From an uncultured Mucilaginibacter sp. (GTDB lineage: Bacteria > Bacteroidota > Bacteroidia > Sphingobacteriales > Sphingobacteriaceae): a stretch of 53,390 nucleotides of DNA. Made by a program: the position numbers and the translations under genes. Position 1 is the stretch's first letter. Each line of letters opens with the position of its first letter. The notes beneath the pieces are model-generated. The model was not told where the DNA came from, searched no databases, and saw nothing but the letters and a program-made list of their open reading frames with translations. Where the stretch lies: positions 1 to 53,390 of the forward strand of contig CAJYSL010000435.1 of NCBI GenBank assembly GCA_913777515.1, written 5' to 3'. This document shows positions 1-53,390 of this stretch, one piece after another.

Positions 1-1247
1 TCGTCTTTAATATCACCATTAAAATAAACGGCTTTACTACTTACAGAATCCTGTTTTTCTATCAAATCAATACTGGGTGACTCGTCGGCAATGGTATTGA
101 TATGGTAACTGCTTTCGTCGCCTTGCCGGTTACCAGCAGCCATAGGTAGTATTTTATAGATGGTACTTTTTAAAATTCTTTCTGCATTTTCAAAAATACC
201 GTCGTTTTTAGCCTGAAGCAGTTTAGCATTGTTACCTGCAGTAAATTGCAATTGTTCGGCATGTTGTGCATGTACCTGCCATTTTACTACGGTACCCACA
301 GGAATATTCAGGTCGCCGGCATTACTCAATTTTTCGGAAGTTTTGTGCAGGTAAGTAGGGTACTGGAGTTCCACATCAAAATTAAGCAGTGAGGGCTTTA
401 AGTTTACTTTAATTACATAAGCATCAGAACTGTACCCATTAGCCGTAATGCGGAATGTTGTGTTTTGCTGCAGGTTGGTAAATAAGTAATGAAACTTAGA
501 TATGTTGTCTGCATCAAGCTTAAACGTATTATTACCGGTCTTAAGGTAAACGTTTGCGGGCAGGTTATTGCCTTCCAGCTTAACATCCAGTTTAAAATCG
601 CTGCCTTGTAGTACCGACAAGTTGTTGTTTTGTACAATAAATTTAAAAGGGGCCTTGGGGGCAAAATGCCGATTATGGTAAATGAGCCGTTTGGTGCCTT
701 CTGTTAATATAGTAGGTGCTATCAGTGCAATTAAAATAATAAGCGCTAACGGGAAGCCTACCCATTTAAGGTATTGCGTATTGTGTTTTAAATTGATAGC
801 CGATGGAAAGCTAATCGGATTTAATGCTACAATTTTTTGATTAATGCTGGCCTCGATTAATTGACGATGATATTCGTTTTGCTCGGCCTGCTTTTTAAGC
901 TGCAAAGTGTTAAGTAGTTTATCCTTAACATCGCCAAAGTGCTGACCTATAATTTCTGCAGCTTCATCATGGCTGATGGTTTTGCCTAAGTTTAAATAAG
1001 CAAACAACGAAGGAATGACCAGCCAAAATAACAGTAGTAGGTTGAGCAGAATAAAAGAGTAAAAAAGAATGGTGCGAAGTAGTGTATTGAAATTACCGAA
1101 GTATTCTAATAAAGTGATAGTAATATAGGCCGTAAGTAGTCCGGCACCTAAAAAGATAACACCCCGCAATAGATTGTTAAGGTAGTACTTGCGTATAAAA
1201 GCATCTACCTTATTAATTAATGCTAAGTAATTATCAGATGACTGCAT
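1..1247 (-). CDS. DUF4175-like multi-TM membrane protein (C-terminus truncated by window edge)
   Basis: Minus-strand reading from ATG at 1247 is open to the window edge: MQSSDNYLALINKVDAFIRKYYLNNLLRGVIFLGAGLL...ISHDEAAEIIGQHFGDVKDKLLNTLQL. Listed 413-664 ORF is an out-of-frame shadow. Confidence 0.7.
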   Translation of the reverse strand, partial: MQSSDNYLALINKVDAFIRKYYLNNLLRGVIFLGAGLLTAYITITLLEYFGNFNTLLRTILFYSFILLNLLLLFWLVIPSLFAYLNLGKTISHDEAAEIIGQHFGDVKDKLLNTLQLKKQAEQNEYHRQLIEASINQKIVALNPISFPSAINLKHNTQYLKWVGFPLALIILIALIAPTILTEGTKRLIYHNRHFAPKAPFKFIVQNNNLSVLQGSDFKLDVKLEGNNLPANVYLKTGNNTFKLDADNISKFHYLFTNLQQNTTFRITANGYSSDAYVIKVNLKPSLLNFDVELQYPTYLHKTSEKLSNAGDLNIPVGTVVKWQVHAQHAEQLQFTAGNNAKLLQAKNDGIFENAERILKSTIYKILPMAAGNRQGDESSYHINTIADESPSIDLIEKQDSVSSKAVYFNGDIKD

Positions 1248-1401
1248 ACTTAATGTAAACGTAGCTAATATAAAGCTAAACGAAAATTTTTAGAAAAATT
1301 TATAAATCTATCTGTCGTTAAAATTTATGCGATAAATAAATAAATTAAGCTGATGTTGTCTATTACCAGCAGTGAAGTAGCAATAAACGAAAAAAAGCAT
1401 A

Positions 1402-1436
1402 AAAAAACGCCGGCAATTTGCTTTGCCGGCGTTTTT
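1402..1436. terminator. Rho-independent bidirectional terminator
   Basis: AAAAACGCCGGCAA-TTTGC-TTTGCCGGCGTTTTT inverted repeat with A/T tracts on both sides, between two minus-strand genes. Confidence 0.85.
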
Positions 1437-1473
1437 GACCTGTGACCAGGTATATAAATTATATTAAAAAAAA

Positions 1474-1968
1474 CTATTGAATCTCGCTGTTGGTTGCGTA
1501 AATATCATTAAAACGCAATTCGTTTAAGCCTAATACAACTTCGTTAGGAAATCTCCAGGCAGTGGTTTGTACACCTGCAAAACCGTCTACTACTGATAAG
1601 CCTGCCATAAACTGCTCGTCGGTACCTTTAAACATCAAAGGATAGTTAGGATTTTTAGCGTGTTTTACACGGCTGATTTTGATTTGCTCCAGCGCTTGTT
1701 TACGATACTGCTGAATATCACGTTGTACTAATGTTACAAACGACTTGTAATCAACCGAGCGCTTGTTAACGCTATTATAATCACGAAACAACTTTTCGGC
1801 AATATTAAGATCCCTTCTGTTCAGTTCTTTACTACCGGTAAAACCTTTAGCTTGTACATAGTCAACAAATCCGTTCCAGTAAGCACGGTCATCTCTTGAC
1901 GAGTTAAACTGTGCGAAAGAAGATGAAATCAACAAAGTGAAGAAGAAAGTAAAAAATACCTGTCTCAT
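1474..1968 (-). CDS. Small secreted hypothetical protein
   Basis: 164 aa ORF with signal peptide MRQVFFTFFFTLLISSSFAQ. Confidence 0.7.
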   Translation of the reverse strand: MRQVFFTFFFTLLISSSFAQFNSSRDDRAYWNGFVDYVQAKGFTGSKELNRRDLNIAEKLFRDYNSVNKRSVDYKSFVTLVQRDIQQYRKQALEQIKISRVKHAKNPNYPLMFKGTDEQFMAGLSVVDGFAGVQTTAWRFPNEVVLGLNELRFNDIYATNSEIQ

Positions 1969-2748
1969 AGTTGTTGTACTTAGTCTATAAAATTTATTAT
2001 TCCGTTTATAATTTTTACAAAAGCTTCAATCTCAATTCCTGGCAACCATCTGTTTTACTGAACTGGCTATCTTACAGGTTGAATATTTTTGTGGTCAGTT
2101 TTAATGGCGAAAATCCATTAATTTCTGATTAATAAACAGTCGTCAATGCTTATGCCAATTGAGGCGAAGTTTACAAATGCAGCCTGTTTTGAAATTAACT
2201 TTATAGGTCATTAAAAATTAACTTGTAAGTTATCTGGCATAAAAAAAATAAAAAATCAGTGTAACAAATGCTGAACACCTACCGTATACAAGCGCGAACA
2301 TGTCATTTTTGTATTTTTTTCGCCAAAAGCAAGAGAAATTAATATGAGAAAGACTTAATAAAGAAAACTTGAAGTAAAAAAAATTAATTCGAAAATATCT
2401 CGATAACGAAGCTTGGCCTCGTGTAAATGTTTAGTTTTTTCACCATTGTGTGTTAAAACGCATACATGTTATAGGACACTTTGTACTATAAATAATTCGT
2501 TTTAACATTGTTGCATTTATTGTGCCATATTTCCATTTATTAAATGTAATATTTGTGTTGCTATCTTCAAGTGTATTTTGTGTTTAACCCTTAAGTTTTA
2601 GTCTTTCCTCAAAAAAAGCCTTTAGCGTCTTTAAAAACACGAAATTATAAATTACCTTTTCTAAAATGTTTACATTTCTGAACAGTAAATATCTTTTAAA
2701 TAGTTGTGATTTTGTGTTGATCAATTAAAAAAAATAAATCTGACAAAA

Positions 2749-2778
2749 TTGTTACAACTGTTGGTTTAAATAATTTTG
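2749..2778 (+). promoter_or_regulatory. Bacteroidota-type promoter (TTG-N19-TAATTTTG)
   Basis: TTG at 2749-2751, 19 nt spacer, TAATTTTG at 2771-2778; matches -33/-7 consensus. Confidence 0.5.
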
Positions 2779-2911
2779 CCGTGGTTAATTGTTTAACTAT
2801 TTTAATACTGACCGCTGTTTGGAAAAGATAGAGTTAGCGAAGGGATAGCTTATATTTGTGATGGGCAGCAAGTGCGGTAGCAATCTTATTTTTTAATTTT
2901 TGCAAAACGTT

Positions 2912-2919
2912 TATATTTG
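2912..2919 (+). promoter_or_regulatory. Candidate -7 element (TATATTTG) for tRNA-Pro
   Basis: TATATTTG about 40 nt upstream of the tRNA; another TATATTTG lies at 2851-2858. No clear TTG -33 box at the standard spacing. Confidence 0.4.
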
Positions 2920-2958
2920 CTGACCACATAAATGAGTAGTATAGCTATTTTATTTATT

Positions 2959-3032
2959 CGGGATGTAGCGTAGCCCGGTATCGCGCCAGCATGGGGTGCT
3001 GGAGGTCGTAGGTTCAAATCCTGCCATCCCGA
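2959..3032 (+). tRNA. tRNA-Pro (GGG anticodon)
   Basis: CGGGATG...CATCCCG acceptor stem, CCAGC-ATGGGGT-GCTGG anticodon arm (GGG), GGTTCAAATCC T-arm. Confidence 0.93.
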
Positions 3033-3047
3033 CATTTTCAATATTAC

Positions 3048-3084
3048 AGAGCCTTTGAGTCATCAATTTAAGGGCTCTTTTTAT
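3048..3084 (+). terminator. Terminator downstream of tRNA-Pro
   Basis: AGAGCCTT...AAGGGCTCTTTTTATTTT hairpin plus T-tract. Confidence 0.6.
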
Positions 3085-3483
3085 TTTATCCAAGCCCAAC
3101 TTGTATAAGTTTTTTCAAACAGTGTTTCTTTGTTGAGCACAAATACCCAACACTTTTGCTCGGAGAATTACTAAAGCATAGTACCCACCAATATCAAATT
3201 TAATTCAATTTTTTTGGCGATTCTCTAATCTTGGAAACTCAAGAATGATATAGTCAATATCAAACATCACAACATAAAAGAGTAAATATCTTTATTAAAG
3301 ATTTTTAGAATAATAAAAATAATTTTGCAACTTCCGTTATTAAAATCAGCCTCTTAACCTAACCTGTCAGCATGCAAACTCCTCACTCAGAATAAAACCA
3401 ATCTTTTACTAAATCATATGCCTGACTGTCTTCTTGACGACTCGGCTTGGGCTTCTTGTATTCACACCTCATCACTTTACATT

Positions 3484-4184
3484 ATGTACAAAATCAAACT
3501 TTTAGCTTTAGGCACCCTCCTTCTGTTTTTTTGCGGAATCAATCACTCACAGACCAAACCTTTGCCGACAATATTATAGTTGGTGGCGATGATAATCAGA
3601 TGGGCGAAAATAAACGCCTGTATTTCGGTGGGGCCGGAGAAAATACCGACCCGCTGTGGATAAGCCGTTATGATCGTGCTTTTAATCAGAGCGATTTACG
3701 TATTAGCATCAGCGATGATGAGTCGGGTGACCGTTTAGTTGTTGGCACAACCTGGTGGTCCGACGGGCAATTTCATCCTTATCTTGTGGTGCAGTCAAAT
3801 GGGAGAGTAGGTATCGGTACCGAAACTATAGGTAATGAAAGATTGGCAGTTAACGGAAAAATCAGAGCTAAAGAAGTGGTAGTTGAGGCTAATTCTTGGG
3901 ATACGCCGTGGCCCGATTATGTTTTTAATAAAGACTATAAGTTATCGTCACTTAACAAGGTTGAAGATTACATTCAAAAGAATGGACATCTTCCAAGTAT
4001 ACCGTCTCAGCAATCTATCAATAAAGATGGAGCAAAGCTTGGAGAGTTGGTGAAGTTGCAGATGGAGAAAATAGAAGAACTTACATTATATGTAATTCAG
4101 CAACAGCACAAGCAAGATGCGCTTGAGCAAAAAATCAAAAATCAGCAGCGGCAGATTGCCGAGTTGGCTTCGGCTAAAAATTAA
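3484..4184 (+). pseudogene. Fibre-like protein with WPDYVF C-terminal domain; signal peptide out of frame
   Basis: ATG at 3484 encodes MYKIKLLALGTLLLFFCGINHSQT, then stops; the rest (FADNIIVGGDDNQ...WPDYVF...LPSIPSQQS...KIEELTLYVIQQQ) is in the frame of ORF 3447-4184. Confidence 0.7.
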
Positions 4185-4228
4185 ATTAAAACTATTTCAA
4201 TCCAAGTTCTAATTCACAGACGCGTCTT

Positions 4229-7200
4229 ATGAAGCGAATTTTATTTTTGTTTATCTCATTGTTTTTAGCGCAGCTAACTGTTGCTCAAAGCACCAATACT
4301 GACCTCAGTATTCCTAAAATTATTCCACCAGCTCCAGACGCGGCGGCGCTTGCACTCTATAGCTATATTCCCGTTAGTTATAGTACGGGAGTACCTGATA
4401 TCAGTATCCCTATTTATGAACTGAAAGCGGGTAAACTCTCCGTGCCGATTGGTATCTCTTATCATGCCAGTGGTAATAAAGTTCGGGATATTGCCAGCGT
4501 GGTAGGCTTAGGCTGGGCATTAAATGCAGGCGGAACTATAAGCCGGACCGTGCTAGGGCGAACAGACGAAGCGAATGACAACCGTTCTCCTTATAAGACT
4601 ACTGACGATATTATTAACGCCCGGGGAGCTGTACAAAATAATAGTGATGCTTTCAACCTAATTTATCAACTCCAGAATATGAGCAAGCAAAGTTTCGAAA
4701 CTCAGTCTGATCGTTATAGTTATAGCTTTGGTGGAAGGTCGGGAACTTTCCGCTTCGACTGGATCAATGGAAATACGCATTTTATTCCTTACGCTCCTTT
4801 AAAGCTAAATAAGGCTTTTCTCAATAATGATAACAGGCATGTCAATCTATACTACACCATCACCGACGAGAATGGTAATACCTACGAGTTTGCTGCAAAA
4901 GAAATGTCCAATCAAAGCGGACAGATGGCATTCACCGGCTGGAACCTGACAAAAATTATATCGGCTGATCAGAAAGACGATGTTAACTTTTTTTACTCTA
5001 CCGGTGAAACTGTTATAGAATAAGGCCTTAGTGAAGTTCTGGCAGTGGGTAATGGTTACAAGCAAGGCTTGGTAGGGACGTAAACTACAGCCCTACGCCC
5101 ACAAGTACAACACATACTCCGCAACGACTGGATAGAATAGAAACCAAGGATGCCATTGTTTATTTTGATTATCTGGCTGACCGGCAAGACGGCAGGCAAA
5201 CGAGATTAACCGGAATACGTGTTTTTAGCAAATTATCAAATACATTAATTCGTCGGGCTACTTTTAGTCAGTCTTACTTTGGTAACACTTCATCTCACTC
5301 GTTAAGATTAAAATTAGACAATGTAAAACTCGGTGGTGTTAACAATGATAATATTCAAAAATATGGATTTAGTTATGAGTCTTCGTCTGTTCTAGGGTAT
5401 TATTATACACCAAATTACTCTTTTCCCGGAGGCAATCAGTTTCTTGCCAGAATTCAGGAAGATTACTGGGGTTATGCAGGAGGGGTGGGAGGAATTCCAA
5501 AAGAATTTCTTTACTTTTTGTCCGCTGACGATCTTTCAACCTATGGCGGTGATCGCAATCCATCTATCTCCGGTGCTCAAATGAATATATTGCAGGAAAT
5601 CCAATATCCGACCGGCGGAAAGACAGAATTTGAGTTTGAACCTAACCGTACAAATGATCCTTATTTTTATGGCTATCCAAATCAAAATAATGCCAATAAC
5701 GGTGTAGTGGGCGGGGTTCGCGTAAGGAGCATCAAAAATTACAGTGCTGATAATGTATTGTCTTCTCAAAAAACCTTTATTTATAACAGCATAGGCGCTC
5801 AAAATAAGATTGGGCCTGCGCTGTTTTACTATCAGCAGCCGTACCATTATTATTATACGGAAACACAAAATGGAGGGCCGACGGGAATAAAAGATCACTA
5901 TGAAACATTTGACCATGTATGTACATCATCGAGTGTATACCCGCTTACTGCATTTGCCGGCTCACCGATAATATATAGTCAGGTTACAGAATATCAGGGA
6001 ACGGAGAGCAATAACATCGGGAAAACCGTTTATACCTATGATATCCCGCCCGAAACTACTATGGAGTCTTCTAATTTGTTAAGTTCTCCCAAATTTATCA
6101 GTGGCAGCACACTTGATCATGGATCACCAAATCCTTTGTTAAAGTCAACGGTAACCTACCGTAACGGCGGGGGAACATACCAACCGGTTAAATCAAACGC
6201 AAACATATACACCTATCTGAAAACCAATGAATTTCTAACCGGAATCCGGGTCGATTGGGTAAAAAGATTCATCGATAAAGGTGGCTATTACACGTCAGAT
6301 CAACCTGATGCTGTACTTTGGGATTACTTGGACTCTTACAACTGGGAGGCAACAAAGGGTTATGAACATGTTGCTTTGATTGACAGCAACATAATAACAG
6401 ATTTTTCCAACCCATCTGCACCGGTTACTACCATCACTAAAATGGAGTATGGTAATCCGGAACATTTACAGCCTACCCGGAAAACGGTAACTACCAGTGT
6501 TGATAACGAGCGAATAATTACAGACTTTAAGTATCCGCATGACTTTTCGGGTGCTCAGCCATACTCAGATATGGTTAATAATTATCATGTTTGGAATCCG
6601 GTAATTGAGACTGTAGAGTCTAAATTCAAGCCATCTGCGAGTACAATGGTTACAGCTGCAACTAAAACTGATTATCAGGTTTGGAATAATGATGCCCGTC
6701 AAATCTATCCCGCCTTGGTAAGCGCTAAAAAAGGATCAAACAATTACGAGCCACGAATTGAATACCGGAAATATGATAATAACGGCAATGTAACTGAAGC
6801 CGGTAAGTCATCGGCATCATCAACCAGCTATTTATGGGGTTACCAGGGTAAGTATCCCGTTGCGCAGGTAACCGGAGCCAAGGTAAATGAGGTATATCAC
6901 AACAATTTTGAAGAAGTAAGAGATTTTCCGGATTGGGCAGTAACGCTGGATGGTACGCATACCCATCAGGGTAAATATGCCGGAAAAATTTATAACGGTG
7001 GCCCGGTGGGGTCTGAAATTACTGCGCACAGTGACACCTGGCTTTCCATCGATTTGGCCGGCCAGCCTAAGCGCTTCCGCTACTCTTGCTGGGTATACAG
7101 CGACGGGCCCGAAGCTGATTTGCTTTTATTTATGAAAAAGCCTGGCGAAACCGGGTACTACACAGATGTAGTTGCCGTAACTAATAGCGTTGTTGGCAAG

Positions 7201-7911
7201 TGGGTTTTGATGCAGGGTGAGTATACAGTAGCCGCAAATATCACACAACTTAATTTGAGGATTGATAACAATGGCGGAGGAGGTAATATCTGGTTTGATG
7301 ATTTGCGGATATACCCTGCTGATGCACAGATGAGCACCTACACTTACGACCCATTGGTAGGGATGACCAGTGCCACAGATGCTAAGGGACAAGCCTCTTA
7401 TTATGAGTATGACGAGATGGGCCGGCTTGCAGTGGTTAGAGATCAGAATAAAAATATTATCAAAACCATCTGCTATAATTACCTTGGGCAGCAAACTGAT
7501 TGTTTTGCATTGCAAACCGGTAACGGGCAGCAAACGCTGTATGCCATGGTGCAGTTTGATAATTACCATCAAAGTTATAACGGCGATAGCTATGATAACA
7601 GCAATACAACAACGGCTAACGCATCTATCAAATTTTTTAGCGACCCTTACGGTAATACGCCGGTAACATTAACTGCGGGTATGGTCGTTAGCATCAGTCG
7701 CGATTATTACTGGTCTGACGAGTTTGGTTCCGGGTCAAGCAACCAGATTAACGATTATAGTATTCCTGCCGGTGTATCGAGTTACAACTTAGGGCAAATG
7801 ACGATCAATTATAACCGGAGTTATACAGACTATTCAGGTTATCATTACCAGTCCGAAGATTATTCTTACAGTGTAGTATCTCGTAACGGTAGTAATTATA
7901 CACCCTTATAA
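4229..7911 (+). pseudogene. RHS/YD-repeat 'A' shell protein (A1), interrupted by a TAA and a frameshift
   Basis: 4229-5023 (MKRILFLFISLFLAQLTVAQ...SIPIYELKAGKLSVPIGISYHASG) and 5485-7911 are two parts of one A protein. TAA at 5021-5023 and a frame change near 5078-5085 separate them; the downstream frame is open from about 5053. Confidence 0.8.
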
Positions 7912-7924
7912 ATCCTAACTCCTT

Positions 7925-8422
7925 ATGAAAAAGACATCAATTATATTTTATACCGGTTTTTTGCTTTGTATAATATTAACAGCCTCATCTGCCGTTGCTC
8001 AAAAAGGGCAGGCTAAGCCAACTGTTAAAAACGATACGGCTTCAATGCCCCTGTCTGGGCAGATAGGTGTAAGTGCTGAAAAAGCCAAACGTATCCGCGA
8101 GGCCTTTAATTATAAGAAAGACGAGATACAACAGTTGTTGCGCGACACGGTTATTAAGCCGCTGGTAAAGCAGGAAAAACTGCGTAAGCTTATGCAAGAG
8201 CGCAGGCAGTATTTGAGCACTGTGGTAGATAAAAAGCTTTTGGATACGCTCAAAGCCGTTTATAAAAACCGCCCCGACAGGTTTGCCGTGCAACACCAGG
8301 AAATGCAAAAGCGCAGCCTTGACCAATTTAATCAAAAAGCACAGCATATTCATATCAATCCGCAAGTAGCAGACAGTACAATGCGTAGCCATCATGTTAA
8401 ACCTAAAAAACAATTGCGCTAA
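7925..8422 (+). CDS. Secreted charged/helical small protein
   Basis: 165 aa, signal peptide MKKTSIIFYTGFLLCIILTASSAVAQ, Lys/Gln/Arg-rich helical body; between A1 and B1. Confidence 0.65.
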   Translation: MKKTSIIFYTGFLLCIILTASSAVAQKGQAKPTVKNDTASMPLSGQIGVSAEKAKRIREAFNYKKDEIQQLLRDTVIKPLVKQEKLRKLMQERRQYLSTVVDKKLLDTLKAVYKNRPDRFAVQHQEMQKRSLDQFNQKAQHIHINPQVADSTMRSHHVKPKKQLR

Positions 8423-8423
8423 T

Positions 8424-11400
8424 ATGAAAAAGCAATTTTTTAAAATAGCCGGGGTTGGGGTGGCACTGTGGCTTACTAGCATAGCAGGTAGTTACGGACA
8501 AAATCAGAATTTCATACGCACGGTTGTGCCTAAAGTACCTGTTAGTGATTTGCCTGCTTTGCAATCGCTTTCGGCAGATAAAAGCAAGGTACAAACCAGT
8601 ACGGTTTATTTTGACGGATTGGGGCGACCGCAGCAAAGTGTGCAACGGCAGGCATCACCATCCGGAAATGATGTTGTTACTCCGGTAGCCTATGATGCTT
8701 ATGGCAGGGAAGTTAAAAAATATCTGCCTTATGCTGCACCAGGCGCAACCGATGGCGAGTACAAAGCTGATGCACTTAATAGCGGCGCAGGCTTGCAAAG
8801 TTTTTATAACCCGGCTAATAGTTCAGGCGGGCAACTGCAGGGCGGTTTACCCCGGATTACCACACCTTATGCCGAAACTGTTTTGGAAGCTTCGCCATTA
8901 AGCCGGCCAATTGAGCAGGGTGCGCCCGGTGAACCCTGGCAGCCGTCGTCGAGCGGGATAGCCGGGTCGGGCCATGTGGTTAAAACTAATTATGGGTCTA
9001 ATGCCAATAACGAGGTTAAATTATGGCAAAATAACGGTAGCGGCGCCTCGTGGGGGGGCAATAATTACTACACAGCAGGGCAGCTTTACAAAACAACGGT
9101 TTGGGACGAAAATCAGCACTATGCCATTGAGTATAAAGACAAGCAGGGGAGGGTAGTATGTAAAAAAGTGCAGGGTGCATCCGGTGCAGAGCTCGAAACC
9201 TATTACGTTTATGATGATTATGGTAATCTGGTTTATGTAGTGCCGCCCTTGCCGGCATCAGTAGCTTATCCCCAAAGTTTTACAGAAAGCGATGCGGTGT
9301 TTGCGGCCTATATGTATGCTTATCATCATGACCATCGCAACCGCATTACCGAGAAAAAGCTTCCGGGTAAAGGCTGGGAGTTTATGGTGTATAATAGGCT
9401 TGACCAGGTAACCTTCACCCAGGATGCTGGTCAGCGCAGCAAAAGCAACCAGGAGTGGACCTTTTCGCGGTATGATAATTTGGGTAGGGTAGTGATGACG
9501 GGAATTTGGTACTCTGGAGACGGCGCCGAAAACAGCCTGACTGCCCCAAGCCGCAGCCGCCTGCAATGGCTTACGGCCTGGTCTGATGCACATGCCCCGG
9601 TTTGGGCAACGCCTAACCCGGCCACTGCTACCGGTTACAACAATGATGACCCACCCGGCGAAATACTGACTATTAATTATTACGACCGCTACGAGTTTGC
9701 CGGGAGCAATCCTTACGCTGCCACACAGAGTACCAGTAACCAGTATTTTGGGCTGGCTACCGGCAGCCAGCGTAAAATACTGAATGCCGATGGCACCTAC
9801 GGGGCTATGCTGTGGAGCGTAATGTATTACGATGAAGAAGGCCGGGTTAAGGAAAGCATTACTCAGAACCATGTAGGCGGCTCTGACCGTATGGTGATGA
9901 ATTATAATTTCCAGGGGTTGCTTATCTCTAAAACGCGTTCTCATTACGGTTATGGGCAGGGGCTGTCTGTAACTAATAATTACAAATACGACCACATGGG
10001 CCGGGTGCTCGAAAACTGGCAGCAAACCGGTAGCGCCGATAGCGTGCTGTTAAGCAATCAGGAATATAATGAGGCGGGACAGCTTTGGAAAAAGCATTTA
10101 CATGCTACAAGTAACGGGTTGGGCGCACCGCCGCAAAACATTACGCTTGGTGCCGGTGATGCCTTAAGTGCCGGGCAGCAACGTGCGGTAACCGCTTCGC
10201 AAAGCGTGGTGTTGTCGCCAGGTTTTTTTGCAGCACAGGGCTCACAGTTTAAAGCCAGTATATCGTCGAGCGCATTTTTGCAGGATATCAATTATGTATA
10301 CAACGAGCGGGGCTGGCTTTTGGAGCAGAATGCAGGTTATTACAGCCAGCAATTACATTACAACGCCACTGCGCACGGTGCACAACCGCAATGGAACGGT
10401 AACATAGCCGAGCAGGATTACCAAGCGCAATATACAGGCAACCAATATGTAACCTATAGTTATGATGAGCTGAACAGGCTTACGGCCGGCAACTCAAGTG
10501 CGGGCTTTAGCGAAACCGATATTGCTTACGATAACCTGGGTAACATCCAGAGCCTTAACCGTAGCGGAACCGGTACTTTAGGATACAGTTATGAAGGTAA
10601 CCAACTCAAAAACGTATCGGGCCTTACCCTAAACGGCGTTTATGAATATGATGCTAACGGAAATCTGAAAAGGGATGCCCGCAACGGCGGAACTACGGTA
10701 GAGTATAACCTGCTTAACCTGCCGCGTAATATTCCGGGTAAGGCTATGAGTTACAGTTATGATGCCGCGGGTGCAAAGCTAAAACGTACGGTGAACGGTA
10801 CGCTTACTGATTATGTAGGCGGCATACAGTACGAAAACGGGCAGTTGCAGTTTGTGCAAACTGATGAAGGGCGTGTACTGAAGAGTGGCAGTAACTGGAA
10901 TTACGAGTACACCCTTACCGACCATTTGGGCAACAACCGAGTTACCTTTGATGCAGCCAGTGGCAAGGTAGGCGAAGAGGATTATTACCCCTTTGGCCTA
11001 AACATACACCGGCAAAGTAGAACGGCTAACAGCAAATATCTGTATAATAAAAAAGAACTGCAGGAGGAGTTAAGTCAATATGATTATGGTGCAAGGTTTT
11101 ATGACCCGGTAACAGCAAGATGGACAAGAATCGATAACAAGGCAGAGGCTTTTGAAGCCGTAAGTCCTTATGCGTATGCAGTTAATGATCCTGTTAATGC
11201 GGTAGACCCAGACGGTAATCTTATTATTTTTGTTAACGGCTTCGTGCCAGGACAGTGGCTAAACAAAAATTTACATGAAACAATACCTGTCTATGATCGT
11301 CCATTTCATCCTAAGTATGTTCCTAACCCTGATTATAAACCATATCCTGGAGATAGAAATTTAGCATCTGGAGCACCTCATTATTTAGGAAAAGCTTTTG

Positions 11401-11978
11401 ATTATTGGGGAAAAGTTGATGATGCTTTCATGGGAAAAAGCGGTTACAATGATAATAATGCATTGTATATAAATGCATCTTCGGATAACACATCTGAGGC
11501 TCAGGATAGATACGCTGAAGGGCAAGCAGCTGGCCAAAGTCTCATTAACCAGTTAGATAATGGTTCAATTTCATTGAAAGAAGGAGAAACTATAAAAATT
11601 GTTGGACATAGTCAGGGAGGAGCCTTTTCAGCAGGAATGGCATCTGTTATCTCAAAGAGTAAAAAATATGCGTCGGTACTCCAAGAGGTCGTTTATTTAG
11701 AGCCGCATCAGCCAGCAGACTTCAATCATCCATCAAATGTAAAAGGAGTACAGATTTCAGCGCCAACCGACAGAGTTGCTTCAAGATGGAACTTCCTTAA
11801 GGCTTGGAAGGGAAAGACAAGTTATTCAGTAATAAAAGGAGTAAGAACATTTATTTCCAATGACACCCATGATGACGATAATGGTCCATTTGGTCTTTGG
11901 GGACATTCTGTTGGAACAAATCTGGATGAAATCGCATCTTACTTTAAATCGTTAGGTGTACCTGTAACTGTGAAATAG
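8424..11978 (+). CDS. RHS-repeat 'B' protein (B1) with C-terminal alpha/beta-hydrolase (lipase-like) toxin
   Basis: Signal peptide; YFDGLGRP; many YD repeats; ARFYDPVTARWTRID...NAVDPDGN core end; then a unique C-terminus with GHSQGG nucleophile-elbow motif. Confidence 0.85.
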   Translation: MKKQFFKIAGVGVALWLTSIAGSYGQNQNFIRTVVPKVPVSDLPALQSLSADKSKVQTSTVYFDGLGRPQQSVQRQASPSGNDVVTPVAYDAYGREVKKYLPYAAPGATDGEYKADALNSGAGLQSFYNPANSSGGQLQGGLPRITTPYAETVLEASPLSRPIEQGAPGEPWQPSSSGIAGSGHVVKTNYGSNANNEVKLWQNNGSGASWGGNNYYTAGQLYKTTVWDENQHYAIEYKDKQGRVVCKKVQGASGAELETYYVYDDYGNLVYVVPPLPASVAYPQSFTESDAVFAAYMYAYHHDHRNRITEKKLPGKGWEFMVYNRLDQVTFTQDAGQRSKSNQEWTFSRYDNLGRVVMTGIWYSGDGAENSLTAPSRSRLQWLTAWSDAHAPVWATPNPATATGYNNDDPPGEILTINYYDRYEFAGSNPYAATQSTSNQYFGLATGSQRKILNADGTYGAMLWSVMYYDEEGRVKESITQNHVGGSDRMVMNYNFQGLLISKTRSHYGYGQGLSVTNNYKYDHMGRVLENWQQTGSADSVLLSNQEYNEAGQLWKKHLHATSNGLGAPPQNITLGAGDALSAGQQRAVTASQSVVLSPGFFAAQGSQFKASISSSAFLQDINYVYNERGWLLEQNAGYYSQQLHYNATAHGAQPQWNGNIAEQDYQAQYTGNQYVTYSYDELNRLTAGNSSAGFSETDIAYDNLGNIQSLNRSGTGTLGYSYEGNQLKNVSGLTLNGVYEYDANGNLKRDARNGGTTVEYNLLNLPRNIPGKAMSYSYDAAGAKLKRTVNGTLTDYVGGIQYENGQLQFVQTDEGRVLKSGSNWNYEYTLTDHLGNNRVTFDAASGKVGEEDYYPFGLNIHRQSRTANSKYLYNKKELQEELSQYDYGARFYDPVTARWTRIDNKAEAFEAVSPYAYAVNDPVNAVDPDGNLIIFVNGFVPGQWLNKNLHETIPVYDRPFHPKYVPNPDYKPYPGDRNLASGAPHYLGKAFDYWGKVDDAFMGKSGYNDNNALYINASSDNTSEAQDRYAEGQAAGQSLINQLDNGSISLKEGETIKIVGHSQGGAFSAGMASVISKSKKYASVLQEVVYLEPHQPADFNHPSNVKGVQISAPTDRVASRWNFLKAWKGKTSYSVIKGVRTFISNDTHDDDNGPFGLWGHSVGTNLDEIASYFKSLGVPVTVK

Positions 11979-11984
11979 TATAGT

Positions 11985-12521
11985 ATGAAAAATTTATTGA
12001 GACTCGTAATTATGTCTGGACTCTTCTTAAGTTGTAATTCAAATAAACTAAATTGTTATAAGTCCGAGTTGAAAAACATAACCAAGTCTAAAGATTTTAA
12101 AAAACTTATGGATGCTGCCAAAACAGATATACCATTACTAAAAGGAGAGAATGGACAAAGCCTTTTTAAGGATACATCTTATATTGATTCAGCAGTCATT
12201 GATAATGCTGTTTTTTTCAATACAGACCATAGTAAGTGTCTTGTATTAGTCTTACAACAGACATCAAAAATACTATACTTAGATCAAGTGCTAATTGTTC
12301 ATGGTACATTTATTAATGGAAATTGGAGATTTAAACCAGACAGATTTCCTCCTGTACCTAAAATAATTTATACAGTTAGTAAAAGTGGAACTCGAGATAA
12401 ACCAACTAACAACAGTTTTGAAGCCCTGTCAAAAAAAGCCTGTCAATTCATATTAAATGAAGGAAGAGTAGATAGTTTTGGTTGTGCAATTGATAAAGAT
12501 TATTGGTTTGGAAGTCAATAA
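11985..12521 (+). CDS. Candidate immunity lipoprotein for B1 toxin
   Basis: 178 aa, lipobox-like LFLSC; directly downstream of B1. Confidence 0.6.
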   Translation: MKNLLRLVIMSGLFLSCNSNKLNCYKSELKNITKSKDFKKLMDAAKTDIPLLKGENGQSLFKDTSYIDSAVIDNAVFFNTDHSKCLVLVLQQTSKILYLDQVLIVHGTFINGNWRFKPDRFPPVPKIIYTVSKSGTRDKPTNNSFEALSKKACQFILNEGRVDSFGCAIDKDYWFGSQ

Positions 12522-12660
12522 GAACCTGATTCTTTTAAACGGGCCAGAATATTAAAGTACAAATTTTGTAATTCAGTATTAATAAAACTATGGTGCATTT
12601 AGATCATGATGATGTAAAGTACAAACGTATAAATTCGGATAACGACCTAATAGCTAGTAT

Positions 12661-12710
12661 GAGAATGTCAAACAGGGCGAGGCGAATAAGTTCTCATATC
12701 CTCTTTTTTT
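12661..12710 (+). repeat. Cassette-end hairpin element, copy A (degenerate)
   Basis: GAGAA-N25-TTCTC followed by CATATCCTCTTTTTTT; layout matches copies B and C. Confidence 0.4.
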
Positions 12711-12743
12711 GTATAAAAACAGAGCCAAGAATACCCCTGACTA

Positions 12744-12795
12744 GCGCGAGAATGTAGCGTCGGATGCAAGCGCAAAAGCTTCTCGTGCTTTTTAA
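12744..12795 (+). repeat. Cassette-end hairpin element, copy B
   Basis: GCGCGAGAATGTAGCGTCGGATGCAAGCGCAAAAGCTTCTCGTGCTTTTT; aligns with the minus strand of 18708-18755. Confidence 0.65.
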
Positions 12796-12809
12796 CTATT
12801 AACAACGAC

Positions 12810-12840
12810 GGAGCCCGGCTAAACGCCAGGCTCCTTTTTT
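12810..12840 (+). terminator. Terminator of RHS cassette 1
   Basis: GGAGCCCGGC-TAAAC-GCCAGGCTCC-TTTTTT. Confidence 0.85.
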
Positions 12841-12869
12841 ATGTAAAAACTTTTTACAACGATTAAGTA

Positions 12870-13040
12870 AATCAAGCTTACTGAAAACTATTACTCATCT
12901 GGAACAGCGGCAGATACATGGATATCAAAATCACTCCTACAATGAGGCCTAAAAAAATGATAATCAGGGGTTCCATCATGCTGCTCAGGGCGGTGGTTTT
13001 GTATTCTACTTCTTCACGATACCTTAGCAAAAAATGGTTC
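12870..13040 (-). pseudogene. gspF 3'-end fossil (copy 1)
   Basis: Minus strand 13016-12870 matches gspF 18476-18622 with about 6 differences over 147 nt (hand count), all synonymous, ending at the same TAA. Similarity continues weakly past an indel to about 13040. Confidence 0.92.
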
Positions 13041-13129
13041 AGTTACTGTTTCCTTCCTTAATTAGTAGGGGAATGTATAGTTGGGTTAAAGTTGAGTTGC
13101 AAACGAAAATTGTGCTATAAGAGCAACTG

Positions 13130-13167
13130 AAGTAGCGAATCCAGTCTATTTACTGGGTTCGCTACTT
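13130..13167. other. Near-perfect 38-nt palindrome
   Basis: AAGTAGCGAATCCAGT-CTATTT-ACTGGGTTCGCTACTT; one G-U in a 16-bp stem, no T-tract. Confidence 0.7.
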
Positions 13168-13282
13168 ATAGAAAGAGCTTTTGTTCCCACTGGCAAAATA
13201 AACTTAAAAGCAAATTTGTGCAGTAAATAAGTCGCAAAATATTTCTTGCTGCCTCCAACTATTCTATCTATCTTAGTGTATA

Positions 13283-14242
13283 ATGAAGCCTGTCACAAGT
13301 CCCCTGCAGTTGATGGCGTTATTAGTGCTGATTGGTGCTATAACCGCGTGTAAAGAGTTTATTGAACCTAACATTAAAGACAGTGCCGTTACACTGAATG
13401 CCCCCGGCGACCAGTACCAGAGTACCAGCTACACCGTAAATTTTTGGTGGGAGCAGGTGGCGGACGCACGGTCATATCGCTTACAGATTGTTACCCAAAG
13501 TTTTCAGAGCCCCGGCAGTTTAGTTGCCGATACGCTGGTTAAAGGCAATAAGTTTTCTTTCAACCTGGCACCCGGAGATTACGAGTGGCGGCTCAGGGCC
13601 GAAAATGGTGGAACGCCTACCGCTTACGCGCAGCCCCGGCGCTTTACAGTGTTGCCCTCATCTATCAAACAGCAAAAGGTGCAGCTCAGCGTCCCGGCTG
13701 CCGGTTTGCTTACCAACCAGGGTTATTTAAGTTTTAGTTGGGGCTCGCTCTACGGCGCTACCCGTTACCGCTGGCAAATTGACACCAACAGTTTTGCCAA
13801 AGATTCTGCGGGTATAGCCGAACGGCTCACCCCGTCGATGCAGATTACTTTTAACCTGCCCAAAGACCAGGTTTACCAGTGGCGCGTACGGGCCGAAAAC
13901 GATACGGCCAGAGCCCAGTGGTCAGCCGTTAATACCTTCACTTATGACCATACCCCTCCGGCGCAGGTAACGCTGACGGCGCCGCAGAGCGGACAATCGG
14001 CATCCTTGCCTGTAGCATTGCAATGGAGCTCGGCCGGAACAGGTGCCCGTTACAAATTATATGTGTTTAAAGGTGATTCGACTTCTCTGTATAACAGTAC
14101 TTTTCCTATGACGCTCAGTGCCAGCAGCTACTCGTTCGGGCTGGGTAGCTTTGGTGAGCAGGTGTACTGGCGGGTAACTGCGATAGACCAGGCAGGCAAT
14201 GAAAGTGTACCCAGCAAACTGAGAAGCTTTGTGATACAATAG
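13283..14242 (+). CDS. Lipoprotein with FnIII-like repeats, first gene of T2SS half-operon
   Basis: Lipobox-like ITAC; repeats such as WEQVADARSYRLQI / WGSLYGATRYRWQI / WSSAGTGARYKLYV. Confidence 0.7.
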   Translation: MKPVTSPLQLMALLVLIGAITACKEFIEPNIKDSAVTLNAPGDQYQSTSYTVNFWWEQVADARSYRLQIVTQSFQSPGSLVADTLVKGNKFSFNLAPGDYEWRLRAENGGTPTAYAQPRRFTVLPSSIKQQKVQLSVPAAGLLTNQGYLSFSWGSLYGATRYRWQIDTNSFAKDSAGIAERLTPSMQITFNLPKDQVYQWRVRAENDTARAQWSAVNTFTYDHTPPAQVTLTAPQSGQSASLPVALQWSSAGTGARYKLYVFKGDSTSLYNSTFPMTLSASSYSFGLGSFGEQVYWRVTAIDQAGNESVPSKLRSFVIQ

Positions 14243-14247
14243 GCAAG

Positions 14248-14781
14248 ATGGCAGCGACTAAGAATAAAGTGACGGTGTATTTGCTGGGCGGCATGGTGGC
14301 GCTGGTTTGGGGCATTATTATTTACCGGGTGGCAAATGCTGCCGGTAACGATGATAATGACACGGTTACCGAGCGACGCGTGCAATTCCCCAAAGAAACC
14401 CTGGATGATTATGCTTACAAGCCCGATACAACGTCGTTGATGCTCAATTATCCCGACCCGTTCAGGCAGAGCAAACCTGCCGAGGTGCGCAAAGATACCG
14501 TGCAGATCCCGGTAAGTAAATTGCTTGCAGTACGCCCAGTGGTTATTAGCCCTGTGGTGCCCAAACCCGCGCTCAATTGGAGTTTTATCCGCTACTCGGG
14601 GTATATCGCTAATGCGCATGGCAAAAAGCTGATTGCGCTGGTTAACATCAACGGAAAAAGTTTAATGCTGGGCGAGGGCGAATCTGCCGAGCAGGTTAAG
14701 CTGCTTAAAAACTTGAAAGATTCCATCAAAGTGAGTTATCAAAATCATACCAAATTCATCCCCGTTAGTGCCGGCTCATGA
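14248..14781 (+). CDS. GspC/PilP-like inner-membrane protein
   Basis: Short cytoplasmic N-terminus, one TM, C-terminal small beta domain (IRYSGYIANAHGKKLIALVNINGKSLMLGEGE). Confidence 0.6.
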   Translation: MAATKNKVTVYLLGGMVALVWGIIIYRVANAAGNDDNDTVTERRVQFPKETLDDYAYKPDTTSLMLNYPDPFRQSKPAEVRKDTVQIPVSKLLAVRPVVISPVVPKPALNWSFIRYSGYIANAHGKKLIALVNINGKSLMLGEGESAEQVKLLKNLKDSIKVSYQNHTKFIPVSAGS

Positions 14782-15386
14782 GAAAATTCTTATTCATCCT
14801 ATTAAGCATTGCGGCAGTGCAGACGGTGCGGGCACAAAAGTGGCCTGATGACGGCACCCGAAAAGTACGTATCACCGACCCAGAACGCACTATTGTAGCG
14901 GAGCTCGACCCGGAGGCACATCCATCGGTAGAAACCGACCGCTCTTATTTTTGGTATAGTGGCAATATGATTCACAGTACCCAGGGCGGTTACAGTGGCA
15001 AATTACTGGATGGCAACTACCAGGAATTTTATCCTACCAAAGGACTCAAAGAACAGGGTAAATTTAAAAAAGGCCTGAAGCAGGGCGTGTGGAAGGCTTG
15101 GGACGAAGCCGGGATACTCACCCAAACCGTTACCTGGAAACAGGGCCGAAAACAAGGAGAGTTCAGGTACTATAATGCGCAGGGTACACTAAAGCAAAGC
15201 GGCAATTACCGAGACGATTTAATACAGGGCAAGGTGAATAATTATGTGGGGGCAGACTCTGTACAGGTAGTCAAATACAAAGACGGCAGCGTTGCCAAAC
15301 CTGTTCCGGCCAACGGGCCTCACTGGTGGGATAAGATTAAAAAGATTAAGTTTAAGAAAAAGCCTGCCGCAGGGGTAAAAAAGTAG
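14778..15386 (+). CDS. MORN/YwqK-like repeat secreted protein
   Basis: Signal peptide; repeats GKLLDGNYQEFYPTKGLKEQGKFKKGLKQGVWKAWDEAGIL. Confidence 0.65.
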   Translation: MRKFLFILLSIAAVQTVRAQKWPDDGTRKVRITDPERTIVAELDPEAHPSVETDRSYFWYSGNMIHSTQGGYSGKLLDGNYQEFYPTKGLKEQGKFKKGLKQGVWKAWDEAGILTQTVTWKQGRKQGEFRYYNAQGTLKQSGNYRDDLIQGKVNNYVGADSVQVVKYKDGSVAKPVPANGPHWWDKIKKIKFKKKPAAGVKK

Positions 15387-15388
15387 TT

Positions 15389-16642
15389 ATGCTTAAAGCT
15401 TCGGCTTTGTATATGGTTATTGTGATGGCTTTGGTTATGGCAGTTATTTGCTCGTCGCTCATCGTAGCCGCTTATTTTTACAAATCGCAATACCAACGCT
15501 CTTTTCGCCTGCAGCAACTGCATAATAACCTGGCTTCTGCCGAAAATATCCTGCTCGAATCAAAAGCCGACCTGTCCAAGACAATTAAAATCAGTTTGTT
15601 TAACCAGGAGAACGATACCGTAATCCTCAGCCGGAAAAATTGGGGTGTTTTTGAAGTTGGCGTAGCGCGTGCCTTTGTGCAGCACGATACCTTATCAAGT
15701 GCATTTACCCTGGCTCCGGTTCGTGACTCGGCTAAGCTTTATGCCCTGTACATCGTGGACGAAGACCGGAACATTTCCGTAAGCGGCAAAACAGTGATTA
15801 AAGGCACGGCCTTTTTACCCAAGGCCGGTATTAAAGAAGCCTATGTAAATAGCCAGCCCTACAAAGGCGACAAGAGGCTGGTAATTGGCACCCAAAAAAC
15901 CAGTACCCGCGCACTGCCTGCCTTAAACGAAAAGGCCTTGCAGCAATTAAAAAAATATTTTGAGCCGGACGAGCAAGTAAATACAGTGAGTTCCTTACCC
16001 GCCGATTCGGTATCACGATCTTTTATGCAGCCTACACTCCGGGCCGACTTTAAGCATAATACTTACACGGTAAACACCACTCTGAAGGGGAATATCATGC
16101 TACGTTCAGATACCTCCATTATCCTCGACGGCAATGCCCGGTTAGAAAATGTAATTGTATTTGCCAGGAGCATCAAAGTTAAAAGCGGTTTCCGGGGCTC
16201 TTGCCAGTTGTTTGCCACCGACTCGGTGCAGGTTGAGCAAGGTTGCCGCTTTAATTATCCATCGGCAATTGGGGTTTTAAATTTTGCCGAAAAGGCCCAC
16301 GGGCAACGAAAGCTCAGTTTGGGTAACAGCGTGAAGCTGGAAGGCGCCATCATGATGTATGAAAAGGCCCAAAACGATTTAATGCCGGTAGTTGACCTGG
16401 GCAAGGGAACCATAGTGAGCGGGCAAATTTACTCGCAAGGATTACTGAATTACCAGGATGGTGCGGTTATTAACGGCAGCGTAGCTACGACCCGCTTCTT
16501 ATACCAAACCTCTTACACCCGGTACGAAAATTATCTCATCAATCTCCGGATTGATGGCCCGGCTTTGCCTGGCGATTACTTAAACTATGAGCTGCTGCCC
16601 GCGGCCGGCAACCATAAAAAAGTATTGCAATGGGTAAAATAA
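15389..16642 (+). CDS. GspK-position membrane protein with beta-helix/polymer-like C-terminal half
   Basis: N-terminal TM (ALYMVIVMALVMAVICSSLIVAAYF); repetitive short-strand C-half (IILDGNARLENVIVFARSIKVKSGFRG...GKGTIVSGQIYSQGLLNYQDGAVINGSV). Confidence 0.5.
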   Translation: MLKASALYMVIVMALVMAVICSSLIVAAYFYKSQYQRSFRLQQLHNNLASAENILLESKADLSKTIKISLFNQENDTVILSRKNWGVFEVGVARAFVQHDTLSSAFTLAPVRDSAKLYALYIVDEDRNISVSGKTVIKGTAFLPKAGIKEAYVNSQPYKGDKRLVIGTQKTSTRALPALNEKALQQLKKYFEPDEQVNTVSSLPADSVSRSFMQPTLRADFKHNTYTVNTTLKGNIMLRSDTSIILDGNARLENVIVFARSIKVKSGFRGSCQLFATDSVQVEQGCRFNYPSAIGVLNFAEKAHGQRKLSLGNSVKLEGAIMMYEKAQNDLMPVVDLGKGTIVSGQIYSQGLLNYQDGAVINGSVATTRFLYQTSYTRYENYLINLRIDGPALPGDYLNYELLPAAGNHKKVLQWVK

Positions 16643-16983
16643 AGCAGCAGGTGCCCGGGTCGAGTATACTGGAGGTGGTGATCTCCATGGTCATCATCGT
16701 GATGGTACTGGGCCTTTCGCTTACTATTTATAGCAATGTGATGCGCCAGTCGTTGCCGCAGGCAAAATTACATGCCCAGTTGGCCGTACAGCAGGCCTTG
16801 CTACAAGCCAGGCACCAAGAGCAGGTAGCCACAGCGCCGGATACCGCGATTACCATAGAACAGGAAGAAAAACTGTACGAGGAGGGGAGCCGCCTGCGCA
16901 GTATTCATGTAAAGGCTTTTAACCATGACCATGAGTTACTGGCCGAAGGAAGTACCATCATTATTAAAGCCGATGAAAAGTAG
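16630..16983 (+). CDS. Minor pseudopilin (GspI-like)
   Basis: Prepilin-like N-terminus VPG/SSILEVVISMVIIVMVLGLSLTIY with Glu+5. Confidence 0.75.
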   Translation: MGKIKQQVPGSSILEVVISMVIIVMVLGLSLTIYSNVMRQSLPQAKLHAQLAVQQALLQARHQEQVATAPDTAITIEQEEKLYEEGSRLRSIHVKAFNHDHELLAEGSTIIIKADEK

Positions 16984-17473
16984 CCGCCGTTTGCCCGCCT
17001 TTACTATTATGGAAATTACGATAGTGATGCTGATTTCGGCTATTGTGGTGGCTATTACCTTTACGGCTTACGGCATGGTGAGCCGGGCTTATAGCACTTA
17101 CCTCGAAAAGCGTAACCGCATGGCGGTACTTATCCGGCTGGACGAACTGTTGCAACGTGATTTTAAGCAGGCACAGCAGGTGCTAAAGCAGGAAAACATC
17201 GTATTGTTTGCAGATTCGGGCAGGCAGGTAACCTACCGTTTCGAGCAGGAGCAAGTTATCCGGCAGTCTACCATCGTTGATTCGTTCAAAGTAAAGACAA
17301 CAGACCTTGCCTGTTCATTTAATCGTCAGCCTGCAGGCGAAACCTTAGAGCCGGTAAGGATAGATGGATTGTCATTTACCGTGCAGGCCGATCAAGAAAC
17401 TTTTCCGTATCATTATACCAAGCACTACAGCTCGGCTAACCTCATTCAAAAAACCGATTATGCCAACCATTGA
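16973..17473 (+). CDS. Minor pseudopilin (GspJ-like)
   Basis: ATG 16973; RRLPA/FTIMEITIVMLISAIVVAITF with Glu+5; overlaps upstream stop. Confidence 0.75.
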   Translation: MKSSRRLPAFTIMEITIVMLISAIVVAITFTAYGMVSRAYSTYLEKRNRMAVLIRLDELLQRDFKQAQQVLKQENIVLFADSGRQVTYRFEQEQVIRQSTIVDSFKVKTTDLACSFNRQPAGETLEPVRIDGLSFTVQADQETFPYHYTKHYSSANLIQKTDYANH

Positions 17474-18614
17474 TATCAGCCGTTACCAGGCCAAAAAGCC
17501 GGCGCCGAAACCCAAAGAATCGCCGCAGCAGGAGAACCGGTTTTTTCAGCTGATGAACCGCGACATCAGTTTTGGCGGGCGCGAGCTGAGCGATAAAAAG
17601 AAAGAATACCTGTACCTGGAGCTAAGCTCGTTGCTGCAGGCGGGCATTAACCTGAAAAGCAGTTTTGAGCTGATTTTGGCCGACCAGAAAAGTGAGCAGG
17701 ATAAAAAGCTGTTTACGGGCATACAGCAGGCTGTATTGGGTGGTACCACTTTTTCGCAGGCGCTGCATAAAAGCGGGCGGTTTTCGATGTACGAGGTATA
17801 CAGCTTACAGATAGGGGAGGAGACCGGCAAGCAGATTGAAGTGTTGCAGGATTTAGCCGGGTTTTACCAGAATAAGATTAAGCAACGGCGTAAAATTGTT
17901 TCGGCGCTCACTTATCCGGGCATCGTGCTATCGTCATCGCTTGGGGCTGTGTTTTTTATGCTCAAGTTTATTGTGCCGATGTTTGGCGAAGTGTTTAAAC
18001 GATTTGGCGGGCACCTGCCCTGGATTACCCAAAAAATCATCGGGATATCAGAAGCTTTGGAGAACAATTTTTTTAAGTTTTTTGTAGTGATTGCCGCGGT
18101 AACTATCACGCTGTTTACCCAGCGCCATACCCTTTGGTTTCGTAAATGGTCGGCCAGGCTACTGCTCAAAATTCCGGTGGTGGGCAACCTGGTACAAAAA
18201 ATTTACCTGGCGCGGTTTTGTAACTCTATGCGCCTGCTCATCAGTGCGCGGTTGCCGCTGCTGCGGGCTATTGCGCTGATTAGAGAAATGATTGGTTTTT
18301 ACCCTATCGAAGACTCGCTCCGGAAGGTGGAAGCCGAAATTATGAACGGCAAATCATTACACCAGAGCATGCAGCAGTTTGGCATTTACCCCTCTAAAAT
18401 GATACAACTGCTTAAAGTAGGGGAGGAAACCGGGCAACTGGACTACTTTTTTGCAAAGGTATCAGAGCAGTACATTGAAGAAGTAGAATACAAAACCACC
18501 GCCCTGAGCAGCATGATGGAACCCCTGATTATCATTTTTTTAGGATTAATTGTAGGGGTGATTCTGATATCGATGTATCTGCCGCTGTTCCAGATGAGTA
18601 ATAGTTTTCAGTAA
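17460..18614 (+). CDS. gspF: T2SS inner-membrane platform protein GspF
   Basis: Two repeated GspF domains (LSSLLQAGINLKSSFELI...GEETGKQIEVLQDLAGFY; MRLLISARLPLLRAIALI...GEETGQLDYFFAKVSEQY); ATG 17460 preferred over 17364. Confidence 0.93.
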   Translation: MPTIDISRYQAKKPAPKPKESPQQENRFFQLMNRDISFGGRELSDKKKEYLYLELSSLLQAGINLKSSFELILADQKSEQDKKLFTGIQQAVLGGTTFSQALHKSGRFSMYEVYSLQIGEETGKQIEVLQDLAGFYQNKIKQRRKIVSALTYPGIVLSSSLGAVFFMLKFIVPMFGEVFKRFGGHLPWITQKIIGISEALENNFFKFFVVIAAVTITLFTQRHTLWFRKWSARLLLKIPVVGNLVQKIYLARFCNSMRLLISARLPLLRAIALIREMIGFYPIEDSLRKVEAEIMNGKSLHQSMQQFGIYPSKMIQLLKVGEETGQLDYFFAKVSEQYIEEVEYKTTALSSMMEPLIIIFLGLIVGVILISMYLPLFQMSNSFQ

Positions 18615-18632
18615 GCTTGATTGACCGGTCTG

Positions 18633-18821
18633 TCATAAAAAGCTTTTACATAAAAAAAGGAGCCGGGCGTTTAGCCGGGCTCCTTGGTTGTTGTTAATGG
18701 TTTGAAAAAGTACGAGAACCATTTGCGCTATTCTCCCAGCCCTATATTCTCGAGCTATTGAAGGGTACGCATGAGTTACAAAAGCAACACATAGCAACAA
18801 TGCTATTATTAGCTTTTTCAT
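18633..18821 (-). CDS. 62-aa signal-peptide ORF overlapping the immunity stop; likely remnant
   Basis: TAATG overlap with 18821; MKKLIIALLLCVAFVTHAYPS, then runs into the cassette-end element and terminator. Confidence 0.45.
   Translation of the reverse strand: MKKLIIALLLCVAFVTHAYPSIAREYRAGRIAQMVLVLFQTINNNQGARLNARLLFLCKSFL
18659..18683 (-). terminator. Terminator between gspF and RHS cassette 2
   Basis: GGAGCCGGGC-GTTTA-GCCGGGCTCC with a 7-T run on the minus strand. Confidence 0.85.
18708..18755 (-). repeat. Cassette-end hairpin element, copy C
   Basis: Minus: AGCTCGAGAATATAGGGCTGGGAGAATAGCGCAAATGGTTCTCGTACTTTTTC. Confidence 0.65.
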
Positions 18822-19456
18822 TACAGTTTTGTTAGATCTACTATTTCTGCATTCACGACCTTATCCTTACTTGTAAAAACTTGGCTATTGTTGTGATAGA
18901 AATTGAATATGACATTCTGATAGGCTTCGTGGTAAATTTTAGCCTTAGATGTAATCATTTTAAGAGATATATCATATAGGTCATTATCCAGTTCAAAAAT
19001 GGTTGAATAAACTATATAAGGTTCTTTACCCATTGTGATATAATACTCACTGTATACCACTTTCTTATCGGCATATGTTACTTCTATTGCTTGTGACTTA
19101 GCTAATCTTCCTGTACTATCTTGTTTAAACTCAGTAAAAAGCTTTTTGAGGTATTTCTTGGTATCAAGCCCTGAAGATATTTTATCTTTTTTAACAATAA
19201 CAAAATATGAGCTTGGTGCAATATTGCTTAGATCAGACATAAAAAAAAAGCTGTTTTGTTTTACAAAGCCCCATGTTACCGGGGCACAAATCTTATCTTC
19301 GTCTATATCATAACAGAGCCACTCTCTCACTGGAAGTGGTTTTCCTTGTTTTATAGTGTAATCAACAATAGTAGTATCGTTGTGTTCCAAATGTGTTGAA
19401 TTCTCAGAACACCCCACTAGTAAGCTCGCTACTAATAGTATCAGTGTATTTCTCAT
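18821..19456 (-). CDS. Candidate immunity lipoprotein for B2 toxin
   Basis: 211 aa with lipobox-like LLVGC, directly downstream of B2. Confidence 0.6.
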   Translation of the reverse strand: MRNTLILLVASLLVGCSENSTHLEHNDTTIVDYTIKQGKPLPVREWLCYDIDEDKICAPVTWGFVKQNSFFFMSDLSNIAPSSYFVIVKKDKISSGLDTKKYLKKLFTEFKQDSTGRLAKSQAIEVTYADKKVVYSEYYITMGKEPYIVYSTIFELDNDLYDISLKMITSKAKIYHEAYQNVIFNFYHNNSQVFTSKDKVVNAEIVDLTKL

Positions 19457-19469
19457 TTTAATACATTTA

Positions 19470-22400
19470 TCACTTTTTGTCTACCGTGAAACCTAGTCTA
19501 AAAGTATGTGTAACCGTAGTGCCAGCAGATGGATTATGAAATATATTAGAAGTTTTTGTTGGCGTATAGGAAACTTCCGCTTTCACCCCCACATCAGTTT
19601 GAGAAGTTCTTCCTGAACTACCAGAAGCGTTTTTAACAGATACATATGCTGCGGCACCGGCACTCACTGTTTCACTTGAATTCTTAAGAGACTTACCAGC
19701 TGAAACTTCCGTTGTATTTGATACCTTACCAGTACTTATATTCGTTTTGTTACTTACTTTCAAATCCACACCTCTAACAGTAGTAGACCCTTCAACCTTA
19801 GTTTGTTGGCTAACGTCTGTTGTGTAAGTAACCTTCACTATTGGCCCTTGAGGCGTATTTTGACTATTCATTGCCATAAATCCTCCAAAATTAGTTCTAA
19901 TCGTGGTTGTGTTTGTTACATTAACAGATGTGGTAACCTTTAATTCTCCTGCTGAAGCTTGACTGGTTTTCGTATCTGTCGAGGTTGAAAAACTTGCAAA
20001 AAATCTATCGACAGCGGCTCCAGAAGCTTGAAAATACTGCCTAAATCCTTCCGCAATATATGCCCAAGGGTGTCCCATGCTTTGAGGCCCCGGTTGGGTC
20101 TGCATACCATCTGGGTCAAATTTCCCAATTGGATCATTTTCTGCATAATTATATACTGACCATCGCCTGTTATCTTCTGCTAACGGATCGAGGCTCGTCC
20201 ACCTTGCAATTACGGGATCATAGAACCTCGCGCCATAATCGTACTGGTTAGCCAGGTCGGTTTGCACTTCCTTCCCATTATAAAGGTAGCGGTTATTGTT
20301 GGCATTGTCATACCCGCCTGTCGGCTTACGCAAACCGAAAGAATAGTACTCGTCTTCCTGGATTACGCGCGCCTGTCCCGAGTTGCTGTCAAAGCTTACC
20401 CTGGTGTTACCTAGGTGGTCTTTTAAGTTGTACTCGTAGCGGTAAGCGCCTCCGGTGAGCTTGGCTCTGCCTTCCTCGGTGCTCACAAAGTCAATCACCC
20501 CGTTGTGATACACCACGCCCAATATGTAGTCCCAGCTACCGTCCGAGCCCTGGTTGTGCAGCTTGTTGCCTGTAGCATCGTACTGATAAGTGGCCAGCGT
20601 ATTGTTGCTATTGGCCTGGGTCACTCTCTTAGGCAGGTTGAGCAGGTTGTACTCCAGACTTCGGCCTTGCCCGTCGCTGGTCGCGTTACCGTTGGGGTCA
20701 TAACCGTAGTTGCGGTTGGCGTAGCCGCTTACCGAGCTCAGTTGGTTACCCGCATAGCTGTAGCTCAGGTTACCGGCATCGCCCCTGGCAAGGCTCTGGA
20801 TGTTGCCTAACTGGTCATAGCTGATGGTCTCGTCCAGGTGCCCGCCGGTAGAAGAGGCCTGCAAAAGCCTGTTGAGCTTATCATAGCTGTAATCAAACTG
20901 CCTGTTGCCCGGGCTGCTGACCTTGGTAGTCAGGTAGCTCATCGCTGAGATGTTACCGTTCCACTGCTTTTTAGCGTTGTCGCCATGATCTTCATAAGTA
21001 AGCTGCTCACTAAAAAGTGACGATGACATGCTTTTTGTCCAGCCGCGCTCGTTGTAGGCGTACTGGATGGTTTGTAAACCGTTACCTACGTTCTTGCTTT
21101 TAAGCTGTCCCACCTCATTGTACTCCAGGCGGGAGAGTAGTACCTCACTGTCCGAGTTCATCGTCTGGTAAGTATCCAGCTTGCGGCCCATGTGGTCGTA
21201 CACGTAGCGGTTGGCAATGGTTACGCTATTGCTGCCGCTGCCGTTATGCACGCGGTTGGTTGTCAGCAGCTCGCCGGTGATATCATTGTAGGTATTGCTC
21301 ACCAAATCGGTACCGCCCAAATGGTTCTGGCTTTTGCTTTGGATGACACGGCCCTTGGCATCGTAGTAGTTTACCGCCCATAGCTTGGCTCCATAGCTGC
21401 CGTCAGCGTTCAGCACCGTGGTTTGCGTACCGGTGAGAAGACCGGTCGGGCTAGCCTGGTAACTTCCCCCATTACTGAAAGGATTGCCCGGGAAGCCATA
21501 GTCATCATAGTAATTTACGGTCAGGAACTTGATGTTGCCGTTTTCCTCACCGGCCATTGGATGGGTTCGTATCGTATAACCATCCGACCTGCTGCCGGTT
21601 CGTTCTTCCCATATCGGCCCGCTCATGGTATTAATGTAATCGTTTTGCAGCGTTTGACGGGACATGGTGTTATTGTTCTGCACACCGGTTAAAATCACCC
21701 TTCCTAAGGCGTCGTATTTAACCCAGCTCCATTGGTGGTTGTTGCGCTGCACGGCATCCTGCGTGTAAACTACCTGGTCAAGTTTATTGTAAAGGATGTA
21801 CTCCCAGCCCTTGCCCGGCAGCTTCTTTTCGATGAGCCGCTTTCTGCCATCATACCGGTACTGGTAGCAAAGCTGGTCTTGGGTACTCTGGCCCGGAGTG
21901 CCGTTATCGGCCCCGGTGCCCGGCGGCAATACAAAGCTCAGGTTACCCAAATCGTCGTACACGTAGTAGGTGCTCAGCATTTCGATGCCGTTCTTGTTGT
22001 TAAACGTGCGCTTGCATACTACTCTGCCTTCCTTGTCTTTGTACTCATGCGTCTGGCCGGCCAGCCCATCGGCATCCGTCCAGTTCTCGTCTTTGAGCAC
22101 CGTCAGGTAAAGCTCACCTGCACTGTAGTTCTGATTGGAAACAAGGTTTCGTTCAATACTTCCTGCACTTGGCACCTCGGCGTTATATAGCCTGACGCTA
22201 TAACTGCCTGTGGCCTCGTTACTGCGGTACTCGGTGCGCACGGTGTGGCCTGAGTTGTTCAGATTAGCGTCATAAGGCTGCCAGCCTTGTCCCGGGGCGC
22301 CCTGTTCCAGCGGGCGGTTCAAAGGAGAGGGTTCAAACACCGTTTTACTGTACGGGTAGCCGGTGTTTTTATAACCCTGGCCGCTCTGGCTGTAAAAGGT

Positions 22401-22958
22401 GGACTGCTCGCCCAAGAGCGCACCTGATCGGTAAGAGCCCGGCGTGCCTGCAGCAGTGGTATAGGGCAAAAACTTTTGTGCCTCCCGGCTAAAGGCATCA
22501 TAGGCAAAGGGCTGCACTACGTCTTTAGTACCATCCGGGTTGCCTTTAACCTGCACGGTCTGCAGTGGCCTGCCCAGCCCGTCAAAGTAAGCGATGCTCT
22601 GCATCAGATCGCAGTTCGCAGCACCACTGCCGATAGTCTGCATGGCTGTGCGCGGCACATAAGTCACCACATAGTTCTGGTTAGCACTGGGCGTAGCTGC
22701 CAGCGGTGTGCAGACAGCGCCCGAGGATACAAAGATGCGCACGCTTTGCCCTGCACCAGGGGTGATGTAGGTATTGGGCTGCAAAATCACTCCCGAAGGA
22801 TGGCTGATCTCCTGGCTTGAGGTAATCGTCTGGCCGCTGATTACTCGCTGGGCCAAAGCCGATGGGCCTGCCAAGGCAGTCAGCACCACCATAGCCAGTT
22901 TGCCCCAACGGTTAGCGATGCTCCGTTTGGATAGCTGTCTAAAAAAATATGTTGTCAT
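19470..22958 (-). CDS. RHS-repeat 'B' protein (B2) with beta-rich Ser/Thr-rich C-terminal toxin candidate
   Basis: Signal peptide; AYFDGLGRPLQTVQVKGNP; YD repeats; ARFYDPVIARWTSLDPLAE...FDPDGM, then a unique C-terminus. Confidence 0.87.
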   Translation of the reverse strand: MTTYFFRQLSKRSIANRWGKLAMVVLTALAGPSALAQRVISGQTITSSQEISHPSGVILQPNTYITPGAGQSVRIFVSSGAVCTPLAATPSANQNYVVTYVPRTAMQTIGSGAANCDLMQSIAYFDGLGRPLQTVQVKGNPDGTKDVVQPFAYDAFSREAQKFLPYTTAAGTPGSYRSGALLGEQSTFYSQSGQGYKNTGYPYSKTVFEPSPLNRPLEQGAPGQGWQPYDANLNNSGHTVRTEYRSNEATGSYSVRLYNAEVPSAGSIERNLVSNQNYSAGELYLTVLKDENWTDADGLAGQTHEYKDKEGRVVCKRTFNNKNGIEMLSTYYVYDDLGNLSFVLPPGTGADNGTPGQSTQDQLCYQYRYDGRKRLIEKKLPGKGWEYILYNKLDQVVYTQDAVQRNNHQWSWVKYDALGRVILTGVQNNNTMSRQTLQNDYINTMSGPIWEERTGSRSDGYTIRTHPMAGEENGNIKFLTVNYYDDYGFPGNPFSNGGSYQASPTGLLTGTQTTVLNADGSYGAKLWAVNYYDAKGRVIQSKSQNHLGGTDLVSNTYNDITGELLTTNRVHNGSGSNSVTIANRYVYDHMGRKLDTYQTMNSDSEVLLSRLEYNEVGQLKSKNVGNGLQTIQYAYNERGWTKSMSSSLFSEQLTYEDHGDNAKKQWNGNISAMSYLTTKVSSPGNRQFDYSYDKLNRLLQASSTGGHLDETISYDQLGNIQSLARGDAGNLSYSYAGNQLSSVSGYANRNYGYDPNGNATSDGQGRSLEYNLLNLPKRVTQANSNNTLATYQYDATGNKLHNQGSDGSWDYILGVVYHNGVIDFVSTEEGRAKLTGGAYRYEYNLKDHLGNTRVSFDSNSGQARVIQEDEYYSFGLRKPTGGYDNANNNRYLYNGKEVQTDLANQYDYGARFYDPVIARWTSLDPLAEDNRRWSVYNYAENDPIGKFDPDGMQTQPGPQSMGHPWAYIAEGFRQYFQASGAAVDRFFASFSTSTDTKTSQASAGELKVTTSVNVTNTTTIRTNFGGFMAMNSQNTPQGPIVKVTYTTDVSQQTKVEGSTTVRGVDLKVSNKTNISTGKVSNTTEVSAGKSLKNSSETVSAGAAAYVSVKNASGSSGRTSQTDVGVKAEVSYTPTKTSNIFHNPSAGTTVTHTFRLGFTVDKK

Positions 22959-22987
22959 GTTAAAAGGCGGTTGGTTTTAGATAAGGT

Positions 22988-25900
22988 TTATTGGTTCTGG
23001 TAGTGATAGTCATGCTGCTTGAGGATATTACCCTGGCTGTCTTTGATCGTCTTCAACCGCTGGAAGCTGTCATACTCATAGTATGTTGTCTCTCCTTTGG
23101 CATCTGTTAGTGAGGTCATCCCTACTAGTGGCTTATAAGTATATCCGGTAACTTGCGAGTAAGGAAGGTTACCCCTCAGTCTTGTGAAAAGGGCCAGTAA
23201 GTCGGCAGTGGATGGCAAAGCATTATTTTTTAAATCTTCTATATACGTGTTGCCAAGAAGCGATTCAATTGCTGAGAAGGTAACGTTTTCAATTTTAGCA
23301 ATCGGATACTGACTTTTATAGCTCCATAAATAACAAGAGTGCACACCCTGATCGGGATGCTGTTCTAACAAATTACCCTCCTGTGTGTATCGGTCAAAAT
23401 ACCCTCTAATTTTATAATCATTACTGAATGAAATACCTCCGTTTACTACAGATGATGATAAAAAGCTTGCATTAGGAGCTTCGGGCTCGATAGCATAGAC
23501 TTTATCTACCAACGGTTGATCGGTTTTGAAGGTTCTAAACAACGAACCTGCAGTGCCAATAAGATTGACACCGGCTTTATCGTATATCTTGGTTGTCTCT
23601 TCTACTGGCGTTGATATCACATTGTTGTCTTGCAAAACTTTGATGCCTTTAGATACATCGTCAGTTGCGGTTATACCTTGATAATCGGGCGCATATTTAT
23701 ATTCTTTTATAATTGATTTTCCATTGGCTTCATACCCTATTTTTGTGGGAAAGGTGTGCCGAAATGAATAAGGGTCGGCACCATCATAAGCATAATAAGT
23801 TGATTTAGAAGCCGAGTCGATAATGTTTTGTCCGTTAGCATTATAATTAATAATCCTCTCGTACCCTATGGTATAATCTACTCCTTGTAATTCCGAGTAA
23901 GGAATGTTTACAATACGTTGTGCATCTGGGTTCTTGATTATGTAAAAAGGATCATCTGCTTCAATCGCAGATTGAGGTATGTCCTGATTGTAAGTTACGA
24001 CTTCTTTTATGGGATAAAATTGGACTAACGGACTTTGGATAGGTACGAAAGAATAGTTAACAGCTTGTACAATAGAAAAATTTGCCCCATCAGATTTGTA
24101 AATTTCTTTTGCTTTAAGACGTGGTGATGCAAATCCATGGTCTAGTAGCGTATACTTTTGGTTGATATTGCCAAATATTCCTGAATTAGCTGAATAGTAT
24201 TGATACTGATTAGTAAGAGGGAGATTAAATCTGTATACAGTTTTGCCTAAGGGCAGTCCGGCGTTATTTACGTCTTGCTCTTCTACATACGTATACCAAA
24301 CAGGGCAACCATCAGTATAAGATATCGAATTATTGGGTGCGCTTAAAAAGTTTCTTTCTCTTGCCAGAAGTGGATTCGACCGTAATTCAAATTTTGTTGA
24401 ACCGTCTGGTTGTATGGTGCGGCTGTAGTCAATGTACATATAGTGCTCTACCATATAATCTTCCATTCTAGGAATATTGTAAGGCAAACCTATGCCCGTT
24501 TGTGAGTTTCCGTCTATTCCGTATGTGTAGGTTTTGGTCACAGGTGGGTTAACGCCATCACTGGTTTTCAAGGTTTTTATCCGCAGACCACCTGCCGGAA
24601 ATATACCTCCCCCAACTTCTGTAAGTCTCTTTTCATCGTAGTAGCGATTTGCCTCAAATGTAAATTCGCTATAACCGCCTGTAGGATATTTTATTTTTGA
24701 TAAGACATACTTTTTCATCCAAAACTCATCCGTTTCACGTACCGCTGCACCAATTTCAGTTGATGATACTAGGTTATCTATTTGTCCGTTTCCGTCACGC
24801 TTGGTAAGCGCAACAACAGGAACATCCATCCAGCGGGGAACCGGCGAGTTATTTGATGTTGCACCGTTGTAATATCCCCAGTGATCCCTTGCGGACATAA
24901 TAGGATTTGGTACTCCGATTCCATCTTGATACTCAAAGGTGTAATTTATTGGTTGCTGGTTATCAGAACCGCTGATTTCTATTCGGTCTAAGTGCTTTCT
25001 GGTCTCTCCGGCATAATTACTGTAATAAAAAGATGCTTTTTTAATCAAATTGCCTTGTTGGTCAAAAATCGAGATGTCTGTTAAAAAAGTATTAGCTGCA
25101 TCGTAATTAAATACTACTCGACCGCCTTTGAACTGTACATTATTTAAATTTTTTCTGGTGAAAGTGTAACAAGTTTGCTGGTAAAAAGGTTGATTTCCCT
25201 GAGTTACGTAATCATAATTTGATATGTAAGCCAGCGTTCCTGCAGCAGGTTCAAAGCGCTTCAGTTGATTGTTTTGATATATGTTATAGATTTGGTCAAA
25301 ATGTGGTTCGCCAGGATTCATGTTGCCAGACATATAAGCAATGCTGTCTACAATCTTCATTGATCCTGCAGTTGAACAAGTTGTCAAATCAGGAGCATCT
25401 AAATAATTGAAAGTAATTTTATCGCTAAGCAGTTTATTGGTTGGAAGTATCTCTGAGAGCATCCAAGCAGAATAATAGCCTTCAAACTTGTTATATTCTA
25501 TATTCGAGCCGCCATATTTAAACGTCTGCCCTTTATCGTTAACAATTGTCATGACAAGATTCGGCCTATCGTATGCCAGTTTTATATTCTGTTGTGGAAA
25601 AAAAACTGGATTTATAAGTTGAGAGTTTTGTTGGGCGTCTTCCGTCGGTGTGAATATAAACCTGCCGCCCGACTCATTTTTAACGCCTGAGTTGTAAAAA
25701 AACAAATCAGGCTCGGGATCCAAATAAGTGAGCTGTGTATAGTTATTCAACGAATAGTTAGGTATTCTTACCGCAGCAGACTCGTCGACCTTGCCTCTTA
25801 CGGTTCTGGATACTCGCCCTCCTGCATTTAATGTCCATCCCAAGCCAACAGGGTAGGACACGTCGGTCGTTTTAATCCCTGAAGCATGGTAGCTTACAGA

Positions 25901-26119
25901 AATAGGTATAACAACGTCGCCTGATTTAATTTCGTAAATAGGAATATTTATATCTGGTACACCGGTATGCAAACTAACAGGGTAGTCTTTGTACCTTTCA
26001 AAGGCGGCAGATTCCGGAGATGAATGGATGACATTAACCGGCTGGTATGATTGTGCCTGTAAAGTATAATTTATTAGCGTTATGAACGCTGTAAATAAAC
26101 TGGTTCTTAAAAGATTCAT
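22988..26119 (-). CDS. RHS/YD-repeat 'A' shell protein (A2)
   Basis: MNLLRTSLFTAFITLINYTLQAQ signal; DINIPIYEIKSGDVVIPISVSYHASG; ends TTYYEYDSFQRLKTIKDSQGNILKQHDYHYQNQ. ATG 26119 preferred over 26158. Confidence 0.83.
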   Translation of the reverse strand: MNLLRTSLFTAFITLINYTLQAQSYQPVNVIHSSPESAAFERYKDYPVSLHTGVPDINIPIYEIKSGDVVIPISVSYHASGIKTTDVSYPVGLGWTLNAGGRVSRTVRGKVDESAAVRIPNYSLNNYTQLTYLDPEPDLFFYNSGVKNESGGRFIFTPTEDAQQNSQLINPVFFPQQNIKLAYDRPNLVMTIVNDKGQTFKYGGSNIEYNKFEGYYSAWMLSEILPTNKLLSDKITFNYLDAPDLTTCSTAGSMKIVDSIAYMSGNMNPGEPHFDQIYNIYQNNQLKRFEPAAGTLAYISNYDYVTQGNQPFYQQTCYTFTRKNLNNVQFKGGRVVFNYDAANTFLTDISIFDQQGNLIKKASFYYSNYAGETRKHLDRIEISGSDNQQPINYTFEYQDGIGVPNPIMSARDHWGYYNGATSNNSPVPRWMDVPVVALTKRDGNGQIDNLVSSTEIGAAVRETDEFWMKKYVLSKIKYPTGGYSEFTFEANRYYDEKRLTEVGGGIFPAGGLRIKTLKTSDGVNPPVTKTYTYGIDGNSQTGIGLPYNIPRMEDYMVEHYMYIDYSRTIQPDGSTKFELRSNPLLARERNFLSAPNNSISYTDGCPVWYTYVEEQDVNNAGLPLGKTVYRFNLPLTNQYQYYSANSGIFGNINQKYTLLDHGFASPRLKAKEIYKSDGANFSIVQAVNYSFVPIQSPLVQFYPIKEVVTYNQDIPQSAIEADDPFYIIKNPDAQRIVNIPYSELQGVDYTIGYERIINYNANGQNIIDSASKSTYYAYDGADPYSFRHTFPTKIGYEANGKSIIKEYKYAPDYQGITATDDVSKGIKVLQDNNVISTPVEETTKIYDKAGVNLIGTAGSLFRTFKTDQPLVDKVYAIEPEAPNASFLSSSVVNGGISFSNDYKIRGYFDRYTQEGNLLEQHPDQGVHSCYLWSYKSQYPIAKIENVTFSAIESLLGNTYIEDLKNNALPSTADLLALFTRLRGNLPYSQVTGYTYKPLVGMTSLTDAKGETTYYEYDSFQRLKTIKDSQGNILKQHDYHYQNQ

Positions 26120-26247
26120 TAATTGATAAATATTAAAATGAATTGTTGACTCTCGCAAATGGGTATGTCCGGTAATAAAAAATACCGCAAAGTACTTTTG
26201 AATATTTTAACCTTAATGGATTTAAAAAAGTGTTATAATATTCTGTG

Positions 26248-27228
26248 TCATTTTTTTGATGTGGAACGCTTGTTTTCTAAGTTGGTCAACCTTTTGCTCA
26301 TCCGATTGATTTGCTTGTCTTTTTCAATCAAATACAGCGTAAGCTCTTCTACCTTTTGCAGCAGCTTCTTGTTCATTTCGCCCAGGTTCATCCCTTCTTT
26401 AATGGCTTCGGCTTCTGAGGGCATGCCCGGCAGGTGGCCTTTCTGGTCAATGTAGTTTTTTACCTCCTTGAGTGAAGGGAGCGAGTAAGAGGGCTTGAAG
26501 ACAAAATCTGGAAAGTTTTGCGTATCAACTCTAACCTCGCGGGTGTGGATGGTACCGTTAACGGCCAGTTTAGCATCAGGAGTAGCGGTGCCAATGCCTA
26601 CGTTGCCTCTATGGTAAACGTTGCCCAAAGCATCAAACGAGTGATACAGATTTTGACTATAATCACCGCAGCCAAAGCCGGCACAGGAGTTTCCATAAAT
26701 GCGGAAAGACTCATCGGCGTCATCATTCAATTGCAACTCCAGCCAGTTTTGGTTAGCAGAGCTTCTTACTTTGCGCAGCCGGTAAGGGTCCGAATCATCC
26801 GACCCGTCAGCATTACGGAAAGCAATCTCCGGGGTGCTGATAATGCCCCGTACATCTAAGGCAGTAGTCGGACTGCTTGTGCCTATGCCGACGTTGTTAT
26901 TGGTAATGCTCATCACCAACCGTGCTCCATTGGCTGGGTCATAAACGCTAGGATATCCCTGGTTGTAAAACCGGATACCGCCGTAAACCGAATGCGCAGA
27001 AAGCGTCAACCCGGTATGGTGATTAATCATATAGGTCAAGGCATCCGGACGCCAATTAGGCCGGGGGTCGAAGGTATTGTTATTAGCTTCGCCCCAACCA
27101 AAGATGCTACCGGCACCGCCGCTTTTAGTAAAAGTGCTGTTGATAGTCACATTGTCGTAAGTGGCATTTTGAGCGTAACCGGCAAGGGCCGACATGCCGA
27201 TTAATGCAGTAAGTAGAGCTTTTTTCAT
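26248..27228 (-). CDS. Fibre-like secreted protein, WPDYVF-type C-terminal domain
   Basis: Signal peptide; repeated NVGIGT; VDTQNFPDFVFKPSYSLPSLKEVKNYIDQKGHLPGMPSEAEAI...KVEELTLYLIEKDKQ coiled coil. Confidence 0.8.
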   Translation of the reverse strand: MKKALLTALIGMSALAGYAQNATYDNVTINSTFTKSGGAGSIFGWGEANNNTFDPRPNWRPDALTYMINHHTGLTLSAHSVYGGIRFYNQGYPSVYDPANGARLVMSITNNNVGIGTSSPTTALDVRGIISTPEIAFRNADGSDDSDPYRLRKVRSSANQNWLELQLNDDADESFRIYGNSCAGFGCGDYSQNLYHSFDALGNVYHRGNVGIGTATPDAKLAVNGTIHTREVRVDTQNFPDFVFKPSYSLPSLKEVKNYIDQKGHLPGMPSEAEAIKEGMNLGEMNKKLLQKVEELTLYLIEKDKQINRMSKRLTNLENKRSTSKK

Positions 27229-28166
27229 TGTTTTTTTAGATTATTGATTTTGTGATTTTGAATTTTCATTTGTTTGATGAGCGTGTTGATTTGCTTGTCC
27301 TTTTCAATAAGGTACAGTGTCAATTCTTCCACCTTTTGCAGCAGCTTTTTGTTCATTTCGCCTAAAGCAAGGCCTTCTTTAGCCACTTGTGCGGCGGACG
27401 GCATTTCGGGCAGGTGGCCGTTTTGGTCAATGAATGTTTTTATCTCGGTGAGCGTGGAGAGGCGGTAAGCAGGGGTGAAAACATAGTCGGGCCACGGGCC
27501 GGCTTCTACTTTCACTTCTTTAGCACGCACAGTGCCGTTTACCGCCAATTTGTTGCCATAAGTGTCGACAGTGCCAATGCCTACATTCCCGTTAAAATAA
27601 TTGGGTGAACCACCCGCAAAGTAGGCACCACCTGTACTGTTAACGCCACTACTGTTTACATAAGCATCGGGCGTAGTTTTGTAAGTATGCGCCGGTCCGC
27701 CAGGTTCCTGGTAAGGAAGGCTATTGCTGACGTTGTCAAAAACTAAAGGTGTAAGCTGTACCTCTGTAGTAAAATTGTAAGTTGTTCCGCCTCCCTTAAG
27801 CCAGATAATGATATTTCTTAATGAATTACCACTGGTTGCATCTGTCCAACCGGCTATCATCGGACCAGAATACGGTGAAAACTGTCGGATATCTGCGTCA
27901 ATAAAGTTTGACCCGTTTCCCCACCGGGTAGTGTGATAGTTAAACTTAGCAATTACAGAGCCTCTCCAGTCCGAATTTTCATGGACGTTTGATCGCCCGA
28001 TTTCAAGTTCGGTAGCTCTATGGCTGTCCCACGATTTGTCTTCGAACAGCACCGGGTAAAATTTATCCAGATCGCCGTACACGGTAAAGCTGCCCGAATA
28101 AGAGGCTTGGACACGCAGGCAGCAAAGCATGAACAGCAAGAATAATGGGGTGATGATTTTTGTCAT
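27225..28166 (-). CDS. Fibre-like secreted protein, WPDYVF-type C-terminal domain
   Basis: NVGIGTVDTYGNKLAVNGTVRAKEVKVEAGPWPDYVFTPAYRLSTLTEIKTFIDQNGHLPEMPSAAQ. Confidence 0.8.
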   Translation of the reverse strand: MTKIITPLFLLFMLCCLRVQASYSGSFTVYGDLDKFYPVLFEDKSWDSHRATELEIGRSNVHENSDWRGSVIAKFNYHTTRWGNGSNFIDADIRQFSPYSGPMIAGWTDATSGNSLRNIIIWLKGGGTTYNFTTEVQLTPLVFDNVSNSLPYQEPGGPAHTYKTTPDAYVNSSGVNSTGGAYFAGGSPNYFNGNVGIGTVDTYGNKLAVNGTVRAKEVKVEAGPWPDYVFTPAYRLSTLTEIKTFIDQNGHLPEMPSAAQVAKEGLALGEMNKKLLQKVEELTLYLIEKDKQINTLIKQMKIQNHKINNLKKQ

Positions 28167-28492
28167 ATGGTTGAAATTGTAGTAAATGGATTTAAAGGTT
28201 TTGATGACTCCTGCTTACAGGAATGCGAATGCCTAATTTTACTTTATAATAAAAGCCTGATGTTATTGATGCCTTAACCGATAAGGCAATTTGTCCGGTA
28301 AAGACACAGCAATCCCCTGTACGCTTTTTAAGCGTGGCAAAAACGGAGCATCATAACGGTGGTTGGATTAGTTATATACTAAAGGGATGGAGTGGGGGCG
28401 GGTGATCATCGTGATAAAGTTAATTAAGGGTGTTTGTTGTTATAATACTTCTAATTTACGAAACAGCTTCGGTATTTATATATAGGTATGTA

Positions 28493-29452
28493 TTATTTTT
28501 TTGCCTGAGCTTTTAATAAATTTACGCTTTGCCGTAGTTCCCGAAGCGCCTTGGCCTGCTGTTTACTAATGATTTGTTGTTGCTGCAATTGCTTATTGCT
28601 TTCGATAAGGTAAAGGGTTAATTCTTCAATCTTTTTAGTTTGCAGTTTCACCATTTCACCCAAATCAATACCCGATTTTTCAATTTCCTGAGCTGATGGA
28701 ATTTCTGGCAGATGCTGGTTTTGATCAATAAAGGTTTTTACCTCACTAAGCGGACGGAGTTTATAGGAGGGCTTGAACACATAGTCGCCCCATTGGCCTT
28801 GCAATTTCACAGTAACAGATTCGGCGATAGCGTTTCCAGCTACCGCTAATTTGTAGCCTTTAGTATCAGCAGTGCCTATGCCAACATTGCCCCCTAAAAA
28901 TTGAAATTTATCAGTATCATTAAAAGTCATTCCTTGTATGTACTCTCCCTTTATGAAATGATTTCCATCTCCAAACATAATCCGGCCAAAGTTCCCGGGT
29001 GAGTTCCAATTACCCGGTTGTAAAAATATAGTTGCCTCAGCCGCCCCAGGGGTAAAAATATGGAGGGCATGTTCTGGCGCAGTCAAGCCAATTCCTACTT
29101 TACCAGTATTTTCAATTAGTACTCTTGACCACGGCTGTACAGCATTATCATTCGTTTTTCTGAAATACAAGTCTTGATTGAAAAAACTACCGGCAAATTG
29201 CATTGCGAAGTTATTCGCCGGATTTACATGTCTTATATCTAACAGATGCCACCAATTGTTAGCACCAGACGGGAAATTTACGGGAGTTGGTGTGTCATAG
29301 AAACCTGATTTTGCTCCAGCGTTGCCTTGTAGGCCAGCATCATTTCTTCTTTCTGTTCTGGAATCATAATCTCCCCACACTTGCCCATAGCTGTGTGCCG
29401 AGCATAATAATAAAGCCGAAAATAAGAAGCGGTTTAATCGTTTGTAGTTCAT
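28493..29452 (-). CDS. Fibre-like secreted protein, WPDYVF-type C-terminal domain
   Basis: VGIG repeats; QGQWGDYVFKPSYKLRPLSEVKTFIDQNQHLPEIPSAQE; N-half resembles 49055-49954. Confidence 0.8.
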   Translation of the reverse strand: MNYKRLNRFLFSALLLCSAHSYGQVWGDYDSRTERRNDAGLQGNAGAKSGFYDTPTPVNFPSGANNWWHLLDIRHVNPANNFAMQFAGSFFNQDLYFRKTNDNAVQPWSRVLIENTGKVGIGLTAPEHALHIFTPGAAEATIFLQPGNWNSPGNFGRIMFGDGNHFIKGEYIQGMTFNDTDKFQFLGGNVGIGTADTKGYKLAVAGNAIAESVTVKLQGQWGDYVFKPSYKLRPLSEVKTFIDQNQHLPEIPSAQEIEKSGIDLGEMVKLQTKKIEELTLYLIESNKQLQQQQIISKQQAKALRELRQSVNLLKAQAKK

Positions 29453-29935
29453 GTTTAATTAGGATTTAGGAATATGATATAATGAATTTGACGGTGTGAT
29501 AAAAAAAGGCGCCTACGGCAACCTGCTAAATAAAGCAACATGCGTTAACCTACCTATTTTTGTAAGGTGGTATTAAATTGATTTAAAAACTAAAGTGCAG
29601 ATGTTGGTCGGTAAAAGCCTGCAAAAGCAGTTGCCAAAAAATCCGAAAACGGACATCATGAAGCGTTACTTTGGAAGTATGTAAAGGTGCGGGCATAGTG
29701 ATAAGGTACAAGTAATGTAGCTGTGATATTATGCAACTAAGATAACTAATATTAACTGTATGGCAATGTTGAATTTAAAATAACAGTTTATTAATCGCAT
29801 GCATTAGGGTAGTTATTATTGCAGGAGTTAATAATCGCCTTTTTTATGTTGTTTTAAAGAAAAGGAGAAAATGGTTAAAATTTTTTTGAGCTTTCGCGGA
29901 AATTGTCTTAAGTTAGTACTCTGCTTTATCACGAT

Positions 29936-30355
29936 ATGAAGTCCCCTGTATTAACTAAACGATTACCCGGTTATACCCTTACCGAAATTCTGGTGGTGCT
30001 GGTCATCATCGGCATTCTTATTTTGCTTGCCCTGCCTAATCTTTTGCCGCTCATCACCAAAGCCAAAAGCACGGAGGCCAAACTGCAACTGGAGCATTTG
30101 CACTCCATGGAAAAGAATTACTTTTACGAGCACTCCAAATACAGCACGGATTTAAACGACATTGGTTTTATCCAGGAAAAGCTGAGTACCGATGGCAAAG
30201 ATAACCGCGCAAATTACCGCATCACCATCACCAGTGCCAATAACACCGGTTTTACGGCCCGCGCTACGGCTGTAGTTGATTTTAACGGTAACGGCACCTA
30301 CAATGTGTGGGAAATTGACCAGGATAAAACCCTGAGAGAAGTAACGCCCGACTAA
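29936..30355 (+). CDS. gspG: Major pseudopilin (GspG-like)
   Basis: RLPG/YTLTEILVVLVIIGILILLALPNLLPLITKAKSTEAKLQLEHL. Confidence 0.88.
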   Translation: MKSPVLTKRLPGYTLTEILVVLVIIGILILLALPNLLPLITKAKSTEAKLQLEHLHSMEKNYFYEHSKYSTDLNDIGFIQEKLSTDGKDNRANYRITITSANNTGFTARATAVVDFNGNGTYNVWEIDQDKTLREVTPD

Positions 30356-30356
30356 T

Positions 30357-30878
30357 GTGCTGCTGGTTAAATTACTGATTGTAGCTTGTCTCGCCATGAT
30401 TTTTTGGGAAGATTTGAGAAGTAGGATGGTACATTGGTTTTGGTTCCCCTTGCTGGTAACCGGGTTTGTTGTTTTACGCTTTTTTCAGGGTGAAAGCTTG
30501 CGGGCAATGACTTCAAGCATTTCCGTGTCGATGGGCTTTATTGCCGTACAGCTTTTATTAGTGAGCCTGTATTTTTCATTCAAATCTAAGCGCTGGATAA
30601 ACATTACAGATGGTATGCTGGGTTGGGGAGACGTTCTGCTGCTCGTCAGTCTGGCATTTTACTTTGCGCTGCCTGCCTTGGTTGCCTTTTATATATCCAG
30701 TTTACTTATCATCCTCGTAGGATGGCTGATTTATCAGCGAATCTGGCAGCACCCTGCAAAACTGATTCCCCTGGCTGGGCTGCAAGCCATTGCCTTGCTG
30801 TTACTGGTTACAATACAATGGACGCGGCCGGATTGGGCGATGTTTGATTGGAATAACTTTTTAGGAGGATTACTCTGA
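30357..30878 (+). CDS. Prepilin peptidase (A24 family, GspO/PilD-like)
   Basis: GTG start; WEDLRSRMVHWFWFP and MLGWGDVLLL aspartate motifs; multi-TM. Confidence 0.75.
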   Translation: MLLVKLLIVACLAMIFWEDLRSRMVHWFWFPLLVTGFVVLRFFQGESLRAMTSSISVSMGFIAVQLLLVSLYFSFKSKRWINITDGMLGWGDVLLLVSLAFYFALPALVAFYISSLLIILVGWLIYQRIWQHPAKLIPLAGLQAIALLLLVTIQWTRPDWAMFDWNNFLGGLL

Positions 30879-32311
30879 TGAGCACTGCAACTGAGATTGT
30901 GTTGTCGCCTGACCAGGTACACCTGCTGACCAAGGAGCAGGCCTGGCATTACCGCGTGCTACCCTTAAGCGGCACGGGCGGTAAACTTACACTTTACTAT
31001 GATGAGCAGCTATCCCCGGATGAACTTGCCGAGGAGCTCTCGATACTTACGGGTAAAGACATCGAACTGACACCGCTGCCAGCCATCCAGATTTCCAGGT
31101 TATTATCTAAATATTATCTGAAAGAAAGCGCCGGGCAGGGCTCTGTGCAGGTGCAGAGCACCACCGATGCCGATGATTTTTTACAGCGGTTAATTTTAGA
31201 AGCAAAGAGTTTAAAAAGTAGTGATATTCACATTGAAACCTATGAAGTCAAATGCCGGGTCAGGATACGCATTGACGGGATGATGGTGGAGCGCTACCTG
31301 CTCAAACGGGATGAATATCCTGCCATTGTCAATAAAATAAAAATCCTGGCCAACCTGGATATTGCCGAAAAGCGGCTGCCACAGGACGGTCGGATTAGCT
31401 TCAAGCAACAGGAGCAGCAGTTTGACATCCGCGTGTCGGTATTGCCTACCCTGCACGGCGAGAAGATTGTACTGCGCTTGCTGAGTAACGACGCTGCGAA
31501 CATCGACCTTTTCAAGCTGGGCTTTTCGGAGTTTGACCTGGAGAACTACCTGCAGGGTGTGAAGCGCCCTAACGGCATCCTGCTTATCAGCGGTCCGACA
31601 GGCTCAGGTAAAACTACAACGCTTTACGCTACGCTTAAACTCCTGAACAAGGAAACCCGCAATATCCTGACTATTGAAGACCCGGTAGAGTACACCCTGG
31701 AGGGCATCAACCAGGTGCAGCTCAAAGAATCCATTGGCTTAGGGTTTGCATCGGCCATGCGTACTTTTTTAAGGCAGGACCCGGACGTCATTATGGTAGG
31801 CGAAATCCGTGACCCGGAGACAGCCAATATGGCCATCCGGGCAGCACTTACGGGGCACCTGGTGCTTTCCACCATACACACCAACTCGGCCTGGGGAACG
31901 GTGTCCCGGTTGATTGATATGGGTATTCCTCCCTTTTTGGTAGCCAGTACGCTGAACACAACGGCCGCCCAGCGCTTAGTACGCCTGTTGTGCCCGAAGT
32001 GTAAAAAGGCTGAGGCTTTCGATACAAAACTTTATCCGAGACATTTTAAGCCTGTCAGAGCCGTCCAAAAACACTTTGTGCATCAAGGCTGCGAAGATTG
32101 CTTTTACACCGGCTATCGCGGTCGTAAAGCCGTCTACGAGGTTATTCCGGTAGACCAGGAGCTGGCATTGGAGATTAAAAACGGTAATATGTATATACAG
32201 GAGCTTTTAAAAGAGCGCCGGATACAAACGCTGTCTGAAAACGCATTTAATTTGTTTAGCGAGGGGCAAACTACCCTCGAAGAAATATACCCCCTGTTAT
32301 TTAACTATTGA
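30878..32311 (+). CDS. gspE: T2SS ATPase GspE
   Basis: GPTGSGKTTTLYATL Walker A; IEDPVEY; MVGEIRDPETANMAIRAALTGHLVLSTIHTN; CPKCKK/CEDC zinc motif. Confidence 0.97.
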   Translation: MSTATEIVLSPDQVHLLTKEQAWHYRVLPLSGTGGKLTLYYDEQLSPDELAEELSILTGKDIELTPLPAIQISRLLSKYYLKESAGQGSVQVQSTTDADDFLQRLILEAKSLKSSDIHIETYEVKCRVRIRIDGMMVERYLLKRDEYPAIVNKIKILANLDIAEKRLPQDGRISFKQQEQQFDIRVSVLPTLHGEKIVLRLLSNDAANIDLFKLGFSEFDLENYLQGVKRPNGILLISGPTGSGKTTTLYATLKLLNKETRNILTIEDPVEYTLEGINQVQLKESIGLGFASAMRTFLRQDPDVIMVGEIRDPETANMAIRAALTGHLVLSTIHTNSAWGTVSRLIDMGIPPFLVASTLNTTAAQRLVRLLCPKCKKAEAFDTKLYPRHFKPVRAVQKHFVHQGCEDCFYTGYRGRKAVYEVIPVDQELALEIKNGNMYIQELLKERRIQTLSENAFNLFSEGQTTLEEIYPLLFNY

Positions 32312-34266
32312 TGATTAAAATGCCTATGGCTCAACGATACCTCCATTTACAATTACTGCTTTTCTGCCTGCTGTTTTCACTTGTGGTGAATGCTCAACAG
32401 GCAGATCGCATCGCGCTTTTGCAGCAAAGGCTCGAAAAGTTAGCCACCTCGGTTCCGGGGCTTAATGACCCCGTACAGTTATCTATCAGCAGCGTTTCTA
32501 TCCAGGATTTTTTAAACGCCCTGAGCCGCTCCAACGGGCTGAGCATCAGCGTTGACCCGAAGCTGAACTTTAAGGTGAATAATAATTTTAACAATGTCTC
32601 GGCCCTGAACATCCTGGTATTCCTGGCCAAGCAGCATAACCTGGAAATTACGCCGGTAGGCAGTATTCTGCAAATAAGCGCCTATGTAGACCCGGCTTCT
32701 TTCCGGCCCGTTCCGGTCAGAGAAATTAGTGCCCGGTATCAGCAGCTTTCCAATACGCTGAGCCTGGAACTTAGTAACGATACCCTTACCGCCGTAGCGC
32801 GGCGGATTACCCAGGTATCCGGCAAAAACGTGGTAGTCCCTGTCTCTTTGCAAAGCAAGCGGGTTACAGCTTACATTAACAACGCCCCATTTGATGAGGC
32901 GCTGGAGAAGCTGGCTTTTGCCAACGAACTGAAACTGCAAAAAACCAGCGATAATTTTTACCTGTTCCAGCCTTTGGAAGACGGGGAGCAGCTTTACATT
33001 AACGGCGACCGCAATACAGCTGTGCGCAAAGCCTATAAACCGGCGGGCGGTGCGGCTGCTACAGGCGGACATGCCGGCATTAACGTACGCACAATGGCGG
33101 GCGGGCAAAAGTTGATCTCGGCGGATGCTACGGGTGCGTTAATTCTGGACCTGGTCAAGTCGGCGTCGCTGGAGACCGGTAAAAACTATTTCCTGTACTC
33201 AGAGCTCAAAGGAACGCTGAGCATGCATGTGTCAGATGTTACGTACGAAAGCTTTTTAACGGCGCTGTTTAAAGGAACGGAGTATACCTATACCCTGGAT
33301 AACGGCATTTACCTTATCGGTGAGCGTAAACTGGAAGGTTTGCGGGTTAATAAAGTAATCCAGTTACAGAATCGGGCTATTGATACGGTACTAGCCATGA
33401 TACCCAATGAATGGAAAAAAGGGGTAGAGATCAAAGAGTTTCGTGAGCAGAATACTCTACTGTTATCCGGCTCGCGGCCGCAGATTGCCGAAATCGAGTC
33501 TTTGGTCAAACAAATTGACCTTTTGGTGCCGATGGTACTGATTGAGGTAACGCTTTTGGATATTCGCAAAACTCGCACCACATCAACCGGGCTGAAAGCC
33601 GGGATATCCGACAGCGTGAAGACTGGCGGTACGATATTGCCCGGTATCGACTATACCTTTGGTTCGCGGTCTATCAATGACTTCCTCAACAAAGTGGGGA
33701 AGATTACCTCGACCAACCTCGGGCCGGTTACGCCGAATTTCTACGCCACCCTGACTGCATTGGAAAGCAGTGATAACGTGGAGGTGCGGTCGGTACCCAA
33801 GCTGTCCACGCTCAATGGCCATCCTGCACTGTTCAGTATAGGCGAAAAGCGCTATTACGAGATTCGCACCCAAAATGTCATCCCCTCGGTCACCAACTCC
33901 ACCAATATATTTACCAATCAGTTTAAGGAAGTGGAGGCCAACCTGGAAATCGGGGTAACACCGATTGTTTCAGGCGATGACCAGGTGACCCTGAAAATCA
34001 AAGTCGATATATCGAGCTTTATCGGCATACCCAGTAATAATGCACCGCCGCCGACCTCAAACAGTAAGTTTGAATCTATCCTCAGGGTGCACACTGATGA
34101 CATGATCGTGCTGGGTGGAATTGAACGGAACGAAAATAGTGAGAATGCTTCCGGTATCCCTTTTCTGTCCAGGATTCCCGTTTTAAAATACCTGTTCAGC
34201 AGTCGTAATAAAACCAAAGGCAAAGTGGTTACTGTTGTGTTTATTAAACCTACCATTATCCGCTAA
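32311..34266 (+). CDS. gspD: Secretin GspD
   Basis: N0/N1-like domains; secretin core VLIEVTLLDIR...VPKLSTLNGHPALFSIGEKRYYE...HTDDMIVLGGIERNENSENASGIPFLSRIPVLKYLFSS. Confidence 0.95.
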   Translation: MIKMPMAQRYLHLQLLLFCLLFSLVVNAQQADRIALLQQRLEKLATSVPGLNDPVQLSISSVSIQDFLNALSRSNGLSISVDPKLNFKVNNNFNNVSALNILVFLAKQHNLEITPVGSILQISAYVDPASFRPVPVREISARYQQLSNTLSLELSNDTLTAVARRITQVSGKNVVVPVSLQSKRVTAYINNAPFDEALEKLAFANELKLQKTSDNFYLFQPLEDGEQLYINGDRNTAVRKAYKPAGGAAATGGHAGINVRTMAGGQKLISADATGALILDLVKSASLETGKNYFLYSELKGTLSMHVSDVTYESFLTALFKGTEYTYTLDNGIYLIGERKLEGLRVNKVIQLQNRAIDTVLAMIPNEWKKGVEIKEFREQNTLLLSGSRPQIAEIESLVKQIDLLVPMVLIEVTLLDIRKTRTTSTGLKAGISDSVKTGGTILPGIDYTFGSRSINDFLNKVGKITSTNLGPVTPNFYATLTALESSDNVEVRSVPKLSTLNGHPALFSIGEKRYYEIRTQNVIPSVTNSTNIFTNQFKEVEANLEIGVTPIVSGDDQVTLKIKVDISSFIGIPSNNAPPPTSNSKFESILRVHTDDMIVLGGIERNENSENASGIPFLSRIPVLKYLFSSRNKTKGKVVTVVFIKPTIIR

Positions 34267-34271
34267 GGCTT

Positions 34272-35483
34272 ATGCTTAAGGCTGTATTCAGAATCAACGA
34301 GGTCGCGGGTATTAACCTGCATCTGTTGTCCGGTGGCGGATTGGAAGCTGACTTAGTAGTGCTCAAAGCAGATGGTAATCAGTTGGAACTGACTCAAAAG
34401 ATTACCTGTAAAAAAGGGCTGAAAGAGCTGCTGGGGCACCTGGATGTCAAAACACCCGTTGCGCTGAATATCACCGGCAAAGGAGTGTTGATTAAAAAAA
34501 TTGAAGGTGATGAAGAACTCACTGCGGCAGGCTTTCATCGCGTATTGCCTAATGCCGAGGCGGCAGATTTTTACTGGCAGAACATGCCCGCTGCAGATGG
34601 TATGTTTGTGGCGCTGATCCGGAAAAGTGATGCAGACCGCTTACTCGCAGAACTGGCTGAAAGCCGGTTGCAGGTGTTGGCGCTGAGCTTGGGGCCATTC
34701 CCTGTGCAGGTCATCCAGCCGCAACTTAATTTTTATGGCGAGGAACTGGTTTTTAATGGCCATGTTATTCAGCGCGCAGCAAAAGGCGAATGGCTGACTT
34801 ACCGCTACGAGGCGGGCAAGCAGTCGCCGTTCCCGATCAAGCTGGAAAATGAAAAGCTGGATGACCGCCTGGTGATCCCTTACGCTGCAGCCTTCCAAAT
34901 CATTCTTTCCGGTCAGATTCAGCCGGTGTGGGCGCAGGTACCCGAGGTAACGGGTCGGTTGAACAAATACCTTCAAAACCGAAAGGTAACTATAATCAGT
35001 ACATTTTCTTTAGGTTTGTTGTTTTTGATGCTGCTTATCAACTTTTTATTGCTCAGTCATTACCAGAGCGAAAACGAGAAGATGTCATCCCGGGCATCGC
35101 AAACTGCGGCGGATGTAGCTGATTTAGATAGCCTGTCGGCGCAGATTAAAACTAAGCAGGCGCTTCTTGACTCGTTGGGCTGGGATGGGGGTTTAAGCCA
35201 TAGCGTACAATTAGACAAGTTAGCTCAATTAGTACCGCCCGGCGTAATTTGGCGTGAGGCCTGGGTAAATCCGCAGGATGCAAGCGTTCAAAATAAAGCG
35301 CACGGAATGCGATTTTTAAGCAGGCAGATCCAGATACAAGGAACCAGTGAGCGTATTGTAGCCGTTAACGAATGGGTAAGTCGTATCAAGAGTTTGGCTT
35401 GGGTTAAAGATGCCCAGTTGCAGCGGTTTAACTATAACAATGAATTATCCACCGGCGAATTTTTGGTGTTGATTCAATATTAA
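34272..35483 (+). CDS. GspL / PilM-PilN-like assembly protein
   Basis: Cytoplasmic N-domain, TM at VTIISTFSLGLLFLMLLINFLLLSHY, coiled coil, then LVPPGVIWREAW. Confidence 0.65.
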   Translation: MLKAVFRINEVAGINLHLLSGGGLEADLVVLKADGNQLELTQKITCKKGLKELLGHLDVKTPVALNITGKGVLIKKIEGDEELTAAGFHRVLPNAEAADFYWQNMPAADGMFVALIRKSDADRLLAELAESRLQVLALSLGPFPVQVIQPQLNFYGEELVFNGHVIQRAAKGEWLTYRYEAGKQSPFPIKLENEKLDDRLVIPYAAAFQIILSGQIQPVWAQVPEVTGRLNKYLQNRKVTIISTFSLGLLFLMLLINFLLLSHYQSENEKMSSRASQTAADVADLDSLSAQIKTKQALLDSLGWDGGLSHSVQLDKLAQLVPPGVIWREAWVNPQDASVQNKAHGMRFLSRQIQIQGTSERIVAVNEWVSRIKSLAWVKDAQLQRFNYNNELSTGEFLVLIQY

Positions 35484-35484
35484 A

Positions 35485-36015
35485 ATGAAAAGGCTCACTC
35501 ATATTCCTAAATCTTATGCCTTGGCCGGCGCCGCACTGCTACTCTGGTTATTGGCCGCACGCGTGGCCTTTTACCCGGCCTGGCAGGCTTATCGCTTACA
35601 TACCCGGCTGGATAGTCAGCTGCAATCTGGCAGCACATCGGGTTACCAACCCGCATTATTAAAGCGTAAGAACGAAAACCTGAAAGCGGTACTGGCTCTC
35701 TATAAGGTCGACTCAAGCGCCTACCGAAACATTATGCTCACCACCTTATCTGCTTTGGCAGAAAAAGCCGGAGTAGCAGTTACAGAACTTCCGGACAATT
35801 TGCCTGAGCAGGCGCAAGGAACAGCCAAATATGCTATTCATAAAGTAGGGCTGGAAGGTGACTTTGCAGCACTCACCCGGTTTTATCATGCTGCAGAAGC
35901 GGCGCCGAATATAGGCCGGATACGCTCTGCCCGGTACGTGATGCCCGACCGCAGGCAGGCTTTAGAGCGTGCTTCAAAATTGAAGCTGTACCTGTTTTTA
36001 GAAACAGTGAATTAA
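35485..36015 (+). CDS. GspM / PilO-like assembly protein
   Basis: N-terminal TM, ferredoxin-like fold pattern (LEGDFAALTRFYHAAEAAPNIGRIRSARYV). Confidence 0.65.
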   Translation: MKRLTHIPKSYALAGAALLLWLLAARVAFYPAWQAYRLHTRLDSQLQSGSTSGYQPALLKRKNENLKAVLALYKVDSSAYRNIMLTTLSALAEKAGVAVTELPDNLPEQAQGTAKYAIHKVGLEGDFAALTRFYHAAEAAPNIGRIRSARYVMPDRRQALERASKLKLYLFLETVN

Positions 36016-36322
36016 TTTAACTTTTAAGCCGGGTAATCGTCCTATTAGTTTATTAGTTTTCGACAAGACGGTATTTATTGTCGATTCCCGAATGTAGTCA
36101 GCAATAAAATATGACTAGAAATATTATTTCAATACAGCCTTAAAAGGTTGTATTATTTATACTTTATAGTTAAATTAGGGCAGCAAATACAAACAACCAA
36201 AATTATCACAATGATTCTTCTCTATCACTGTAAAATCCTCACTTAACTCAATCTCTGTATTCTGGCTTATCTAATTACTGCATTCCGTTCAGAATGCGGA
36301 TAGGAAATCTTTTTATAAATAT

Positions 36323-37231
36323 ATGCTTAAATCTTCTCTTTTAACTGTAGCTGCCCTGTGGGTAAGTGCAGCTTCTTATGCGCAATTTGTTACAAATGGG
36401 AACAATACGACGACTAATAACAATGTGGGTATAGGGACGACCAGCCCTGCTACACGACTTGAAGTTTTTAATTCTTCAGATGCCCAGTTGCTGATTCATA
36501 GCAGTGGTGGTGACGGGACTAACACAGAGTTGAATTTATTGGGTGGTGCTGCAGGAGCATCCTGGGCAATCGGTACTAATAAGACGGTAGCAGGAGGTGC
36601 CGCAGATAATTTATTTTTCTATAAAGGGTCGGGTACTGCCGGGACAAAGCTTGTTATCAGGGACAACGGCAATGTAGGCATTGGCACCGCTACACCTAAT
36701 GCCAAATTAGATGTAGCAGGTTCAATATTTGCACAGGGTGGTGAATCACACTTTGCGGCTAACGGCTATTCGGATCCGCACCCGGGCGTGGCTCATGGCG
36801 TTAAAGTGGGCTCTGATGGGATTGCTGTAAACGGCAATTCGCTATTTGTAAACGGTAACATACAGATGGGCACAAATGCTGCCAATAGCAATCTGGACGT
36901 TAACGGTACTATTCATACGCGCGAAGTAAAAGTAGATACGCAAAACTTTCCTGACTTTGTTTTTAAACCCACTTACACACTCCCTTCACTCAAGGAGGTC
37001 AAAAACTACATTGACGAGAAAGGCCACCTACCCGGTATGCCGTCTGAAGCGGAAGCCATTAAAGATGGAATCAGTTTGGGTGAAATGAACAAGAAACTTT
37101 TGCAAAAAGTGGAAGAGCTGACACTGTATCTCATCGAAAAAGATAAAGAGCTAAAGCAGCAGCGCGTCAAAGACCAGCAGCAAGAAAAGCGAATCAAAGC
37201 GCTTGAGCATAAGCTTTCAAAGCATAAATAA
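36323..37231 (+). CDS. Fibre-like secreted protein, WPDYVF-type C-terminal domain
   Basis: C-domain nearly identical to 26248-27228 (VDTQNFPDFVFKPTYTLPSLKEVKNYIDEKGHLPGMPSEAEAI). Confidence 0.8.
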   Translation: MLKSSLLTVAALWVSAASYAQFVTNGNNTTTNNNVGIGTTSPATRLEVFNSSDAQLLIHSSGGDGTNTELNLLGGAAGASWAIGTNKTVAGGAADNLFFYKGSGTAGTKLVIRDNGNVGIGTATPNAKLDVAGSIFAQGGESHFAANGYSDPHPGVAHGVKVGSDGIAVNGNSLFVNGNIQMGTNAANSNLDVNGTIHTREVKVDTQNFPDFVFKPTYTLPSLKEVKNYIDEKGHLPGMPSEAEAIKDGISLGEMNKKLLQKVEELTLYLIEKDKELKQQRVKDQQQEKRIKALEHKLSKHK

Positions 37232-37277
37232 GATTTAACAAAACCCATATCAAAACTACTGAATTAACTCAAACTTG

Positions 37278-38270
37278 ATGAAAAAGCAACTTTTGTCTCT
37301 ATTGAGCCTGATGGGCTGCATGGCAGCATCTGCACAAATCAACTCCCCTAATGGTAACAACCTTTTTTACTACAACGGTCTTGCCGATATCACCTTTCGC
37401 TTCCAAGAACGAGGTAACGGTGGACGAGCTTTTGTGCATGACGGAGGTAACGCACTAACACTAAATTATGAGGGTGATTTTACTGGTGGAACTAAGATAG
37501 CCAGCTGGTTTCATGTCGCCAATAATGGCAACTTCCGTGCTAACAGTTGGCAGCCTTACGGCTCTGCAAGCGATGACTTTTATGTTGATGTTGAGCCTGG
37601 CACCCGTTTACTGAGAACACGCAATTGGAATACTGGCTCTCCTAATATTGCCGCGACAGGTATTCATACAGGAACAGGCCTGTTTGAAGGCTACGTGGGC
37701 GTAGGTACTACGTCGCCTATGAACGGGTTGCATGTATTCAGTTTGAATAATCCTCAAGGCGGCTCTATCCGGTTCGGACATAGCGGAAGCGATGATGCCG
37801 TATTATCTTTCGGATATAACGGGATAGATCAGGACGTATTAAAGATCGGGAAATTCTCGCATAACTCAAATGCAAACGAAACTACATTCATGACTATGAA
37901 AACCAGCAATGGTAATGTAGGCATAGGTACACTGGATCCCGACGAAAAGCTAACCGTAAAAGGGGGCATTCATGCCCGCAGCGTAAAGGTAGATTTAAAC
38001 GGCCCGCTGGCCGATTATGTATTTGAGGCTGATTACAAGCTGCGCTCCTTGACCGACCTGCATACCTATATCAAACGCTTCCATCACCTACCCGAGGTGC
38101 CATCGGCTCAAGAAGCGCAAAGCAACGGGCTCGACCTGGGCACCATGAATCAGGCGCTGCTCAAAAAAGTAGAAGAGCTGACGCTGTACGTCATTCACCA
38201 ATCCAAAGAAATCAAGCAAATGAAAACCCAAATTTTAAAACTAAAGAATAAACCACAAACTAAAAAGTAA
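37278..38270 (+). CDS. Fibre-like secreted protein, WPDYVF-type C-terminal domain
   Basis: NVGIGTLDPDEKLTVKGGIHARSVKVDLNGPLADYVFEADYKLRSLTDLHTYIKRFHHLPEVPSAQE. Confidence 0.8.
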   Translation: MKKQLLSLLSLMGCMAASAQINSPNGNNLFYYNGLADITFRFQERGNGGRAFVHDGGNALTLNYEGDFTGGTKIASWFHVANNGNFRANSWQPYGSASDDFYVDVEPGTRLLRTRNWNTGSPNIAATGIHTGTGLFEGYVGVGTTSPMNGLHVFSLNNPQGGSIRFGHSGSDDAVLSFGYNGIDQDVLKIGKFSHNSNANETTFMTMKTSNGNVGIGTLDPDEKLTVKGGIHARSVKVDLNGPLADYVFEADYKLRSLTDLHTYIKRFHHLPEVPSAQEAQSNGLDLGTMNQALLKKVEELTLYVIHQSKEIKQMKTQILKLKNKPQTKK

Positions 38271-38271
38271 C

Positions 38272-39126
38272 ATGAAAAAACTTTATCTGATGACGCTGCT
38301 TGCATTGCTTTTAATACCATCAGCCTTTGCTCAGTTAACAGTCGAAAATTCAACTGATGCTAACAATCCACTATCTAGTGGCTCTTGGCTTTGGTTTAGA
38401 ACAGGAGGATATGCAACTTCCATTGTAGAAAATTGTGGATTGAATTTATTGGGTTCAAATATTCAGCCGGTTCAGGTACGTAATACCAGCTTGTTAGTAG
38501 GCTATGCATCCGGCTGTAACAACTACGGGCAGGGTAACGCAATGATAAGCGGTAATGTTGGTATAGGTACAACCGCCCCCACAGCAAAGTTAGATGTCAA
38601 CGGCATTATTCAAACATACAATAAAGACCATAACGGTGCCTATTGGGACAATTTACGGATGTGGTCTGATGGGGAGAGCAGCCATATTGAGTCGAGTGGA
38701 GACGAAAATGGACTGTACTTTAAATCAAACACCGCAGGTAAAATCCTTTTTTTAAGTAATGTGGGTATTGGTACCAGCGATCCAAAAGGGTATAAACTTG
38801 CCGTAGCCGGCAATGCCATTGCCGAATCGGTCACGGTCAAATTGCAGGGCCAATGGGGCGACTACGTGTTCAAGCCCTCCTATAAACTCCGGCCACTCAG
38901 CGAAGTAAAAAGCTTCATTGCTCAAAACCAGCACCTGCCCGAAATTCCATCAGCGAAAGATATTGGTGAATCGGGCATTGACTTGGGTGAAATGGTTAAG
39001 CTACAGATGAAAAAGATTGAGGAACTCACATTGTACCTGATCGAAAAGGACAAAGAGATTAAAGAGATGAAAACCGAAATCTCACAAATGAAAAGAAATT
39101 CAAAACACTCACAGACTAATAGATAA
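38272..39126 (+). CDS. Fibre-like secreted protein, WPDYVF-type C-terminal domain
   Basis: C-domain nearly identical to 28493-29452 (KLQGQWGDYVFKPSYKLRPLSEVKSFIAQNQHLPEIPSAKD). Confidence 0.8.
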   Translation: MKKLYLMTLLALLLIPSAFAQLTVENSTDANNPLSSGSWLWFRTGGYATSIVENCGLNLLGSNIQPVQVRNTSLLVGYASGCNNYGQGNAMISGNVGIGTTAPTAKLDVNGIIQTYNKDHNGAYWDNLRMWSDGESSHIESSGDENGLYFKSNTAGKILFLSNVGIGTSDPKGYKLAVAGNAIAESVTVKLQGQWGDYVFKPSYKLRPLSEVKSFIAQNQHLPEIPSAKDIGESGIDLGEMVKLQMKKIEELTLYLIEKDKEIKEMKTEISQMKRNSKHSQTNR

Positions 39127-39127
39127 T

Positions 39128-42100
39128 ATGCAAAAGTATTACTTGTTAAACAAATCAATTTGCTCTTTAAATAGGTTGATGGCGCCAGGAGGAAAAAACG
39201 GGCTGTCAATAGCAATATTATTCATTTTGCTCCAATTATCAGCATTTGGACAACAAAGCAATGCTGTAAATATAGCCTCTCCAAATGCTCAAAGTTTGTT
39301 TATTGCCCGTGATTATCCGGTTTCAAATTTTACCGGAACGCCGGATATAGGTGTACCGCTGTATTCAGTTAAACTAAATGGTTTAAGTGTGCCCATCGCC
39401 CTAACTTATAATCATAATGCTGTAAGAGCTGATACATACCCAGGTTGGGTAGGGTTGGGGTGGAATCTTACAACTGGAGGCGCCATTACACGGGTTGTGA
39501 ACGGAAACGCAGATGACAGTCAATATTCCGATATGCAGGTTTTAGCCGCAACTAACGATAGAACATGCGGTTTTTATTGGAATTACAATTCTTTGGCACC
39601 AAACGATTGGAGTTCAACAGACAAGTTAACTAAAAGCACGTCAGATTATAAAAACTATTCAGACTATTTTTCATACATGGAATACACTAGAACGGTTAAA
39701 GATTACGCCCCTGATGAGTTTAATTTTTCGTTTTTAGGCTACTCCGGGAGTTTTTACTTAAATCATGAGAAACAGTGGAAAGTACGTTCATCTCAACACT
39801 TCAAAGTGGAGGAATTTACTGGCAGTTTAAACCTTTACGAATCAAATTATTTTAAAGGCTCAACCGGCTTTATCAAATTCATCTTGACAGATGATGCCGG
39901 GGTAAAGTACGTTTTTGGTGAAGATCAGAACGCTATTGAGTTCTCTACGCCGTTGTTTCAAAAAGACGAGCCCCCTACTGTTGCTAAGACCTGGAATCTT
40001 GTATCCATTATATTTCCCGACAAACAGAGTATAAAGTTTAATTACAAAAGGGGGAATGCCATTAGTTATTTGGCACCAAATTATTTCAGTATAACTAATC
40101 CGGGAACCACTAGTGCTTTTAAAAATTACGGGCTTTCCGGTACAACTGTCTATCCTTCTTACCTGGAAGAAATAATTACTCCTTTTGAGAAAATCCGCTT
40201 TTACACTTCGCCCACTAAACAAATTTCCTACACTGCAGGAAGCTTAACTACCGAAAATAATAGTTTTAATGGGAGAAAAAACAATTATGACAGGCAGGTT
40301 CAATTCGATTCAAGAGGTCGCTATAATTCAAAATATGATCCATATTTTGACTTTAGGTCTGTTTTTGTTTACAGGGATCCATCAAATTACCGAAAACTTG
40401 ATAGTATTAAACTAGACAGTAATATCACCATACGGTTAAATTACAATAACTTGTTGACTGAAAGGTTGAAGTTACTTAGTGTCAGTAAAGTAGGACGCTC
40501 AAGTCAAACATCTGCTGAAAATTATTCTTTCACATACAATAGCTTACCGGCAAATCAGACTTTTAGTTATCTGCATTATAGTACCGACTATTGGGGGTAT
40601 GAAAATGGTAAGCAAGTTGATTTATCGAGTTATGCAAATTACTTGGTTTCAAAGCAACCTGATTCGAATTATACCAAAGCCGATATTTTAAATACAATTA
40701 TTTACCCGACCGGAGGTTACACCACTTTTAAATACGAGCTTAACTCTTACCTGAAATCTGTTCAAAACCCACGAAACCTTCCTTTAACTGTATTAAGTAA
40801 AGATTCTGTCTGTGGTGGTCTCAGAATAAAGCAAATAAGCAACTTTGATACAAATGGATCACGGATTGCTTTTAAAAATTATTTTTACGACAAAGGCCAT
40901 TTTGATACAAACGGCAGCCATCTGTCATCTGGCGTTTTGGGGGGGCCATCGGCCGAATCCTGGGTTGATGAGGCTTATAGTTCCTTCAAGGGTGTCTCTT
41001 ATTCTAATCTTCAACCATCGAGTTATAACAGCTCCGGAAGTCATATAGGTTATTCGGAAGTAACCGAAGAATCCAGTGACGGAGGCTACAACGTTTATAA
41101 GTATTCGAATTTTGATAACGGATCGGTTGACCCATACATGGATGAAAGTTTTATAAATCAGGTAACAAACTTAACCACTAAGGATTATGATAAAGCGTAC
41201 ACCTCTCATTCTTACGAAAGAGGGCGGATGTTAAGTGTTACTGCATTCAACTCTGACAAAACAAAGGTTAAAAAAACGGAGATCAGCTATACGCATGTTT
41301 CGCCGGCAGGACAAGAAGAATTTGTAAGAGCATACTATACCTATACTTCACTTGGGACAAACATGTCCAGGTCTTATAAAATCAATACTTTTTCTTTTTT
41401 GAAAAATAAAGAAATAGTGACTGATTTCTTGACATCGTCAGATTCGTTGCAAACAACAACCAATTATCAATATGATTCCAATTTTTTAAACGTAAAAAGT
41501 TACAATATAAAAAATAGTAAACAGCAGACCTTGGAAGTGACTAATCGTTACCCTAACGATATGGTAAATACAGCAAAAGATATTTTGGGTATTTATACAC
41601 GTATGGTTGATTATCATATCACTGCTCCGGTAGTCGAGTCTATCAAAAAATTGGATGGCTCGATAGTTGAAAATAATCAGTCGCGTTATTATTGGGAGCC
41701 AACTCCTAATTTGATTTTGCCTTGGAGTATATCAACTTATTACGGTGACAGTGTCTTGGTGAGAAAAGTCAACTTCGAATACAACAGTGGAGGTAAAACC
41801 GCCTCAATCATAAAAAATAATTTTCCGCAGGCATCTTATATTTGGGGATATAATAATCAGTACCCGGTAGCCGAGGCAAAAGGGGCACAAGTGAACGAAA
41901 TATACCATGCCGGATTTGAAGAAGTAAGAGACTTTCCGGACTGGGCAGTAACTCTTGACAGTACACACACGCACCAGGGCCGCCTGGCTGCCAAAATGTA
42001 TAACGGTAATGCACCCAACCCGGGCAGCGAATTAACGGGACATAGCGACACCTGGCTGCAGATAGACTTACAGGGTAAATCCAAACGTTTTCATTATGCC

Positions 42101-42505
42101 GGCTGGGTATATAGCGATGGCCCAACAGCGAGGATTCTGCTGTTTATGAAACGTACAGGCGAGCAAGCATACTTCACTTATGTAGATGGTTTAACCAGCA
42201 GCAAGGTAGGCCAGTGGGAGTACCTGGAAAAAGACTTTGAGGTACCTGCTGATGTAAGCACCCTGAACCTGCGCATTGATAACAATGGCGGTGGTAACGT
42301 ATGGTTTGATGACTTACGACTGCACCCATCCGAAGCGCAGATGACGACCTACACGTATGATCCATTGTCTGGTATGACCAGCACTACTAATGGCCGTGGT
42401 GAAACAACATATTATGAATATGATGAGTTCCGCCGCTTAAAAAGGGTATTGGATCAAAATAAAAAGGTGCTGAAACAAACCACCTATCACTATCAAAACC
42501 AGTAA
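39128..42505 (+). CDS. RHS/YD-repeat 'A' shell protein (A3) with jelly-roll-like insert
   Basis: DIGVPLYSVKLNGLSVPIALTYNHNAVR; FEEVRDFPDWAVTLDSTHTHQGRLAAKMYNG...LNLRIDNNGGGNVWFDDLRL; ends TTYHYQNQ. Confidence 0.84.
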   Translation: MQKYYLLNKSICSLNRLMAPGGKNGLSIAILFILLQLSAFGQQSNAVNIASPNAQSLFIARDYPVSNFTGTPDIGVPLYSVKLNGLSVPIALTYNHNAVRADTYPGWVGLGWNLTTGGAITRVVNGNADDSQYSDMQVLAATNDRTCGFYWNYNSLAPNDWSSTDKLTKSTSDYKNYSDYFSYMEYTRTVKDYAPDEFNFSFLGYSGSFYLNHEKQWKVRSSQHFKVEEFTGSLNLYESNYFKGSTGFIKFILTDDAGVKYVFGEDQNAIEFSTPLFQKDEPPTVAKTWNLVSIIFPDKQSIKFNYKRGNAISYLAPNYFSITNPGTTSAFKNYGLSGTTVYPSYLEEIITPFEKIRFYTSPTKQISYTAGSLTTENNSFNGRKNNYDRQVQFDSRGRYNSKYDPYFDFRSVFVYRDPSNYRKLDSIKLDSNITIRLNYNNLLTERLKLLSVSKVGRSSQTSAENYSFTYNSLPANQTFSYLHYSTDYWGYENGKQVDLSSYANYLVSKQPDSNYTKADILNTIIYPTGGYTTFKYELNSYLKSVQNPRNLPLTVLSKDSVCGGLRIKQISNFDTNGSRIAFKNYFYDKGHFDTNGSHLSSGVLGGPSAESWVDEAYSSFKGVSYSNLQPSSYNSSGSHIGYSEVTEESSDGGYNVYKYSNFDNGSVDPYMDESFINQVTNLTTKDYDKAYTSHSYERGRMLSVTAFNSDKTKVKKTEISYTHVSPAGQEEFVRAYYTYTSLGTNMSRSYKINTFSFLKNKEIVTDFLTSSDSLQTTTNYQYDSNFLNVKSYNIKNSKQQTLEVTNRYPNDMVNTAKDILGIYTRMVDYHITAPVVESIKKLDGSIVENNQSRYYWEPTPNLILPWSISTYYGDSVLVRKVNFEYNSGGKTASIIKNNFPQASYIWGYNNQYPVAEAKGAQVNEIYHAGFEEVRDFPDWAVTLDSTHTHQGRLAAKMYNGNAPNPGSELTGHSDTWLQIDLQGKSKRFHYAGWVYSDGPTARILLFMKRTGEQAYFTYVDGLTSSKVGQWEYLEKDFEVPADVSTLNLRIDNNGGGNVWFDDLRLHPSEAQMTTYTYDPLSGMTSTTNGRGETTYYEYDEFRRLKRVLDQNKKVLKQTTYHYQNQ

Positions 42506-42531
42506 ACATTTTATCAACCGCCCTTTAATAT

Positions 42532-45500
42532 ATGAAAACATATCTCATGCAGTTATATCCTGTTACTCTCAAGCGCAGGCTAGCTGCCGCTGTACTATCT
42601 TTAGTATTGACAGTTCCAACGGCTTTTGCTCAAAAAATCATTAAGGACGTAACGTTAACTACAAGCCAGGAAATATACTATCCAGGTATTATTATTATTA
42701 AACCAAATACTGTTATTAGCCCAACCGCCGGCCAAAGTATTCGTATTTACACCTCGTCGGGGCCCGTTTGTGCAACGCTGGCAGCAAATCCAAGCGCAAA
42801 TCAGAACTACATAACAACTTTTGTTCCCAGACAAGCCTTAAATGCTATTGACAATAATGTTACCAACTGTCAGGTAATGCAAAACGTTGCTTATTTTGAT
42901 GGATTAGGCAGACCATTGCAGACCGTGCAGGTAAAAGGTAATCCATCAGGTACACGCGACGTAATACAACCGTTTGTTTACGACACATACGGCAAAGAAT
43001 CTAAAAAGCTGTTGCCCTACACCACCGAAACCACAACGCCTGGTACTTATCGGGCGGGTGCCTTAACAGGTGAACAGTCGGACTTTTACAGCCAGAGCGG
43101 ACTTGGGTATAAAAACACAGACTATCCTTTCAGCCAAACGGTGATTGAACGTTCGCCACTAAACCGACTGCTTGAGCAAGGCGCGCCAGGTTCGGGTTGG
43201 CAACCTTATAATACAGCTATTAGTAACTCCGGTCATACCATCAGAACCGAGTACCGCAGCAATGCGGCTTCGGGTTCTTATAGTGTAAGAAAATATAAAG
43301 CCGATGCCGCAGCAGGAAGTGTAGAACGTGAACTTTCTTCGACGGAAAATTACGCAGCAGGAGAACTTTATTTAACAGTGCTGAAGGATGAGAATTGGAA
43401 GGAAACTGATGGGTTGGCCGGCCAGGCTCATGAGTATAAAGACAAGGAAGGACGTATCATATGTAAGCGTGTGTTTAATAATAACAATGGCAGCATTGAA
43501 ATGCTGAGCACTCATTACGTGTATGATAAATATGGCAATTTATGCTTTGTGTTAACCCCAAAATCCGGGGCCGACAGCGGCACACCGGGCCAGAGCACCC
43601 AAGACCAGCTTTGTTATCAATATCGTTACGACGTAGGAAACCGTCAGGTGTTAAAAAGGTTGCCTGGTAAAGGCTGGGAAGAAATGATTTATAATAAATT
43701 AGACCAGATAGTTTTTACCCAGGATGCTGTACAGGCTGGCAACCAGCAACGCAGCTTTATAAAATACGATGCCCAAGGCAGAGTAATTATGACCGGAGTA
43801 GAGACAGGGCACACTTTATCCCGCGAGCAGGTACAGGAAATTGTTGACAACCATGCAGGACCGCTTTGGGAAACGCCTGATCCTAGTCAGTCTTCCGGTT
43901 TTTTTGGTTATACTAACAATGCAGTGCCTGCCAATACCAATACCATGAAACCGATGGTGGTGAACTTTTACGATGATTATCGGATGATTGATACCCGTCC
44001 TTTTGGGGAGCCGACAGGTAACCAGTCAGTACATACCACAGGTCTCTTGACCGGATCTTTAGTAAAAACCCTGGACGATGTTAACGGCAACACTCGTTAC
44101 TGGACGGCCTTTTACTATGATCATAAGGGCCGAGTTGTGCAGAGTAAAAGCCAAAACCATTTAGGCGGTACGGATCTGATGAACAATACCTATAACGAAA
44201 TCACAGGCGAATTGCTGACTACTAACCGCGTACATACCGGAAGCGGCAGCAACGCAGTTACGATTACCAATCGCTACACTTATGACCACATGGGCCGTAA
44301 ACTGGATACTTACCAGAAGATGAACTCGGATGACTCGGTGCTGCTTTCGAGGTTGGAATATAACGAGGTAGGCCAGCTCAAAAACAAAAGCTTAGGTAAC
44401 GGACTGCAGGCCATCCAGTATGCTTACAACGAGCGCGGCTGGATGAAGAGCATGTCGGCTCCTTTGTTTAACATGGAGCTGCGCTACCAGGATGCTTTGA
44501 ATGGTGTTGCAGAACAATGGAATGGTAATATTAGCAATCAGGTGTATACCAATGGTAACAGCAATACCTTTAATTACACTTATGACAAGCTAAATCGTTT
44601 ACTCAAGGGCTCGGCAACCGGCATGAGCGAAGAGTTGCAGTACGACATGATGGGGAACATCACCAGCTTAAAACGCGACGGCACCAGTAGAGACTATACC
44701 TATTACAACGGCGGGTTAAGTAATCAACTAAAAGCCGTTGCTAATTTGACCACTGTAGATTACGTTTATGACGGAAACGGGAATGTAACCACAGATGGCA
44801 GACTGGATAAGACCATTACCTATAATGTACTTAACCTGCCGCAAACCATTACCAAAGGTGGTACCAACGTAACCTACCTGTACGACGCTACAGGGAGAAA
44901 ACTGCGCAAAACAAGTAGCGGCTCTACAACAGATTATGTAGGTGGCATCCAGTATAAAGCGGATGGCACGATTGAGTTTGTACGGACTGAAGAAGGTTTG
45001 GCCAAAAGATCGGGCAGCAGCTATGCTTACTATTACGATCTCAAGGATCACTTGGGTAACGTAAGGACCACATTTTACCGTAACCCGAATAACGGCCGTA
45101 TTGACACCTTGCAGCGCGACAACTATTATGCCTTCGGCTTAAGGAAAATTGGCACCGTTACCGGAAATAACAAGTATCTTTATAATGGAAAGGAACTGCA
45201 GGATGAAACCGAGCAGTATGATTACGGCGCAAGATTCTATGATCCTACTATCGCCAGGTGGATAAGCGTGGATCCATTGGCTGAAAAAGGAAGGCGTTGG
45301 TCTCCTTATAATTATACATTTAATGATCCGATTCGATTTACTGATCCAGATGGAATGTGGCCAGACGAAAATAATGACGATGCAGGAGGCCCTCCGTCAT
45401 CTGGAGACTTTGCTAACGCTTTAGCCATTGATATTCTATCCGTAAAGCACTCGCTATACAATATTTTTCTGAGACCATTTACCAATAAAGAGGCAACCTT

Positions 45501-46017
45501 TGTCAAATCAAAAGATGGAGAGTATTGGGAAACAGGATTTGTGAAAGCAAACAACGGATTAGCAAAAGGGACTGCGTTATTTGCTTTAGATTTCTTAAAT
45601 GTGCTTTCTTTTGGAAAAGGAGAAGGGGTCTTTTTAGCAGAGACTAATGCTAAAGCAAGTGTAAGTAATTTAGCTAATAAAGTAATTAAGCAAATGGATC
45701 GCTTCGGTGATGTCGCTAATTTAAATTTTGGTGATTCAAAAACTGGTTTATTGCATATATTACAACGTCATTCTGTTGATGGATTTAATAATATTCCAAA
45801 GGGAGATCTGTTCCCGAGCGGCACAACTCCTAAAGAAATTGTTAATGCAATTAATGATGTTTACACTAAAGGTACAAGAGTAAGTGATCCTAAAAGAGTT
45901 ATGCAGACTTTTGAAAAAAGGATTAAAATTCATGGCGAATCTGACAATTACCGATTGATCATTGACACAAAAAAGGAGAATGTCGTTACATTTTTTAAAA
46001 TTGGGGGGCTCAATTAA
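42532..46017 (+). CDS. RHS-repeat 'B' protein (B3) with candidate RNase-type C-terminal toxin
   Basis: Signal peptide; AYFDGLGRPLQTVQVKGNP; ARFYDPTIARWISVDPLAEKGRRWSPYNYTFNDPIRFTDPDGM; C-terminus with GLLHILQRHS and YRLIIDTKKENVVTFFKIGG. Confidence 0.87.
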   Translation: MKTYLMQLYPVTLKRRLAAAVLSLVLTVPTAFAQKIIKDVTLTTSQEIYYPGIIIIKPNTVISPTAGQSIRIYTSSGPVCATLAANPSANQNYITTFVPRQALNAIDNNVTNCQVMQNVAYFDGLGRPLQTVQVKGNPSGTRDVIQPFVYDTYGKESKKLLPYTTETTTPGTYRAGALTGEQSDFYSQSGLGYKNTDYPFSQTVIERSPLNRLLEQGAPGSGWQPYNTAISNSGHTIRTEYRSNAASGSYSVRKYKADAAAGSVERELSSTENYAAGELYLTVLKDENWKETDGLAGQAHEYKDKEGRIICKRVFNNNNGSIEMLSTHYVYDKYGNLCFVLTPKSGADSGTPGQSTQDQLCYQYRYDVGNRQVLKRLPGKGWEEMIYNKLDQIVFTQDAVQAGNQQRSFIKYDAQGRVIMTGVETGHTLSREQVQEIVDNHAGPLWETPDPSQSSGFFGYTNNAVPANTNTMKPMVVNFYDDYRMIDTRPFGEPTGNQSVHTTGLLTGSLVKTLDDVNGNTRYWTAFYYDHKGRVVQSKSQNHLGGTDLMNNTYNEITGELLTTNRVHTGSGSNAVTITNRYTYDHMGRKLDTYQKMNSDDSVLLSRLEYNEVGQLKNKSLGNGLQAIQYAYNERGWMKSMSAPLFNMELRYQDALNGVAEQWNGNISNQVYTNGNSNTFNYTYDKLNRLLKGSATGMSEELQYDMMGNITSLKRDGTSRDYTYYNGGLSNQLKAVANLTTVDYVYDGNGNVTTDGRLDKTITYNVLNLPQTITKGGTNVTYLYDATGRKLRKTSSGSTTDYVGGIQYKADGTIEFVRTEEGLAKRSGSSYAYYYDLKDHLGNVRTTFYRNPNNGRIDTLQRDNYYAFGLRKIGTVTGNNKYLYNGKELQDETEQYDYGARFYDPTIARWISVDPLAEKGRRWSPYNYTFNDPIRFTDPDGMWPDENNDDAGGPPSSGDFANALAIDILSVKHSLYNIFLRPFTNKEATFVKSKDGEYWETGFVKANNGLAKGTALFALDFLNVLSFGKGEGVFLAETNAKASVSNLANKVIKQMDRFGDVANLNFGDSKTGLLHILQRHSVDGFNNIPKGDLFPSGTTPKEIVNAINDVYTKGTRVSDPKRVMQTFEKRIKIHGESDNYRLIIDTKKENVVTFFKIGGLN

Positions 46018-46439
46018 TGTTTAAAATTTGTTTAAGTGAAAATCATTATGAAGCAGATGAAAATTCATCTTTAGCGTTTGGTTGGTTCGAATTGAATAAA
46101 AGTGAACTTACCGTGTATTTTTTTAGAGATAGAAAATGTATGGTTTTTTTAACTTTATATACTCTCATAGAATCGCTACTTAAATTGAAGATCAAGAACG
46201 AGACCCAAAGGTGGGTAGGAGAAGATAACGGTAAAGTGTTTTTTTTAAATAAACAAAAAACAATGCTTACAATTGAAGATAAAGACGTTAAACTTACAAC
46301 TGACTTTAGCGTTTTTTTGGACGCTGTTGTGGCCGAAGCAAAGTCTTTACTACGTGATTCGAAAACAAGGAACCCCGACATTATAGAAGAAGGGCCATAT
46401 ATTGATTTAGAATCATTAGTCTCTGATTTTGATAATTAA
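46017..46439 (+). CDS. Candidate cytosolic immunity protein for B3 toxin
   Basis: 140 aa, no signal peptide, TAATG overlap with the B3 stop. Confidence 0.65.
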   Translation: MFKICLSENHYEADENSSLAFGWFELNKSELTVYFFRDRKCMVFLTLYTLIESLLKLKIKNETQRWVGEDNGKVFFLNKQKTMLTIEDKDVKLTTDFSVFLDAVVAEAKSLLRDSKTRNPDIIEEGPYIDLESLVSDFDN

Positions 46440-46650
46440 AACCTTTTATCGATCCTCCTGGATTAGCGTGAGAGCGTCAAGAAATGTAAAAGTGCAATAT
46501 TAACGTTGCAGGCAGTAGGAAAAAATTGAATTGTGCTTTTCTGTCATATAAGTCTAGAACAGATCTTGCCCTGCTTTAGCGCAAGTCTTAAAGCATCAGG
46601 AAGTGATAAGGACTGACTTATGCTTTTGCAATTGGATCAGCTCCTAACCA

Positions 46651-46705
46651 ACGCAAGAAGATAGGGTCGAATAAAAGCGCAAATGCTTCTCATACTCTTA
46701 GAGCG
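46651..46705 (+). repeat. Cassette-end hairpin element, copy D (degenerate)
   Basis: ACGCAAGAAGATAGGGTCGAATAAAAGCGCAAATGCTTCTCATACTC aligns with copies B and C. Confidence 0.5.
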
Positions 46706-46711
46706 ATTAAC

Positions 46712-46750
46712 AACAAAGCAGCCTGGCGTTTAGCCGGGCTCCTTTGTTGT
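46712..46750. terminator. Long-stem terminator of RHS cassette 3
   Basis: ACAACAAAGCAGCCTGGC-GTTTA-GCCGGGCTCCTTTGTTGT; about 16 of 18 bp pair. Confidence 0.8.
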
Positions 46751-46776
46751 ATGAATATCTTTTTCAACTGTTACCC

Positions 46777-46903
46777 AAGCTTATTAAAAACTATTACTCG
46801 TTTCGAACAGCGGCAGATACATCGAAATTAGAATTCCCTTACAATCAGTCTTAAAAAATTATGACCAGCGTTTCCATCACGCCGCTCAAGGTTGTACTTT
46901 TTT
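46777..46903 (-). pseudogene. gspF 3'-end fossil (copy 2, strongly decayed)
   Basis: Minus strand ...TCGATGTATCTGCCGCTGTTCGAAACGAGTAATAGTTTTTAATAAGCTT matches the gspF 3' end with substitutions and indels. Confidence 0.85.
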
Positions 46904-47040
46904 GTTTTGAGGAACATTATTTTTAACCAAAAGGCATACCAAAAGAATTCATCTATCATCAATAAAAAAGTTGTATTCTAATACCCAATTCTTAACTCAC
47001 CAATTACTCATCATTACACCTCAATCCAATCTTTTCACAC

Positions 47041-48066
47041 ATGAATAAAAAACTTTTTATGGTGGTGCTGTTAGCGCTGCCTGCCTGTTTAGCTTACGGG
47101 CAAAACAGCTTTCCTGCAACCGGTAATGCCGGTGTGGGTACCACTAGTCCAAATGCTCCGTTGCAAATCAACGGAAACAGCAACGGCTTTACCGGCAGCC
47201 GTAATTCTATCGCTCTTAATAATGTTACCGGAGCTTCCAATGAGATAACCTTTGTGCACAATGGGACAGTTAAATGGGAACTTGGGAGCGACATAAACTC
47301 AAACGGCGGTAACAATTTTTACTTATACAAAGCTACACCCAGCGGGAGCTTCCCGTTTTTCGTGGCCGAAAATGGAAATGTAGGTATTGGTACGCAACAG
47401 CCCGGTCAGAAGCTGGATGTCAGTGGTTCTATCAGGATACCTATCGGCTCAAGCACTATATTTGATGGAGGTGCTGACGGTTCATCCATTCGCCAGGATA
47501 ACGGCGGCTCGTTTAACATGAATGCCAGCACCAGCGGTGGCGGAAATGGAAACATAGTGTTAAATGCTGCTTCGGGGCGTGGGCTGTACCTCAATTTCAG
47601 CAGCGGGACAAATACATTCTTTTGTAACGGAGCATCGGGCATTACCGGCGTAATCCAGTCAAACGGTAATATGGGCATAGGCACTACCGACCCCCGGGGC
47701 TACAAGCTGGCGGTGGCAGGCAGCGCCATAGCCGAGTCGGTTACTGTTAAACTGCAATCACAATGGCCCGATTACGTTTTTAAACCCGCTTATGCGCTTC
47801 GTTCTATCGATCAAACGGCGTCCTATATCAAAAGCAACGGCCACCTGCCGGACATGCCTTCAGCAGAAGAAATTAAGGAAAAAGGAGTAGACGTAGGCGA
47901 GATGCTTAAACTGCAAACTAAAAAGATTGAGGAACTGACTTTATACCTGATTGACAATGCCAAACGCGACCAGCAAAAGCAAAATCTTTTATTCAAGCAG
48001 CAGCGCCAAATCCTGAAAATGAAAAAGGAGCTGACTGCTTTAAAAAGTAAAATAACAAAGTTGTAA
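47041..48066 (+). CDS. Fibre-like secreted protein, WPDYVF-type C-terminal domain
   Basis: Several GNVGIGT/NMGIGT repeats; SQWPDYVFKPAYALRSIDQTASYIKSNGHLPDMPSAEE. Confidence 0.8.
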   Translation: MNKKLFMVVLLALPACLAYGQNSFPATGNAGVGTTSPNAPLQINGNSNGFTGSRNSIALNNVTGASNEITFVHNGTVKWELGSDINSNGGNNFYLYKATPSGSFPFFVAENGNVGIGTQQPGQKLDVSGSIRIPIGSSTIFDGGADGSSIRQDNGGSFNMNASTSGGGNGNIVLNAASGRGLYLNFSSGTNTFFCNGASGITGVIQSNGNMGIGTTDPRGYKLAVAGSAIAESVTVKLQSQWPDYVFKPAYALRSIDQTASYIKSNGHLPDMPSAEEIKEKGVDVGEMLKLQTKKIEELTLYLIDNAKRDQQKQNLLFKQQRQILKMKKELTALKSKITKL

Positions 48067-48074
48067 TTACGGCG

Positions 48075-48965
48075 CTACTTTTTAATCACCTTAAGCGCTT
48101 TTTTCAAGGCTGTATTGGAGCGCTTAAGGTTTTCAATGTCCTTTTTTTGCTCAATTAAGTACAACGTTAACTCTTCTATTTTTTTCATTTGCAGTTTCAC
48201 CAGCTCACCCAGGCTGGCGCCGTTGGTTTCAATCTCTGTAGCTGATGGTATTTCGGGTAAATGATGGTTTTTTTGGATGTAAGAGTCAACGCGTTTTAAA
48301 GAGGGTAATGCGTAGCTGGGTTTAAATACATAATCGCCCCAATTGCTCATATCAACCTTTACTTCCTGGGCATGTACGGTGCCTTTAACGGCCAGCTTGG
48401 TATCGGGCGTAGTGGTGCCTATGCCCACATTGCCCGACATTATATAGCTATTACCATTAGTATTAAAAAATACTCGTTTCTCGCCTTGATGACTAACCGC
48501 AAAGCCATGTATACCTGCCCAGTCATGCGTCATCCACTCCAAAACACCATCAGCCGGAGAGTACAATTTTTTATCAGCGGCATTCCAGTCAAAGCCAATG
48601 CCACCTCCTTTCACGGTAAGCCTTTGTTCAGGCTGATCGGTTCCGACACCTACATTGCCGCCAAAAGGCTGAAGATTAAGATTTCTCGAAGTCCAGCTAA
48701 CATTGGGTTGTACAGTTTGGATATATCCAACCCCTTTATCTGCTGCAACACCCATTAGTAACCCGGAAGAATTATTTGTATCATTTACACGTATCCCGGA
48801 TTGATATTGCGGATCCCCATAATTCGGCGAATTAACAACTAAATGAAACGCACTTAAGGGATTGCTTGTGCCAATGCCCACATTACCGTTAGCCGGAAAT
48901 GTATTTTGCGCAAAAGAATAGCAGCTGGTCAAACAGCCGAAAGCTAATAACAAAGTCTTTTTCAT
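48075..48965 (-). CDS. Fibre-like secreted protein, WPDYVF-type C-terminal domain
   Basis: NVGIGT repeats; NWGDYVFKPSYALPSLKRVDSYIQKNHHLPEIPSATE. Confidence 0.8.
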   Translation of the reverse strand: MKKTLLLAFGCLTSCYSFAQNTFPANGNVGIGTSNPLSAFHLVVNSPNYGDPQYQSGIRVNDTNNSSGLLMGVAADKGVGYIQTVQPNVSWTSRNLNLQPFGGNVGVGTDQPEQRLTVKGGGIGFDWNAADKKLYSPADGVLEWMTHDWAGIHGFAVSHQGEKRVFFNTNGNSYIMSGNVGIGTTTPDTKLAVKGTVHAQEVKVDMSNWGDYVFKPSYALPSLKRVDSYIQKNHHLPEIPSATEIETNGASLGELVKLQMKKIEELTLYLIEQKKDIENLKRSNTALKKALKVIKK

Positions 48966-49054
48966 TGTTTTACGTATCGGGATATGTAGTTTACTTGGTA
49001 ATCAATAATTGATGATTAAAATAAAAAGGTGCGTTTGGGGAAGTATCTTTTAAA

Positions 49055-49954
49055 TTATTCGGCTTTATTCATCTTTTTTAACTGCTCAATTTCTTTTTGC
49101 TGACGGATGACATGCAGTGTAAGTTCTTCTACTTTTTCTAATAATTTCATGTTCATCTCACTCAGGTTGATGCCGTTCTTTTCCATCTGTTTGGCGGATG
49201 GTATACCCGGTAAGTGATGGTGAGTAGTAACATATTGGTCAATATCCTGGAGCGACTTTAAAGGGTAGTTATTACTAAATACATAGTCCGGCCCCGGCAC
49301 ATTCAGGTCCACCTTTACTTCTTTGCTATGTATTTTGCCGTTCACGGCCAGCTTTTCATCAGGGTTAGCGGTGCCGATGCCTACATTGCCGCTATTGTTC
49401 CAGATACCGCCTCCGGGCATGCCGATGTTTGCTTCGCCCCAGTCGGCATTATAACCCAACTGAATGGTACCGTTGCCTGCCCTGATGAAATCAACGCGAT
49501 TGCCGGAATCATGAAATCCGATAGAAGTGTAATCCTGCCCATTCAATCTCAGGGTAGTACCCGAGGTGGTCCAGTTACCGGTGTTAGGGATGTAGTTTGT
49601 GCCTTCAGAACCCAGGCTGGTATGCAGGCGGTTCTCCAGTACCACTTTTGACCAGGGTTGGCTTGCACTGTTGTTGGTTTTGCGGAAGTATAAGTCCTGG
49701 TCGAAGAAACTTCCTGAAAATTGCATGGCAAAATTGTTTACTGTGTTACGGTGTCTTACATCCAGCAAATGCCACCAGCTGGATGCTCCGCCTGGAAAGT
49801 TTACAGGATTTTCAGCATCAAAAAAGCCCGATGTTGCACCCTGGTCGCCCTGTAGCCCGGCATCATTGCGTGGTTGTGTATCAAGATTGGAGTGATTTAT
49901 TCCACAAAAAAATAGGGCCAGCATACCCAAAGCCAGATAGTTGATTTTTTTCAT
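49055..49954 (-). CDS. Fibre-like secreted protein, WPDYVF-type C-terminal domain
   Basis: NVGIGTANPDEKLAVNGKIHSKEVKVDLNVPGPDYVFSNNYPLKSLQDIDQYVTTHHHLPGIPSAKQ. Confidence 0.8.
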   Translation of the reverse strand: MKKINYLALGMLALFFCGINHSNLDTQPRNDAGLQGDQGATSGFFDAENPVNFPGGASSWWHLLDVRHRNTVNNFAMQFSGSFFDQDLYFRKTNNSASQPWSKVVLENRLHTSLGSEGTNYIPNTGNWTTSGTTLRLNGQDYTSIGFHDSGNRVDFIRAGNGTIQLGYNADWGEANIGMPGGGIWNNSGNVGIGTANPDEKLAVNGKIHSKEVKVDLNVPGPDYVFSNNYPLKSLQDIDQYVTTHHHLPGIPSAKQMEKNGINLSEMNMKLLEKVEELTLHVIRQQKEIEQLKKMNKAE

Positions 49955-50291
49955 TGAAATGTAAATAAGGTTTAAGCTAAAATTAAAGTATTTGAGGAGA
50001 TGGAGCCATAAAGCTGCGGTTTAAAATGGGTGCTATCTTGATGGAAGCACAGAGGAGCTGCATAAAGATTGTGTGATTGGTTTAAGGTCTGTTTTAAATT
50101 AAATTATGTAAGCAATTTTAGAAAAAAAACGCAATCATACAATAGCATTTAAGATAAAATTGAGTATCTCAAAACAAATCATAAAATGCTTATTTTGCTT
50201 AATCCTTTGAGTCTTTGAAGGCTTTTTTTATTTTTGAGCAAACTATCAAAAAAACAGAACTTTTGTCAGCTGTCTGAGATTTTGAATTACT

Positions 50292-50966
50292 TCACCAATT
50301 ACTGATAAACGCGTTGCCAACCGGAACCTTGCAAGATCCTACATGCAACTGATGACGCTCGGTGCGGTCAACTTTCGACCTGTTGACGATGTAGGAGCGA
50401 TGAACCCTTGTAAATTGTGTTTCCGGCAACAAGGCAATCGCATCGTTCATGGTTAACCGCGACAATATCTTGCGGCCATCTGCTAAAACAAAACTCATAT
50501 AATTGCCTACACTTTCCAGGTAAAGAAGGTCAGTGTAGTAAACTTTTATCTGTTCGTAGCCTGATTTTATAAAAATGCTTTCTACAGCAACGGGTTGATA
50601 ATTTTGTTTGGCCTGCCATTGGTCGTTGGCCTTATGGCAGGCTTTCAAAAAGCGGGTGAAAGGAAAGGGTTTGAGCAGGTAGTCTACTGCGTTGAGCTCA
50701 TAGCTTTGCACGGCATGCTCAGCGTAAGCGGTGGTAAATATCACCATCGGTTTCTGCTGCAAACTTTCCATCAGTTCAAGTCCTGTTATATCAGGCATCT
50801 TGATATCCAGAAACAACAAACTTACTGGTTCTTTGGCTAAATGCTCAATCGCCTTAAAAGCATCTGTAAAGCAGGCTGTAAGTTCCAGAAACGGCACCTT
50901 ATCTGCATGCGAACGTATAACGTTCAGCGCTAAGGGCTCATCGTCAATGGCTATGGCTTTAATCAT
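50292..50966 (-). CDS. LytTR-family response regulator
   Basis: Receiver (IDDEP, LFLDIKMP, LKPF) plus LytTR (LLYLESVGNYMSFVLADGRKILSR...FTRVHRSYIVN). Confidence 0.93.
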   Translation of the reverse strand: MIKAIAIDDEPLALNVIRSHADKVPFLELTACFTDAFKAIEHLAKEPVSLLFLDIKMPDITGLELMESLQQKPMVIFTTAYAEHAVQSYELNAVDYLLKPFPFTRFLKACHKANDQWQAKQNYQPVAVESIFIKSGYEQIKVYYTDLLYLESVGNYMSFVLADGRKILSRLTMNDAIALLPETQFTRVHRSYIVNRSKVDRTERHQLHVGSCKVPVGNAFISNW

Positions 50967-52466
50967 TTATAAGTATTGCTGTATTTGTTGGTAAAGTTCG
51001 GCTTTATCACTCGGGCGTTTTGCATTTTGCTGCACCAATTTCCCATTTTTATCAAATATAAAATAAGTGGGATAATATCGTATGCCGTCACCCTTTGGTA
51101 GCAGTTCGTTCCAAAACTGCTCCATGTCTTTGCCATTTTTGCGGATATGCAAACCAGTGATGCCATTTAATTTGATAAACTCTTTCCATTGCACATCCTT
51201 AACATCCTCATCCATATCCAGGTATACAAAAGCGACGTCTTTACCTTTAAATTGTTGTTTGAGGGCCGGGTTGTAACGCAGTTCGTCTTTACACGGGCCA
51301 CACCAGGTACCCCATATATCCAGGTAAACTACTTTGCCTTTAAGTTTGCTGATGGCCTGGTATATCGACGTCATTTTTTCGTAGCCATCGGCTACCACAA
51401 TTTCTTTATTGGCCGCGTTGGCTGCAAGCCTGGTTTTCAACGTACTTATTCTGCCTGTTAGGTAAGGGATATAACTGCTCTTTGGATAATTTACGGTTAA
51501 TTCATCCATCAATGGTTTGGCATACGCTAAATCGCCGCTGCTGCACTCGGTAAAAATTTTTTGTGCCAACCAGCCTTCAGCAAGGTTTTTAGGGTAAGTG
51601 TTGTGAACTAATAGCCAGTACACAAATGATTTTCCCTTAAGCTGAGCCACCCGTTTGCCACTATCAATAGTGATATTGTATTGCGGTAAAAAAGTTGCTG
51701 GGTCCTTGGCTTTTTCAGGGCCTAAAGTGGTAAATAGCTGTGTTTCCTGGTAACCAATGTGTTTGTCGGCAAAGCTCCAGTAAAGAGGGCCCGCAGGCAT
51801 TATTTCCGAAGCCAAAGGAACCTTATCGAAGATTTGCAGGATGAAGCTATCAATGCTTTTCCCGTCGGTGCGGTCCATTATTCCACGTGCAAAGTCGTTT
51901 AAAAAAAGTATGTAACGGGCTTTTATTTCCTGGATGATAAGTTTTTTGTTTGAACCGGTCAACGATGATGATTCTATCATTTTGATATGCTGGTCTCGTG
52001 TAGCTTTCCAGGGCGTTACCACTTTATCCTGTAGCTCTGTAAGACTTAATTTTGCATAGGCATTGTTTTTATAGGCTTTTGCAAAAAACGGAATGCTGTG
52101 CAAATCCACCTGGTCTAATATTCGGTTCTCTGCAGCAGCAGTGCCATCAAATACCATACTGCTGTCTGCAGAATTATAATTTATGACGAGTGATTTGCCT
52201 GGGGTGAGCAACAGGCACGCAACCTTGTCTTTTAGCCTGATGTTGCCAAACTTTTGCCGGGGCAGATTGAGCCGAGTAGCAAAGTTACCACCGGCATCAA
52301 CCGGGATGGCTACATCATTGTCGGGATAATAGCCAAACAAAAAGGGGATGTTCAAATAAATGGTATCAGCCTTGGTGGTTCCGCCAATATGGCCGCTTAG
52401 CCTGAACTGGGCAAAAACGTGAGCATTGGCATAGCAGATAAAGAATAGGGTGAGAAGCTTTTTCAT
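50967..52466 (-). CDS. TlpA/thioredoxin-domain secreted protein
   Basis: Signal peptide; C-terminal thioredoxin fold with WGTWCGPCKDEL; DUF4369-like N-terminal region. Confidence 0.88.
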   Translation of the reverse strand: MKKLLTLFFICYANAHVFAQFRLSGHIGGTTKADTIYLNIPFLFGYYPDNDVAIPVDAGGNFATRLNLPRQKFGNIRLKDKVACLLLTPGKSLVINYNSADSSMVFDGTAAAENRILDQVDLHSIPFFAKAYKNNAYAKLSLTELQDKVVTPWKATRDQHIKMIESSSLTGSNKKLIIQEIKARYILFLNDFARGIMDRTDGKSIDSFILQIFDKVPLASEIMPAGPLYWSFADKHIGYQETQLFTTLGPEKAKDPATFLPQYNITIDSGKRVAQLKGKSFVYWLLVHNTYPKNLAEGWLAQKIFTECSSGDLAYAKPLMDELTVNYPKSSYIPYLTGRISTLKTRLAANAANKEIVVADGYEKMTSIYQAISKLKGKVVYLDIWGTWCGPCKDELRYNPALKQQFKGKDVAFVYLDMDEDVKDVQWKEFIKLNGITGLHIRKNGKDMEQFWNELLPKGDGIRYYPTYFIFDKNGKLVQQNAKRPSDKAELYQQIQQYL

Positions 52467-53390
52467 GATAATTGAAGTGTTAGGTGAATAAAAAATTCGT
52501 TAGGATTATGGCGGATCACGAGTTCGTACTGGTTGGGGTAAAGTAGTTTTAGGCGCTGTTTCACATTCTCCAGCCCGATGCCTGATCGTTGCTTTTCCGG
52601 GTCGCTTTCTTTTGCACGGTGCATACTGTTGTTAACATCTAACTGTAATACATTGTCGGTTAACTGCAAACTGACACTAATCCACGATTGATGCTGAAAG
52701 CTGATGCCATGCTTGTAGGCATTTTCGATAAAAGGAATAAGCAGCATGGGCGCTATGCCGGGTGTGTTGTATTGGTCCGGAATATTAATTTTGATATCAA
52801 TATCGTCCGACATAGCAATCCGCATGTTTTGCAGGTTAATGTAATTGTGCAGGTATTCTATCTCGCGGGCAAGCGGTATTGTGTCCAGGGTATTTTCGTG
52901 CAGCATAAAACGCATCATATCCCCCAGTTTTTGTATAGCATCCCCCGTTTTCTCCGCTTGCTCAGACAGGGCGGTGGCGTAAATAGAATTAAGCACATTA
53001 AACAAAAAATGTGGGTTAATCTGCGAACGTAAAAACTGCAGGTTGGCATCAGATGCACCTAAGGCCGTTTGCAGATTAGTTAGTTCCTGGTACTTTTCGC
53101 GCTTGGCCGTATAAACCCACCATGAAATGCTAACAGAAATAACCACCGGCGGTAACCAGAAAAAAACTACGTAACCAATAAAATTGATGTCTAGGCGTAA
53201 CTGCAACAAAAATACAGCATCGGCTACACCCAATAAAAAGGATACTCCGAATAGGTTAATCAAATAAACGGCGACGTTGCTAAACTTTCCGTTTTTGTAC
53301 GAGGGGATGAGCCAGTATAAATTGAGAAAGTAAAGGCAAAAACAAAACGGAAGAATAAAGATATAGATAGGACCAAGTAACCTGAATAGT
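52463..53390 (-). CDS. LytS/YehU-type sensor histidine kinase (N-terminus truncated by window edge)
   Basis: LRSQINPHFLFNVLNSIYA; IPPMLLIPFIENAYKHG-like motif; GIGLENVKQRL. The frame stays open to the window end, beyond the listed ORF start. Confidence 0.9.
   Translation of the reverse strand, partial: LFRLLGPIYIFILPFCFCLYFLNLYWLIPSYKNGKFSNVAVYLINLFGVSFLLGVADAVFLLQLRLDINFIGYVVFFWLPPVVISVSISWWVYTAKREKYQELTNLQTALGASDANLQFLRSQINPHFLFNVLNSIYATALSEQAEKTGDAIQKLGDMMRFMLHENTLDTIPLAREIEYLHNYINLQNMRIAMSDDIDIKINIPDQYNTPGIAPMLLIPFIENAYKHGISFQHQSWISVSLQLTDNVLQLDVNNSMHRAKESDPEKQRSGIGLENVKQRLKLLYPNQYELVIRHNPNEFFIHLTLQLS

What the first reader, a model, noticed from the sequence alone, without database searches (positions are those of the whole stretch)
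18476..46903. All three RHS toxin-immunity cassettes end tail-to-tail in a gspF 3' end plus shared terminator
Cassette 2 (minus, ends 18.6 kb) converges on intact gspF. Cassette 1 (plus, ends 12.5 kb) converges on the recent fossil. Cassette 3 (plus, ends 46.4 kb) converges on an old decayed fossil. In each case the order is immunity gene, hairpin element, GGAGCCCGGC terminator, gspF tail on the opposite strand. With a conserved RHS core on one side and this tail on the other, the variable toxin and immunity genes are bracketed by homology. This looks like a cassette-exchange mechanism using a secretion-gene tail as anchor. I know of no described system of this kind.
Basis: partly seen in the sequence, partly recalled or inferred. 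Interest (0 to 1): 0.85.

Follow-up and report, generated by a model that had tools for sequence, protein, structure and literature searches.

The report
Toxin cassettes dock at gspF end
In Mucilaginibacter, interchangeable antibacterial RHS toxin-immunity units sit against the end of a secretion-pump gene (gspF), and leftover copies of that gene's end beside extra toxin units look like scars of past toxin-unit swaps between related strains.

Summary
All three RHS toxin-immunity units in the window end tail-to-tail against a gspF 3' end: the intact gene for unit 2, fragments for units 1 and 3. It is not a local accident: seven other genomes of the genus hold eight more stray gspF ends, ten in all. 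Eight of the ten face an RHS toxin/immunity unit, one faces an orphan immunity gene, one an unidentified small gene. Tail lengths vary (about 55-650 bp).

Whole-unit segmental duplication is rejected: RHS cores are saturated at fourfold sites while the tails are far younger. In the three best-preserved tails, differences from the resident gspF are all or nearly all synonymous (6:0, 16:0, 27:4), so tail and resident gene were two functional gspF alleles joined by recombination. In four genomes the shared sequence stops within a few bases of the gspF stop codon.

Best reading: gspF is a homology arm at a toxin-unit docking site, and stray tails are scars of one-sided (homology-facilitated illegitimate) recombination. 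The tail is not a general cassette end: 37 other sampled RHS loci, and three RHS cores elsewhere in this genome, lack it. The wider pattern, RHS units clustered at this type II secretion-like locus, may matter more.

The parts
3447..12521 (+). Unit 1: tail-fibre-like 3447-4184, RHS N-part 4229-7911 (two ORFs), ORF 7925-8422, RHS1 8394-11978 (C-terminal tip lipase/esterase-like), immunity lipoprotein 11985-12521
12743..12795 (+). Hairpin element (GCGCGAGAA...TTCTCGTGC) behind immunity gene 1
12810..12840 (+). Terminator GGAGCCCGGC...GGCTCC-T6, unit 1
12876..13066 (-). Stray gspF 3' end (fossil 1); in the inner ~150 nt all 6 counted codon differences from resident gspF are synonymous, one 11-bp deletion
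13283..18614 (+). T2SS-like operon half B, ending in intact gspF 17364-18614
18652..18683 (-). Terminator, unit 2
18698..18757 (-). Hairpin element, unit 2
18821..29452 (-). Unit 2 (home unit, converges on gspF): immunity 18821-19456, RHS2 19470-22958, N-part 22988-26158, three tail-fibre-like proteins 26248-29452
29936..36015 (+). T2SS-like operon half A: gspG-like pilin, prepilin peptidase A24, gspE, gspD, PilN-like, small protein
36323..46439 (+). Unit 3: tail-fibre-like 36323-39126, N-part 39128-42505, RHS3 42532-46017, immunity 46017-46439
46654..46705 (+). Hairpin element, unit 3
46718..46746 (+). Terminator, unit 3
46779..46901 (-). Old, decayed gspF 3' end (fossil 3), frame broken

Best explanation
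The gspF end of a T2SS-like locus is the home docking site of RHS toxin units in Mucilaginibacter. Different strains carry different units (toxin tip plus immunity gene, or a whole RHS unit) against the same gspF stop codon, flanked by conserved RHS core on one side and gspF on the other. When a DNA fragment carrying a unit and adjoining gspF sequence enters a cell, homologous recombination on one side (in gspF or in the RHS core) plus illegitimate joining on the other adds a new unit without breaking gspF. It leaves a truncated second gspF end beside the older or relocated unit. The stray tails are these scars and then decay. Shown: positions, generality across species, tail younger than the RHS split, tail and resident gene being separate functional alleles, homology ending at the stop codon, arbitrary truncation points. 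Inferred: that the process is homology-facilitated illegitimate recombination with strain-to-strain DNA, its direction (donor or recipient tail), and that toxin turnover is what selects for it.
For: Stray gspF 3' ends exist in G000 (2), G082 (2), G085, G095, G036, G025, G002 and G102; the reversed-pattern control gives 0 in 121 genomes. All converge on an adjacent gene: RHS toxin/immunity in 8, orphan immunity in G002 (homologue of an immunity gene in this genome's own orphan array), an unidentified lipoprotein-like ORF in G102. Long tails are closest to their own genome's gspF (the old G025 tail is an exception). Fourfold-site identity of RHS core pairs is 0.33-0.41 against 0.59-0.74 for tails. 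Differences between tail and resident gene: 6 syn/0 nonsyn (window fossil 1), 16/0 (G082), 27/4 (G085); P 0.0017, 1e-8, 1.5e-8 against a freely decaying copy of the resident gene. Homology ends at or within a few bases of the gspF stop codon in G082, G085, G025 and G095. Tail lengths vary and junctions hit unrelated DNA, including a truncated MFS-like gene (G095) and a truncated histidine-kinase-like gene (G002), both named by eye. The RHS tree does not group units by tail.
Against: No two strains of one species were available, so no event is caught with both ends known. No clear microhomology was shown at the junctions. In the window the stray tails are inverted relative to gspF, which needs an extra inversion or a separate insertion. 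Fossil 3 (9 syn/11 nonsyn) is compatible with simple decay of a resident copy (P 0.23). RHS2 and RHS3, and the two G085 units, are sister sequences, so an old duplication of units is part of the history.
Confidence: 0.62

Rival explanations
1. Segmental duplication: a whole RHS unit plus the neighbouring gspF end was copied within one genome, and the copies then diverged.
For: RHS2/RHS3 and the two G085 RHS cores are sister sequences.
Against: RHS cores are saturated at fourfold sites while tails are 78-90% identical overall. RHS1 groups with another species' home RHS, not with RHS2/3. Synonymous-only tail differences reject a decaying resident copy in three cases.
Confidence: 0.12
2. Tail as a living exchange arm: stray tails are maintained and repeatedly recombine with gspF (gene conversion, or inversion of operon half B between the inverted tails at 12.9 and 18.6 kb), so the secretion gene acts as a switch that changes which toxin unit faces it.
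For: Inverted 91% repeats flank operon half B, and inversion between them would keep gspF intact. The inner ~150 nt of fossil 1 is 95.6% identical while its flanks are lower. Operon half B faces different ways relative to half A across the genus.
Against: Tails decay (fossil 3, G025, G095), most RHS units have none, and no inverted isolate of the same species was seen.
Confidence: 0.12
3. Site-specific integration with the gspF 3' end as attachment site, as integrative elements do at tRNA genes.
For: The gene end is regenerated and a displaced copy lies distally (G082, G085).
Against: Tail length varies from about 55 to 650 bp, there is no constant crossover sequence, no recombinase gene was recognised in the window (not searched for specifically), and the window tails are inverted.
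Confidence: 0.05
4. Unrelated rearrangement or assembly noise: random breakage near gspF carries its end along.
For: Several hosts are MAGs (G082, G095; the window genome has 473 contigs); breakpoints are arbitrary.
Against: Present in named isolates (M. lacusdianchii, M. pedocola, Mucilaginibacter sp. Bleaf8); copies are diverged, so not repeat mis-joins; every tail has the same tail-to-tail orientation to its neighbour.
Confidence: 0.09

Closest known systems
Rhs C-terminal displacement with orphan tips (Jackson et al. 2009, PMC2935791)
   Same: Conserved core, swappable toxin tip plus immunity gene, displaced old tips downstream carrying core fragments. Contigs C35/C248 of this genome show the same orphan arrays.
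   Different: The published model uses circular intermediates and core homology only. Here a neighbouring secretion gene is the far boundary and leaves recognisable tail scars, with arbitrary ends that fit linear DNA better.
Homology-facilitated illegitimate recombination proposed for T6SS effector-immunity arrays in Vibrio cholerae (PMC5361080)
   Same: One homologous anchor, one illegitimate end, additive modules, older modules displaced.
   Different: In that paper the anchor is the upstream part of the module and the scars are immunity genes; here the downstream gene gspF is involved and its 3' end is the scar.
Integrative elements that target gene 3' ends (general knowledge)
   Same: Host gene end kept intact while a displaced copy lies at the far end of the insert.
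   Different: No fixed attachment sequence, variable tail lengths, no integrase found.

Membership tests
RHS polymorphic toxin systems | RHS core with Rhs_assc_core motif | tested here: met
   TIGR03696 E 2e-14 to 3e-20 in all three
RHS polymorphic toxin systems | Unrelated C-terminal toxin domains behind conserved cores, each with its own small gene | tested here: met
   Window tips share no similarity with each other; unit 1 tip lipase/esterase-like (weak, E 7e-4), unit 3 tip nuclease-like (weak), C35 orphan tip Ntox44
RHS polymorphic toxin systems | Toxicity and cognate immunity | not testable with these tools
   needs expression assays
C-terminal displacement by homology-facilitated illegitimate recombination | Additive arrays with displaced older modules | tested here: met
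   Tandem units in G082, orphan arrays C35/C248, double scar at G036 home site
C-terminal displacement by homology-facilitated illegitimate recombination | One homologous and one illegitimate junction in the same event | tested here: inconclusive
   Arbitrary junctions seen but no before/after strain pair
Integrative element with a gene-end attachment site | Constant crossover site and linked integrase | tested here: not met
   Crossover site: tail lengths about 55-650 bp, not constant. Integrase: none recognised beside the units, no dedicated search run
Type II secretion system | GspD secretin, GspE ATPase, GspF, pseudopilins, prepilin peptidase | tested here: met
   scores are below equivalog cut-offs, so T2SS versus another type IV filament machine is open
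Type II secretion system | Secretes the linked RHS proteins | not tested
   linkage only

The most novel reading that the evidence does not exclude
A T2SS-like machine in Sphingobacteriaceae is the exporter of a family of RHS toxins, and its gspF end is a selected docking site: strains exchange toxin units there with gspF as a homology arm, leaving datable gspF scars that record past toxin repertoires.
Probability: 0.25. Interest if true: 0.8.

Novelty: new variant of a known kind. Interest (0 to 1): 0.58.

Why it matters
How toxin tips are swapped in RHS systems is an old question, with models (circles, one-sided joining) that rarely leave traces. Here the swaps leave a tag of known origin, reading frame and rough age, so direction, donor allele and timing of events become testable from sequence. 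The strong linkage of RHS units to a T2SS-like locus also proposes an export route for RHS toxins in Bacteroidota; my literature searches found no paper describing it.

Tried and rejected
Whole-unit duplication and a site-specific attachment site are disfavoured. A gene-conversion patch in fossil 1 is suggestive only. Mosaic gspF along its length: sliding identity shows no clear break. Rfam finds only a tRNA at 2959-3032, so the hairpin element is no known RNA family. The genome-wide degenerate hairpin pattern failed even on the known copies because its spacing was wrong and says nothing. One row of the hairpin alignment (C35_b) was mis-cut. Inspection of the junctions by eye gave no consistent motif.

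Full report
OBSERVATION. The window (a Mucilaginibacter-type contig; relatives are named, the window's own name is not shown) holds three RHS units and a two-part T2SS-like locus. Unit 1 (+, ends 12521) faces a gspF fragment at 12876-13066; unit 2 (-, ends 18821) faces intact gspF (ends 18614); unit 3 (+, ends 46439) faces an older fragment at 46779-46901. Between each immunity gene and the gspF end lie a hairpin element and a GC-rich terminator. In the rest of this genome the hairpin/terminator was found only behind orphan RHS immunity genes on contigs C35 and C248, where RHS core fragments, not gspF, follow. So hairpin and terminator belong to the toxin-immunity module; the gspF tail belongs to the site.

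GENERALITY. A 29-base gspF-end pattern (3 mismatches) was searched in 121 genomes of the genus. Forty have it; the reversed control gives none. Ten stray ends lie in eight genomes. Eight face an RHS toxin/immunity unit on the opposite strand (window 2, G082 2, G085, G095, G036, G025). In G082 the units are in tandem with a tail after each. G002 has no gspF at all but keeps a 55-bp gspF end facing an orphan gene whose homologue is an RHS immunity gene in this genome. G102's tail faces an unidentified lipoprotein-like ORF on a short contig.

LIMITS OF THE PATTERN. Forty further RHS loci were fetched from gspF-bearing genomes. Three proved to be home sites next to intact gspF; the other 37 have no tail at nhmmer E<1 (tails under about 50 bp could be missed). 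The tail is therefore not a standard end of RHS cassettes.

AGE AND ORIGIN. Long tails are most similar to the gspF of their own genome (G082 90%, G085 82% against 77% for the next, window 85% and 78%; the old G025 tail is an exception). RHS cores within a genome are saturated (fourfold-site identity 0.33-0.41) while tails are 0.59-0.74 at the same class of sites and 78-90% overall (15-34 sites per tail, so small samples). Unit and tail were not duplicated together. Codon by codon, the differences from resident gspF are 6 synonymous and 0 non-synonymous in window fossil 1 (inner ~150 nt), 16/0 in G082 and 27/4 in G085. Even if the resident gene accepted only synonymous changes and the copy decayed freely, these have P of 0.0017, 1e-8 and 1.5e-8 (uniform mutation assumed, transition bias would soften this without reversing it). 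Fossil 3 is compatible with decay (9/11, P 0.23). The young tails thus come from a second functional gspF allele, that is, from recombination between strains or close species; gene conversion is the alternative.

JUNCTIONS. In G082, G085, G025 and G095 similarity between tail and home copy ends at the gspF stop codon, give or take a few bases: two gspF alleles had unrelated modules beyond the stop. The other end is truncated anywhere and abuts an operon leader (window fossil 1 before the first gene of operon half B, G085 before gspG, G082 before the next unit), an RHS core fragment (G036), a truncated MFS-like gene (G095) or a truncated histidine-kinase-like gene (G002). At the G036 home site two nested gspF-end/terminator scars lie between gspF and the present immunity gene, which reads as repeated displacement.

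MECHANISM. These facts fit additive, one-sided recombination at a home site: gspF or RHS core gives homology on one side, the other side joins illegitimately, and only outcomes that keep gspF whole survive. That process has been proposed for effector-immunity arrays (PMC5361080); Jackson et al. proposed circles for Rhs (PMC2935791). Arbitrary truncation favours linear DNA but does not exclude circles. Direction (donor's or recipient's tail) is undecided. In the window the two gspF ends at 12.9 and 18.6 kb form an inverted pair around operon half B, so an inversion that keeps gspF intact is possible but was not seen.

LINKAGE TO THE SECRETION LOCUS. All 48 gspF-positive genomes carry RHS cores, against 38 of 73 gspF-negative ones (Fisher P 3e-10, not corrected for phylogeny). 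RHS cores lie in the held flanks (up to 10 kb) of 19 of the 36 closest gspF loci and 16 of 44 more distant Bacteroidota loci, including Sphingobacterium, Pedobacter and Flavobacterium. Genome density is about 27 cores in 26 Mb in five sampled genomes, so about 2-3% of such windows would be expected to hold one. RHS1-3 start with signal-peptide-like sequence (by eye). Export through this machine is a reasonable but untested inference.

VERDICT. Observation confirmed; interpretation partly right. A new variant of known toxin-tip displacement, with unusually readable scars.

Noticed in passing
13283-18614 and 29936-36015: A T2SS-like locus in two halves, contiguous in some relatives (G130, G019, G025) and inverted relative to each other in others; RHS units sit between or beside the halves in many species.
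   Followed up: partly
G000 contigs C35 and C248 (L093, L094): Orphan RHS arrays: core fragments with toxin tips (one Ntox44-like) and immunity genes, each followed by the hairpin element and usually a terminator.
   Followed up: partly
46440-46650: Two further degenerate hairpin-like repeats before the intact one behind immunity gene 3, possibly scars of older modules.
   Followed up: no
L034 1400-1664 (G036 home site): Two nested gspF-end/terminator scars next to the motif GCTTGCGGTAGCA, which also borders the other G036 tail.
   Followed up: partly
L091 9270-9780 (G095): The sequence GGGATGATGAACATCCCGACCAACAGG occurs on both sides of the stray gspF tail, one copy imperfect; nature unknown.
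   Followed up: no
3447-4184, 26248-29452, 36323-39126, 47041-49954: About ten paralogous tail-fibre-like proteins with a shared C-terminal segment (..KVEELTLYLI..) accompany the RHS units; function unknown.
   Followed up: no
L087 10571-11851 (G082): Transposase-like ORFs (by eye) between immunity gene and stray gspF tail.
   Followed up: no
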